DNA of 64,000 nt from Branchiostoma floridae (lineage: Eukaryota; Chordata; Leptocardii; Amphioxiformes; Branchiostomatidae), in NCBI RefSeq assembly GCF_000003815.2, contig NC_049987.1, positions 21,400,187 through 21,464,186 of the forward strand, given 5' to 3'. Numbering within the stretch: the stretch's first letter is position 1; the number at the start of each line of letters is the position of its first letter. A program made the translations under genes and the position numbers. This document shows, piece after piece, positions 1-64,000 of the stretch. Under the pieces are notes generated by a model, which ran no database searches, was not told the origin of the DNA, and worked only from the letters and a program-made list of their open reading frames with translations.

Positions 1-145
1 TGTCAAGTGAATACACATTACATCTGTCCAAGAGCTTTCCAAAATAATAACGCCATACTGATTCGATAAAATGGCTGACAATGTCTGGGCATCCCAAAAC
101 AAATGTGAGCATGAAAAACAACATCACAAGCTATCACAACACAAC

Positions 146-186
146 TCTAACCCTAACTCTAACCTTAACTCTAACCCTAACCCTAC
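146..186. repeat. Degenerate telomere-like array, left edge
   Basis: Short run of CTCTAACCC and CCCTAA units (TTAGGG on the other strand) that ends at an assembly gap. The units are imperfect, so this is an interstitial or subtelomere-like satellite rather than a clean telomere. It resembles the longer array at 22398-22676. Confidence 0.75.
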
Positions 187-286
187 NNNNNNNNNNNNNN
201 NNNNNNNNNNNNNNNNNNNNNNNNNNNNNNNNNNNNNNNNNNNNNNNNNNNNNNNNNNNNNNNNNNNNNNNNNNNNNNNNNNNNNN
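187..286. other. Assembly gap (100 N)
   Basis: Exactly 100 N, probably a default gap of unknown size. The left edge is the telomere-like array, so unresolved repeats probably caused it. Confidence 0.95.
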
Positions 287-301
287 TTCTTCCCATCTTC
301 T

Positions 302-704
302 CCCAAAGGGACACAAACTGGATATCCAGAATACGGACTTCCGGTGCCGTCAGCCATGGTGGTTGACAGGACCGTATTAATATATATATATAAAGTGATT
401 CTTTACGCTCAGGTTTCCATATTTGATGCTCGCGACACGGCTAGGGCTACGTATGTGCTATAATGACAGATGCTTACTTCGTAATTTGAGTGATCGATAT
501 CCGCTGTTCTAGATCTTCACGCAACCGTTGAACCTAGAATTCTGACGATTATTTGAGGGTTAAACCGGCCGCTGGACTCCCTAAAATGATTTGGCTTGTG
601 CAAACTGTGTTGATTTAGTGTAAGTTTATGCGATCCAACATTTTGACGTGATTGACGGCACCGGAAGTCCACATTCTGGACATCCAGTTTGTGTCCTTTT
701 TCGG
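302..704. repeat. Foldback element with about 51-bp inverted arms
   Basis: The sequence at 302-352 (read-through GGACACAAACTGGATATCCAG) returns as its reverse complement at 653-703 with only a few mismatches. The arms enclose about 300 bp of non-coding DNA, which fits a non-autonomous inverted-repeat transposon. No open frame spans it and no clear target duplication was identified. Confidence 0.6.
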
Positions 705-2438
705 AAAGGGACACGAACCCGATACACCATCGCACGAATTCAGTTTTCAGGGTCTGGCTCAGTTGGACTGTGTAGGCCCTGAAAACAATCTGGCATCCAG
801 GCTAGTTTCATGTTCAAGTATACCGAAACCATTGTATGTTTCTATGTTTTATAAAGTATAGAGAAATGTTATTGTCTTTGGTTCCTACATCAAAAAGACG
901 CTCTGAAAATTGACCTGTTTTTTTTTCGGGCAAACCCGTTGCTCCTCAAATTTACTAAATGACTTTGGACATTAATTTAGAAGGACATTAATTTAGCGTT
1001 CACAGTCACTTTGCAATGCACGGAATATCTACACTCTTGTAACTGGCAAACATTGTATGAAAAGGCATATGTTTAAACACTATGTAGGTCTAGATCTAAG
1101 TAAGGTCTTTCGGTCGCACCGTAGGGCGTTGTTTACACCCATGCAACCTACACCTACTGCCTTCGCGCCCTACCTCTTCCCGGCCCCGCGTCTGCCTCCG
1201 AGGTGCCTCCGCGATGCCTCCGAGATGTTTCGTTACGGGCTTTCGCACAGACAGTCTGAGAACTTACGTATCCCTCCATCATCATTCACTAACAGTTTCC
1301 GCCTCACTGACGTGAATTTAGAATAATCTCATTCCAAAGGCCCTTTCAAGGACTGTGACGCACTACTTATTACCCGAATTTCTATCGAGGATAAATACTG
1401 TATGCACAGTGTTCGGTGTGTCACGAACATAATCTATTCAGGACACGTACGGCTGGGTTAGGCTTAGGTCACATTTCCAAAGCGGAGCCCTGCCGGGATG
1501 TAAGAAACGAAAAATTAAAATATATATTACACAAATCATGCCCATGAATCTTATTTTGACATTTTGTGTATTTTGATGTATTTTATATCATTCTTTTGGC
1601 TCCCAAAAGCTGCCCGGCTGGGCCCGCTTTGGAAATTCCATGACACACATTCCATTTTCATGCACAATGTTAGAAACGTTAGCTTAGACTATGTAATGAA
1701 AATACAAGTATTATCTCTGGCAAATAGCTTTATTTTGTTCTAGTCGGCAGGCCTTAGCAAGCCCACACGCACATTATGCAAATTATTAACACGGAGGTTC
1801 GGTACCGGTGAGACAGTTTAGAAATAGGGGCATTTTAGGAACACTAGAAGTTTCCTAAAAACAAACTAGTCAACAATCATAGGACGTAAGGAAGATGTGA
1901 TTTCATGATCATGTTAAAAACAGTACAACAACAGTACCTGCAGTGTTGTTTCCGAGTCCTCACGATCACGAAAAATCAAACCTGTAAGTCAGTTTACTTC
2001 CGAACGATAAGTTGATGAAAGAGAGCCAGCCTCCTCTAGCAAATTGTACGATCCTCTTTATATCGACCCTGGTGGTTCGACCGCTAACGCGTAGCAAGCT
2101 TTGTTTGACCGGATGACCTCACAGACATGTGTTGAATTCGTCGTGAGTGCAATTTTGAATGAGGTCAACGGCGACAGAGACGCGTACGATTAACGTCATC
2201 TGAGGCAATGATTTAAGAAAAGAAAGCCAGCCTCCTTTGATAAATTATATTACCTCCTCTACGAACAGCTGCGTTTTGAGTAAGTCCCAAAGCCACACTG
2301 GCTCCTTTGAGCTCTGAAGGGCACGACCCGCCGTACGTGCAAATACATGCTGTCTACGTGCCAAAACGTGGGCAATCTTTTGGGATCCGTAAGTGATAAT
2401 TATAAGTACCGCCTCCGTACGAACTCGTACGGAAACCG

Positions 2439-3598
2439 ACGGATATTGGAGCACGCAGACACACAGTAGAACGTGGAAAGAGGAAAGTGTGCATCTCATT
2501 TTTGTACCGTGTGAACAGCTGATGTTATGACATATTGGTGGAAAATCAAATCACCATCTGACTAAAGTTGGCCGCATCCCTTCTTCTTTCTGAGTTTCCC
2601 AACTTCCTCCCACCACACCGCTCTGAGGCACATAGTCGAACCTCAATAATGCTGACAACCTTTAAGACAGTTTAAATGCCAAACATCAACACGCTACCAT
2701 ATGCCGTCGACCTCTTAAACGCACATTACACAATTAAGTGTCACATTTTAATGATTACTAATCAGATGGACATCCTCTGTGTCATTAAATAAATACACCA
2801 CTACTTTCCCATAACATTTATGACCATTACTCTCAAATACAACCGACTATAAACATACATACCATCCACAAAAAAAGCAATAAATATTTCATGGAGGTAT
2901 GAGGTCCCCGAACTCTAGTTAATTGTCTTTCGTGACATCTTGATCGATCTTTGCTCTTGGAAATCAAGTTGGCATATGCATTTCATGACATTATATATTT
3001 TCCGATATAGTTTTTGCAATCTATGGCACATGCCATCTCATTTCTTTATCTGCTTTGCACGATTTACAGTATGTCAAAACGTCTTATTTTTTGGAAACTG
3101 ACGTAAATTGATGCGCCTGGTAATAATTCCATCGGCAGCTTTCCGGTATCTCTACGGTGCTGAGAGTGTAGCCCACCCGCCCAGTTGATGAAGTCCGCAG
3201 TCCGGGGAATTTTTACGGGGTTGGATGAGATTACATCGCTCCCGATGCTCTGGCGGTGAAAACTCGAAAGGCAAGCTAAAAAGACAGACTGGCAGGCTGC
3301 CTCATCCTGTCGGTCGTTGACCTCTCTTTAAGTTAATGCACATCAAAGACCGACAAACAAAGCTAATGCTACACAGCTAGCGGTCGAAGCCACAGGGATA
3401 TATGTAAAGCTAAGGGCACAACCCGCCCTACGAGCAATTTGTTTTTTTTGGGAGGCCACGTATTTCTGAAAACGTTCAGGCTGTACAGGGCAGGCGCGTC
3501 GCCCGTACTCGCTAGTACGGAGGGCGAATCCGCAGCCCGATGGCACACAAAGTTTTGCCTGCACGTTCTACTGTGTGTCTGCGTGCTCCAATATCCGT
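2439..3598. repeat. Inverted pair of exact 37-bp repeats
   Basis: 2439-2475 and 3562-3598 are perfect reverse complements (contains GGAGCACGCAGACACACAGT). Nearby text is also related: GGGCACGACCCGCC near 2322 and GGGCACAACCCGCC near 3414. This suggests two fragments of one transposon family in opposite orientation, or the inner arms of one interrupted element. Confidence 0.65.
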
Positions 3599-3628
3599 AA
3601 TGTCCCCTGAGGCGTCGGAGAACTGCCT

Positions 3629-3728
3629 NNNNNNNNNNNNNNNNNNNNNNNNNNNNNNNNNNNNNNNNNNNNNNNNNNNNNNNNNNNNNNNNNNNNNNNN
3701 NNNNNNNNNNNNNNNNNNNNNNNNNNNN
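3629..3728. other. Assembly gap (100 N)
   Basis: Run of exactly 100 N. It lies just before the left edge of the first segmental-duplication copy. Confidence 0.95.
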
Positions 3729-4012
3729 TTGTTCGCGTATGCACACTCCCGGCAAACATGACAAGTCACGATATTCAAGTTCTACATCCATGAAGGCCGC
3801 CCCATAATTATAAGTTTTGCATACATGAAACGCATTGTCACGTTTTCTCGCAAAACGCTCCTTACCTCAGGTTACCATGGCCGGGGCGCATGGTTCTAGT
3901 TTGATCGGTGGAGACAGCGACCCCGACCGCCCAGCTTTCAGGGCACCATCGGTGATCGGCAAATACACAAGCCCGCCCCATTAGCTGCCGCTCCCTCGAC
4001 GAAATATGCTAA

Positions 4013-5091
4013 AGCCCCGGTCACAAAGCGCGTACGATTCCTTGCGATGGACTATTCCGCATATCGTACGATGAGCGCAGTACATCGCAACAAAATCGTA
4101 AGCATCGCAAGCCATCGCAAGCCATCGCAACGCATCGGATGGTGTTCAAAATTTTTCCAGCGTCGCACGATTTTTCACTTGTGTCTCTTCTGTATAGCCG
4201 TCTGACCGCTTTTGTGCTTCTTTAACCAACAAACATGTGGACGTAGCTGTTAAATACCTTCCTATAATATCTTTAACTGTAAAAATAAATTAAAAAAGAC
4301 CATGACAACAATATTACAAGCAAAAGTTCAAATCAAGCGTGAGTACTGGTATGGTTATCTCGGCCTGCTTGCCGGCTCTACGTGTCAGGCTCTTTCGAAG
4401 ATCGTATCATGATATGCTATCAACAAAAAGATGCCATCATACAAAAATCAAATGATAAGCATTATATCATATATATTTCCGACTCATAGAGCCTGCCTTT
4501 ATGTTCGAGTTGTCCCCATGGTTATTACGATTATGGTAAACTGACCCAAGAGTGCCAAGACCGACGAGACCTGAGATTTGATCTAATTATAAACTCACGT
4601 GCATGAAGCGATCAAACTATTGTCTGCATCACCTGTGCGTGACGCGCTGTTCTCTGGTTGCGACTGTGGCAGTTGCGACTGATATATTTCCCCTTTTCGT
4701 CAATATCGACAATATCAGGTAAAACTGAAACCATCACAACATACTAAAAAATCATAAATCTATAACCTCATCAGTAGACAAAAATTGCCGTAATGAACTC
4801 TGCTATGGGGGCAAATAAAACCTTACGACGATAGCGAAATTTTGAACATGTTCAAAATCCATTTCAGCTCTATTTTTCGCCATACGACGCTCCCCGATTT
4901 ACTATGATTCACTGCGATTGACACAGGCACGCTCTTATGACCTCATCGTACGATCCACTACGCGCTTTGTGACCACGGCTTTATATACTTAAACCATTGC
5001 TTCCGATTTTCTTCCGACTTACGTCGCACTGCGATTATCCTGCGCATCGGAAGGAATCGCAAGGAATCGTACGCGCTTTGTGACCGGGGCT
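4013..5091. mobile_element. Non-autonomous TIR DNA transposon, about 1.08 kb, with visible empty site
   Basis: The ends are near-perfect inverted repeats of at least 35 bp (outer part AGCCCCGGTCACAAAGCGCG). Subterminal CATCGCAAG and GGAATCGCAAG motifs occur, and there is no transposase frame. The orthologous point in duplication copy 2 (about 22921-22935) lacks the element, so the insertion postdates the duplication. The 8 bp on each side (4005-4012 and 5092-5099) are imperfectly similar to each other and to the 8-bp empty site, as expected for hAT- or P-like 8-bp target duplications. A second end-like sequence at about 4960-4983 suggests a nested or composite structure. Confidence 0.8.
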
Positions 5092-5129
5092 TAAGGCTAC
5101 ATTGATACCAACGTACATAGAAAAGAAAG

Positions 5130-5610
5130 TCTCACCGGTTCACTCACTCCTCGGTTTGGCGAACAGCGGTAGCGGCACTTCTGTCCTGGTTGGCGGAGAA
5201 TTTTGTCAATCTTGCCGGTCGTAACTAACGGGACCCCGCGCACCCGCGGGTGGCCCGGCACAACCGTGTACTCGTCAGTTGTGCGTCCACATCGAGCCTG
5301 ACCAACTTCTTCCCAACACTGCGATGTGACAGTCAACCGAACGTACAGATAATCCAGACCAGAGCTACAAGTAAGCGCCACGGACAGCACCAGTTGCCTG
5401 ACACTCACAACGAACAGCTGTTGCAGGTAGCGGGCACTTCTGTCCCGGTCGGCGGAGAACTTCGGCTTGCCGGCCGAAACAGGAGCCCGACCGGCTCGGC
5501 ACTACCGGCCCATCGCGACGTGACAGTCCAAAAGTTACAAATAATCCAATCCAGAGTTGTATAAACAGAGCGTCATCTGTCTACACGGAAAACACCAGTT
5601 GCATTGGGCT
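5130..5610. repeat. Diverged tandem duplication inside segment copy 1
   Basis: About 5130-5398 and 5399-5610 share GGCACTTCTGTCC, GGCGGAGAA, a run near GATGTGACAGTC or GACGTGACAGTC, AATCCAGA/AATCCAAT and ACACCAGTTGC in the same order. Duplication copy 2 has this block only once (about 22975-23215), so it was duplicated after the segments separated, or lost once in copy 2. The block is GC-rich compared with its surroundings. Confidence 0.6.
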
Positions 5611-6090
5611 ACTCTTTTGTTAATCACACGATATTTTGAAACAGAATCTAGCACATGGGCGCACGGTTTCGCTTCAGCACAACGTGGGTTCCACACCCCA
5701 AATCTTGATCCGCCCAGCAACTACAGGCGATTTCGTGTTGAATGATTTTATACTGTAGCAGGGAGGCGTTCCTCTTCTAACATGATCATCAGGTATCATC
5801 AGGTATGATCGATCTTTCCACGCTCACGCTGATTGGCAGGTAAACCTCATTACTGTAACTGGCCCATCCCTCCCCAGACACCGCGAATGGTATCCGGCAA
5901 GGGAGAACTCGAATCTTGATCAAGACGGAATGTTAAGGGTCACTATGTTAAAAAGTGTTGCAGACCACTACCAAACTCCATTATCCGCCTTAAATCGCGA
6001 GAAATACGACGAGTGGAACTAGAAATGGGCCTATTACAATTATTGGGTAATATAAACAATAAACAATGTTAAAATAGGCGAAATAGGAGT

Positions 6091-6126
6091 TTCGCGCCAA
6101 AATTCCTCTGAACATTTTGGCGCGAA
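6091..6126. promoter_or_regulatory. Inverted pair of E2F-like sites
   Basis: TTCGCGCCAAAAT at 6091-6103 and its exact reverse complement at 6114-6126 form a 13-bp inverted repeat. Each arm matches the E2F-type TTTSGCGC consensus. Only one arm is retained in copy 2 near 23538 (TTTCGCGCCAAAAT), so at least that half is conserved between the duplicates. Function is inferred from the motif. Confidence 0.4.
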
Positions 6127-6448
6127 GGTCTAGTATGCCGATCTGTAGGGGTTTTACTACAATCTGACTGGCAAAGCTTCTTTTTCATAGGACGGTACAA
6201 ATAAGGTTACTAAACAATGCACAGAATAAGGGACCGATATATGAATATTTTATTTGAACCAGGAGGGAATGTAACATTTCAACAGCAGTTATCCCTGTAT
6301 GTCCAGAATCCTGTAATCCTCTATCATACCCCTCGAGCCTCACTCGGTCTCGTTGAAGCTCGTGGTGTCAGACCGGCCTGTTGTCTGGCTTCGTGTCAAC
6401 ACACCATGATGTCAAGAATGTTTCTCAGCTATCAGGAGGTGGAGCATG

Positions 6449-6478
6449 TGACGTCACATGATGACACGGGGAATCCCC
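6449..6478. promoter_or_regulatory. CRE plus palindromic kappaB-like site upstream of A20-like gene 1
   Basis: TGACGTCA (perfect CRE palindrome) at 6449-6456 is followed by GGGGAATCCCC (palindromic Rel/NF-kappaB-type site) at 6468-6478. A20 genes are classic NF-kappaB targets, so the placement is suggestive. The site is about 3.6 kb from the start codon, and single kappaB matches are expected by chance in 64 kb. Confidence 0.4.
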
Positions 6479-7185
6479 GGTCACATACAGGACCCAGGAC
6501 CTGACAACATGAAAAAGAAATAGTGCGGTAAAACACTAACGTTACAGAGATTGTAAATTAAAAGCCAGCAAATCAGGAAGTGTTCTGTTTGGTGGTCCTT
6601 AAACTTAGATTGTATCCAACAAGAATAACACCAACAGATGAGCTGTATAAACGTTACAACTTCCGTGAGAAGCGAGCTCGCGGAGTGCTACAATCTTGCT
6701 GGTAGTGATTCACTTATTCAGGCTGCCCAACCATACCTTCCTAGTACGTCCCATGTCGTTGGGGACAAGGTAGACCTCGGAAACAAGTGGCTATGGGCCC
6801 AGGAGCAATGAACTAGCAAAGGAGCCAACTCTACTCCACTCATAAATTTACTTCGCCTGGAGACACAGTGTGGCCTGGAGATACGTCACTTTCTAACGGG
6901 CCCGTCAAGGTTCATTTGCATATATTTGTGAACTCCGCTCTGCGATCGCCGTTTCAACGTTCATTTCCCAGCAGCACTGAGGACTGCAGGAGTGACGACC
7001 AACGTTTCAGCTGTTACAGCCTATAACTAAGTAACTTGGCATGGGATTCATCTGCGTGGCCCCGTACCTGCTGTTATAAACAACTGTTCGATCGCTGCTG
7101 TGGAGCGTTGGGGGACAAGGAGCCGGCCGGCGGGGGCCAGCATCGTTACGCCTTGTCCCCCGTCCACCATGCCTCGACCGGATCA

Positions 7186-7359
7186 GCAACACGGAAACTC
7201 CAGGAAGTGGGACAGAAAAATCATAAATTTCATGCATGCCTGCAATGATCTTACAACATCGCGTTAGTAGGTAACACCCCAGTTTCAACCTACGTTGATA
7301 CACAAGAAGGTGACACTCACTGACATCCCTGGCGGGACCTCAGATCACCTCAAGACAAG
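7186..7359 (+). other. Candidate 5' non-coding exon of A20-like gene 1
   Basis: This block is conserved with 24704-24867 in duplication copy 2. Shared words are ACAACATCGCGTTA, CCCCAGTTTCAAC and GGCGGGACCT. In both copies it ends in GACAAG followed by GTTAG, a plausible splice donor. The next acceptor downstream is CTTTGCAG before 10026 in copy 1, and TTTTACAG before 27836 in copy 2. No start-codon frame is conserved, so an untranslated leader is the simplest reading. This is inference from conservation only. Confidence 0.35.
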
Positions 7360-8102
7360 GTTAGTTGTATCTCAGGTACTCTAACGTACGTCACTACTTC
7401 TTGTCGAAACGCCCTTTATTTTTCTTGCTTAACGCACACTGCCCAGCTGGAGTGATATTCATACTCCTGCCCAACCCAAGAACTGAGTTCTTGTCCTTGC
7501 TGTACTTGACACCTGTTATGCAGAACATCTGTGTGTCGTTTGTGCTGGGTTGTGGGGTAACTTGACTTCTTCTTGGCAGCTTGAAGCCTCTTAGCAGTTC
7601 AGTCCCTGGTTACTATTGACTACTAGGACTACTACTAGTATCAAAACGTGGCTTATAAAACGTCCAACCACTTCGATGTTGTATAGCTGTGTTGAGTTGT
7701 ACATGATCATGTAACGCTATGTGTGAAATAAATTAGACCAATCTCTAACGTTATATCTACCAGAAAATCTTTTGTGTCATATTTATGCTCTACCCGTCTT
7801 TATATGGAAACCTGACATGGTTGAATTTATGTATTATACTATAGATCAGGTTCTCCAATCCAATGACTCTTGGAGTCACCAGATATGACCTGTAAACGTA
7901 GTTTAATGTTGCAGTTTAGTTCGGAACAGGAGTCCCATGACCCCATTCCTTTGCCAAATGGTTTCACCCTTTATGACAGATCAGTGATGTATTATATGTG
8001 TTTCTCCTTAATCATACAAATATGGTCCTCATTAAATGTATGTATGTATTGTCCTTATTTGCATAAACTGTATTAGTTTATCCAACCTCCTTGGGGTGCC
8101 TA

Positions 8103-8678
8103 AGCATTTGCATGAACCTTATGGAATTTGTACGAATCTTATGTGATACGCATGAATCACTATGCGACAACGTATGAATTTTCTGAAAACGGTGATACGG
8201 ATCACTATGACATTATTGTGACACGCATGAATCTTTTGTGATTCGCACAAACGGTAAACCTTTATGCACACTGACCAACCGCTGCTGGGGTCACGTGAAA
8301 GACAGAGCGGGATATTCAAGATGGCAGCCTTGATCTTCGGCAAAGGGAAAATACAATGTGATGAACTGAAATGGGCAAAAGAGTAGCTCACAGGTTTTTT
8401 TATAAAAATACGTCTACGTGACAGTATAAGTCAATTCCATTCCTTGAAATAAAAATATCACGGGTAGAAACACTCAGAAACATACCTTCGCCCAACATAG
8501 TGAATAAACTTTGAAACTATAGTGGTCGGCCGGTTGGCATAAGATTTGTGCGTATCACATAAGAGTTGTGCGTGTCACATAGTGATCATACTTATCACAT
8601 AAAGGCCATAGGTTTTCCATAGTGATTAGTGCATATCAATAAGATTTGTACAAATTTTATAAGGTTCGTGCAAATACT
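8103..8678. mobile_element. MITE-like element with TA target duplication, about 576 bp
   Basis: The ends are inverted repeats over about 50 bp. The left end is AGCATTTGCATGAACCTTAT and the right end reads AGTATTTGCACGAACCTTAT in reverse complement. Both are flanked by TA (8101-8102 and 8679-8680). Internal GTGATACGCATGAATC-like subterminal repeats are abundant. There is no transposase frame. TA duplication with terminal inverted repeats suggests a Tc1/mariner-type MITE. Confidence 0.7.
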
Positions 8679-8729
8679 TAGTTATCATCCTCCACCCAAA
8701 TAACAGCTGACTGTATAATAGTAGCTGAT

Positions 8730-9350
8730 CATTTATGCAAATGATTTCCTCATTTGCATAATATGCATTCAACAATATTCATCTTCATGTAACTTCCAAA
8801 TGCCACAAGTATGACACTCCTATAATTTACCACTATGGAATTATAGCATTTGCTAATCAATTATGCAAATTTAGTCTTAATCAATGTTTATCAATTTCTG
8901 TTGGTTACATATGTCACAGGTTCAAATACTAGTAATCCAATCATGGAATGGAGCAGGTTTGAAAAATTTGCTTGTTAATTATGCAAGTTTGATTCCTATT
9001 TGCATAATTACTAATTGCATCTGATTATGACAAGCATCACGTATGCTATCTACATGCCACATACCATGTGGATCTGTCAACCCTTTTTTGAATCATTTTG
9101 CGTAAAGGAGATGATCAACTAATATGATTTATGCACATGAGAACCTTACAGTACTTGCATAATAAATGACAAATACACATGAAATACCACAGTCTCATCT
9201 CCAGGTTGACATCTTACAAAGGTGATTGTCACCTGTTATGTCAATCCTTCCACAAATGTGGTAAAGCTGAATAAAATAAAAATAAAATAAATACCAGTTG
9301 TAAAAGTTAAAATCATTTGGCGAAGGTATGAGGTTGTGGAACTCTAGTTT
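8730..9350. repeat. Dispersed AT-rich repeat fragments (TTATGCAAAT family)
   Basis: TTATGCAAAT or ATTTGCATAA recurs several times here, often with a paired inverted copy. The block ends at about 9321-9350 with a diverged form of GAAGGTATGAGG..GGAACTCTAGTT. The same terminal motif occurs at about 2890, 25691 and 26461, and the TGCAAATAAGG motif also at about 10560 and 10780. It is a multi-copy non-coding family whose element boundaries are not clear. Confidence 0.55.
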
Positions 9351-9752
9351 GCATACTAAGTACTTAATGTTATAAGCAACACTTACTGAATAATCTAAAA
9401 CTTTCTGCTGTTGATAAAGTGACATACTAGTAAATGTAAAACAATACTGTATGTAAACTAATATTTGCATATTAGTCATAACTTAAGCATGCTTTCCTTT
9501 GAATATTTATTTTCAACTTGACAAGTACACTCACATTTCTGCATGTCTATGGTTTGTACATTAACATGTAGCATGTGTGAAACTGTTTTGTCTTTCTTCT
9601 CTACCATATCTTTGAGATGAATAAGCTGATAGTTGCTAAATTGCTAAATGATAAACTGTAAGTGTACAATCAGACACACGTGCTGTGTACACTTACATTG
9701 TACACTTACAATTATGATGTACACATTGTATACACACTTACACTTACAATGC

Positions 9753-9777
9753 GTGTGTGTGTGTGTGTGTGTGTGTT
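9753..9777. repeat. (GT)n microsatellite
   Basis: About 12 GT units. Confidence 0.9.
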
Positions 9778-10025
9778 ATATTCACTTGCGATTACCTTGC
9801 AAGCTACATGTACCGGTAGCTCCATGGAGGCAAGCTGTTGGCCAGATTTGAAGGACTACTGCAAGCCTTTCCTGTAGTGGAGAATACCTGGTGCACAGTA
9901 CACTGAGGTTGTAAACAAGATCATTTATCAAGTCTGGAGTAGTACTAGTAGCTGCTGGTGATTACTGTAAACAGAGATTCTAGTAATCTGCATTACTTTT
10001 CTGTAAACTTATCCTTTCTTTGCAG

Positions 10026-10070
10026 ATGGACTACAAACAGCACCTGTCTTCCACAGCCTGCTACGTGTAG
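10026..10070 (+). other. Upstream ORF in the leader of A20-like gene 1
   Basis: An acceptor (CTTTCTTTGCAG) ends at 10025. The exon opens directly with ATG GAC TAC and closes at TAG after 14 codons, 45 bases before the main ATG at 10116. Such a uORF could lower translation of the main frame. Copy 2 also has a short uORF, but a different one (27924-27935). Confidence 0.45.
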
Positions 10071-10115
10071 TCCCCTCCAGTTTAGTCATTCGAAAACATC
10101 ATTCAAGGGAACAAA

Positions 10116-13100
10116 ATGGTGAACATGGGGTCTCTTTCATCTGCAAATATGGAAAAGGCAGCGCGAATCCATCATAGGGTAGGACTAGAACTAGAAAGGA
10201 GAAATATCAAAATGAACATGTACACAAGCCAACTACCGCAAGAGGAGGGTGGCAGAGCAGTCCATACAGCCACAGCAGGCTCTCTTGTTGACACTGACAT
10301 GACCCAGTTTTTGATGCAGGCTGGCATCATCAACGAATGCCTCACTGCACTGCAAACTATTGGTAAGTCCAATAACTATATCTGTAGAAAAAAATGAAAT
10401 ACTGTAAAATTTAATGCAGTTTCACCATGAACTCAAAATCACCATGAAAGTTTCTGTTCTGTCTTCTATACCCGCCTATTCTCCTTCTCTTGTCTAAGAG
10501 AATAGGCGGGTATAATACAGTATGTATATAATATATATACAGTATGTCATTCTCATTAATTATGCAAATAAGGTCCTTATTTACATTGATTGTATGAGTT
10601 GATCATCTTCTCTACCCAAATAACAGAAGCTGACAGTCTTATCTTGTGTTACAAACTCTCCACCCCAAGAGCTATATACTAGTATATCTACCACTCAAAT
10701 ATCACATTAGCATGTCCAGAACACAAGATGTCAGACCAGAAATTCCAGTGCAGTACCGTAACAAGCCATTCTCATTAATTATACAAATAAGGTCCTTATT
10801 TACATTGATTGTATGAGTTGATCATCTTCTCTACCCAAATAACAGAAGCTGACAGTCTTATCTTGTGTTACAAACTCTCCACCCCAAGAGCTATATATAT
10901 CTACCACTCAAATATCACATTAGCATGTCCAGAACACAAGATGTCAAACCAGAAATTCCAGTGCAGTACCGTAACAAGCCACTAGCTACCCCAAAATCTA
11001 ATCATTTCCAGATCTTGTCAAGACCATGCCCGTAGCCAGGATTTTGGTTGAGGGGGTTCTTTTTAGTACTTGTGGGACCATCGAGCGCCGCAGGCGCGAG
11101 ACTCACGCCGAAGGCGTGAGCTGCCTAGGGGGGTCCGGGGGCATGCTCCCCCGGAAAATTTTAAAATATTGACCCTCTGAAACACCGTTTCCTGCATTTT
11201 GACGGGCAAAATTTGCTGGCTAAGTTTAATGGGATTTCTATCAAAATACACAAGGCTTTTGGCATAAGGCAGTTATTTTCACCATGTCTGACACCAAAGG
11301 CGCGAGGCATCGCAATGGACTGAATGGAGGTCCGGGGAAATTTTGAAATCTGGACCCTCTGAAAAGCCATTTCCTGCACTTTCTTGGGCAAATTTTGCTG
11401 ATAGACTCACTAAGATTGAATGAAATGTCTATAAGTAAAAATTGAAAATCAGTCATGCCTTTGAAGAAAATTCTTGGACATGAAAAAGTGGACCTTCATG
11501 CATGAAAAAGCGGACCTTTTCAGCGTGTGGGGGGGTTCTTCCGAACCCCCCCTGGCTACGGGCATGAAGACCTAACCACATACCAAATATCAAAACAAAG
11601 ATTTAGGATTTATGAAGGGGACACCACCCTAACACTTTCCTAGCAAGTAGCATCCTGATTGAAGTCTCTGTCGATAAAGGATTTCTATCACTATAATCAG
11701 CAATATATAATGCTGCCAGAAACTAATCTCTACCCTGACATTTGTATTGGCTCAATTTTGACTGAATTTCTGCAGGTGATGGGAACTGCCTGCCCCATGC
11801 CGTCTCCCTGTACATGTGGGGGGTTCAAGACAAGAAGTTGTCTTTGAGGAGGTACTTGGACTGCACCATGCAGGAGGATGGGGGTGCACTGAGGGAGCGT
11901 TGGGCCCATCAGAGGAGAGCCAGAGATGCAGTGGTGCCAGGGGTTCCCATTGGTGGAGTCGACTATGCCCCAGGGGTATGTTTAAAGTTCTGTAGACAAG
12001 CATGCTGTTCTCTTATGTTGTTGTCTCTCAAAGGATTAAAATTTTGACAGAACTGCTATTCAGTCTTTTTATCATAGAACAATATGTTTCAAAGGTTGTG
12101 CTAATGTTATGATTTAAAAAAAAAAAGGAATACTGTCCCATCCAGTCAAATCTGTAGCTTGCTTAATACATTTCGGCATTGTTTCAGGCCCTGAAGTCAT
12201 TTTGTTAAAAGTAGGAGTCTGCATCCACGTTGTGACATCCATATGACACAAATTTAGATAGATATCGGAGCAATGTAAATTTTTTTATGTTTATTTTTAC
12301 ACACACACTTAGTACACAACACATCACTAGTTATCTTTAAAGCACTTACAGCCAACCTTACCTTGCAGCAGTGGAATGGAGAATGGACCACCATGGTTCA
12401 GATGGCCTCTGCAGCTCCAAACGAAAGTGAACCCAACCAGACCAGGTACAGGCCGCTTGAAGAGTTCCACATCTTCGTCCTTGCCAACATCTTGCGCCGT
12501 CCCATCGTGGTCTTTGCAGACACCTCAGTCCGAGATGATGAAGGCAACTCTTGGGCACCGATCCCATTTGGGGGCATCTACCTTCCTCTTCTCCATACTC
12601 CAGCAGAATGTGTCCGCTCCCCGATTCTTCTGGGCTACAACAACCAGCACTTCACTCCTCTGCTGACCACCCAGACACCCCCACAGAATGGTGCATCTCC
12701 ATCTACCCAGCATCCACCACAGACCATCTCCTTGATGAGGCAGAATGGGGAGAGGCTGCCAGTTCAATACGTTCTCCCTAAAGAGGAGGGTAGAGATTTG
12801 CTGGCTGAGTATTTCAACATCATTCCAGCTGATGACAGTAGCGACAACACCCTGCTTGCTGCACTTGACATCACTCCTATTCCAGATCATCTGAACCTCT
12901 TTAAGGACTTAGTTGAGCATGAAACTCCCCAGCAAAGGAATGCCTCTCCTGACCTGTCTTCATTTCAGAAGCCAGTCAGTGTTGTACGTCCTCTGGCAAA
13001 AGCTACATCTAAAAGGCCTGTTGACAACACATCTGAAAGCATGCCTGTACCATGTACGGAGGATCTGGATGGACCACAAGCCAGTCACAGTCCACTGGAA

Positions 13101-15165
13101 GAGAGCTTCCTGAGGATGAAGCTTCGTCAAGGGGTGCAAACTGCCACAGTGGTGAACTCGGAACAGTTGAGATTGGCACCAACTGACTATGCAGCAGCAA
13201 CTGTACCACCATTGCCTTTGCAAGAGAATGTTGCTATCTTACCAAACGAAGAAAACTTTGGACAATCACAACATACCATAGCAAGACCTTCTGGCAGCTC
13301 ATCGGTCCAACCAAGGGCATCTGCACCACCATTGTCATCACAAGGGAACATGGCCAATCCTTTACATGGAGCAGACACTGGAAGATTACAGGAACATGTA
13401 GCAAGTGAGGAAAGTCAGCACTGTGCTGGCATGACTATGCAAGACATTCACAGTATCCCAAATGATAGAAATGAGAACTCTCAAAATGACGGATCTGTGA
13501 GTGCAGCTTCAAGGCCAAGTTATGCTGCAGCAGTGAAAAGTAATCCTGGACCTCTAATCCGGCCTTCCACACCAAAACCAAAACTTTTCTCTACTCCACC
13601 CAGAAAACCAACTTGTAAGAATCCAGAGTGCAAAGGCTCCCCCTGTCCCCAGAATGGAGGGTACTGTGCTAAGTGCCACAGGAAGAACTCAGCAGAGAAG
13701 AGGAGAGAGAGGAGAGAGAGTTTGACATCTCGGCAGGGCAGCACCTCTAGGGCAGGCACAACTATACATATTGGTAGGGCAGTTAACCAGAAGCACAAGA
13801 GAAAAGCAGCACAGCCGACAAAACCAAACCCAAGGAGGCCTCAGACCACTTCTACATCATCCTTGGTGCAACAGCGTTCTGCGGCACAAATGCCAAACCA
13901 AAGTTACAGTCCTGAAACCCTGCCAAGTAAAGTCGCCAGGGCTTCTATGCAGTCAACTCCAGAGGAACCATCCAGGCTGACAGAAACCCATGGCAGAAAC
14001 GTGTCTTCCCAACTACAAGTGCCTGATTCTGTTCAAGACTCGAATCCAGAAGGAATATGCAGAACACCGGGTTGTACTCAACTAGCACTACCGAGTGCAG
14101 ATGGTTTTTGTGTGAACTGTTGGAGCAGAGAGCAGGATGCAGAAACAGTCAGGGTCCAACAGAGGCAAGCAGCCAACAGTAGTGATGGGGGCAGCTCTAA
14201 TGCATCAAAGAACATTTCCAAGCAAACTGAAACAAAGGCTGCTTCTGCTGCAAGAGGAAATGGAAAATCTTCAAAGCAGAGATGCAAAGCTCCAAGATGT
14301 AAAGGGTTTGTTGATGACAGGATAAATGAGGCTCTTTGTCCCACGTGCAACTCACATCTCGACAGGAAGAACAGAAGTTCAGTGCAGAGCAATTCTGCCA
14401 ATGGGGGTGAGTTGTACAGATTTTGTAGTTCAAAAGTTCATATCTCTCTGATCAATCTCAGTAGAAATGAGAAACTTTTAAGCAGAAAATGAAATACTCC
14501 ACTGCCCACAATCTCCACATACATGTACAAGCAGTTAACGGTAACACAACAGGACTTGTCAGACTTTCATCAGGACTTTGCTTGTATTAAGAATTATGTA
14601 AATTTTATGTTTCTCAGGTGTGAGAGACTCCAATACCCCCAGCCCCTCCATGGGAACCTGGTCTCTTGGTCCGCCAGCTGGTCAGTCTGCAGACAGATTC
14701 TACACACAGCAGCCAGATGGGAGGAGATGTTTAACAAAGGGCTGCAAGAGGAATGGCACAAGAGACAACGGCTACTACTGCAGTGTGCATGCACCAAGTG
14801 GGAACCCTCAACAGGGACAGCAACAGTTTGGCCCACAGAGTTCCACAAACAACACATCTCATCAGTCCAACTCGTATGGCCAACCGCCATCCTCTATCTC
14901 TTCATCTGGAACTATGTCACTAAATTTCCATGGTGACATTCACAATCTGCATGTCCACCACCACCACTACCCCTCCCCAGATGGTTCCCAGCCCAGTGGA
15001 AGGAGTGGGTTCGATACACAGTCTCAGTCTCCATTTTTCAGTGCCCCAGGAGAACAACAGTCGAGTAATCTGAGGGCTCGAGGATCACACTCAGCATCGA
15101 GACCAGCCGGTTCTAGCGGGCAGAGTGCACCATCAGGAGCAGCGGCACCACATGGGCCACAGTAG
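10116..15165 (+). CDS. TNFAIP3-like: A20/TNFAIP3-like protein, copy 1 (OTU domain plus four A20 zinc fingers)
   Basis: Four coding exons are read: 10116-10362, 11776-11975, 12369-14406 and 14618-15165. All junctions are GT-AG and the total of 3033 nt is in frame (1010 residues; human A20 has 790). The OTU domain covers about residues 10-255. It has the Cys box GDGNCLPHA (Cys87) followed by YMWGVQD, and LEEFHIFVLANILRRPIVV. The catalytic His is His243 in NNQHFTPLL. A20-type fingers lie at about 565-585, 713-733, 788-809 and 866-886; the last has His in place of the fourth Cys. The linkers are Ser/Pro/Gln-rich. A20 proteins edit ubiquitin chains in the cytoplasm and restrain NF-kappaB signalling; that role is assigned by family. 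Odd points: the 19 residues before the Cys box, including the LNW motif seen in copy 2 and human A20, are missing, and the position of human Asp70 appears to be Asn73. The start is supported by the context AACAAAATGGT, shared with copy 2. The family call is firm; the missing N-terminal piece could be an overlooked exon. Confidence 0.88.
10467..10520. repeat. Short perfect hairpin in intron 1 of A20-like gene 1
   Basis: TATACCCGCCTATTCTC and its reverse complement GAGAATAGGCGGGTATA are separated by about 14 bases. It stands next to the tandem repeat at 10549-10979 and is probably a tiny foldback MITE. Confidence 0.55.
10549..10979. repeat. Tandem duplication of about 215 bp in intron 1 of A20-like gene 1
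   Basis: 10549-10766 and 10767-10979 are nearly identical from CATTCTCATTAATTAT to CAGTACCGTAACAAGC, differing by a few substitutions and one small indel. The high identity means a recent event. The unit contains the TTATGCAAATAAGG dispersed-repeat motif. Confidence 0.9.
11025..11566. mobile_element. MITE-like element with 5-bp target duplication, 542 bp
   Basis: The termini are perfect 16-bp inverted repeats (CATGCCCGTAGCCAGG and its complement). They are flanked by identical AAGAC at 11020-11024 and 11567-11571. Internally the ends read AGGGGGTTCTT and GGGGGTTCTT. There are CGCCGCAGGCGCGAG and CCGAAGGCGTGAG mini-hairpins and repeated short segments (GACCCTCTGAAA..CC..TTTCCTGCA twice). There is no transposase. 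The superfamily is not assigned. Confidence 0.85.
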
Positions 15166-15169
15166 GGTC

Positions 15170-15450
15170 ACCAGTCTGCCCCAAGTATGAACATTATACT
15201 CAGCCTGGTAGTCCTAATGTTAAGATTGGGTTTGAGACTGTACAAATTCTTCTTTAACTATTTTGTGAACCCTCGTGGTCGCCTCAAGAGGAGATGGGTA
15301 GACAATGTCAAGGAAGTTATTCGAAAACTGAACTTGCAAAAAGCCAACCCCCTTGTCAGAGGCAGTTGGAGAGCAGCAATCAGACCTAAATGGCATCCCG
15401 CAACTTTCAACACTTCCAAGACAGGGAACAACGGATGCTACACTGGATAG
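15170..15450 (+). pseudogene. LINE-type retrotransposon C-terminal remnant
   Basis: After the stop of A20-like gene 1, an open frame contains GRLKRRWVDNVKEVIRKLN followed by about ten residues and SWRAAIR. This resembles the tail of many non-LTR retrotransposon ORFs (RPRKRW-D-V, then RWR). The rest of the reverse transcriptase is absent, so it is a dead fragment within or next to the 3' untranslated region. The family assignment is from motif memory, without a search. Confidence 0.5.
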
Positions 15451-16074
15451 TGAGTGAGTCTGTGAATATTGTAATACAGAAATGTTTGCGGTGGTTTTAT
15501 GTTTGAAGTTTTCCTGGTAACCACAAACTCAAAACTGCAACTAAGATTTTTATCTGTCTTCTCCATGCCTTTTCCCCCTTGTCTACGTGCTAATGTTACA
15601 TGTATGTGCTATACATTGTAACATTACAATTTACAGCATCGTGACAACATGTTTTGGGGGCACCTGTTGCGGTGAAGACACACGTATAACTACAAAGAAC
15701 AACTTTGAAGAATTGAACCCAACTTTATCTTTGAACATTTAACACATTTATGAAGAAGTGCTATGTATCCAGAGGGAATATTATGTGATGATTAGTTGAC
15801 AGGTGATCATACCAGCACTGCCAAAAGTGACTGTTCTGCAAAGTTACTACATACTAGGTGGTTTCCACTGGCTGTTTGTTGAGGCTCTGGGATTTGAAAA
15901 GTTTAAAAAGTGAAGAGAATATGGTATATGTATGCACTTAAATCAAGCACAAAAGCATGCACACTTGTATGCTTGCACTATTTGCTAAATTATGATACAT
16001 AATGAATGTCATGCTAATCAGCTGATCGTTCAGAAATATTCTGTGAAATTGCAGTGGCCAGTGAGCATTACAAT

Positions 16075-16413
16075 CAGGGCTTTAGCCAGCTCGAATTTTT
16101 TTCCGTCAGCCAATTACAATCGTCGCGAAAACCTCAAAAATTATTTAGAAAGACGGAAATGAGACCTGGAAAAACGGGTTTTAATGAGATTATCGTATGC
16201 GAAAGGGCGCCGACACATATTGTCAACAATCATAACAATAGCAAAACAAACAGTGTGTGGCTTTTACGGTCGTGGACGGCGTCCCCAAGCCGCCTGTAGC
16301 TTCCACCAAGGATTTTTGTCCGTCAAGGTTGACGGATTGGTTTTAAAATTTTTCCGTCAGACGCAGCAAATTTCCGTCAATTGACGGAAAAACAGACGCT
16401 GGCTGGAGCCCTG
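16075..16413. mobile_element. hAT-type MITE, 339 bp, with perfect 8-bp target duplication
   Basis: The element starts CAGGGCTTTAGCCAGC and ends GCTGGCTGGAGCCCTG, so the two termini are near-identical inverted repeats. It is bounded by identical ATTACAAT at 16067-16074 and 16414-16421. CAGGG termini and an 8-bp duplication are the hAT signature. It has no transposase. Internally, TTCCGTCA/TGACGGAA motifs repeat in both orientations near the ends. Confidence 0.9.
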
Positions 16414-16645
16414 ATTACAATAATGATAAAACAAAAAAATGGAAACAAAAAAAAGTGAAAAGAAAAATACAACATTGTCAAGGATTGGAGACAATTGGTT
16501 GACAACTGTTGACAAAAAAACGTAAAGAAAAAAACATGAAAAAAAGGTGTTGATAAAAAAACCATAAAAGAAAAAAATGAAAAAAATAGAACATGTTAAT
16601 AATTATTACTTGATTTTAGAATATTTTGCATAGTTTTACATGTAG

Positions 16646-16850
16646 ATGTGTGGCCTCGTGTGGCATAATGATGTGTGACGAGTTTTGCTTGAGTCAAGAA
16701 GTTCTTGGTTCAAACAACATGGCCTATGTTGTACCCCTTGGGAAAGGAACATGAATTTCCTCTCTTCCCTCAGGTGAAATTGAGTGTCTTGTTTCAACTA
16801 GGGATAGCCCTCAGATAAGGTGTTCAATAGATGTCTCGTATTTGAAGAGA
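16646..16850 (+). mobile_element. tRNA-derived SINE-like repeat
   Basis: The head is tRNA-like, with an A-box-like GGCATAATGATG and a B-box-like TTGGTTCAAAC about 45 bases apart. It is followed by CCCTTGGGAAAGG and CTCAGGTGAAATTGAGT. The tail motif recurs in reverse orientation at 34843-34975. The match to common marine-invertebrate SINE tails is from recognition only. Confidence 0.5.
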
Positions 16851-16987
16851 GCTATACCTTTAGCACTTTAAAAGAACTTACCAAACTTGTCATTATTTCC
16901 TGGTGTGAGTTGTTCAAAACTTAGTCCTATGGCTGTGCCAATTATACTGTAAGTTGTTGATATATATATATATCTTCAATACATCTG

Positions 16988-17069
16988 CAGGGCTTGAAAT
17001 ACCACCTGTATATGCAGGTTGGTGCAGGTAATATTGGATCTGTGCCTTGATCGAGCCCTGATCTGAAAA
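16988..17069. mobile_element. Tiny CAGGG-ended element (about 82 bp)
   Basis: It begins CAGGGCTTGAAATACC and ends GATCGAGCCCTG, giving short inverted CAGGGCT-type ends like hAT MITEs. ATCTG flanks both sides, but not as a full 8-bp duplication. Confidence 0.4.
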
Positions 17070-18057
17070 GTTAATTTACCTCTGATAGAAGCCAGTATTT
17101 TTCCTAGATCACTTGCCAAAAGTAGAAACCTATTTTTGATGATGTGAAGGGAAAATTTTGTGAATTAGAAGATGTGTACATAGTATATATTCAAGATAGA
17201 TTATGTCAAGAGTTAATGGCTGTGTTCCGCACAAAATTACATCACCTGCCAATGGTGGAGGTTTGTACTCTTAGAGTACTTTGGAGGAAAGTAAGCTGAG
17301 GTTGTGCTGTTGTACTGATTACATCTTATTATATAATTGTAATTCTTCAAGGCTGTACTGCACAGTATAGCCATTTGTACTTCAATTTCATAGAAGTCAC
17401 TAACTCTACAAACAAAATAACCTTTCTTATACACACACATACATGTTTGTGCTATCCACCTAATTTAGAAAATCACTTTGTCTGAAGATCACGAAAGCAG
17501 CAAAATTCACCTGTGCCTTTCCAACACTAATCAATATACCACTGATTCTATTAGCCATTATAGTTAATCGCGTTTATAGCAGTTTCCCAACTATCTGTCG
17601 GCCCCCAAGCAGTGTCCAGCTGAGTCTGAGCTTCACAGGCTAAGATTCTTTTGATCTTTCATACACTGCCATTTTGTATGTGTAAGAAAACTTGTGATTT
17701 TGCACTTGCAATTTGTGATTTTCACAGATGTTAACATTTTAACTATTTTCATGATAATGTTTCATGCCTGCTGCAAAGAAGCTGCTTCTGATGATAGGTT
17801 ATTTTTCTACGTTATCTTTCCATCAGCTTTCTTGATTCCACAATGAAATAATTCAATTGTATCATTATATTCTTGGAATGGCTTACGACATGATTTCTGG
17901 AAAACAATTCTGATTTGACTGCAAGGTTGTTCAAAGTGAATATTCTGTATAATATTGGGACATAGTGCTTCTATTGATGCGGATTACCAGATTTACCATA
18001 TAGGCCACAGTCACACCAATTAAACTTTTGTAAAGTTGATCTTTGGACCTGCTAATA

Positions 18058-18123
18058 CACACACATACATACACATGCACGCGCGCACCCCCACACACAT
18101 ACATACACATACACACACATATT
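18058..18123. repeat. (CA)n-rich microsatellite
   Basis: Interrupted CA/CATA repeat. Confidence 0.85.
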
Positions 18124-18785
18124 ACATACACACAAACACTGCAAAGAACAAAGTTCAATAACTGCATGCACACAAACACACATCACTTTTTTAAATTTCT
18201 GGCCTACTCTATGTTTGACTTCTGCATCAAACTTATGTATAATCTTATGTTGGTTTCTGGCAACTAACATAAGTATAATGTCCATCAATTGTTGTCAAAG
18301 CACCTTGATTAAGTTCAGATTAACTCTGCCATTTCCATGTTTGGAAAGGCCTGTATGTGCATCATATTCTGTGTCTTTATTACTCAATCTTTTTTTTTAC
18401 TTTGAAGTTCCTTTTTGTCCTACTGTCCAAACTAATAAATCTGTAAAGAACTTGGTGTGGCCATTAGCAGCTGCTGCTGTAGATATAATGTGTACTACAT
18501 TGAGGTATATTCAATGTTCAAATGGTTCTGTATTAGATTTTTACTGAAACGGTGAAAGTACACAATGGTGCAGGGTTTTGACATTGAAGACTATTGTATA
18601 TTGTATGGGTGTTTTATGTGAAGAAATTTATCCAGCAATTATAAATAATGATGCAGAGCAGATGGTATAATTCCCTTTGGAAATTTATTGTTATGATGTT
18701 AAATCATTCCAACTTGAAAAGGTATTTTTGGATGATGATTGATATATTTTGTTATACAATAATAAGTATGTAATGTGTCATTAAG

Positions 18786-18885
18786 NNNNNNNNNNNNNNN
18801 NNNNNNNNNNNNNNNNNNNNNNNNNNNNNNNNNNNNNNNNNNNNNNNNNNNNNNNNNNNNNNNNNNNNNNNNNNNNNNNNNNNNN
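18786..18885. other. Assembly gap (100 N)
   Basis: Run of exactly 100 N in non-coding DNA. Confidence 0.95.
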
Positions 18886-19054
18886 CATCTTTGAAAAGAT
18901 ACATGTTTTAGAAGTGGATTCACTCAAGGAGGTTATCTCTATATAACCTCCTTGATTCACTAGCCACAGTACTACTGTTGAATCACCTCATTGTGACATT
19001 AATACAATGTACTTCACAATATCTAGATGTACAATGTCATGCAGTTGTTACTTG

Positions 19055-19164
19055 CCTGGGTACCATGCTATTTCTATCCGGGCCCCTTGTACTCGCAGTG
19101 CAAAAAAAAAAAAGATTTCATAGGCCAGTGAGTGCAAATTGCAAGGAGTAGGATGGTACCCAGG
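19055..19164. mobile_element. Small foldback element with CCTGGGTACCAT ends
   Basis: CCTGGGTACCATGCTA at the left and GGATGGTACCCAGG at the right form inverted termini of about 12 bp around about 85 bp. No clear target duplication was seen. Confidence 0.5.
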
Positions 19165-20676
19165 ATAGTTCTAACAACATTGGTCATATATCTTCAATAG
19201 TTGGATTCATACCCTATGACAGTTGTCTATCATTCAACATATTCAACTGACTCAGAGGAAAATTGCTAAGCTCAACTGTATAGCAATGATTCAACATCAG
19301 TGAATGCTTACAGTATCCATACATTGTATACAGGCTGGTCAATCAATGCATATTTTGATCTTTCTGTTGAAGTAAAATCTTATTTCATTAGATATACTTA
19401 AAAATCATATTTCGTTAGATATACTCAACCTTAACTAGATCTGTTATAAGGAGTATTATTAAGTTAAGCAGCTTGTTTGAAATATCTTAATAAAAATGCC
19501 AAAAAAGAGAATGCAATCACTTACCAATTATATGCCATCCAGTCTTGGGCTGGTAACAAACATCCTCTTGCAAACCTAAATGACATTGAGATGAGATCAA
19601 ACAAAAAAGGTTAAGTCATGAGCCAGCCATTTGTTAACAATTCCATTACAGTTGCAAAGGTACAGCATTGTACGAAGGGCCATATTAATGGGTTTTACGA
19701 AAGGGCCATATTACTTAATCCAAGGACATCACACAGTACATAATATTCTTGCTTGACAGATCTGTTTGTACCAGTCCTCTGACTTGGATGTATTGCCCAT
19801 CTTAGAAAGAAAAAAAAGAGTTTTTTTTTGTGTTTTGGGGGTAGGCTAAGATCAATCAGGCCTAAAATCAGTCATTGTGAAGGTACACTATAATATAATT
19901 TATTGAAGTAAATAAAAAAACTCAGTTATTTTCTTGTATGCAATCATTGCAACAAATTATCATACCGTTTTTCATTCGCAAGTTACAGGATGGTTGCAGG
20001 GTAAATGTATAGATGAAGTGTTGCCAATCTAGACCATCTAAAAGGAAAATGATGGTATTTTCCAACTTTGAATCCAACCTTCTGTCTGCAGGCAAGGAGA
20101 AGGTTGAATTTCACAAAATTATGACTTATGTTTAATGTGGTGATTAGGAAAGTCTACAATTGGCAATTCTTCACTTGGATTACTTAAGGTATGAACAAAA
20201 CTGCAGAGATATTGCCTTTGCTGCAGCATGTTTCATTTGGGCTTCAATAAATGGTGTCAACCTTCTATTTGTTCATTGTCGTTTATGTGTGTTCCACTAA
20301 TATAAGGTATCACTTAAATGCTACCATTTATGAAAAGAGAGGAAAAATATGTGACTGTACAGATGTAATATAAGACAATTATTACTATATGTGTGGCATA
20401 TATCATTTATTTATCAATCTTCATCTCCTAAACTTAAATCGTGCCAACCCAAAGAGGCATCTAGTAGGCTGCCATCAAGCCTCCACATCTACCTGCAAGC
20501 ACGTCTAGCTCTCGCCTGACAGACATTAATGGACTATAAACTGGGATATGTATTCATTAGATTTGGCAATGGAGACATAAATACACATAATTAGTTAACT
20601 TGGAAAACATTTCTCTTTGCAGTTGCTGTGACATGAGTGTTAGACAATGGAAGTTTCAGATTTACAATCATCAGTT

Positions 20677-21053
20677 CACAGCACCCCCTATTGCTGCACA
20701 GCTGAACTGCACATATCAGAACATTTTGTTTTCTAGGGGCACATTTATCGAGGTCTACTCAAGCTCCTTGGTCTACATAAAAAGGCCTAGTAGAAAAGTT
20801 GAACTTAACATCAGGAGATTCTTGGTGTGTCTAGGTGATAATAAAACAATTACCGTTTTATTTTTACCTAGACATTGCATTGTCTACGTAAATGCAATTA
20901 AATGTCAATCTGGAAAATGCTATTACTATATTTCTACCAGGCCTTTTTATGTAGAAAAAGGAGCTTGAGTAGACCTAGATAAATGTGTCACTAGAAAACA
21001 AATATTCTAAAGTGCAGTTCATCAGTACATCAATAGAGGGTGCTGTAAACCAG
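20677..21053. mobile_element. Foldback MITE with about 115-bp arms
   Basis: The left arm starts at CACAGCACCCCCTATTG. It carries TTTCTAGGGGCACATTTATC, GGTCTACTCAAGCTCC and TACATAAAAAGGCCT. The same words occur in reverse complement and reverse order up to AGAGGGTGCTGT at about 21053. The 122-codon open frame running through it is an accident of the palindrome. Confidence 0.8.
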
Positions 21054-21239
21054 GCCCAAACCTGCATACCTGGTCCAGTAATACCTGTAGACAGCTGATA
21101 TGTACAGGGATTACTCACACAAATTCTGTCTGCAAATTTTGTTTCTAATATGCAAAAGTTGCTTGAAATACAGCAAGAATATAAGATTTTATCTCATCAT
21201 TCTGCATTAGTACAAAATTTGAATGAGAAAGTCAAAAGC

Positions 21240-21278
21240 ATAATTTTATTTGTACAGTACAAATAAAATTATTCTTTT
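21240..21278. repeat. Short palindrome
   Basis: ATAATTTTATTTGTAC is followed almost at once by its complement GTACAAATAAAATTAT, giving a hairpin of about 16 bp per arm. Confidence 0.6.
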
Positions 21279-21371
21279 AGCTTTCTAATCCAAATTTTGT
21301 CTTTCATCATCTTCTTGATAACACTAGACCAGACTACCAAATTGAATGTTGCCTATCCATGGAACTAAATT

Positions 21372-21615
21372 ATATTTGGTGCCCAAAGACTACCTAAACC
21401 TTTTAAAAAAAGCAAACAAAACAATTGCAACATGTATTCAGTATGATTTATCAAATGACAAAAAAGTGACTTTACTGTAACATATTTGGTGACCAAAGAA
21501 TACTTCAGCCATTAAAAAAAGGAAACAAAACAATTGCGCTAAACAGTTAAACAGCATAATGTTACATGTACTCAGTATGATTTCTCAAATGACAAAAAAG
21601 TGACTGTACTGTACT
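21372..21615. repeat. Diverged tandem repeat, unit about 110-130 bp
   Basis: ATATTTGGTGCCCAAAGAC..CAAACAAAACAATTGC..TCAGTATGATTTATCAAATGAC at 21372 returns at 21482 with substitutions and a small insertion. Confidence 0.7.
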
Positions 21616-21691
21616 CTATGATCTGCCTATATATACTTGTCACAGGATTTGGCAGTATTTCTTAAACCTTTATTGTGTGCCAGAGGCCTGC

Positions 21692-21799
21692 AATAAAGAT
21701 GTCTGCAAGAGGGACTTGAAGTCTCTTGATATTGAATTCTGGGAGGACCTAGCCAAAGACAGGGCCAGCAGGAGATGCACACTGTCCAGGCAGCAGTAA
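21692..21799 (+). pseudogene. LINE retrotransposon C-terminal fragment
   Basis: The frame starting AAT AAA GAT reads NKDVCKRDLKSLDIEFWEDL, then AKDR and a few more residues to TAA. This resembles the conserved tail of many non-LTR retrotransposon polyproteins (K-D-KRDLK-L-I, then W-LA-DR). Nothing of the reverse transcriptase remains upstream. The call is from motif recognition only. Confidence 0.6.
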
Positions 21800-21821
21800 G
21801 ACCGGGAGAAGCCAGACTGAT

Positions 21822-21997
21822 GTACATAGTAGTCTCCAAGCAGTCCCTACAGTGCCTTAGAGGTAGTATCAAAGCTGGCAAAGAAGTATAGCCGGCCAAA
21901 GGGAGTCAAACGGGTGCCGCTATACTAAGTCCCTTGCCAGCTTTGATACTATTTTGAAGGCACCGTAGGGTCTCTTGGAGACTAGTATACACAGTTG
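21822..21997. repeat. Hairpin with about 70-bp arms after the LINE fragment
   Basis: The left arm (AGTCTCCAAG.. to ..AGTATCAAAGCTGGCAA) is mirrored at about 21930-21995 (TTGCCAGCTTTGATACTA.. to ..CTTGGAGACTAGTATACA), with several mismatches. It could be two inverted LINE tails or a separate foldback element. Confidence 0.6.
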
Positions 21998-22271
21998 AAG
22001 AAAATTGGATCCAAAGAAAAGAACTTTGCAACAGACCCGAGTAAGTTTAGAGATGTGCCCTATATGTGCACATGGCAGAGATCTAGACTGTCATTCTCGT
22101 ATCAGACTGTCTGATCCATAGCTCAAGCTGTACGGCTGATATCAATTAGGCACTTAACGTTACATGTACCAAGGTCAGAATGACCGAATAGGCCATGCAT
22201 TGTGTGCTAGAAACAATGAAGTTGACCCAACAATGTCAAATAAAAAAAAAGTTGACCAATACATTTATAAT

Positions 22272-22371
22272 NNNNNNNNNNNNNNNNNNNNNNNNNNNNN
22301 NNNNNNNNNNNNNNNNNNNNNNNNNNNNNNNNNNNNNNNNNNNNNNNNNNNNNNNNNNNNNNNNNNNNNNN
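22272..22371. other. Assembly gap (100 N)
   Basis: Run of exactly 100 N immediately before the telomere-like array. Confidence 0.95.
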
Positions 22372-22397
22372 ACGAAAATATCGTTCATTGAATGGGG

Positions 22398-22676
22398 AGA
22401 CTAACCCTATGCTAATCCTAACCCTGCTAACCCTAACCATGTAACCTAACCCTAACCCTGACAGTTACCCTAACCCTAACCCTCTGCTAACCCTACCCCT
22501 CTGCTAACCCAAAGCCTAACCCTAAATAACCCTAACCCTGACAGTTACCCTAACCCTCTGCTAACCCTAACCCTATTTAACCCTAACCCTAACTGACCCT
22601 AATCCTAATCCTGACGGTTACCCTAACCCTGAGTTACCCTAACCCTAACCCTCTGCTAACCCTGACCCTCTGCTAA
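22398..22676. repeat. Degenerate interstitial telomere-like array
   Basis: About 280 bp of CCCTAA-type units (TTAGGG on the other strand). They are broken up by recurring spacers CTGACAGTTA and CTCTGCTAA. The array stops exactly where the second segmental-duplication copy begins (22677). The mixed higher-order units are typical of a satellite rather than a functional telomere. Confidence 0.85.
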
Positions 22677-24499
22677 CGATATTCAAGTTCTACATCCATG
22701 AAGACCGCCATAATTATAAATTTTGTATACATGAAACACGTTGTCACATGTTTTCTCCAGTTACATGCAAAAACGCTCCTTATCTGAGGTTACCATATGG
22801 CCGGGGCGCATGGTTCTAGTTTGATCGGTGGAGACAGCGACCCCGACCGCCCAGCTTTCAGGGCACCTTCGGTGATCGGCAAATACACAAGCCCGCCCCC
22901 ATTAGCTGTCGCTCCCTCGATGAAAGATGGCTACATTGATACAAACGTACATAGAAAATAAAAATTCCTCACCTCACCGGTTCACTGACTCGTCAGTTTG
23001 GCGGACAGCGGTAGTCGGTAGCGGGCCTGGTCGGCGGAGAGCTTCGGCAATCTTGCCGACCGTACGGGACCCCACCCGTCAGCGGCCCGGCACTACCGTA
23101 TGCCCGTCGGTTGTGGGTCCATCGCGACGGACAGCCAAAACTTACGGATAATCCAATCCACAGAGTTGTAACAAATCGTCATCTGTCTACACGGACAACA
23201 CCAGTTGCATTGGGCTTCTCTTGTTTATCACCCGATATTTTGAAACTGAAACGAAACTAACACATGGGCGCAGGGCCTCGCTTCAGCACAACGTGGGTTT
23301 CACGCTTGTGACCTGGAACCGCTTGCAGCTGACGGTCGGGGCGATGTTGATGTTTTTATACTGTGTCTGGGATGACGTTCCCCCGCTTCTTCTACGCTAT
23401 TGGCCGAGTCCGCTGTCAATAATGTTGACCGCGGGGCTGTAACCAATGAGGCAAAACTCCTTGTTGTAACGATGGTAGAAGTTGCTCCTCCCCTCTAAGA
23501 TGAATGTTGCTGGGATGCAAATATGCAAAATAGAAGTTTCGCGCCAAAATTCCGCTATGTCGATCATGATGGGCCAACTGGGGATTTTACTACAACCGGT
23601 TTGACAAAGATCTCGTTGAATTGAGATTCAAAAGATAGTACATGTATGGACAAGTCCGTAGCAATACACAGATATCTTATTTGGAATGCAACATACGTTT
23701 AAATACTGCCAGCAACGTTAATCGTTTTATATCCAGAATCCTCTATCAAAAATACCCCTGTCACCAGATCGGTCCTTTCACCCTACCCATGGGCCCCAAG
23801 GAGGAGGTGGACCCTGTGAGCTCATATGGGGTAGTCCAAAGTCCGTTCCTTTTCATCTTTCATCCTGAGTGACGGACGTTCAGTTCCGGTGGACTCTGCT
23901 GTGTGCAACTAGCCGGTTCTGATCTTACACAGTATGCCACAAGTGGAGCATACGAAGGAATTTGTTGTCCATATCGTATGGATTTTGTCTCTTTTAGTAC
24001 TTTGTGCATATATTAAATGACGTACAGGATGGACGACTCTAAATATATATCGTGCGCAGGTGGCCACTCCTTGCTATAAAGAATCTAGTTGGCTAATTCC
24101 GTTAATTTGCACTACCCATTTTGACATATGCAGCATACATTTATACTTAATATATATTGCAATCGGATATACTATAATCATTATATATTGGTAGTCCTTT
24201 GATAGAAATTATGCTCGGGAACAACACCTCTTATTGACTTTGGCAGTGCCCGCACTGAAGACGGGATAGTCCAACTTGGGAGGGTACCGCCCTCCATATA
24301 GCACACGTTTGCGTTTAAAAGTACTCTAAAAATAAATGATTGATTTATCACAGAGTATTACAAATCATAATAATCATAGAAGCTATGGTAATAGCTGGTA
24401 TAATGACAATGGCATGGGATATATTGATAAATGCGAACATAATACTGTGTACGAAATTAAAAGAACACCCCTTTCATTAGAATATTCCAAATGAGAAAT

Positions 24500-24509
24500 G
24501 GGATTCCCC
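24500..24509. promoter_or_regulatory. kappaB-like site upstream of A20-like gene 2
   Basis: GGGATTCCCC matches the Rel/NF-kappaB consensus GGGRNWYYCC. It lies about 200 bases upstream of the candidate leader exon (24704-24867). Copy 1 has a different kappaB match at 6468-6478 in the roughly corresponding region. This is motif evidence only. Confidence 0.4.
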
Positions 24510-24703
24510 CCCAGCCGGCCGGCACGTCACACAAAAGTCGTAATCAGTTCTCCTTTTCGCATGTGTTGCATTTCCGTGTCCCCGTGCATGCTAGAGTTTA
24601 GTATGGTACTAAAATCTTGTTAAATCTTGAAGATGGAAGTACTGTACTCAACCTCCTTGGACTGAGGGACAAAGCAACGTTAGCCCTGTCCTGGCCGGGT
24701 GAG

Positions 24704-24867
24704 CAACACCGAAGCTCCAGCTCCCGGAAGTGGGGCGGAAAAATAATCTGGATCGGATGCTCTAATACAACATCGCGTTACATGTCCGTAACGCCCCAGT
24801 TTCAACTAACGTGGATGTGCAACACAGTGGCAATCACTGACATTCTCTGGCGGGACCTAAAGACAAG
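24704..24867 (+). other. Candidate 5' non-coding exon of A20-like gene 2
   Basis: Counterpart of 7186-7359, with the same GACAAG/GTTAG donor-like end. Conservation in an otherwise diverged upstream region is the only evidence. Confidence 0.35.
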
Positions 24868-25690
24868 GTTAGATAGTATTTTTGTGCTACCTGAGCCTGT
24901 ATATGAAGTACTACGTAACTACGCCAGTCTTTTATTTGTCGGACGTAATGTTACACCTGCAACAGTGGGGTTCCACCACCAACTGTTCCAAAGCCTACTC
25001 GCCTCCAGGCTCCAGTGTGTTTCATTTGTGCTAGCCTGTCAACAAGAACTTCCCGCACTAGTCTATTGATAGGTTAAGCCTGTCAATAAGAATTTTTTTC
25101 ACCATTTTTTTAAACAATTGACAGACAGTCCCGGCCCTGTACATTTGTTGCTGGGATTTCGGAAAAACCGTAACTTTGTTGCTGTGCAAATGAGGCTTTG
25201 GAGGACTCATGGGCATGGTATCAAACATGACATGGGGTCGACCACCTACGCCCATATTTGGCTGCCTGTTTACTCACCCAGGCCATATATAAAACAGTTC
25301 ACTGATTTTAGGTTTTTGGTATGAAGTTAACACGATCATGATCTAACACATAACGCATGATTAATGAGGAAAGCTAATAAACCCAATGCGGTCCATGATA
25401 GGGCTATTCAATCATGTGACCTTTATGATTAAGAAGGAAAGGAACATTGTAAGAATTATAGATATAGATTATACAAATTCACAATAGTAATGGCGAATTC
25501 TACTGAGAATGTGTAGACTATTGGAGATGGTTAGGAAACGGTTAGGACATGGTTGACGCAAAATTTCATATCTATGGCATGTGTCATATTATGAAATTTT
25601 GCGTCCATAAATGTTAACTTAATGTCTCCATGCATGGATTATGTAGATGTAGAAGACATCTGAATAAAATTTAAAAATGCACTGGATATT

Positions 25691-26495
25691 CTATGGAGGT
25701 ATGACATCTCAGAACTCATTTGTTTATTTCCATGAAAAATGGAGATATAGTTTTGGGAGTGTCTGTGTTTCTGGATTTTTGTAGTCAGCATAAGTCAATA
25801 ACCTCTGGGTGGATTACGATATTTGATATGTGGGTAGATGTTGGGAAAACGAATGTCAAAATGAATTTTGGCCTCCTCGTATTCGACCTTGTTACTGCAT
25901 CATAACTTCTGTTTTTTTTGTCTTTTGACCTGGACGTGCTATGGTCTTGATTATTTGGTTGCAGATAGCTTGTGGTGTAAGGAAGAAGTGGTGTATGTTT
26001 GGGCCCCCTAACAGCTTGCTATGGAACTGCAGGGGCATTTCTGTCAATCTTCCAAGGGGAATAACAAACTTAAGGATTGATGGATTTCCATGATATCTAC
26101 TATGCAAGTAGTTTGGACAGAGATGTAAACGATGAATTGTGAATTAACAAATTGATACTTGATTTGAATATTTCATGAGGAAAAATCTATAATTGTAGTG
26201 TTTTTCATTATAGGACTCAAATACATGTAACATAGTTTGTGGCTGGTGTAACATAAACAGATAACAATTATGCAAATATGTGCTTAATTTGCATACATAA
26301 AAGTGCAATAATTCCTCTAAATGTTAAATGATTGTCAGACTATCAACACAGTGTGATGGGTGTATTACAGTTATTCAAAGGTGAACATAACCAACCATAG
26401 AATCTAGATTATGTATACAACTATACATAGAAGACATTTGCATAATCAGGATACTAGTATTTCATGGAGATATGTGGTCTCCGAACTCTTGTTGT
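25691..26495. repeat. Two fragments of the GGAGGTATGAGGTCTCCGAA dispersed repeat
   Basis: About 25691-25720 and 26461-26495 carry diverged copies of the terminal motif also seen near 2890 and 9321. The DNA between them is AT-rich with TTATGCAAAT words. Confidence 0.5.
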
Positions 26496-27004
26496 AAATT
26501 CATTGGGTTGAGGAGGTGGAAGACATACACACATTGATGAACTGTCCGAGGGTGGATGCCGTCGTTCATTCGGTCAACCGGCCTTTAATATGACATTGTA
26601 TATGTACAACAAAGGAAAGCAGGTCATTTATATCATTATCACTTAGACATTGTCATATATCTAGCCGTGACGACTCAGTTTCGGAGGGCGCATTACATTA
26701 TATAGTAGCCCACAGACGAGATCCAGTTTTAGTTCGTTCAACCTGTTTTCTTGCTGGCCAGGCCGAATTCTTGCTCTTCCTGCTTTCTGAACCCTTTAAC
26801 CTATAATTAGCCTGACTAAAATCATGCCCCTAGCGGCTGGCCCTACAATTACCACTGCCCGACAGTTTGGTAGCTCTTGTTCCTAGGAGTATAAGATCCT
26901 CTACTCACTAATGATTGACAAGATATAACCCTAAGAACACCTATACTCCGGATGCGGGTCCATATGGGACCTGGGCTATGGGGAAAATGGAGCCTACTAT
27001 TGGT

Positions 27005-27480
27005 NNNNNNNNNNNNNNNNNNNNNNNNNNNNNNNNNNNNNNNNNNNNNNNNNNNNNNNNNNNNNNNNNNNNNNNNNNNNNNNNNNNNNNNNNNNNNNNN
27101 NNNNNNNNNNNNNNNNNNNNNNNNNNNNNNNNNNNNNNNNNNNNNNNNNNNNNNNNNNNNNNNNNNNNNNNNNNNNNNNNNNNNNNNNNNNNNNNNNNNN
27201 NNNNNNNNNNNNNNNNNNNNNNNNNNNNNNNNNNNNNNNNNNNNNNNNNNNNNNNNNNNNNNNNNNNNNNNNNNNNNNNNNNNNNNNNNNNNNNNNNNNN
27301 NNNNNNNNNNNNNNNNNNNNNNNNNNNNNNNNNNNNNNNNNNNNNNNNNNNNNNNNNNNNNNNNNNNNNNNNNNNNNNNNNNNNNNNNNNNNNNNNNNNN
27401 NNNNNNNNNNNNNNNNNNNNNNNNNNNNNNNNNNNNNNNNNNNNNNNNNNNNNNNNNNNNNNNNNNNNNNNNNNNNNNNN
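27005..27480. other. Assembly gap (476 N)
   Basis: Run of N of estimated size. Long open frames across it are artefacts of the N. Confidence 0.95.
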
Positions 27481-27923
27481 TCAGAGAATAAAGTCATTGA
27501 CTGTTGTCCTAACAGTAGTAACACTTTTGATGTGCTAAACTAATTTTGAGAGTACTAGCTACAGTGGAGGACATAAGCCCTAAGTATATGTTTTGTTAAA
27601 TCAAGGTTTACAAAATTCTTTGGTCAACAAGTAACTTTTTCTTCATGTTGCAATATATCTCCAAGCAGATGTTTGGCTGCCCAGATTTTTGCTCATTTGT
27701 ATTTGAATTGATTAATGGACGAATGTCAAAGATGATGCAAACATTGGAAAATTAGTGTGACAGTCTGTGATGTAATTACTTAAAATTGAAGTTTGAGTTG
27801 GTTACTAATTACTTTGTTCTCTTTCCATTTTACAGCTAAATTTGGACAATTTGACAGAACAGTCTCCAGATAAAACAGCTTCCAATACCAAAGGTCAGAT
27901 TTGTAACATTTACTTGGTTAGAG

Positions 27924-27935
27924 ATGAAATTATAA
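27924..27935 (+). other. Three-codon upstream ORF before A20-like gene 2
   Basis: ATG AAA TTA TAA ends four bases before the main ATG at 27940, within the exon that opens at 27836 after TTTTACAG. A terminating uORF this close could affect initiation by leaky scanning or re-initiation. Confidence 0.4.
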
Positions 27936-27939
27936 CAAA

Positions 27940-30900
27940 ATGGTGCGAGCAACATCTTTGGCATCCTTTAACCTGCAAAAGTCAGACAGAATTCAGTCTC
28001 TTGTAAAAGATGACGTCGACAGAGAGTCAATTTACTTCGGAGGAATACACCGCTATACCCTGAGGCTCCCTGCAAATGTGGCATGTGCAGACATCTGGCA
28101 TGTGATGGCAGACCTGTTGGATGGGACAACACAACAACATCTGGAGAGGAGAGGAGTTCTCAACTGGCACCCTGCTTTAGGAAGACTGGTGGTGATGAAT
28201 ATGTCAGGTAAGTGTGGAGGAATCTGATTAGGTGACATAGTTTAGATATCACCCTAGCACACAAGTTGTAGCCCATCAGACCATCCCCATTCAGAAACAA
28301 TCTTGCAGACATAGGTTGTAACAGTTGAAACATCACCTCCAATGACAGGCATATGTGGTCTTGCATATAGGAAACTTTTCGCACACATAAAATCCATTTA
28401 GACATTAACCTTGTATTTAATGTGTATTTAATTTTTGTACATTGTATGTTACATTTCACTTCAAGTAATGAGTAAACCTATTGGGTACTATACTTCAGAA
28501 CAATGTAGTACATGTACTAGGAAGTGAGATTGTTCATGTATTCTTATATTAAACATTTCTCATGTTTCTTTCCTTGCTCCTAAGGGATTAGGAATGCCAC
28601 ACTACCTCAACCTGTGGTATGGAAATGTTCTAATAAAACATACTGTACATACCAAAAAATATTCTTGAAATAGCTAGCAGTATACATGTAGCTTGCAAAC
28701 TGCCAACTGTAGGAATATTCTTACTAAATAGAGCTTAAGGTATTTCACCTTGCTGAATTGGCATTTTGATATCCCATTGTTTTCTTATTAGGCCACAGCA
28801 AGTAAATTTTATGGATGACATCCTCTGCAGACTGCAAAAATCGTGCGATAGGTCGGAAAAAAACGATGGGTGAAAAAAACAACAACAAGATAGCTACATT
28901 TTCAAAAATAGGCACCATAAAGTTGTGATGGCTGTTGTAAAAAGAATTAAAGAGACAAAACAAGGTATCAGAGCCAACAAGGCATTCATTCCTGTATTTA
29001 AGATATATACTGGTGTGGTAAAAGTGACACTAGTGTGGTAGAATGGCATCATCAACAAAGTTAATTGGCAACCACACTCATAGCTTCCATATTGGTGTCA
29101 CCTTTACAACTATCCAATAAATTTAATTTCTAAAACTACAGTCGTGGGTATCTCGCAAGTGTCACTTCTACAAGTACAATTTTTAGGATACAACACAATA
29201 TATTTGCTCATTTTGGTACTTTATCGTCATGTTGACCATCCCTGCAGAAGAAAAAAATTCTTGTTTTTTTTCTGAAATCAGGCAAAAAATTAATGCACGC
29301 GCTGATGTCATCCATAAAATTTACTTGCTGTGGCCTTAATGAATTAAGAAAGAATGGAGCCCTAATGAATATTGATACACATGCAGATGGGCATGAAAGA
29401 ATTCTAAATATAGGGGCCATATGGATGATGTCATCAGGTTTTCTTGCCCCTAATATTATTTTTTTCTATGAGAAAATACAGCACTTTGGTACATACTACT
29501 TCAATGGAGCTATGTTTTTCATGTACATAATGATGAAAGCTACAAACTCACATTTGTGCAAATTGATATCTTGTAATGATCTGTAGTACATTATGATTAG
29601 AAAAAATTTGTTCTCATCTTTAAAAAAAATCATTTTCTACTTACTACAGATCATTACAACTTACAAGATATCAATTTGTGCAAATGTGAGTTTGTAGCTT
29701 TCATCATTATGCACATGAAAAACATAGGTACATAGCACTGCAATGAAGCTAAGTGCTGTATGTTCTCATAGAAAAAAATAATATTAGGGGCAATAAAATC
29801 TGATGGTGTCATCCATATAAAAATAGAATTATTTCATGCCCATCTATCAATATTCGTTACAGCTCCATTCTTTCTTAATTCATAAATGAGAAAACAATGG
29901 AAAGTCAAAATGCAAATTTAGCAATGTGAAATATCTTAATTTTCAAGGTCGTTTTGGTGAAAAGTTCTGTCAACATGTAGCACAAACTATTGATTTAGTT
30001 AAAGTTAAGTTCAATTTATTTTTCAAGCTGTGTTCCTGTCACAAACCTGTTTCATTGTCCAGTTAAATACTATCAGTTTTTTGTACATTTCTATGTGTAC
30101 ATCTCTATGTTTAGTGGTCAACTTTGTTCAATGTTCAGTTTTGTAGTTCTACATGTAGATTGCCAACTTTTGGAGCTTTTTTGACATTGTATGTCATAAA
30201 TAAGCCCCATCTTGTTGATCTTTAATCATCTTGAGACCTACACTACAAGTTTACAAAGTAGTTACTGTTAAGCAGTTTGGTCTCAGTCAGGTGTCTGTAA
30301 GAGTATCTATTGACATACATTAAAGTCACACTCTGTAAAATGTATTGTTTCCTCCTCATCACTTTTCCTCAGGAAATGGGAACTGTCTGCTACATGCCAT
30401 CTCTACCTATATGTGGGGGGTCCAGGACAGTAGCCAGACACTGCAAAATCTACTTTGCCGGGCCCTGACTGAGCCGACAACAAGCAGAACTCTGAGGAAG
30501 CGTTTCATGATGGGAATGGAAAATGCAAGATGCCAGTCATCACAAGAGGTCAGTTAAGCCAACTGTTCCTATTCTATATGATTTCTAGACCAAATCTCCC
30601 TTGACATCTATGTGCAATCTATGTATATATAGATTTATATATATATATATATATAAATATATAGATAGATAGATAGATAGATATACATAATTTTTATATA
30701 TAGATAGATAGATACATAAAGAAATATTGATAGATAGATATCAGACACAATGTACATAGAAAGCTGGCATGCCATGACAGATCATGTTTGCACGTTTACT
30801 CAGTAATAATATTTGCCTGCATGAGACCTAACAAGTAATACCAAATAATTTAAAAGCTTGCTCTTATCTATTTAATGTCCTAATCACTACAGTTTTTTCC

Positions 30901-33900
30901 ATTTTTTCCCTAGGACCCGCAAAGAAAATGGGATGCTGTTGTTTCCATGGCCTCCTCTGCACCCAGCCAACAAGTAGAGAATGATCTCTTGCTCAGAGCC
31001 TTTGAGATCTACATCTTCACCATGGCCCAGATCCTCCGGCGACCCATTGTTGTTCTAGCTGAGAACGTGCCCCTCAGTGATGGAGGTCCCTCATTGAGCG
31101 GCATCTACCTGCCACTACAATGGCCAGCAGAAGAGTGTGTGAAGAACCCCATCATGCTTGCCTATCACAGTGGCCAGTTCTTCCCACTGCTCTCTACCCT
31201 AGCTCCACAGCAGGCCACATCTCCTGTCCCCATTGATGCAGTTCCACTGATAAGGCAGAATGGAGAAAGTCTTCCAGTGCATCTACTGCTACCGGAGGAA
31301 GCTGGCCATGTCCAGGAGTACCTAAACCAGCGCATTGATACCGTCCAGGTCCAAGATCACCATGACAATCGCCTAGTAGGAGCAAGGCTGGGCATCCTAA
31401 CACCTCCTGATGAGTTGAACCTCTTTTTGGACATCTTCCAGCAGACTGGGGGAAGGTCAAATCCCGCAGAAGCCAGAGAATCATCCCCTGGGCCTGCTGC
31501 TTTCGAGAACAGGAATGGAGGGGCTGACCAGAGCATATCTGTCTCCTGCACCCAAGGAGCAGATGGTCTGACATCTCGTGGCGCAGACCTCGATCAGCAG
31601 ATGCTCAGAATGTCCATTCAGAAGGAAGTTGTGAGCCATGGTAACAGTCACTCTCATGTCTCACAGGTTCCATTGGCGGAACGGGCAATGACATCCACAG
31701 CAAACCCATGTACCACTGATGGCAATCAACACAGCCCTGGCATTGTGCAAGTTCACAACATGCCTCCTGCAAGTCAGCAAAGCATCCACACCAGTCACAG
31801 CACCAACCAAGATGAAGGTAACAACCACAAGACAACCTCAAGCAAGCTGGGAGAATGGCAACAAAACAACGTCTTACCAAGGGATGTGTCAGCCACAGCA
31901 GAAGGCAACCCAGATGGAAATCATGCCTCAAGAGCCAATAGTAGGTCCTCAAGAATGGCCTGTGACAACACAGTACAGTGGGATGCAACTGGAGCCAAAC
32001 CAAAACAGTATTCATCCAGATCTAGGGATGGATCAAAGAAGTTTGGAAATCCTCCTGCTCGTGACAAGTCCATCTGCAAAATGGAAGGGTGTGGTGGAAT
32101 CGCAGAGCCCCGTCTTGGTGGCATCTGCAGGGACTGCAACACCAAGAAGACCCAGAAAGAAAGGGAAAAGAGAAACAAAAAGAGACTTTCCATTGAAAAT
32201 CCCTCAGCAGAAGGGCCCGCATCCCAGTACAGAGAGGCCAGAAAAACCTCAAGATCAGCTGGTCAAGAAAGAGAACAGCAGACACAGTCAGGCCAGAGGT
32301 CGGTTTCATCAGCTCCAACAAGCAAGAACTCATCATTAGCTAAAGCGATCAAAGAACGAAAGTCAATGCAGCCAGTGAACACACCAACTTCAACAGCAAA
32401 CACAAGTTGCAGATCATCAGCAACTGACGATGGCACATTGATGAGGCCAGAAGTGCTTGGGCTGCAGACTACACCTAAGCCAGAAGTGCCTCAGTCCAAT
32501 GATGCTGGAAGTCGCCCTGAGACTACATTCCTACCTAACAGTGGACCTCCCAGTTCTATCATCTATGCAAGTTCAAGTGGCCAATCATCAGCGACAAGCA
32601 CCCATGGCACTGACCCAAGTGTCAATCAAATGATACTGAATGGAAGAAATCACCATGCTGTAAATCAGTCGACCAATGATAAATCTACGTCCAGCACGCA
32701 GCACAATGCAGATGGACCCCTTGGACCTCCTTCGCACTATTCTAGGACCACTGCACAACATTCTGCTGACGGTGCTGTCCCAGAGAATCGTAACTCCATC
32801 CCAGCAGATAAAAAGTGTTCAGCTCCAAACTGTGACAGACAGGTGAACAAGGACATGAATGGCTCTCTCTGTGGAGTGTGCCACCAGGTCCTTGGGCAAT
32901 TCAACCAGATGTCTCTTCCCAATAGTGGCACACTCATCTTGGGACCAGGAAACACTATTTCTGCAACTACAAGACCAATATCAATTGGTAAATTTTATAT
33001 TTCATAACAAACTTGAAAATGTTGTTTCTTCTTTCCTTTTCACATAATACTCTGTGATGTAAATGTTTGTATCTTAACCTTTTGATGTCCCAGAATGAAT
33101 GAAGATTCAACATATTTCAGGTGCAGCTGCAACAATGACTACAAACCAGCACCCTGCCATGGCTTCAGTTGTCAACCCACCCATGAGGAACCAACAAGCT
33201 GGTATGTCTGTGGATGATATTTGTGCTCATTGGCATATGCAGCAGCTATGATATTTGTGTATATGAAATTCAGTTAATTGCAAATTCTTATTTATCCATG
33301 AATTTCATTAATACATGTAATTAACATTTATCTTTGGGAAGTATACTACTTACCAGACTTTCTAATTCAGATACATATTTAGACCTACTCAAAGTCTGAC
33401 TTAGTCCTAAAAAAATAGTCTTATTTTAACAGTGCACACAGCATCTGAACTGCCATCCGCACATCAATATCCACGATCCTTGCTGCAGCAACGGGGCACA
33501 GGCCACCACCAGACTGTACCATCACCAGGCCAGTCCACAGAGCAGTTAGCTACCCAGCCTTTAGTCACTGGGGGTTGCAGATATACAGATGAGATGAGTG
33601 CTTTGGCTTCCAACAGCTTTGATGCATCTCGTAACATCTCACTGCATACAGATCCTGAGCCCTGTAGTCAGCCTGCATCAATGCCCCAATCCATTTCTTG
33701 TACTAATTATAATTACTATAACTTTGAACGTGGATCTGTTCAAACTTTCATCAATAATCCATCACCCGCAAGAACACGAGCACGAGGGTCACCCTCCCCG
33801 CAAAATGGCCAAACTCCACTTTTGAGGAATAGCCCCTCTCCACCTTTACCTGCAAGACAGGGTCCCTCCACACATACAATGTATGGCCAATCCCCAAGGA

Positions 33901-34196
33901 ATGGTCCTCCCCCAACCCCAAGCTATGGGTTTCCTCAGGGCCAAGGGTACCGGCAAGCCCCTAGAACCCAGTGGAACAATCTTTCTGCATGCTCAAATGA
34001 AACAAAACCATTTACTCAACATCCCATGCAAGACCCGGCCCTGCATTCAAATTCTATTGGCCCACGAAATACCCCTTCTCCTTCCGTGCCTATTTTCAGA
34101 TGTAACATGCGCGACTGCAACCAAAAAGGTGACCCCGCATATAGTGGGTTGTGCCCACAATGCTTTGACTTTATCCAAAGGAATAGGAAATGCTAA
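27940..34196 (+). CDS. TNFAIP3-like: A20/TNFAIP3-like protein, copy 2 (OTU-like domain with altered triad, three A20 zinc fingers)
   Basis: Five coding exons are read: 27940-28207, 30373-30548, 30914-32987, 33121-33201 and 33433-34196. All are GT-AG and the total of 3363 nt is in frame (1120 residues). The N-terminal part is closer to vertebrate A20 than copy 1, with HRYTL, Asp61 at the place of human Asp70, and LNW. The Cys box is GNGNCLLHA (Cys94; GDGNC in human and copy 1) followed by YMWGVQD. The later part has LRRPIVVLAE, GGIYLPLQWPAEEC and PIMLAYHSGQFFPLL. The catalytic His position is Gln236 (codon CAG, 31175-31177). A20-type fingers lie at about 536-556, 783-804 and 1090-1110, separated by long Ser/Gln/Asn-rich linkers. 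By family it should bind ubiquitin and NF-kappaB pathway partners. The His-to-Gln change predicts little or no OTU protease activity. The start shares the AACAAAATGGT context with copy 1. Intron 1 holds a foldback transposon. Confidence 0.88.
28735..29942. mobile_element. Composite foldback transposon in intron 1 of A20-like gene 2, about 1.2 kb
   Basis: The outer ends are inverted: AAGGTATTTCACCTTGCTGAATT at the left, and the complement of AGCAATGTGAAATATCTT at the right. Inside, 29335-29590 and about 29640-29885 form a large palindrome (arms about 250 bp, centre near 29615). The left-end sequence GGCCACAGCAAGTAAATTTT (28791) recurs inverted at 29309-29333. The structure fits two inverted copies of one element, or one element with duplicated ends. 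No transposase was seen. Confidence 0.75.
30636..30714. repeat. (TA)n and (GATA)n microsatellites
   Basis: TA run at 30636-30655, GATA units at 30661-30684 and again near 30700-30714, in intron 2 of A20-like gene 2. Confidence 0.9.
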
Positions 34197-34740
34197 CTCT
34201 CCACTTTCTGGCGACTCCATTCCAAAGATATTACTACTTTGGCTCAAAAATCACTATATTGAGGTTTGGACATAAACTCTGCCATCATCTACAAGTCATG
34301 TAGACTTGTCAAGTACTAACAAAAAATTAACATACAATTTTGTGTATGATAATTTTATCAGGGACCACTTTGCGAAGAAAAGGAATATCTAGATAAGTCT
34401 ATTATAATATGACTAGATAATCAAGAAGTGCTGAACAGGACGTATCTTTTGTAATAAGATACATCTGTCTGTGTAAATTTATTTTTGATGAAGAGCTTGT
34501 ATTTTCCTAACATTTAGTAAAAGCGTAGATATACTTTTGAGAGGAAGCTGTATTGTCAGGTGTAGACTAAGTGTTATGAGAGAAACTGCAAAAGTTTTCC
34601 TCTTTTTGATTGTTCTGCATAACCAAAACAAAGAAGAAGAAGATAATTGTCAACTGCCTTAGGCTTAATACACCAGTTTTGTACAATTTAAGTACAAGCT
34701 GCATAGGTCAGCAATTTAAGTTGATCCACTCACAACAGGA
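34197..34740. other. 3' flank/untranslated region of A20-like gene 2
   Basis: No coding signal. It follows the TAA at 34194-34196 directly. No convincing single poly(A) site can be chosen. Confidence 0.4.
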
Positions 34741-34842
34741 TAGCCCCCTGCTACAGTTACTGTAGTGGGTTATTCAATGTGTGGCTCTCCTCAAACATGG
34801 ACCTTCGTCTTTACGTCCCATCCAAGAGTATGTTATTACTAG

Positions 34843-34975
34843 TAACCACAGCTAGGTACTCATTTTCACCTGAGTGAAGTGAGGTAATAGGTACCTTTCC
34901 CAAGGACACAAAACAGGGTTGGATATTCAAGCCAAGAACGTGTAGATCAACAACCCTAACCACAAGATTACGTAT
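34843..34975 (-). mobile_element. SINE-like repeat, reverse orientation
   Basis: CTAGGTACTCATTTTCACCTGAG and CCTTTCCCAAGGACAC are the reverse complements of tail words in the SINE at 16646-16850. They are followed by a B-box-like inverted segment (GGATATTCAAGCC) and CCCTAACCACAAGATTACG. It is probably the same family, on the minus strand. Confidence 0.5.
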
Positions 34976-35141
34976 ACCGTATATACGCTTCCTAATGTAC
35001 TTCTTAAAAAACATTAGAGTTATATACGGATTGTATATAATGACCTGACAGATTCCCTTGATTTACCTGGAAAACTTTACCTTTTCCAGTCAACAGAAAA
35101 TATTGGTTGCTTTGTGCACATGTCTCGTATCTATATATGAC

Positions 35142-36181
35142 AGTAGATATTTGTATTGAAAAAGTTTAAACTTTGTTCCAACGCAAAAGGGAACTCACCA
35201 TAAATTTTCGGCTGAATACTCTGACCTTCTTCAGATGAATGACTCGCTGCACTATTCCGGAAGTCGTCGGATGACGTCAGGTAGCAGCGAATCATAAAAG
35301 GCGGGAAGGCGAAACCTGCCACCATCACGGTTCAACGAGGGTTGATGTGCCCTAATGTAAATAGCCTCCTTGACGCCCCTCACGAACCAATCCTGTTCAG
35401 AGTCCAAGATGCGAACTTGGTCCAAAGACACAGAGTGGCCCGGAGATTCAACGAGTAAGTGTTGAGATACCTCTGACGTAGTTGAGCTGCGACGTCTGTG
35501 TTCCATGAAACGGGTTTCCAAAGATCGTGCCGTTTCCCCAATGTACGATTCGGTACACGGGCCTCTGTTGTTCTGTCCGTTGCACCTGATGTGGTACACC
35601 ACACCACACTTGTGCTCTTTGGGCGTCTTGTCTTTAGGCGCTACCAGCAGCTGCCTAAGAGTCCTCGTTGGCCTAAAGCAGGTCTTTATGCTGTGTGTGT
35701 TGAAGATTCTACGTAAGGCTTCCGACACGTTCTTAACATAGGGTAGCACCACTAGCCCTTTTGTCTGGGAAGTGGACCGATTTTGATTGCCAGTCCTAGT
35801 AATTTTGGGTGCTATCGCCCTGGACACTGCCCAATCGGGGTAGCCACACTTGCGCAGTGCCTGAGTTATGTGCTCCTTCTCTCTCTCCCTATCTTCAGGG
35901 TTGGTAATAATAGAATCAGCCCTATGAAACAACGTACTGATGTCACCCAATTTGTGTTCTAATGGGTGACTAGAATTGAAATTTAAGTTTATGATTCGCT
36001 GCTACCTGACGTCATCCGACGACTTCCGGAATAGTGCAGCGAGTCATTCATCTGAAGAAGGTCGGAGTATTCGTCCGAAAATTTATGGTGAGTTCCCTTT
36101 TGTGTTGGAACAAAGTTTAAACTTTTTCAATATGGATTCTACCAACACAGATGAGCTTTCATTCGGATAGTAGATATTTGT
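35142..36181 (-). mobile_element. 5'-truncated Penelope-like element with inverted terminal copy and 13-bp target duplication
   Basis: The insertion spans 35155-36168 between identical AGTAGATATTTGT copies (35142-35154 and 36169-36181). It carries the C-terminal GIY-YIG endonuclease part of a Penelope-like ORF on the - strand. About 130 bp of its 3' end (35155-35295) is repeated inverted at 35988-36130, followed by about 38 extra bp of element sequence. Inverted or direct terminal copies with 5' truncation are usual for this class. The reverse transcriptase is missing, so the copy cannot move by itself. High similarity of the two arms suggests a fairly young insertion. Confidence 0.9.
35252..35987 (-). 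pseudogene. Penelope-like ORF fragment: connector and GIY-YIG endonuclease
   Basis: The frame is open from 35987 (just inside the inverted arm) to the stop at 35252. It begins with SSHPLEHK..LFHRAD, then CGYPDWAVSRA (the connector after the reverse transcriptase). The GIY-YIG-type core follows: a GVVYHIRC strand, Cys-rich NRGPCTESYIGET, then the basic helix SLETRFMEHRR. Later come QDWFVRGVKEAIYI and DGGRFRLPAFYD. No stops interrupt it. The N-terminal reverse-transcriptase domain is absent, so this is a truncated element protein, not a host gene. Confidence 0.85.
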
Positions 36182-38918
36182 GTCCCTTTCACATACAATG
36201 GTAAATTCACATGGAAATATATATAGTGTTAGATATGGGACTGTAAAGTTTGTAAGCACATGAAAAGAGGCTCAGCATAAAATGTTCGAGTGTGTACAGC
36301 AGAATCTACTGCATTATTAGTTAATATATGGCTTTGTACAATTGCTTTGAGCAGTGGAATTGAAATCTTTCTTGCTATATAAGCTAGATACAGGTTTCTT
36401 GCGATTTCTATTTTGACTAGAGCCATTGTAAAATTTTTATGTGCTTGTTGTTACTCTGTGAGCAAATATGGCATTACGTATTCCATTTGTACAGCCTGAG
36501 GCTGTTGAGCCCCTATGTCATCAGCAATGAGTGTATTGAGATTATTAAGAGCTGGTTGCATGGTATGTCTATCAAATTTTAGTTTGGGTACCATCTGATT
36601 ACTTGTATGGAGTGTAAGAACCCCCGGTAGCAATTGGATTATAGCCAGTCTATTACATTTGACTCTAAAAATTGTAAAAAAAAGTGAAAGTCAAGTTTAT
36701 AACTTTCTATGTTCTGTTGAAAGAATTCATACTATAATGGGTTTTATGATAATTGTTAATGATACCGGTTGAAGAACCTTTCCAGTGAAATATCTCATGT
36801 GGGGAGGCTAAAAAACATATCACCAAAAATGGGGAAATGGTATGCAAAGAAAAGGAAGTTGCAATGTTTTTGACAATGATATAGTTGAGTGTGAAAATTG
36901 AGAAAAATTGTATATAATGGAGGATGACAGACATTGAAAGGTGTTTGCTCCCCCCTGAAAGTTTTAACTGAATGGTTCTAAATGGTTTGAGGTTAAGACC
37001 AGCGCTGGCAGCTGAAAGTAGAAATATTGACTCAGGTTACCAAAAGACTTAAATGTCAATAATGTATAATTATGTGTCTGCTTTATGATCTTGTCATCAT
37101 TAAGATACACATTCCATTTTATATGAGTTGTCAATCTTAACGGAGATAGGAAAGTTACTGATGTACAGATATTCCAGTTTCTTGCCTTCATGTTTATAGG
37201 CTATGCAAAAGACTGTATACAATATGAAGATTATCAGAGGTTCTTGGAAAATGCATGTCTTTAAACATCATGAAGATATTTTGAGGTTCTTGAAAATGGA
37301 TAGTCATTTTGTGCTTGTGGCCAAAGGTACTGATGTATAGATACTGCTTTCATGTATACAATATGAAGATTTTTAGAGTTTCTTAAAAAAAGTATAGCCA
37401 TTTTCGTGTTGGTGGCGAACATGTTGGACTGAAGAAGGTGAAAGGTTTGGTTCAGAAGTCTACTATACTCATATGGAGTGTACTACAAAGTCAAGTTATC
37501 ACCTGTATTACACACTCCTTCGAACTTAACAATGTTTGAAAGTTGCACTGCAAACAGGCACCTGGGTCTTGCTGCCACTGCTTGACATTGCCCAGGAAAT
37601 CTAGCCCATACCAAAATGCAGGAGGGTATAATTATTTCATCTGTGGGTGTAGTAGGCTTTTGAACCTAACCTTTTGTTTCCTTTAAATAGACACTACAGA
37701 TCAGTTTTAGTTGTACGATATAAAGCTGGAATTTTATGACTACTTAACATGTTTTTTTGCGGGCTTTAAATGCAAAGATGTACTTAAAAGTTTAAGATTC
37801 TAAGACAATTTAAGCCAGGGAGTGTGAAGTGAAAATACAATCATGTAGCACTGCTTTATTTTATATTTGTTACCTATGACAAGCAGAGAGCAGAAATTTG
37901 ACAAAATTAATGTGTTAATGGAGAAGCTTATAATGGCAATTGAAACACAGTACGGGAACAATGCACTTACATACATACATAGTATATGTTTTACATACAT
38001 TGTATGCCCTGAAATGTTGTAAATGTTTCATTCATGAAGGTTAGACATCCTGGTAGACAACATTAAAAGAAATACAATTCAATCTCTACAACTGATAAGA
38101 AAAAAAAAAAGAGATTTACTACCTGACTAAACTTGAGATGTTTCCACATTTTTTTCATGGTTTTTTAATACTGTAAGATGGAGGATGGAGGATCGCAAAT
38201 TGGCGATAGAAGTGACCAGATTTTCACGGCGTTCTCGTGACACAGTGACATCGAACTTTCGCTCCCCGAATGTCGGTATGGAATGGGGTAGGGTTGATTC
38301 ATCTTAGAACGTAAGAAAGTGCCCAGAAAATTCTAGTTCTACTGCCCTGGGACGAGCAGATACCGCTTTGGTTGCCTTTAACACCGCAATTGCATGTTTT
38401 GCAATTCTACTGTATAACAGAATTGTTTCAGCTTCAAGCTTTGCCCTCTTGTCATGAAATAAATGGTTACCAGTGACAGCAAAAGTGAATGCATTTTATG
38501 TTGTACATTATTCTATATAATTTTTATTCAGAAAGTGCATGTTGTAACAGTCCAAACTGATGTAGAGCACTATTACTCTGATAGTGAAGACTATTTCTAC
38601 ACTATAACAGTTACCTTGTTTGCTACTATTGGCAACATTTTATGTACAGTACAGTAGACCGGAGTTTCAACACCACACCACCACAACTTCTAATACTTAT
38701 CTTACAGAACAGTATCTACATAATGTAACTCATCAGGTAATGATAATAATAATGACATGATGGTAATAGAATTTTTATACATCAATTTATATTTTAAACA
38801 AACTGAGAAAATGTTTTATTTACAAGTCAAATTCCTGCCCCTTCTGGTCCAGACTGTGAGATACATGTACGTGTGTTAAGTAAATCTCCAAGCAATTGCA
38901 AATCCAGCTGATTACACA
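36182..38918. other. Intergenic DNA, no gene recognised
   Basis: AT-rich non-coding DNA with short ORFs only. A higher-GC patch at about 38180-38400 (GGCGATAGAAGTGACCAGA..) stands out from its surroundings, but I could not identify it. A possible poly(A) signal for the minus-strand gene (AATAAA, complement at 38815-38820) lies just before the gap. Confidence 0.45.
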
Positions 38919-39385
38919 NNNNNNNNNNNNNNNNNNNNNNNNNNNNNNNNNNNNNNNNNNNNNNNNNNNNNNNNNNNNNNNNNNNNNNNNNNNNNNNNNN
39001 NNNNNNNNNNNNNNNNNNNNNNNNNNNNNNNNNNNNNNNNNNNNNNNNNNNNNNNNNNNNNNNNNNNNNNNNNNNNNNNNNNNNNNNNNNNNNNNNNNNN
39101 NNNNNNNNNNNNNNNNNNNNNNNNNNNNNNNNNNNNNNNNNNNNNNNNNNNNNNNNNNNNNNNNNNNNNNNNNNNNNNNNNNNNNNNNNNNNNNNNNNNN
39201 NNNNNNNNNNNNNNNNNNNNNNNNNNNNNNNNNNNNNNNNNNNNNNNNNNNNNNNNNNNNNNNNNNNNNNNNNNNNNNNNNNNNNNNNNNNNNNNNNNNN
39301 NNNNNNNNNNNNNNNNNNNNNNNNNNNNNNNNNNNNNNNNNNNNNNNNNNNNNNNNNNNNNNNNNNNNNNNNNNNNNNNNNNNNN
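38919..39385. other. Assembly gap (467 N)
   Basis: Run of N of estimated size, in the 3' flank of the minus-strand A20-finger gene. Open frames through it are artefacts. Confidence 0.95.
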
Positions 39386-39519
39386 GGATGTGGGCTGTGT
39401 TGACAGGATGTTGGGCTGAATTGATTTGGCCAAGTTGGTAAAGGGCTGAGTTGTCTTCATCCCCCTTGACAGAAGCTTGCACTAAGTCTTGCAGACTGCA
39501 TACACATGTAGATATATGT

Positions 39520-41781
39520 TCACACATAGTCCTCCCTTCCCATCGCACTAGTGTTCCATGATAACAACTCTTTCTCCCTGCCAGAGAACACCCTTTCTCC
39601 ACCCGTCTCGAACTCTGACTCTCCAAAGGAGGGGAACCTGACTAACGGTTCTGTCAGTGGACCCTGGATTGCCGGAATGCTAGACCTCACGACATGGGGG
39701 AGAACCCCTGGATTGGGCACCCACATAGAGGGTGTGAATGCTGATGGATGGATGTACGTGTTAAATGTGAACTGATTGTCGTAGACATCAACATGCACAG
39801 GTGTAGGTGGGTCAGACGTGACTGTGATGTTGTCTTGCCTGTGAGCGACGGAGGGCAGGTAACGAGGGACGTTCGCTGGCCTACACCCTGCTGTCTCTGT
39901 TGTAGTGGCACGGGATCCTTAGTTTAAAAGAATAGGAGGACACATATCAGATTTCGATGAGAATTACTACTAAGTACCAAATGGCACCAACTTAACCTTT
40001 GCTTACACAGCAGTTTAAGGTGTGTGCTGCCCCTACGGCTGATTAAAAGGCTATGGGACGAACGAACGAACACAGGTAATGTTGGTAAAATTACTAGTAC
40101 AAACAGCATTGTTCAAAACTTTTTGTCAAAACATTTTGTTGTATTATCATTTACTTAGGCCAAAGCGGCATCCCCATAAACGTCAGTCTGTATTGGTTTA
40201 GTCCTAAGTGTCTAAAGTAACATCAAACCCAAGTTCCATCTCTCTGTTTCTGAAACTGAGCGCTGAGCATCATGTCACCCTCTGATGACCCGTATGGATT
40301 AAAGCAGTAGAAAAGGAAGTTCCAGTCTGCAACCCAGTAATCATCAAGGTCAAGGTCACAACACTAACACATCAATGTTAAAAACTTTTCTACGTTGTGA
40401 CATGCAAGATATCAGCTCATGAAAAACATTAACTGCAGTACCACATATTAAATATATTCAATTTTCCGTGCTATACTCCACCCCACTGATTAATTGAAGA
40501 ACACAATATGAGCCTATCTGCTTACCATGCATCAAATGCCCCTCTCTAGGCCCTGTTTCCCTCCCCTCATGCTGTATCCAGAAGCAGGGAAAACAGAACC
40601 CTCCACGGTCAGGGTCAGCAAAGTTGCTGCAGTATGGATTCCTACAGAGTTTCCTGTCACCTGGGTCTTCTGCGGGGTACCCTAGGTATGCAGCACTGAA
40701 ACATTGAAAAGGAAAGTCTGACATGACCTGCTGGAACTAGCAGTAAGCGGAAGCCTGACTAAATTGCAGTCCTAGCACCAGCACCGGCAGTTTCCACCCC
40801 TCACTCTTGGGGAGGGGGTCATACACCCCAGCCAGCGAGAGATGCATCACGATATATGTGATGGCAAAAGTGATCCTTTTTTTATGTGTAATACATATTT
40901 TTGAACTACATGCCACAGCGTTCTCTGTCTGATTTCCTGGGTAACTTTCTGGGTTCTAATTGTAAATACATTACATCAATCTCCTAATCAATCCTCATGT
41001 TGAGTGTGGAAATTCTGTGGCATGTACAGTTCCGAGAAAATTTGTGTTACCTGGATTGGTCTTGTCCGATGTCTCCAGAAGTCTGTGACTGTACATAAGT
41101 CGGGGCTCTAGATCCTGCTCCACCCTGTCTCCCTCCAGCTGGACTGCCCAGCCGTGGCCTGTCTCCTCCTCCTTTTACCTCCCTCCTCTCTCCTGTCGTC
41201 TTGGCTCTGATTGGCTGAGCTGATGTTGGGCAAACTGCAGCTCCAACAGGAGGGGCACTGATGTACCGTCCTCTCATTGGCTCCCTGGGATGTTCCTGAT
41301 AGGGGGACACAGCAGGCAGAGAGCGTTCCTGCCATCTACTGCCTGTGTGTGGAGATGGAGGGATGTGGGTAGGCAGAGTGCTGTATGACGGGGGTGGGGA
41401 TACGACACCAGACCTTGGGGAGCTTGGCTTGGTGTAGAGGATTGAAGCATCTTGCCTTGGCCGGCTTGCAGCAGAGACACTTGGGATACTGCTGGGCATG
41501 TTGACCTGTGAATTCTCCCTGTGAGCTCGGTCACTGCGGAACAACTCCTGCTTGAATTTCTCGTAGCACTCCCGGCAAAAGGACGTCCCCCGAAACCCTC
41601 CAACTTGGTAGCAGTCCTTTTTTTCACAGACACCGTTCCTATAGATGCCGGAGTCTTGTACCTTCTCCTCTAGATGATGGATACTGGAGTCTCCAGGGTA
41701 GGCTGGTGAGGACTGGGGCTGCAAACCATGGTAATCTCCAGTCATAGCCTGGTAACACTCTCCATGGTCCTGATTTGCCAT
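39520..41781 (-). CDS. A20-type zinc-finger protein without OTU domain
   Basis: Three coding exons are read on the - strand: 41781-41051, 40695-40526 and 39917-39520. All are GT-AG with matching phases, total 1299 nt (432 residues). The start ATG follows one base after an acceptor (TTGTACAG), so a 5' untranslated exon must lie upstream. Two A20-type fingers are visible: about 52-72 (CEKKDCYQVGG..FCREC) and 261-281 (CRNPYCSNFADP..FCFPC). Between them is a Ser/Pro-rich linker. The C-terminal exon contains HVDVYDNQFTFNTYI and no known domain. The fingers resemble those of A20 rather than the AN1-linked ZFAND type. By family they may bind ubiquitin. It could be a finger-only A20 paralogue or a separate adaptor. 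Lack of an OTU exon within 3 kb upstream was checked by eye. Confidence 0.72.
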
Positions 41782-41943
41782 CCTGTACAACAGGGAAGAA
41801 ATGACGAAAGATTTGTATGTGTAAGTGTTGTAGAACACTGACAGGTAAATCATCAAACAGTTCAACTGTACTTAGTAGTCACTTAAAGTTGCTTAGTGGA
41901 CTGATATATTCAAATCACAGTGCACAACAGAATGTACATATAA

Positions 41944-42240
41944 CCAGTACAATGGCCAGGTGGGTAGAGAGCATTTGCCTTGCAGTCGATAGCTTTAGAC
42001 TTTGATCCTCGGCCAAGTCATACCAAAGACTTTAACAATGGTACTACCTTTGCACTTTGCAGAGTATTGTGTACAGTAGTTGAGCACACACCACTACCAG
42101 TGGACTAACCCTCTGCTGTACGTGGTAGTGACTGCACAAATCTATGTGGCCCACTGGGCTAAAGAAACAGAGATGGGCGCCACCCTATGCACCATTGAGT
42201 GCAGGAGGGACTTAAACTTAACAACAGAATGTACAAGGTC
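41944..42240 (+). mobile_element. tRNA-derived SINE
   Basis: The tRNA-like head GGCCAGGTGGGTAGAGAGC (A box) and TTTGATCCTCGGCC (B-box-like) is followed by GTCATACCAAAGACTTTAA and AATGGTACTACC. After about 80 bases come GGCCCACTGGGCTAAAGAAAC, GAGATGGGCGCC and GGAGGGACTTAAACTT. This order is familiar from lancelet SINEs. The identification is from memory of the family, without a search. Confidence 0.65.
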
Positions 42241-42457
42241 CCTCTGTCCCAAACACCTGCACACGGCCATCCTGCATTCTCTACATTTATGACTGTTTGC
42301 TAAAAAAAAGTGAAAAGCTCCAAAAATAGTTTCATCAGGCGAGAAGCAGAACTCCAGTTAGAAGCTCTGAGGAAGATGTCTGACAGACATAGAAACGTTA
42401 GCAGGTGAGAAAAAATTGGTTGTGTAAAAGAAAACTCTTATATCCTAGAAGTTGAAA

Positions 42458-42477
42458 GGTTTCACTTTCACTTTCAG
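42458..42477 (-). promoter_or_regulatory. ISRE-like element upstream of the A20-finger gene
   Basis: On the - strand it reads CTGAAAGTGAAAGTGAAACC, with three GAAA cores in IRF spacing (GAAANNGAAA). It lies about 680 bases upstream of the ATG exon. A short (TTTCAC)n simple repeat is the alternative explanation. Confidence 0.45.
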
Positions 42478-42907
42478 GGAATGTTGGCTCTACATCAAGT
42501 TAAACTACTTTTACAACTCATAAGATGATTAAACCAATTTCAAATTGAACAATTCTAGCCAATCATCTATCTGAAAAAGAAAAAAAAACTATCATAAGTG
42601 AAGGAAAAACACTGGTAACTTGCAGATTTAGTCTTCACTGAATCCTCCAGCCTATTTTTCAACAGGAGCATACATAGGGATTTCCCTTCTAAGCAGTGAA
42701 ACTGGGGTTTTTTCTTAGTATCAAAAAGGCAGCTGGGAGTGGGAGAAAGTTGGATGTTATTAATCACCCTTTTGTTTGCAAACTGGTAAAAAATGGGGAT
42801 TTTTATTATGTTTTGGCAAGGCCTGCTGTCTGTATAGAAAGATTAACATACTTTAACTACTGGAAATTTAGGAAAAAAAAAACACAAGGCACGGCTGACA
42901 AATAAAC

Positions 42908-43216
42908 AGCAGGAACTGGGAAACAAGTAGAGTGCTTTTGTTGTACTAGCTGAACTGGGACTTTCCTCCTTTCCTCCTCAAAATAAAGTTATGGCAAATT
43001 TAAATTCTTATAGCTTTTACTTTCATTTTCCCTTGACATGCATGTTGTCAGTTGTGAAGAACAGACCACAAAGTAAAGTGCTTATAACATTACTGCAAAT
43101 ATTATGTATAAACTAACCTTAAAGTCAGCTGAAATGGCAGGAGCTAGGAAACCAGTCTGCACTTTGCAACTGTTTTATTTGTTGTGGTCATAGCTATGGT
43201 CAATGTGGGACTTTCC
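42908..43216. promoter_or_regulatory. Two exact GGGACTTTCC kappaB sites in diverged tandem copies
   Basis: GGGACTTTCC occurs at 42957-42966 and 43207-43216, 250 bases apart. The DNA before each site is related (GCAGGAACTGGGAAAC and GCAGGAGCTAGGAAAC, then GTTGT, TAGCT), so the sites may come from a tandem duplication in which the site stayed exact. A weaker GGGAAATTTC follows at about 43238. They lie 1.2-1.4 kb upstream of the ATG exon of the - strand A20-finger gene. Confidence 0.5.
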
Positions 43217-43652
43217 TACACGTATTGTACTGTAGGGGGAAATTTCTGAGTACTACTCAGAAACACTGTGTCATAATACACCTGGCTCACAACGCCACCT
43301 ATGAAAGTCATTTGGAATTACAGTTTTTGTCAAGTTTAAACCTGTAAATAAAGTATTAGGTTTGCCCTAGATTGGGATGTTTTTAGTTTTGTAAATCATG
43401 TCATATTACATATATTACATAATTATATTTCAAGAAATGTTAGACTTGAATTTGTCACAGAGGTCAAATTTTCAGGAGCTCTAGCAAGCACAGTATCATA
43501 TAAATAACACAATAAACTAAGTCCGCACCAACTTAAATTATATTTGACAGACTGAGTGAAATCTAATGAGAAATTACTTACTAAAAGGTACATGTAATCC
43601 ATTTTAGTCCTCTTTACTGCAGATTGTGTAGCACTCGAAGTTTCAGCAGGAC

Positions 43653-43668
43653 TTCTCTTTCACTTTCC
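43653..43668 (-). promoter_or_regulatory. Second ISRE-like element
   Basis: The - strand reads GGAAAGTGAAAGAGAA, again with GAAANNGAAA spacing, about 440 bases upstream of the second kappaB site. Confidence 0.35.
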
Positions 43669-46170
43669 ATGGGCATGTTTCCTACATGAAAGGGCATCCA
43701 ATGCAGGTGTTACACAATAGGTCTTTACTAACTGCACAATGAAAGGGCTGAAACTTGACTCAGGTCTGTTCCAATTGAGTGTTTAGGCCACATCAATTTC
43801 ATTTGTTGCTTCTCGGATTCGCCTGTCCATTTTTTTTCATTAAAAAAGAATAAGTCTGAAAAAATAATGCAGGTTTTGCTATCACAAACCTGTAAATATT
43901 ACTATTCACAGCCACATACATTTAATTTCAGTCTAAAAATGCCTTTCATGCAGGACATTAGCAAAAATAAAAGGAAGGGATTTGCTGCATAAAATGTGCC
44001 ATTAAACTCCTCAGGCTGTTTTTAATGTTGTTATTATATTCACCCATATTTTCACCCCTAACCTTTTGAAAAAAATTATGTTTATTTTATTTTTACCTTT
44101 CAGTCCAATTTTTTTCTGAAAACAAATAATAACTAACAAATAAATTTGATGTGGCCTTATATGGATTTACAAAATGTAAAAGGCTAAAAGCAAATTCCAA
44201 AGTACTCTGCTAATCCAATAATAATCTGCTTGCTGTTTATTACAATCATAGAAATGTATTTTCATGGTGATTTCTTTGCAGTAAGAGTAGAAAGGATATT
44301 TTTGGTGCACTGTTTTAAGTTTGAAGTTGAAACAATACTCAGTAGCACACCAAAAACTGGAAAAAAAGAAAACTTCTGTGAATGTTTCAATATTTACAGT
44401 TTGTTTGGTTAGCATCGTCATCTTTGGGGGTTGGGGTGAGTCCACACACAACTGATCTCCACAGCAATCATACACAGTCACTCAAAGGTGACCCTACATG
44501 ACTGTTATTGAGTTTTTTTTAAAGAAGGTGGACTTTCTTGAGTAGGTTCTTCTTGGCGTTCACAGAATGAGCTATAAGAGATTACTTCTTCACTGATTGC
44601 CCAATGATCTAAGAAACCAGCAAATCAGGCATGCCTCTGTGGGACACTTGAGGAAGCTTACCATAAATGCTGGTAGATGTTGTTTCCAGCTGATGCTTTG
44701 TGCTCTACCTAAGAGTATTGTATAATTTATAGATCTTGTATGTGGTTTTGCACAATCACTGAACGACTGAATCCTAAACTTAGGGCAACTAGTAATATAA
44801 TGCACTCTTAGTAGATATGGGGGTTAGCACATGAAAGACTGAGCCAGGAATTACTAAGGAGGCTGGAACCCAGTACTCTCCAAGCAGAGGTTAGGCTCCA
44901 GCTGTTTTTTTAACGTTTCTTTAGTCATTTTTATCGGGCTTTCTATTTTTTTTAAAGCCCGATAAAAATGACAAAAAAAATGTTAAAAAAACAGCTAGAG
45001 CCTAACCTCTGCTTGGAGAGTAGGAACTCAGGCTGAAAGTAAAAAAAATGTACTATTTTACACAATTTAGCCTACAAGAGGCTGTGATGTTTTACAAATA
45101 AATCATTCTCATTCTTATACTGTATTTGAGTTAAGTATTAACCTAAGGATCTGTTTTGTATCAAATGTGTATTGACTATAGAGTTAGGCAGCAGGGGCAA
45201 GGTTAAGGCTCTTTATGTGTAAGATTTTTGACAATCTAACAGAAAAGATGTTTCACAAACTGTTGTGACAATGAACAAAGGCCGGAAGCCGGTTAGACAT
45301 GTTCTCACCCAGTCCTGTGACACATATTAAATATTTTAGACAACTTCTGCATAATTCATACCATCAGACTTTGAGACAAAGAAGCCACACAATCATTTAG
45401 AGGTGTGAAAGCATGCAGTGTCTGATAATTGTGAGCCACATTGTTTAGCCACTTGTTGTAGTTGAAGTTTTGGACACATTGTGCATGTGTAATTGATGTA
45501 ATTAGAACTTAATTATACCCCGGAGGTGTATTGCTATCTATTAGACAACTCTCTCAAAACCCCACCTGAGAAATAGGGCAACACTTATCACTTTAGATTT
45601 TCAAAGACTCTTTATCTAATACTTGCTACCTGAAGAAAAAAATTCAAAGCCAAAAATCTTTACTGGGTATGAATATTGACAAGAATAAAGATGTGATATA
45701 TCACATAGGTTCTGTTTATCCCACAGTCATGCAGAGATGCTTGTTCATGTTGAGAAGGTTGGTTGTCATACCAACAGCCTGAGGGCAAGTCAAATCTTCC
45801 CACCAAGGGTCTGCTATCAGATAAGGACCAAAATATGTCAAAGGAGTAATTAAATTTGCTTGGCCTAAACCATCCAGTTAACTAGGTGTGGTCTAATGCC
45901 TCTTCCTTTCATCGCCCCACAATCAACTGACAGATTTATCACCGCTCCGCCCTCTCGTCCACATCGCCAGGGAAATACGAATAGATAATGAGAAACGTGG
46001 TCATGTGACCAGCAACCTGACCTGTCAGACAGGTGGGTTGACTCTTTGTCTCCCTTGCGCACAACCTGGTGTGGGCCAGCCGCATTTTTCACTCTCCTCG
46101 GATTTTCGCAAATCCGACTCTTCTTCTCCGACGTTCTGCCGCAGTTTGGTGAACCTCTCCCAAGGACATC
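43669..46170. other. Intergenic DNA between two divergent genes
   Basis: No gene was recognised. It is AT-rich, with poly-A/T runs and the palindromic element 44876-45020. The last 150 bases (46020-46170) become GC-richer and probably hold the leader of the coiled-coil gene. Confidence 0.5.
44876..45020. mobile_element. Near-perfect palindromic MITE, 145 bp, flanked by TA
   Basis: CTCTCCAAGCAGAGGTTAGG at the left is the exact complement of the right end. The arms continue through CAGCTGTTTTTTTAAC and TCATTTTTATCGGGCTTT to a centre at about 44949. TA stands on both sides (44874-44875 and 45021-45022). Such a hairpin suggests a Tc1/mariner-type or similar MITE. The transcribed strand could fold completely. 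Confidence 0.85.
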
Positions 46171-49100
46171 ATGATTCGCGACCTCTCTTCTCCCGGTGAG
46201 ACGATCAAGTACCGGATCATAGAGAGGGAAGGTGTCAAGGCGTCACGGTCGCTAACGTCATCCTTCTCACAAGAGGTGAGTTCAGTTAGCACCAACATTT
46301 CGACCGGGTCGTCTTCAAAGACCAGCCTTTATGCGACTTCCCAGGCTAAGCAATTTGAGGGGGCCATCGCAGGTAGCAGTGCAGAGAAGGAAGGGAGGGA
46401 GTTGGTGACAACGCTGCATGAGAAAATTGAGTCTCAGGAAGAAAGGGGTGTGATTTCCGGCTTCAAGGGCACCAACATTTCGATCGGGTCTTCAAAGACA
46501 GTCCTTTATGTAACTTCCCCGGATAAGCAATTTGAGGGGGCCATCGCAGGTAGCAGTGCAGAGAAGGAAGGGAGGGAGTCGGTGACGACAATTCATGAGA
46601 AAACCAAGATTCAAGAGTCCCAAGAAGGAAGGGGTGTGATTTCCGGTGTCAAGGGCATTACTGGAGCGCAAAATGGGGCTCAATCGCAAATCTCACTTCC
46701 TGCCAATGGGTCCGCCTCCGCACGGTTTCAGAGCTCGAGCCAGAGCGGAATTCAAGCATCGTCATTTGGAAAGACGGAAAGCTATGGCAGCGTGCAGACA
46801 ACTTTCACTAGTTCTGCATACACCTCAAGCACTTCTCAATCAAGCACTGGAGCCAAAACTGTGTCAGGGCAAAGCACTCAGGTGGGCGTAACGAGGGAGG
46901 GTCTCAAGGCAGGTGTAGCATCAGGAAGTCTTAACTCAGGTCAAGAAAGTGAGCGGGACATAATACGGATTCTCCAAGAAGAGAACAGACAACTGAAGCT
47001 GAAGCTGGCAAGCATGGGAGTCGGTTCTACACAGGGAGGCGGGGTTAGTGTGTCTACCACATCTGCCTCCGGGCAAATCTCGTGGGACGAAGACTTCAAA
47101 GCACTCCAGGGTTGCAGCAGAGATGAGCTGATTATCAAAATCACACACCTGTTGGAGGAACGCAAGACCCTCAAACTCCAGAGTGAGTACGTCCTGATTA
47201 GCACCCAGTCTTTGAAAGAAACGACTGAGACCGACGGCAAATATGTGGCCACACAAGGGAAAGTGGAAAGTGGCGGAGCAGTGCAGGTAAACACAGAAGA
47301 GAAAGGGACATCCCTCCAGGCAGAGCTTGATCAAGTGACCCAATTGTACAAACAGATTCTTGCAGAGAAGAATCAGATGGCAGAGGAACTCAAGCGTTTC
47401 AAGGCTTCTCAAGAACAGAATGAAGAAATGAAGACAAAAATCAAGACCCTTGAAGAAGAGAAGGTGACGCTGGCCACGCTTAAGTCCGAAAACAACAGTC
47501 TCAAGACAGAGAAAACCAAAGCAGAGAAAGAAAAACTGGCTAAGATTGAAGAAATGAAGGGGCTGCAACAGAAGCTTACAACACTAAAACTTGAGAATGA
47601 AAATCTACAGGCACAGAACGTCAAGATTGAAAAGGAAAAGGCATCCCTCTTTGTCAAGAAGCAGACAACAGAAACAACAACGACTGTAAAGGTACAAGGA
47701 AAACAGGAAACTCATGAAAAACAGATGGAAGAAATGAAGCTGAAGATAAAGGCACTTGAGGGAGAAAAGGCAGAACTTCTCACAGCAGCAAAGCAAACTA
47801 CCAAGACAAAGGCAGGTCCTGTCGGAAACAAAGATGCAGACATCAAGAAGGTACGTGAAGAGTTGACATCCTTGAAGACAGAGAACAAGACCTTGATGAT
47901 GCAGAAGACCAAACTGGAGGAAGAGAAGGGGGCCCTTATGGCAGAGGCACAGGACAACTCAATGTTGCAGGGGGAGATAGATGACCTCAAGTTCCAGCTG
48001 AACAGCCTGATATCCGAGAACACCATCCTTACAGCGGAGAAGACAAGCGCACAGAAAGAAGGATCCACAAAGGCAGAGGAGGAGAGGAAAAGGCTTCAGC
48101 GTGAACTGGACACTCTTAAGAATAATAATCAGTCAGGAGACAAGAAGGTACAGGTGGAACTGTCATCTTTGAAAAGAGAGAATGAAGTCTTGAAGACCCA
48201 GATAGCTGAGTTCCAAGGGCAACAAGGAACTGTTGCAGCTGGTGCACAGATGAATTTCAAGGGAGATAAGAAGACTACAAAACAGCAATCCGCTACCTTT
48301 CACACTACCAGCCAGGTGGTCACGGTGACGAACACACAGCAGGGAGATATAACATCCCTGCGGCTGGAAAATGAAAGCTTGAAAAACAAAAACGCCATGC
48401 TAGAGAGGCAGAGAGCCAGTCTTCTCGCCAAGGAGGAAAAACTCACAACCCTGGAGGGGGAAATGACACGGATGCAACAAGAACTGTCCACACTACACAC
48501 AGACAATGCAAGCCTGAAGGAAGACCACGCAGCGTACGCTAACACAGACGTGAAGAAGGTACGTGTGGAGCTGAAAGCACTGAAGTCTGAGAACGACACC
48601 TTGAAGACACAGAAGAGTAAACTGCAGAAAGAAACAGGAAGCCTTCAGGCAGAGGTGCGGAAGAACACGACTGTGCTAGGAGAGATGGAAAAGGTACAGA
48701 GCCAAGTGAAGAGCCTCGTGTCTGAGATAGAGGTTCTGAAGGCAGAGAAGACAAAGGTGATGCAACAGGAGGCAAAGAAGGCAGAAGAAGAGACTAAAAA
48801 GCTGCAACAAGAACTGGCTACCCTTAGAAATACCGACCAAGAGTCAGTCATTGCCAGGATGGAGGCAGAGCTGACTAGTCTGAAATTGCAAAGAGAAAGC
48901 TTGGAAGCTGAGAAGGCTAAGCTGGAGCGAGAAAGAAATGCCGCCACAATAAAGGTGGAGGGGATGAACAGGATGGAGGAAGAATTGTCTTCTTTCCAAT
49001 CTGAGGTTAGAGTCCTAAAGAAAGAGAAAGTGGCAAACAAACAAGTTGATGTAAAGAAGCTACAGAAGGATCTGGCATCCCTGCAAGCAGAGAACAAAGC

Positions 49101-52100
49101 CATGAAGACAGAGAAGAGTAAAGTGGAGGAGGAAAGAAGGAGGCTTGTAGCTGAGACACAGAAAAAGATGACCACGAAAGTGACAACACTTGAGGAGCAG
49201 CTGACTGTTCTCAGATCTGAGAATGAAATCTTCAAAGAGGATACGAGGAAGCTGAAAGAAAAAGAGGCTGAGAGGATGGCAGAAGAGAGAAAGAAACTCC
49301 AGGAAGAAATGGCAACAATGAAAATCACATACCAAGAGCAAGTGGCCAAGACCATGCAAGGAAAACTCGATTCTGTCCTGTTGGAAAATGAAAGCCTGAA
49401 ACAAGACAAAGCAAAACTGGAGAGGGAAAGAGCCAGTATGAGTAGGGAAATGGCTGTAGAAGGTGGAGGTGCAGGTTTTATGGTCCAGACAACAAGCAGA
49501 AGGGAAGTGCAGAAAACAAGTGAATCAGTTTCCTTCAGGTCAGAGGCTAAAGGTCTGAATGAGATAGAGGTCATCAAGAAAGAGATGGAAGGAGGGAGAG
49601 TGACACAAGGAGACAAGAAGATACAGGTGGAACTGTCATCTTTGAAAAGAGAGAACGAAATCTTGAAGGCCCAGATAGCGGAGATCCAAGGAAGACAAGG
49701 AACTGTTGCAGCTGGTGCACAGATGAATTTCAAGGGAGATGTGAAGACTACAAAACAGGAATCCACTACGTTTCACACCACAAGCCAGGTGGTAGCAGTA
49801 ACCAACACACAGCAGGGAGACATGACATCGCTGCGGCTGGAAAACGAAAGCTTGAAAAACAAAAATACCATGCTGGAGAGGCAAAAAGCCAGTCTTCTCG
49901 CCAAGGAGGAAAAACTCACAACCCTGGAGGGAGAAATGACGCAGATGCAGCAAGAACTGTCCACCTTACACACAGAGAATGCGAGTCTAAAGGAAGACCA
50001 TGCAGCGTACGCTAACACAGATGTGAAGAAGGTACGTGTGGAGCTGAAAGCACTGAAGTCTGAGAACGACACCTTGAAGAAACAGAAGACTAAACTTCAG
50101 GAAGAAACAGGAAATTTTCTGGCAGAGGTACAGAAGAACACCACTGTGCTGGGAGAGATGGAGAAGGTACAGAGCCGAGTGAAGAGCCTCGTGTCTGAGA
50201 ACGAGGTCCTGAAGGCAGAGAAGACAAAGGTGATGCAACAGGAGACGAAGAAGGCAGAAGAACAGACCAAAAAGCTGCAACGAGAACTGGCTACCCTTAG
50301 AAATACCGACCAAGAGGCAGTCATTGCAAGGATGGAGGGAGAGCTGTCTAATCTGAAATTGGAAAGAGAAAGTTTCAAAGCTGAGATGGATAAAGTGATG
50401 CGAGAAAATAACACCCTCACAATTAAGGTGGATGGAATGAAGAGGATGGAGGAAGAATTGTCTTCTGCACAATCTGAGGTTAGAGTCCTGAAGAAAGAGA
50501 AAGTGGCAAACAAACAAGTTGATGTCAAGAAGCTACAGAAGGATCTGGCATCCCTGAAGACAGAGAAGAGTAAAGTAGAGGAGGAGAAAAGACGTCTTGT
50601 AGATGAGACACAGAAGAAAATGAAGATGCAAGCGACGACACTTGAGGAGCAGCTGACTGTTCTCAGATCCGAGAATCAAGACTTCAAGGAGGAGAATAGG
50701 AAGCTGAAAGAGAAAGAGGCTGAGAGGATGGCAGAAGAAAGGAAGAAGCTCCAGGAAGAAATGGCAACCACTGAAAATCACATACCAAGAGCAAGTGGCC
50801 AAGACAATGCAAGGAAAACTAGATTCTGTCCTGTTGGAAAACGAAAGCCTGAAACAAGACAAGGCAAAACTGGAGAGGGAAAGAGCCAGCCTGAGTGGGG
50901 AAATGGCTGTAGAAGGAGGAGGTGCAAGTTTTGTGGTCCAGACAACAAGCAGAAGGGAAGTGCAGAAAACAAGTGAATCAGTTTCCTTCAGGTCAGAGGC
51001 TAAAGGTCTGAATGAGATAGAGGTCATCAAGAAAGAGATGGAAGGAGGGAGAGTGACACAGTCGGTCAGATGCAGGGGAGGTCCGCTGTCTCACTGGATG
51101 TTACAAAAGTTCAGGAGGAAATTGCATCCCTCAGGGCTGAAAACCAGAGCCTGAGATCTGAGATGTCAAAGCTGAGGAGGGAAAAAGAGACACTCCTCAG
51201 CCAGGCACAAACTATAACCTTGACAGAGGTGAGGGAAGTGGGGAACACTCAGCACACCACCATCATATCAGAGAGCTCAAGCCAGGTCATGGGAGAGAGG
51301 CAGGAAAGGGAGACAGTGGACCTGTCGAAGGAACAAGAAGCGACAGACAGCACCTTGGAGCGCATAAAAGCAGAGATGAGCACCTTGCAGACTCTCCTGG
51401 AGGAGAAGGATGAGCTACATGATGCTGATGAAGCTGGAGTAAAGCAAGCTACAACAGACAGTAGGACGACCGGTAAGGGTTCTGATACTGCATCCTACAT
51501 CAAGGAAATCGATTGCTCAACCGAGTTAACTCTGAGGAACGAGAAGGAGAAATACGAGACGCTGGTGATGGGGAAGTGGCAGGTCATCGACCTGCAGGGT
51601 GATGGCGCTCTGCAGCTTCTGCAAGAGGAGAACAGGAAGCTGCGGGCGTACATCGAAGAAAATGACATGCAGATCGCAGCGATGCAGAATTCAGGAGCCG
51701 GAGCGGTTAAGGTAGAGGTCCACAAAGAGGAAACCTCTACATCATCTACATCATCATCAACTGTGAAACAAGGTTCCCAGTCTACAGAGGAGGAGACCAA
51801 GATGCTGAAGAAGGAGATTGCAGAGCTACACGGGTCCAGGGAAACCTACAGCAGGCCCTGGCGTCAAAGCTGGAGGAAAGTTCAGCGAACGTGACGAGGA
51901 TGCAGCTGTTGGAGATGGAGGTGACGCAGCTGTATCAGGTGCTGCTGCAGCACGGAGTGTCTAAAGCAGACGTCAAAATAATCACCTCGTCTGCGGAAGG
52001 CACCGAGGAAGCTGAAGATGCCATGGCAGCAACGAGTTTGCAGGTTCAGACCGTCGAGGTGACCCAAAAGAGCAAAGAGGTCCAAAGCCAAACCACAAAG

Positions 52101-52733
52101 AGTGCCGCAAAATCCTCAAAACTGAGCAGGCTGGAGGAAGAGGCTGCGAAGATGGCACAGAAGAGGAAGAAGCTGCAGCAAGAGCTGGCAAGTCTGAAGA
52201 CTACATACCAGGAGGATGGAGCAGCCAAAACACAGCAGGTCCATTCACATAGGAGCGAAACTGTCATCACCCAAACCACAACCGCACAGGGTACCGTGAA
52301 TACATCACTGAGCATGGAGCTCGAAGGAGAAATGTCATCTCTGAAGACAAAGCTACAGGATTACGAACAGCTCCAGACAGAGTTAGCGGAGACAAAGAAG
52401 GAGCTAGCAAAGCTCATGGAAGAGAAACACAGCAAAGGAAACAGTAAGAAGGCGGCCAAGGAAAGCCAAGCGGCTCAGGAGAAGATGGACATGCTCCAGA
52501 TGCAGGTGAAGGAGCTCTCGTTGCAGGTGAAGATCTTGTCGACCAGTAAGGCCGACCTTGACGACACGAGGAAGAAGCTTGCACAGCTGCAGAAGGAAAA
52601 CACGAGCCTCAGCGGACAGCTGGGTAAGATGAAGGCCATGGAGAGGGAGGTGACCATCGCAAGGAGCGTCATCCAGCAACTCAAGGACGACAATGAGCAG
52701 ATGGCGTTGAAGCTAAAGAAAAGCAAAAAGTAA
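46171..52733 (+). CDS. Giant intronless coiled-coil protein, frame broken at three places
   Basis: A single exon of about 6.56 kb starts at ATG 46171 (MIRDLSSPGETIKYRIIER). Residues 1-260 are Ser/Thr/Gly-rich and hold two 60-residue repeats (from 46291 and 46471). From about residue 250 the protein is nearly all Lys/Glu/Leu heptads (LQEENRQLKLKL, EELKRFKASQEQNEEMKTK) to LKLKKSKK at the end. The first frame stops at 50976. Coding character moves to the +1 frame at about 50770, back at about 51060 and to the third frame at about 51825. No splice sites explain these moves. The break at 50770 is one extra base relative to the matching place (about 49325) in the other internal copy. Either the gene is damaged, or these are sequence errors; with about 2187 codons otherwise open, errors or a recent mutation are likely. 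The role is unknown; a structural filament- or scaffold-like protein is only inference. AATAAA lies at 53247. Confidence 0.75.
46291..46650 (+). repeat. Tandem 60-codon repeat in the N-terminal part of the coiled-coil gene
   Basis: ACCAACATTTCGACCGGGTC at 46291 returns at 46471 (180 bp = 60 codons) with few changes. The repeats encode TNIS.GSS.KT.LY.TS..KQFEGAIAG SSAEKEGRE-type units. High identity points to a recent duplication. Confidence 0.85.
48136..51060 (+). repeat. In-frame tandem duplication of 491 codons in the coiled-coil gene
   Basis: 48136-49608 (1473 bp = 491 codons) is repeated at 49609-51060. Both copies run from GGAGACAAGAAG to GGAGGGAGAGTGACACA. The second copy lacks 21 bp (CAAGCAGAGAACAAAGCCATG of copy 1 at about 49084) and has one extra base near 50770. 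Nucleotide identity is high across the unit, so the event is recent. Confidence 0.92.
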
Positions 52734-53246
52734 AAAAATGACAAAAATCTATAGAGACAGTTATGCAACCTAGGAGAAATGGTGGCTGTTAGGAATCATA
52801 GTTACCAAGAGGTGATTTTATAAATTTTACAGAACTTTTTTTTCCATTACCATGAGGTGATGTAAGACTGTTTAGTGATGGCTTGAGAAGACTTCTGATA
52901 TAGACTCAGTTTTTGGTATGGTGAAAGGAAAATTTGTTTGCAAATAGTTGGAGGTCTACATAATTTTTATTAGTATTGGTAGAGGAAAATTCGTAGAAAC
53001 ACTGAGAAATAGTCGTGGCATTGCAACATAATTTTGAATTTCTATACAATTCAACAGTTAAAAACGTTTTGACATAAACATTTGTCTGGAACATCACAAG
53101 CACCTCCTGAATCTAACCACAAGTTATGGCAACAAGGAACATTGAACAGGCTCTTCAGTCTTACAGAGTAGTTCTGCATTAGCATGTTTATCTTAGTTTC
53201 AGATATCTAGAATCATTATGAGCACAAGGTGGTGTTTGTTTGTTTT

Positions 53247-53252
53247 AATAAA
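53247..53252 (+). terminator. Candidate poly(A) signal of the coiled-coil gene
   Basis: AATAAA 514 bases after the stop codon, followed by a TG/T-rich stretch (GTTTGATGGGTCATTCTCTG). Confidence 0.4.
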
Positions 53253-53540
53253 ATTGAGTTTGATGGGTCATTCTCTGTCTTTGGTGATTTCCTTCGTCTG
53301 ATGTTTCATACATGCATGAAATGTAATTCAATTGTCTTCACTTAGGCCATGTTCATTTGAGCATATAGATGACAAACAACTCCCAAACTGATGCAAACAT
53401 GCAAATAAAAAAAAATTTGCTAAAAAAAGTTATATTATAAATTCTAAGTGGTCCGAAACATTGAACAAATGAAACAGTTTATGGCATATAGTTATCCCTT
53501 TTGCAACAGCTTTGTACGATTTATAGTAAGGTCGACTTTT

Positions 53541-53573
53541 TGTGTGTGTGTGTGTGTGGGGGGGGGGGGGGGG
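53541..53573. repeat. (TG)n followed by poly-G
   Basis: About nine TG units run into a run of about 15 G. Confidence 0.9.
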
Positions 53574-54572
53574 TGGCAGGGAGAACAGATGAAAATTGAT
53601 GCACACAAGAATGCCATCTAATTATCGAAACAACATGGCCTTAGAAGAAATTTCCTTCATGGGTGCATCAAAATTTAATGAAATAAATAATAATAATAAA
53701 TGACTTTATTACAAGAGACTTTCTTCATAGATTCGGATTGACTTATCTGAGCTCCTTAGATATCCTTTCTTCTGAATATAAAAGTTTTTAAAAGGTACAC
53801 ATTTTCTGGGTAGCAGTCACTGTGGCTGTTTGCTACAAGCCCACCAAGACCTGAAACATTTCTCCACGAGATGTCATTGCAACTCGGTAGGGGACGCACC
53901 AAATTTCTTCCCGGCATGCACAGCTAAGGCAGAATTAGCAGCCTATCCGACATCTTTTTCGGACATACAGAGAGGTAAAAAAAATTGTAAGTACATTGTA
54001 CATTGTTCTTGGACATGATTACACCTATCTAGAATTTGATTTAAGGTACCATAGTGTAACCAGGTGTTGCTGATGTAACAGTAGCCTAATTAAATCTCGC
54101 TTTAAAGCAGCTCGCCCGCCAAACATCCGCCGGCCTCCCAGAATGGCCCCAGACAGCAGATTTTGTGTTACACAGAGTCTGACTTATATAACAGGTAGAG
54201 TGAGAATAGTGTCGCACATGGTTGCTGGATCAAGTGTTTGAAACACTGGCTTTGAAGGTTTTTAGAATTAGTTTCATTGGTTTCTTAGGTCTACACAATG
54301 CATTGATACCTGAGCCAGTGACTTAATCATATTACGGTGACCTACACATGCAGTGCCAGGCTGAAACGGATAGGAATTGTTCTCAATGTCCATGTTTTTA
54401 TGTTTCTCATTATGCAACTCGAGCCATTTAAAAATGCAAGTTAATCTTGGACAAAAAGTGAGTTTTGCGAGGAAAAATGAGATACGCACTTGCTTAAGAG
54501 TAATACAGTAAATGCTGGTTCCCATTGATGATGTATTCCGAACCCAAATGATGTAACTGTTATTTGCAAGGT

Positions 54573-55560
54573 GTTGAAGGGCGTACAACACCAAAGTACA
54601 ATTTTTCTGTTTATAGTCCACAACCAAGATGGCTTTATTCAATTAACATACACGTTCGCATTTGTACCAAATGAGAAACGGGGCGAAGTTTGGGTAAAGG
54701 AAGAGGACGTAGATGAGGTTGTTCTTCCACGATTCGAAGGACGCGATGGTTTCTGATTTTGTTAAGGCCCATTGAGAGCATGATTCATTCCTGCCATCAC
54801 GGTTGTTAGATGTACTAGGTATCCCGAGAATTTGTTGTCTTGGTGGGTAGTTCGAATCCTTATTGGTGCTACCACGTCAGTATGCGAGGACGACTCGAGT
54901 GAGGTTAAAATGCAACTCGGTTTTAATGTGCTTGAGCCAGGGTTTACAAGAAAATGGAGAAACACATCCGGGGCCTTTCGGCGACATAACAGTAGACTAA
55001 TGCATTAACATAACGGTGACGTCACAACATATTATATATCATAACTGTGGCGCACCCTTTTCCTGTTATTAGACATTGCGCCATCAAAAAAACATTCTTC
55101 AGACTCAAGGATTTTGTTGCAAGGTAATCCAATTAAGCATGTAGGTGACTTCCTATTAAACATGTCAACTAGTACATAAACGAGGTTTATGAAAAACAAT
55201 TGAGAAGCAAACAGTGATTAATCACGATTGCAACATACTACAATTATTATATTTCCTTTTGCGGCTTTTTGCAGCTCTTTAAGAGTACATTTTTCTTGAG
55301 CCACTGTGCTGTGTTCCAAACTGGTTGCCCATCGTTTGATATAACGTCACTTACATGCTTAATTGGATTACCTTGCAACAAAATCCTCGATTTTTGATGG
55401 CGCAATGTCCAATAACAGGAAAAGGGTGTATGTACATGTACTAGTATTTGGTGCAAATACGAACATGTAATACAGTATACTATGTTAATTGATACTGTAT
55501 AATCATGGTTGTGGAATATAAACAAGAAATGTTGTACTCTGCTTTCCTACGCCCTTTAAA
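54573..55560. mobile_element. Asymmetric foldback element upstream of the methyltransferase-like gene
   Basis: Outer arms: 54573-54628 and 55503-55558 are reverse complements with mismatches (GGTTGTGGA.TATAAACA). Inner arms: 55055-55150 and 55344-55426 match closely (CCCTTTTCCTGTTATTAGAC, GCGCCATC, CCTTGCAACAAAATCCT). The distance between outer and inner arms is about 420 bp at the left but about 75 bp at the right, so one side gained or lost about 345 bp. Confidence 0.7.
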
Positions 55561-55681
55561 TGTAAAATGTAACACTCAAATCTTATGTTCATACTATACT
55601 GACACACACTTTCAAATGTCTTATATATATAATGTTGCAGATTCTGGAGGCATTCGAAATTTCTGCAAGCAAAAATACAAC

Positions 55682-58600
55682 ATGGCACATGCTCAACCAG
55701 AAAATCGGGAGGATAATCATTGTACAGTTGGGAAAATCATTGACCGATGGGTCCGTTACAAGCAAGCAGAATATTGGGAAATAGAAGTTCGTGAATGTTA
55801 CTGTTTGGAAGAAGAAAAACAACATGAAGAACATTTCTGTGAACAGGTCCGAGATGCCTTGGATAAACTTTTCAAGGCACATAAAATCGAGTCTTTAGAA
55901 AAAGGAATACAAGATATAGAGTATCATAATGGATTTTTCCAGTTTGCATATATGTACAAGCATTCAATGTTTTCGGCTCGAAGTCTTACAAAGATCATGC
56001 AGAGTCCTGTGGTTGTGGAAAGGTTTATTAAAGTGCAAAACAAAGACAACGGTATCATCAACGTTGCCTGCCTGGGCGGGGGACCTGGGTCCGATGTCCT
56101 GGGTGTTCTGGACTACTTCCTGAAGGCTGGTTTCGAGGGGAAACTCAACATTCATTTGTTTGACAAGATGGACAAGTGGGGACGATGTTGGGTATGTATC
56201 ATAATCACTAAAGGTTTTTTCATTTTCCCCAGTATACAAAGTTCACGTAGTTAAAAATCTAAATGCACAGGCTGCTGATCCTCAGATGCTGTTGTCCACA
56301 ATCATGCAATGCTATTTCATAAGAAATTTATTTTTCTTATAGTCTGCTGTGAGAAAAAGAAATTTGTGACCTACAGTCAAACCTGTCTATAGCGGCCACT
56401 CAGGGGACTAGAGAAATGTGGACGCTATTAAGTGTAGACAGGTGGCCACTATAGAGAAAATGGTGATCAGTTGACTACGAGCAATTTACACATGATTTCA
56501 ATACCCTCTGATCTTTGTCACCATTTAGTAACTAAAGTAACATTGTCTTGATCATCTCAAAGTTCAACTGCCAGACCCTGCTAAAGTCAAATCTACTGAA
56601 AATGATTGATATCGCCATGTGCAATGTTGGTAAATTTGCTGACAAAGACTTGCGCTATAACATTTCAGGCACGCGTTCCTTCTGTTACCTCCAAAATTAC
56701 CCTGTCAGGAACTCTAAATCCTCGCAAACTACCATTTTAGCCTCGGCGCAGGGTGACATACGGCCAATGTATGGTTGCAATAGGAAGTATTTCTGTATCT
56801 ACGGGACTGGAAATCGTGTGGCTGTGGCCGCATTGGACAGGTGGCCGCTATAGACTATTTCTTAATGCTTATGTCAATGGGAAAAATCTAAGGGGCCGGC
56901 AAAAAGTGACTGCAATGGCCAAGTGGTCACTATGCAAAGGTTTGACTGTATACATGAGCCTGTACAAACATTAAGTTGAAAATTATCTACATTCATTTTT
57001 TTGTTTAATTCATCTGTGATCAAACATGTCAGATGATCTGAATTGACGTTGTGTCTGTTGTCAGTAACTGTTGTTACAAATCACAAAATATGCTGGAGGT
57101 TTCTTGAGGTTAGACTACTTGAATTTGGTGGAAAGGTACTGAAGACACAGGGCTTGAAATTCATTTTTGGAATTAGGTGCCCTGGTGTACCCAACCTATT
57201 AGAAGAAAATTGGGTGCACCAAAAATATTTTGGGTGCATCACATAAGATAGACTAGAAATGTCAGAAAGACCTAATTACAAAGCCTACAGCCCCAATATG
57301 AGCTTTGATGATCTTGAATCTAAAATGGGAGCTCTGTGACAATGTGGCCTGGGCCCATAAGTGGCAGTTCCCATCACCTCCCTGCTGCCAACCAGTCTTA
57401 TGGCAGGCACAGGGTCAAAATGTCTTGATGGATGGTTTACTCAATGATATTGTCTTCAGACTTATGAGATGGGTCAAGACAGGACCACCTGCCAGTGGTC
57501 TGTTCTGACTCCACCAGCATTCATCAGATAATGACTCTTCACGCCCTGCTGTGTGTATGGGGATTGTCTACCGTGCCCAGTTTTGAAGAATAAAAATTGA
57601 TGAACCCAAATTCCAACTTTACAATCTTAAACAACTATTATCTTTTTAACACTTCAATGTCGAGAAAATGATGTATACAGTTACTTAGTATACAGTCATG
57701 TACTTTGAATACTTTACATACACAAAAATATTTTGGAGCACTGGTGCACCCACAGAAAAGAAATTGGATGCACCAAGGTGCACATGCTCCCAGTATTTTG
57801 AGCCCCAAGACAGATGAGATTCTTAGCCTATGATTGGTACATTTGAGTGTCAATTGCAAATAATCGACATCTGTCACCACAGGAGACTCTGGAGACTGCC
57901 ATAAAGGCAGAGCTCTCTGAGGACAGGGTCACAGTCAGCTTCCACGACTTTGACGTCACTGCAGATGACAAGAACAACCCTGACGTTGAGAATGCTGATA
58001 TCATCACAATGCACTACTTCATGGAGGAAGTGTACTCTGAGAGGGACAACCCAAATGGTGAGCCCACTCTCATTTGCAGTTATTAGGGTGTACAATATTC
58101 AATAGGGTAACATGCAACTGGCAACACTTACAATACTAACTGCCGTGTATTGTATACTAAATATTTTGCCAAAAGTTGTAATTTCTTCTTTCCATCACAT
58201 TGTCCTTCACTTCAGTGAAGGCATGCTAAGACATAATCCAGAATGCTAAACCCGGGGCATTGTTCCTGTACTCTGGAATGTTCATGATCCAGGCCATGGA
58301 CTGGGTACATCAACTCCTGAAAGATGAATGCCAACTTCTGAACCATATCCTAACCATGTCCCAATCAGTAAATGACTTACTCCTGACTGTGCTCCAAATG
58401 CTATCTAACCTATTCCTAACCAGCCCGACCTCTAGCCGCAGACTGTCGAATCACTCCTGACTGATCCCCAACCGATGGCCGAACCTCTCACGACTTGAAA
58501 TGGAAATTAGCGATTTTCAAAACAGTGGTCATTTTGGTCTTTAATCAAAATAATCCTTTTTTCTAATCATCACCAAGAGATTGAATTTGGATCACAGATA

Positions 58601-60357
58601 GCTCCAATAATTGGCATTTATGGTTCTTTTTTGTTCTTGGGTGGATGTCGGTCGTGTGAAGTTTGGGGGGTGATTCGCGTACATCCTGGTAATAGTCATT
58701 TTGCTTGAATAAATTAGCAGAGATTTATCTGGACTTAGGGTGAATTGTAGGTAAGTTGGAAACAAATGGGAGTATTAAATAATTAAATGTCAACTGAAGT
58801 GTTCATGGCGTAGTTAAGATTTAAATTTGACTGCTGACTTACTCCACATTTACACTTTTTCTGTTAACATTGTGACATGGCCTTTGAATTGGGTTACCTT
58901 TAATTTATTTGATATTGAGTTATGTACGGTACCGTATCAAATGGCCAACTTGAATTCCGTTCAAAAAGTTGATATTTATTTCTTAACATTATCTTTTGTT
59001 CATTTAGACTGAACTATCCGTTTCTCGTTTTTTATCAATGTAGCTTATTGTTTAATTTGCATGTTTAGTTGTGTTTATTTATATCTATACCATTGTACCA
59101 ACCCATTCCAGACCTGCCGATCATAGCCGAATGTTTTGAAAATTTCAAAACATTTGGATGGCTCAGATGAACACCACCCGACTCAGCCGAATGCCAGCCG
59201 ACTCAGTCGAACGCCAGCCGACTTAGCTCCTGAATCACTCCTGATCATAGTCGGGTAAAAAAAGGGGCATTTCAGTATCACTGAGCAGAAGGGGACAATA
59301 ACAACTTAATACAAATAGTAGTTGTTAGTAGTTGCTAGCCAAATGAAAGTCATTTTTACCTGGTGAGACTTCTGGTCAAGGCATATTTCAGCAAGTGGTT
59401 TCCCTATAAACAGAGACCAACCAAGCATAACTTATTTAGAGTGTAAAAGGATAATGTTATGTCCCACCCAAATCTTTAGATTATCTACTTCAGGTACTAA
59501 TCATTTTGTTACATCATTGTAACACAAGAAAGAAACATGCCAGGCTTGTTGGTAGATGGGCCTAAACCACAATGGGGTACATATCACAGAAAAGGAGCCC
59601 TTGATGTTTAAGCTAGTCAAGATAGACTAGGACTATGTTAAAGTACTGGATCAGGATTCTGACTCGTTTGCACATGATGGTCAACAACATCTAGAGAACA
59701 CCAAGATGAGATCTGACTTACAAGGTTGAAGAGACAGAGAGGGTAACAAAAGCTCCCAATGTATCAACATTATTTTATTGTGTGTAAAGTTACAATGTAA
59801 GTATTTTGCCAAAAGTTTAATTTCCTCTTTTCATGACTTTGTCCTTCAGTAAAGGCCTGCTTTCACTACATAATCCAGAAGGCCAAACCTGGTGCCTTGC
59901 TCCTGTACTCTGGGATGTTCTGGTACCAGGTAATAGGCTGGGTACATCAACTCCTGACTCCCAACTGCAAACCTCTGACACCAGGAACTGAAGTGACTGG
60001 CCGGTGGATTGGCCCAGATCCAGCAATTCAGGTGAGCAAATTCTTACGATGGAAAACAGTTTATGGATTCAAGGTGCATGTACTACAATGTAAGGTGCTA
60101 CAGTAACTACAATTTGTATTGAGTATGTACTTGAATTTCTAGAAACAGATTTTTCTTTCAGTCTTTCAATCTGGTTTGGTAATAGTAATACACATATTCA
60201 TCACATTCTTTAGGTTGACTTGAAGCAAGAAGTAGACTTGAAGCTGTTTGATGACATCAGGGATAAGCTGGAAAACTACATGTACTATAGTGACGATAGA
60301 AGGGAGGTTTCTCAGAGATATAAAGGCAGAGTTATCTACCGCCTTTACCAGAAGTAG
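55682..60357 (+). CDS. SAM-dependent methyltransferase-like protein
   Basis: Four coding exons are read: 55682-56191, 57883-58057, 59850-60031 and 60214-60357. All are GT-AG, total 1011 nt (336 residues). The first exon opens at 55641 after TAATGTTGCAG, so a non-coding 5' exon probably lies upstream. The class I methyltransferase glycine loop is ACLGGGPGSDVLG, followed by LNIHLFDKMDKW (acidic end of strand 2). Later come VTVSFHDFDVT, a DIITMHYFMEEVYS strand (motif IV-like place) and AKPGALLLYSGMFWY (motif VI-like). The N-terminal 110 residues are a helical extension with clustered charge. The substrate is not recognisable. Exon 3 could alternatively end at the internal TACCAG/GTAATA donor, which would change the phase to exon 4 unless another exon is used. 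Introns carry two transposon-like elements and a decayed extra exon 3. Confidence 0.72.
56374..56948. mobile_element. Tc1/mariner-like MITE in intron 1 of the methyltransferase-like gene
   Basis: It starts CAGTCAAACCTGTCTATAG and ends GCAAAGGTTTGACTG, flanked by TA (56372-56373 and 56949-56950). Subterminal GGCCACT/GTGGCCGCTATAG motifs repeat several times in both orientations. It is 575 bp long with no transposase. CAGTCAAACC-type ends on TA are common for this class. Confidence 0.85.
57148..57808. mobile_element. hAT-like inverted-repeat element in intron 1 of the methyltransferase-like gene
   Basis: The left end CAGGGCTTGAAATTC and the right end GTATTTTGAGCCCCA are inverted. Inner arms share GGTGCAC, AATTGGGTGCACCA/CTGGTGCACCCA and AAAATATTTTGG. 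AGACA occurs at both edges, but a clean 8-bp duplication is not visible. Confidence 0.55.
58160..58330 (+). pseudogene. Decayed duplicate of exon 3 of the methyltransferase-like gene
   Basis: The region matches 59800-59965, including the intron end (GCCAAAAGTT..TTGTCCTTCA..CAG) and the coding part (ATAATCCAGAA..GCTAAACC.GG and CTGTACTCTGG.ATGTTC, then GGGTACATCAACTCCTGA). In the exon frame it has TAA at about 58227 (KACFHYI in the intact exon, KAC-stop here). The acceptor is still intact, so inclusion would truncate the protein. Confidence 0.75.
58331..59799. other. Intron DNA between decayed and intact exon 3
   Basis: No coding signal. Degenerate tandem 20-bp units (CCGACTCAGCCGAATGCCAG type) lie at about 59180-59225. 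Related CCGA/GACT-rich text at 58425-58480 suggests a transposon between, with borders not resolved. Confidence 0.4.
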
Positions 60358-60403
60358 ATTGGTTGTACACAGGTCATGTAACATCTTCTCTAACATCATC
60401 ATC

Positions 60404-60409
60404 AATAAA
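60404..60409 (+). terminator. Candidate poly(A) signal of the methyltransferase-like gene
   Basis: AATAAA 47 bases after the stop codon, at the start of an A run. The A run itself could be chance. Confidence 0.35.
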
Positions 60410-62176
60410 AAAAAAAAGATGTTTTTTATCAGAACAGAATAGTTTAAGAATGCAGGATGATAAGTTTGATATATGATAACTTTTAAAGTGAAATGGTTTT
60501 AAGATCATATTATAAAATGTGGTTTATAAAAACACACTCAATAATAAGAACACAGGATACATTTCATGTATGATCATTTTTAGAGTAACATATAATTTAA
60601 GATAATATTTATAAATATGGTTTTGTTAAAAAAATGACTAAAGAACACATGACTAGAAATACTGGATGATAAGTTTCAGATCTAATTTTAATTCTATATT
60701 CATAAAAACATATAAAGCAATTTAAGAACACAAAATGAAAAGTTTTAGATCATGGTTAACATGTACACTGATGTGTAGTGGATAGTTCTATAGTTTGTGC
60801 AGATGGGAGAGGATGAAAACAAGTGATGGATACAATGTCATCATCATGATAATAATATTAGACATTGAAATAAATAAATCTGATGTACACTCAATTTGAT
60901 TGTTTTTTTCTGAACCTCATTTACTTTAACTTGAGAAAGAAAATATCCCTACATTATATCTAACGGACATCAATGTATTACTTTAAGAGATATAAAATCC
61001 TTTTGTTAGGTCTGGAATGAAATGAAATTACAGTTAATGTACAAGCAAAAAAAAATCAAAGATGGTGACATACATGAGGACCTGAAGTGAGAGTGTTGTA
61101 TAGTCAGCATTTTTTTAATGGATAGATCTCTTCTTCAAGTTCTTGTCCATATAGATAATGTCAAAAACTCTGGGAAAGGAGCAGCTTGTTGAAGTGACCT
61201 GAAATTTATTACTTGACCAGCCATGCTGAAAAGACACATCTTCCTAATAAAGACAGACTGTCACAAAGAAGATACTACAGTCTGTCTAACACTATTGAAC
61301 TTCATCTGATTCCACAACAATACTAGGCAAAATTTGACGAGATGTGCAGAAATTCACAGTCAAACTTCCAACGGTGTTTCTGCATTATGCATAATGTAGC
61401 TAAAAACCCCCTGATGACTTAGTAATACTGACATTTGTTGTGCAATTCTAAGACAACTAATTGAGAGTATTTCTGAGACAGTCGTGGATGTGTTATTAAG
61501 AATTAAGCTGTCTTCAGACAGAAAGGGTTGTTCACGGTTGCTAAAAATCCTGTTACATGATAACCATAATACTATCATGATGATGAATCTGAGTGTGCAT
61601 CCATGACGTAATTAAATTAGCCCTAAGGGCAACCTACAAGTGAGAAGTTGTTAGTCTTGTATCTCTTAACCTTCTACCTACCAAGGTTGCCTATTGCCAC
61701 AAAATTTGTATTGTTTATGGGGTTAAGCAGTATGAAAAAGGTTAAAGGATTTGTCAAGCATTCAAGTCGGCTGCATGATTGTGATATTGTTTGGTAGTTA
61801 ATTGTGGTATAATATCTTTATAAAATAGCCTTATAGTTAGAAAGACTACATTAAATCAAATGAGAGGCAATTGTTTCTTAAAATAATGCAAATCCATTAC
61901 ATTAAAGGGAAGTCTCACTGTATCTGTACAATCTGTAACTTTGACTCAGTGATGACACGACCTATGCATCAAATGCACATGGCCCAGTGGGTCGAACAAG
62001 ATTTAGTTCCACGACACTGAATGTCATATGATCAACGTTGTACATTATACCCTGCAAGTCAGACAACTACGAGCTATAGTGTCACTGTCTGCCCGCGGAA
62101 CCTACGCCAGACAAGTCTTTCACAATCTTTCCTGACATGGGTTTTTTGGCATGTCTGACTCTTATTTCGGGAAAAC
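60410..62176. other. Intergenic DNA, no gene recognised
   Basis: AT-rich DNA without a supportable gene. The last 100 bases before 62177 probably form the leader of the next gene. Confidence 0.5.
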
Positions 62177-64000
62177 ATGATTCGTGAGAAGACAGCGCGT
62201 GGACTCTGGCAGTCCTACAGAGTTGTGGAACGCTCAGATGCGAGAAATTTGGCTGCTGCCCCTTCAACTGAAAATGTGAGCTCCCTCAAGCTCCGCAGAA
62301 CAACTGTCATCGCTACTGTTTGTGACATTGATGACGACGACAATGGCAGCCAAGGCGAGCCCGAGTACATCACCTTGGTGATCTCTGAAGAAGTTCAAGG
62401 TCAAAGGCTATCGGAAAATGGTGGGGAGACACCACAAAGTCAAGGGCATGGATCTCCGATTTTGGAAGGTCACCCAACATCAGCAGATATGGTAGCGGCA
62501 GATGAACTTTGGACAGGTCAAATTACAGAGACCGGAGTTAATGTGAACATTGCCGATCAACGTGCCATCTTCATGAAAACAAGGATAGATGAAACTGGCA
62601 ACAAGGCTACAACGGACGATGGCATGAACTCTGGACAGACAAACTCCAGACAGTTGAACTCTGAGGTCAGTGTGACATCAAATATGCAGGCCTTTGCAAA
62701 AACACCGCAGGCAAACACAACAATTATAGGGGGAGGTGACAATGGCGGACTGACATGTTCAACAAAGAGTGAGCACGCATCTGACACACTGGCGGTTCGG
62801 ACACACGAATCTGATAGGGGTCAAAGTGCTGGGGGTCATACACCTGCAGTTGAGAGTGGGACATATAGAGGTCACGAAACTGTAACAGCTGTATTACAGA
62901 ATGACCATAGGTTGACACCATTGTCTGTGGCAGACAGCATGTATGAAGGTCATGTCTCCAAAACTGGGCTTCATGCAAACACTGACAAGCGAAATGACAC
63001 TTTTGAGATTGACAACAACAATCTGCAACAAGAAGGGAAAGACTCAGACCAATCTTGTTCTCCAGAGGTCAGTGTGCCCCAAGGTGGACCATCGAGTGCA
63101 CAAGCCTCGGGCACAACACCGCAGGCACACGCAACAACAAGTGAAGACGAGACAATGTGTTCAGCAGACAGTAGTCCGATATTCAACACACCAGTGTTTA
63201 ACACATCGGTGGTTCCAGTAGCGACAGATACACCGGATATGGGTCAAAGTGTCGGAGAGACACCTGCTGACAGGAGTGGAAGAACCGGTGATTCCATGCC
63301 CCTAGGTTGCGAGAATCAGGTCGCAGAGATCAGTTACTGTAGCTCGGTGCAAACAGCAGGGTCCTATCAACAGCCAATTACTTCAACTATCTCCAAGAAC
63401 CTGCCTCAATCGAGGAAAAGGAGAAGAAGGCGGTTGCCATCCATTCCGGAGGAATTTACGGATGTCACAGACACCAACATTGAAGATCTGCGACCAGAAA
63501 AACTTCAGGAAGTAGTCGTCCTTACTACTGGGAGTGAGACAACAGAGGAGTTAGAAGATGATGCAAGACACAATACAGAGGAAGCGATGACGGAAAAAGG
63601 ACGTGAAGGTGTGGTGGAAATGTCTTCTGCTTGACCGAATGGTCTGAACGGTAATGAGGAAGGTGGAAAGTCTGGAATTTCTGGTGATAGCGCAGATATC
63701 GCAGGTGTTCAAATGCAGGGTGCAACCAAATCCTGTAAGTCAGATCGAACAGTACTGTCTGAAACTGAATCAACTTCAAGCACAGCCAAGACTAACCCAA
63801 GTTGCACAGATGAAGTTGAAAGCAAAAACGATAAAGAGTGTGCTGATGAAAAGACAATGACGGCGGAGAAAGCACCAGGCACAAAGGTAGCAATTTTTTC
63901 TGACATGGTTGAAGATCTCCATTATAATGCAACAAACACAGTCAAGACGGACCCAGCATTATTGTCTAAGGGTGAATCACTTGGATTAACTCCTCCATTG
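62177..64000 (+). CDS. Disordered Ser/Thr-rich repeat protein, with in-frame TGA at 63632; continues past the window
   Basis: ATG 62177 opens a frame of 485 codons to TGA 63632-63634. The same frame then stays open for all 122 remaining codons to the window edge, with unchanged composition (Ser/Thr/Glu/Asp/Lys-rich). The protein begins MIREKTARG..SYRVVER, similar in spacing to the start of the coiled-coil gene at 46171. The body has at least three degenerate repeats of 140-141 residues, marked by GGTCAAAG at 62399, 62819 and 63242 (GGETPQ, GGHTPA, GETPAD), and a basic cluster RKRRRRRLP at about 63414 that may be a nuclear signal. No catalytic domain is visible. The TGA is best read as a sequence error, a null allele or a young nonsense mutation; readthrough is possible but unsupported. 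The gene is incomplete at its 3' side. Confidence 0.65.

Follow-up and report, generated by a model that had tools for sequence, protein, structure and literature searches.

A probable pseudo-deubiquitinase gene within a cluster of A20-like OTU loci in amphioxus

OTU proteins without activity have already been described, namely Drosophila CG3251 and Otu (PMC4654579) and human FAM105A (PMC3705208). FAM105A is an OTULIN-like protein whose OTU domain lacks catalytic triad residues. CG3251 and Otu are OTUD4 relatives encoded by duplicated OTU genes that have lost activity, and in them Cys is replaced by Ser while Asp and His are kept. The triad of CG3251 includes D37, located three residues ahead of S40 (PMC4654579), which by spacing corresponds to Asp100 in human A20. 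In human A20 itself, a protein that controls inflammation, the third catalytic residue could be either Asp70 or Thr97 (PMC10284599). Human A20 reacts slowly with ubiquitin probes (PMC3705208). The weight of A20 deubiquitinase activity is disputed: in C103A mice, LPS responses are affected little or not at all (PMC7644770). The same paper cites an amphioxus A20 (Yuan et al. 2014, doi 10.1073/pnas.1321187111) that is regulated by LPS and modulates NF-κB by ubiquitin editing.

We analyzed a window of Branchiostoma floridae DNA (the whole stretch of 64,000 nucleotides, C9:21400187-21464186), which contains two A20-like OTU genes, termed copy 1 and copy 2. Both resemble human A20/TNFAIP3 (structures 2vfj, 3dkb, 5lrx and others) in having an N-terminal OTU domain followed by zinc fingers of the A20 pattern. 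The Cys box and the His region of human A20 are conserved in copy 1, which lacks human residues 87-91, whereas copy 2 differs from the human enzyme by H256Q, D100N and T97M. Copy 2 is reminiscent of FAM105A in lacking catalytic triad residues of its OTU domain, but it belongs to the A20 rather than the OTULIN subfamily and keeps its Cys; compared with CG3251 and Otu the situation is reversed, as Cys is kept and His is lost.

The A20-like OTU cluster and the two gene models

We searched C9:21300000-21613999 (314 kb, including 2,751 N) with tblastn, and the genome (513,431,437 bases in 431 contigs) with the Pfam OTU profile and with copy 1. The two genes were originally described as tandem A20-like duplicates. 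Both are indeed A20-like OTU genes on the forward strand, but the pair represents two of six A20-like OTU loci clustered within ∼235 kb:

21.349 Mb (C9:21348-21349 kb), + strand, locus G1
21.368 Mb (C9:21368-21370 kb), - strand, locus G2
21.400 Mb (C9:21397-21400 kb, reaching the left window edge), - strand, locus G3
21.410 Mb, + strand, copy 1
21.428 Mb, + strand, copy 2
21.583 Mb, + strand, locus G6

Elsewhere in the genome, the matches listed for the search with copy 1 include two places, an OTUD7-like one on C2 and a weak one on C4. Asp70 and Cys103 are present in all five loci that have a Cys box, and Thr97, Asp100 and His256 in four of these five, copy 2 being the exception. G1 and G2 contain eight and nine A20-type fingers by pattern, respectively, and Pfam zf-A20 scores above its cut-off on a piece of G1. 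Comparison of the two loci gives dN 0.034 and dS 0.249. Tblastn extensions had suggested Ser or Cys at the Asp70 position of G1 and G2, but these letters are intronic and precede an AG acceptor; an upstream exon in each locus supplies IDRFMQ, and Asp70 is kept in both (the exact donor motif was located for G1 and not for G2, whose exon end was read from the frame translation). In G1 and G2, the Asp70 helix and the LNW motif are separated by an additional intron, which is absent in copy 1, copy 2 and G6 and could possibly mark two sub-lineages.

G3 is the sister of copy 1 (91.6% amino acid identity over 190 OTU codons; dN 0.044, dS 0.241) and forms an inverted near-copy arranged head to head with it; at the DNA level the two are about 87% identical across 1.57 kb. 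We found no Cys exon for G3 in the 314 kb examined by tblastn (E up to 1), nor in the genome search with the copy 1 protein, in which at least 12 candidates were scored. A 100-N assembly gap (window positions 187-286) is located 235 bases upstream of the G3 OTU exon.

The coding exons of copy 1 (10116-15165, + strand; four modeled coding exons, 1010 amino acids) and copy 2 (27940-34196, + strand; five modeled coding exons, 1120 amino acids) are as follows:

10116-10362, +, copy 1 exon 1, N-terminal part of the OTU domain; Asp59 (GAC, 10290-10292) at human Asp70 and Thr81 (10356-10358) at Thr97
10340/10341, +, site of the five-residue deletion (human 87-91) in copy 1 exon 1
10363-11775, +, copy 1 intron 1, GT-AG, phase 1
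11776-11975, +, copy 1 exon 2, Cys box GDGNC; Cys87 (TGC, 11787-11789) at human Cys103
12369-14406, +, copy 1 exon 3; His243 (CAC, 12648-12650, NNQHF) at human His256
13614-13676, 14058-14120 and 14283-14348, +, three A20-pattern fingers in copy 1 exon 3, by pattern
14618-15165, +, copy 1 exon 4, C-terminal region up to the stop, with a finger-like motif ending in His, CLTKGCKRNGTRDNGYYCSVH
27940-28207, +, copy 2 exon 1; Asp61 at human Asp70 and Met88 (ATG, 28201-28203) at Thr97
30373-30548, +, copy 2 exon 2, Cys box GNGNC; Asn91 (AAT, 30375-30377) at Asp100 and Cys94 (TGT, 30384-30386) at Cys103
30914-32987, +, copy 2 exon 3, remaining OTU domain
31175-31177, +, codon CAG in copy 2 exon 3, Gln236 (HSGQFFPLL) at human His256
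32075-32137 and 32816-32881, +, two A20-pattern fingers in copy 2 exon 3, by pattern
33121-33201, +, copy 2 exon 4, linker
33433-34196, +, copy 2 exon 5, linker and C-terminal A20-pattern finger (34101-34163)

All seven introns of the two models are GT-AG (four of four in copy 2), and the copy 2 model contains neither a frameshift nor a stop. The third exons remain free of stops over 679 codons in copy 1 and 691 codons in copy 2, runs with a chance of 5.7e-15 and 1.6e-14, respectively, from base composition alone. The OTU domains match Pfam OTU with 56.5 bits (copy 1) and 53.6 bits (copy 2) at a cut-off of 23.3, and the copy 2 domain is therefore still recognizable. For both proteins human A20 is the top match among solved structures (E = 2.1e-45 with copy 1, E = 4e-42 with copy 2, each the best of 12 matched sequences), and the copy 2 alignment with human A20 spans residues 10-324.

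Pattern searches identify three CxxxxC..CxxC finger patterns plus one ending in His in copy 1, and three fingers of the A20 pattern in copy 2. Pfam zf-A20 has no match in copy 1, in copy 2 or in the copy 2 tail alone. TNFAIP3 zinc fingers rank first among solved structures for the C-terminal finger of copy 2, at a non-significant E = 0.12; the finger matched is presumably finger 7. Human A20 has seven fingers (PMC7644770), compared with three full patterns in each amphioxus copy.

The window contains several other features. An open frame on the - strand (40584-41871) encodes two A20-pattern fingers, CEKKDCYQVGGFRGTSFCREC (41566-41628) and CRNPYCSNFADPDRGGFCFPC (40584-40646); no OTU domain was detected nearby and the frame 41047-41871 has no Pfam match, so that this is perhaps a finger-only A20 relative within the cluster. 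Very long open frames of coiled-coil type (1607 amino acids and more) occupy 46153-52733 on the + strand, where the strand is purine-rich (AT skew up to 0.45) and Pfam matches are sub-threshold only. A 249-residue open frame at 35252-36001 on the - strand (YIGETARSLETRFMEHRR) has no Pfam match and resembles what we take to be the GIY-YIG endonuclease tail of a retroelement. Inspection by eye showed a long, imperfect inverted repeat in intron 1 of copy 2 (about 29480-29830), in which AGATATCAATTTGTGCAAATGTGAGTTTGTAGC is paired with its reverse complement; this is perhaps a small transposon. Telomere-like TAACCC units form a tandem array at 22473-22647 (period 73, 2.4 copies), and an open frame at 55493-56254 on the + strand carries a methyltransferase-like glycine-rich motif, VACLGGGPGSDVLGV, with a weak Pfam Methyltransf_34 match (13.2 bits) under the cut-off.

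Active-site residues of copy 2

Alignment with human A20 agrees with the sequence-only reading that copy 2 keeps its Cys (GNGNC; Cys94 at Cys103) and Asp61 (at Asp70), and that Gln occupies the place of the catalytic His: the in-frame CAG codon specifies Gln236, which falls in the His256 column. This column holds His in human A20, G1, G2, G6 and copy 1, and His is likewise found in G3 (NNQHF) and in human OTUD7B. Copy 2 carries two further active-site changes: Asp100 in the Cys box is replaced by Asn, and Thr97 by Met. The same reading had taken Cys103, His256 and Asp70 as the triad of human A20; with Asp70 and Thr97 both listed as candidates (PMC10284599), the assignment of Asp70 as the third residue is not settled. 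Copy 1 has both candidates, whereas copy 2 has Asp70 only and has lost Thr97.

We compared six OTU domains (human A20, G1, G2, G6, copy 1 and copy 2), leaving out each in turn. Copy 2 is altered at 23 of the 71 columns that are invariant among the other five domains, compared with 9/57 for human A20, 2/50 for G1, 4/52 for G2, 6/54 for G6 and 9/57 for copy 1, the low counts of G1 and G2 being flattered by their 76% identity to each other. Three of five catalytic columns are altered in copy 2 versus 20 of 66 other invariant columns. This is no clear excess at the active site, and the losses therefore belong to a general acceleration; since the changes do not clearly concentrate in the catalytic columns, general decay is possible. 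Copy 2 also shows small deletions, an indel in the conserved LEE motif at or adjoining Glu192 and a gap spanning 225-227, and it retains GIYLPL, LRRPI and YMWGVQD. In the tree, the copy 2 branch has a length of 1.21 and that of human A20 1.18; copy 2 groups with G6 and copy 1, at weak support (52/89). All dN/dS pairs with copy 2 are saturated (dS 1.7 or more, or undefined).

The OTU domain of copy 2 is closest to A20, but its catalytic triad is incomplete: the OTU domain is recognizable without an essential catalytic residue. The proposal that copy 2 is a putative pseudo-deubiquitinase is backed by the H256Q, D100N and T97M exchanges and by the number of altered invariant columns.

Possible functions of copy 2 and alternative explanations

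We think it probable, with moderate confidence in what the sequence suggests, that copy 2 is an intact pseudo-deubiquitinase gene of the A20 family and that copy 1 encodes a regular A20-like enzyme that is probably active. In copy 2, the OTU domain has kept the family signature and the nucleophilic Cys, with the general-base His exchanged for Gln, the Cys-loop Asp for Asn and Thr97 for Met. With Gln, Asn and Met at these sites, no useful cleavage of ubiquitin chains is expected, and copy 2 would be inactive in the sense of not cutting at a useful rate. It may instead act without catalysis via its zinc fingers and perhaps the surface of its OTU domain, on ubiquitin chains or on A20 partners in NF-κB signaling. 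Action as a scaffold or decoy may be envisaged, and no sequence feature that we found proves ubiquitin binding by copy 2. Since A20 C103A mice are barely affected, if at all (PMC7644770), a non-cutting A20 is plausible and can be useful. A wider version, in which cutting and non-cutting A20 jobs are divided among the paralogues, is speculative and in our view doubtful: G1, G2, G6 and copy 1 would cut, and copy 2, dedicated to a non-cutting role, would read ubiquitin and compete with the active copies or scaffold for them in innate immune signaling. Equally doubtful is the corollary that a non-cutting copy 2 is the natural counterpart of the mouse A20 mutants engineered to be catalytically dead.

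Among the alternatives, a copy 2 OTU domain that has lost ubiquitin binding as well as cutting, and a protein that acts only via its fingers or other partners, is possible but somewhat unlikely. The changes in copy 2 extend beyond the active site, and the LEE indel lies at or next to Glu192, which is among the surface residues of the ubiquitin-binding region (PMC10284599); CG3251 shows neither cleavage nor detectable binding of ubiquitin chains (PMC4654579). The GIYLPL, LRRPI and YMWGVQD motifs retained in copy 2 argue against such a loss.

It is unlikely that copy 2 is a decaying gene in which catalysis has disappeared because the whole protein is unneeded. The altered invariant columns are spread over the domain and accompanied by small deletions, and the copy 2 branch is long (yet that of human A20 is nearly as long). 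However, the five exons are free of stops and frameshifts, their introns are GT-AG, and all three zinc-finger patterns are retained.

We consider it very unlikely that copy 2 is in fact a working enzyme, the CAG codon being an assembly error or a rare allele, or another residue replacing His. The codon is known from a single assembly, and a His is present three residues ahead of the Gln (YHSGQF, human D253), but a His at 253 is not, to our judgment, known to be placed for catalysis. A single base error does not explain copy 2, as the Asp100 and Thr97 columns, encoded in other exons, are altered as well.

Asp70 region of copy 1 and implications

Copy 1 had been read as keeping the Cys box (GDGNC) and the His (NNQHF), and both align as anticipated, with Cys87 at Cys103 and His243 at His256. 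It was further thought to lack 19 residues ahead of the Cys box and to carry Asn in place of Asp70, which our alignments contradict. When aligned to a profile of five relatives from which copy 1 was excluded, GSLVDTDMTQFLMQAGIINEC fits the Asp70-Cys86 stretch without gaps and places Asp59 on Asp70; LTALQTIG aligns to LVALKTNG in the same profile, and a gap of five residues remains (human 87-91). SLVDTDMTQFLMQAGIINEC is gapless on Asp70-Cys86, and LTALQTIG falls on LVALKTNG, also with a second profile that excludes copy 2 too, and with MAFFT. The Asn in question is that of the LNW motif (human Asn84). The earlier match of IINECLTALQ to the Asp70 helix was an alignment error, scoring -22 to -37 per relative, whereas the corrected placement scores +16 to +38. 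Summed over the five relatives, the 21-residue block of copy 1 scores 122 (best of 20,000 shuffles, 68; highest score at any of the 62 other offsets within this exon, -10). Together with the profile alignments, this score identifies Asp59 as the Asp70 equivalent, and five residues rather than 19 are deleted. The six-domain alignment shows Asp70, Thr97, Asp100, Cys103 and His256 retained in copy 1; its OTU domain is closest to A20. Its departures are W85E and the five-residue deletion before the Cys-loop strand, which to judge from sequence could affect activity.

Exon 1 of copy 1 ends in phase 1 within a Gly codon common to copy 2, G1, G2 and G6. As the paralogues share this splice site, no missing exon need be sought. 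The exon junction in human A20 is presumably at the same phase-1 Gly codon. The coordinates previously given for intron 10363-11775 are right, and so are those for the CAG codon of copy 2 (31175-31177). A hidden exon there had been put forward as what would overturn the claimed defect, but a profile scan of the genomic intron in three frames (17 columns) revealed none resembling the missing segment; the best score is 17, with a shuffled mean of 29.5, and 77 of 100 shuffles reach at least this value (the positive control, the copy 2 segment, scores 166 and is among the four sequences that make up the profile).

A complementary split, with copy 1 lacking Asp70 and 19 residues and copy 2 lacking His, is hence improbable in the extreme: His is indeed lost in copy 2, and W85E with the five-residue loss might reduce copy 1 activity, but Asp, Cys and His are all present in copy 1. 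MAFFT and both profile alignments put its Asp59 at Asp70, Thr97 and Asp100 are in place, and the intron scan showed no hidden exon. With the copy 1 defect removed, no complementary split is left to explain.

Among the matches listed in our search of open-licence literature there was neither a pseudo-deubiquitinase of the A20 subfamily nor an account of this cluster. Copy 2 would add an A20-type case to the known OTU pseudoenzymes. Should copy 2 prove to be expressed, conserved and inactive, a naturally non-cutting A20 next to active ones would show that A20 has a selectable function that does not involve cutting.
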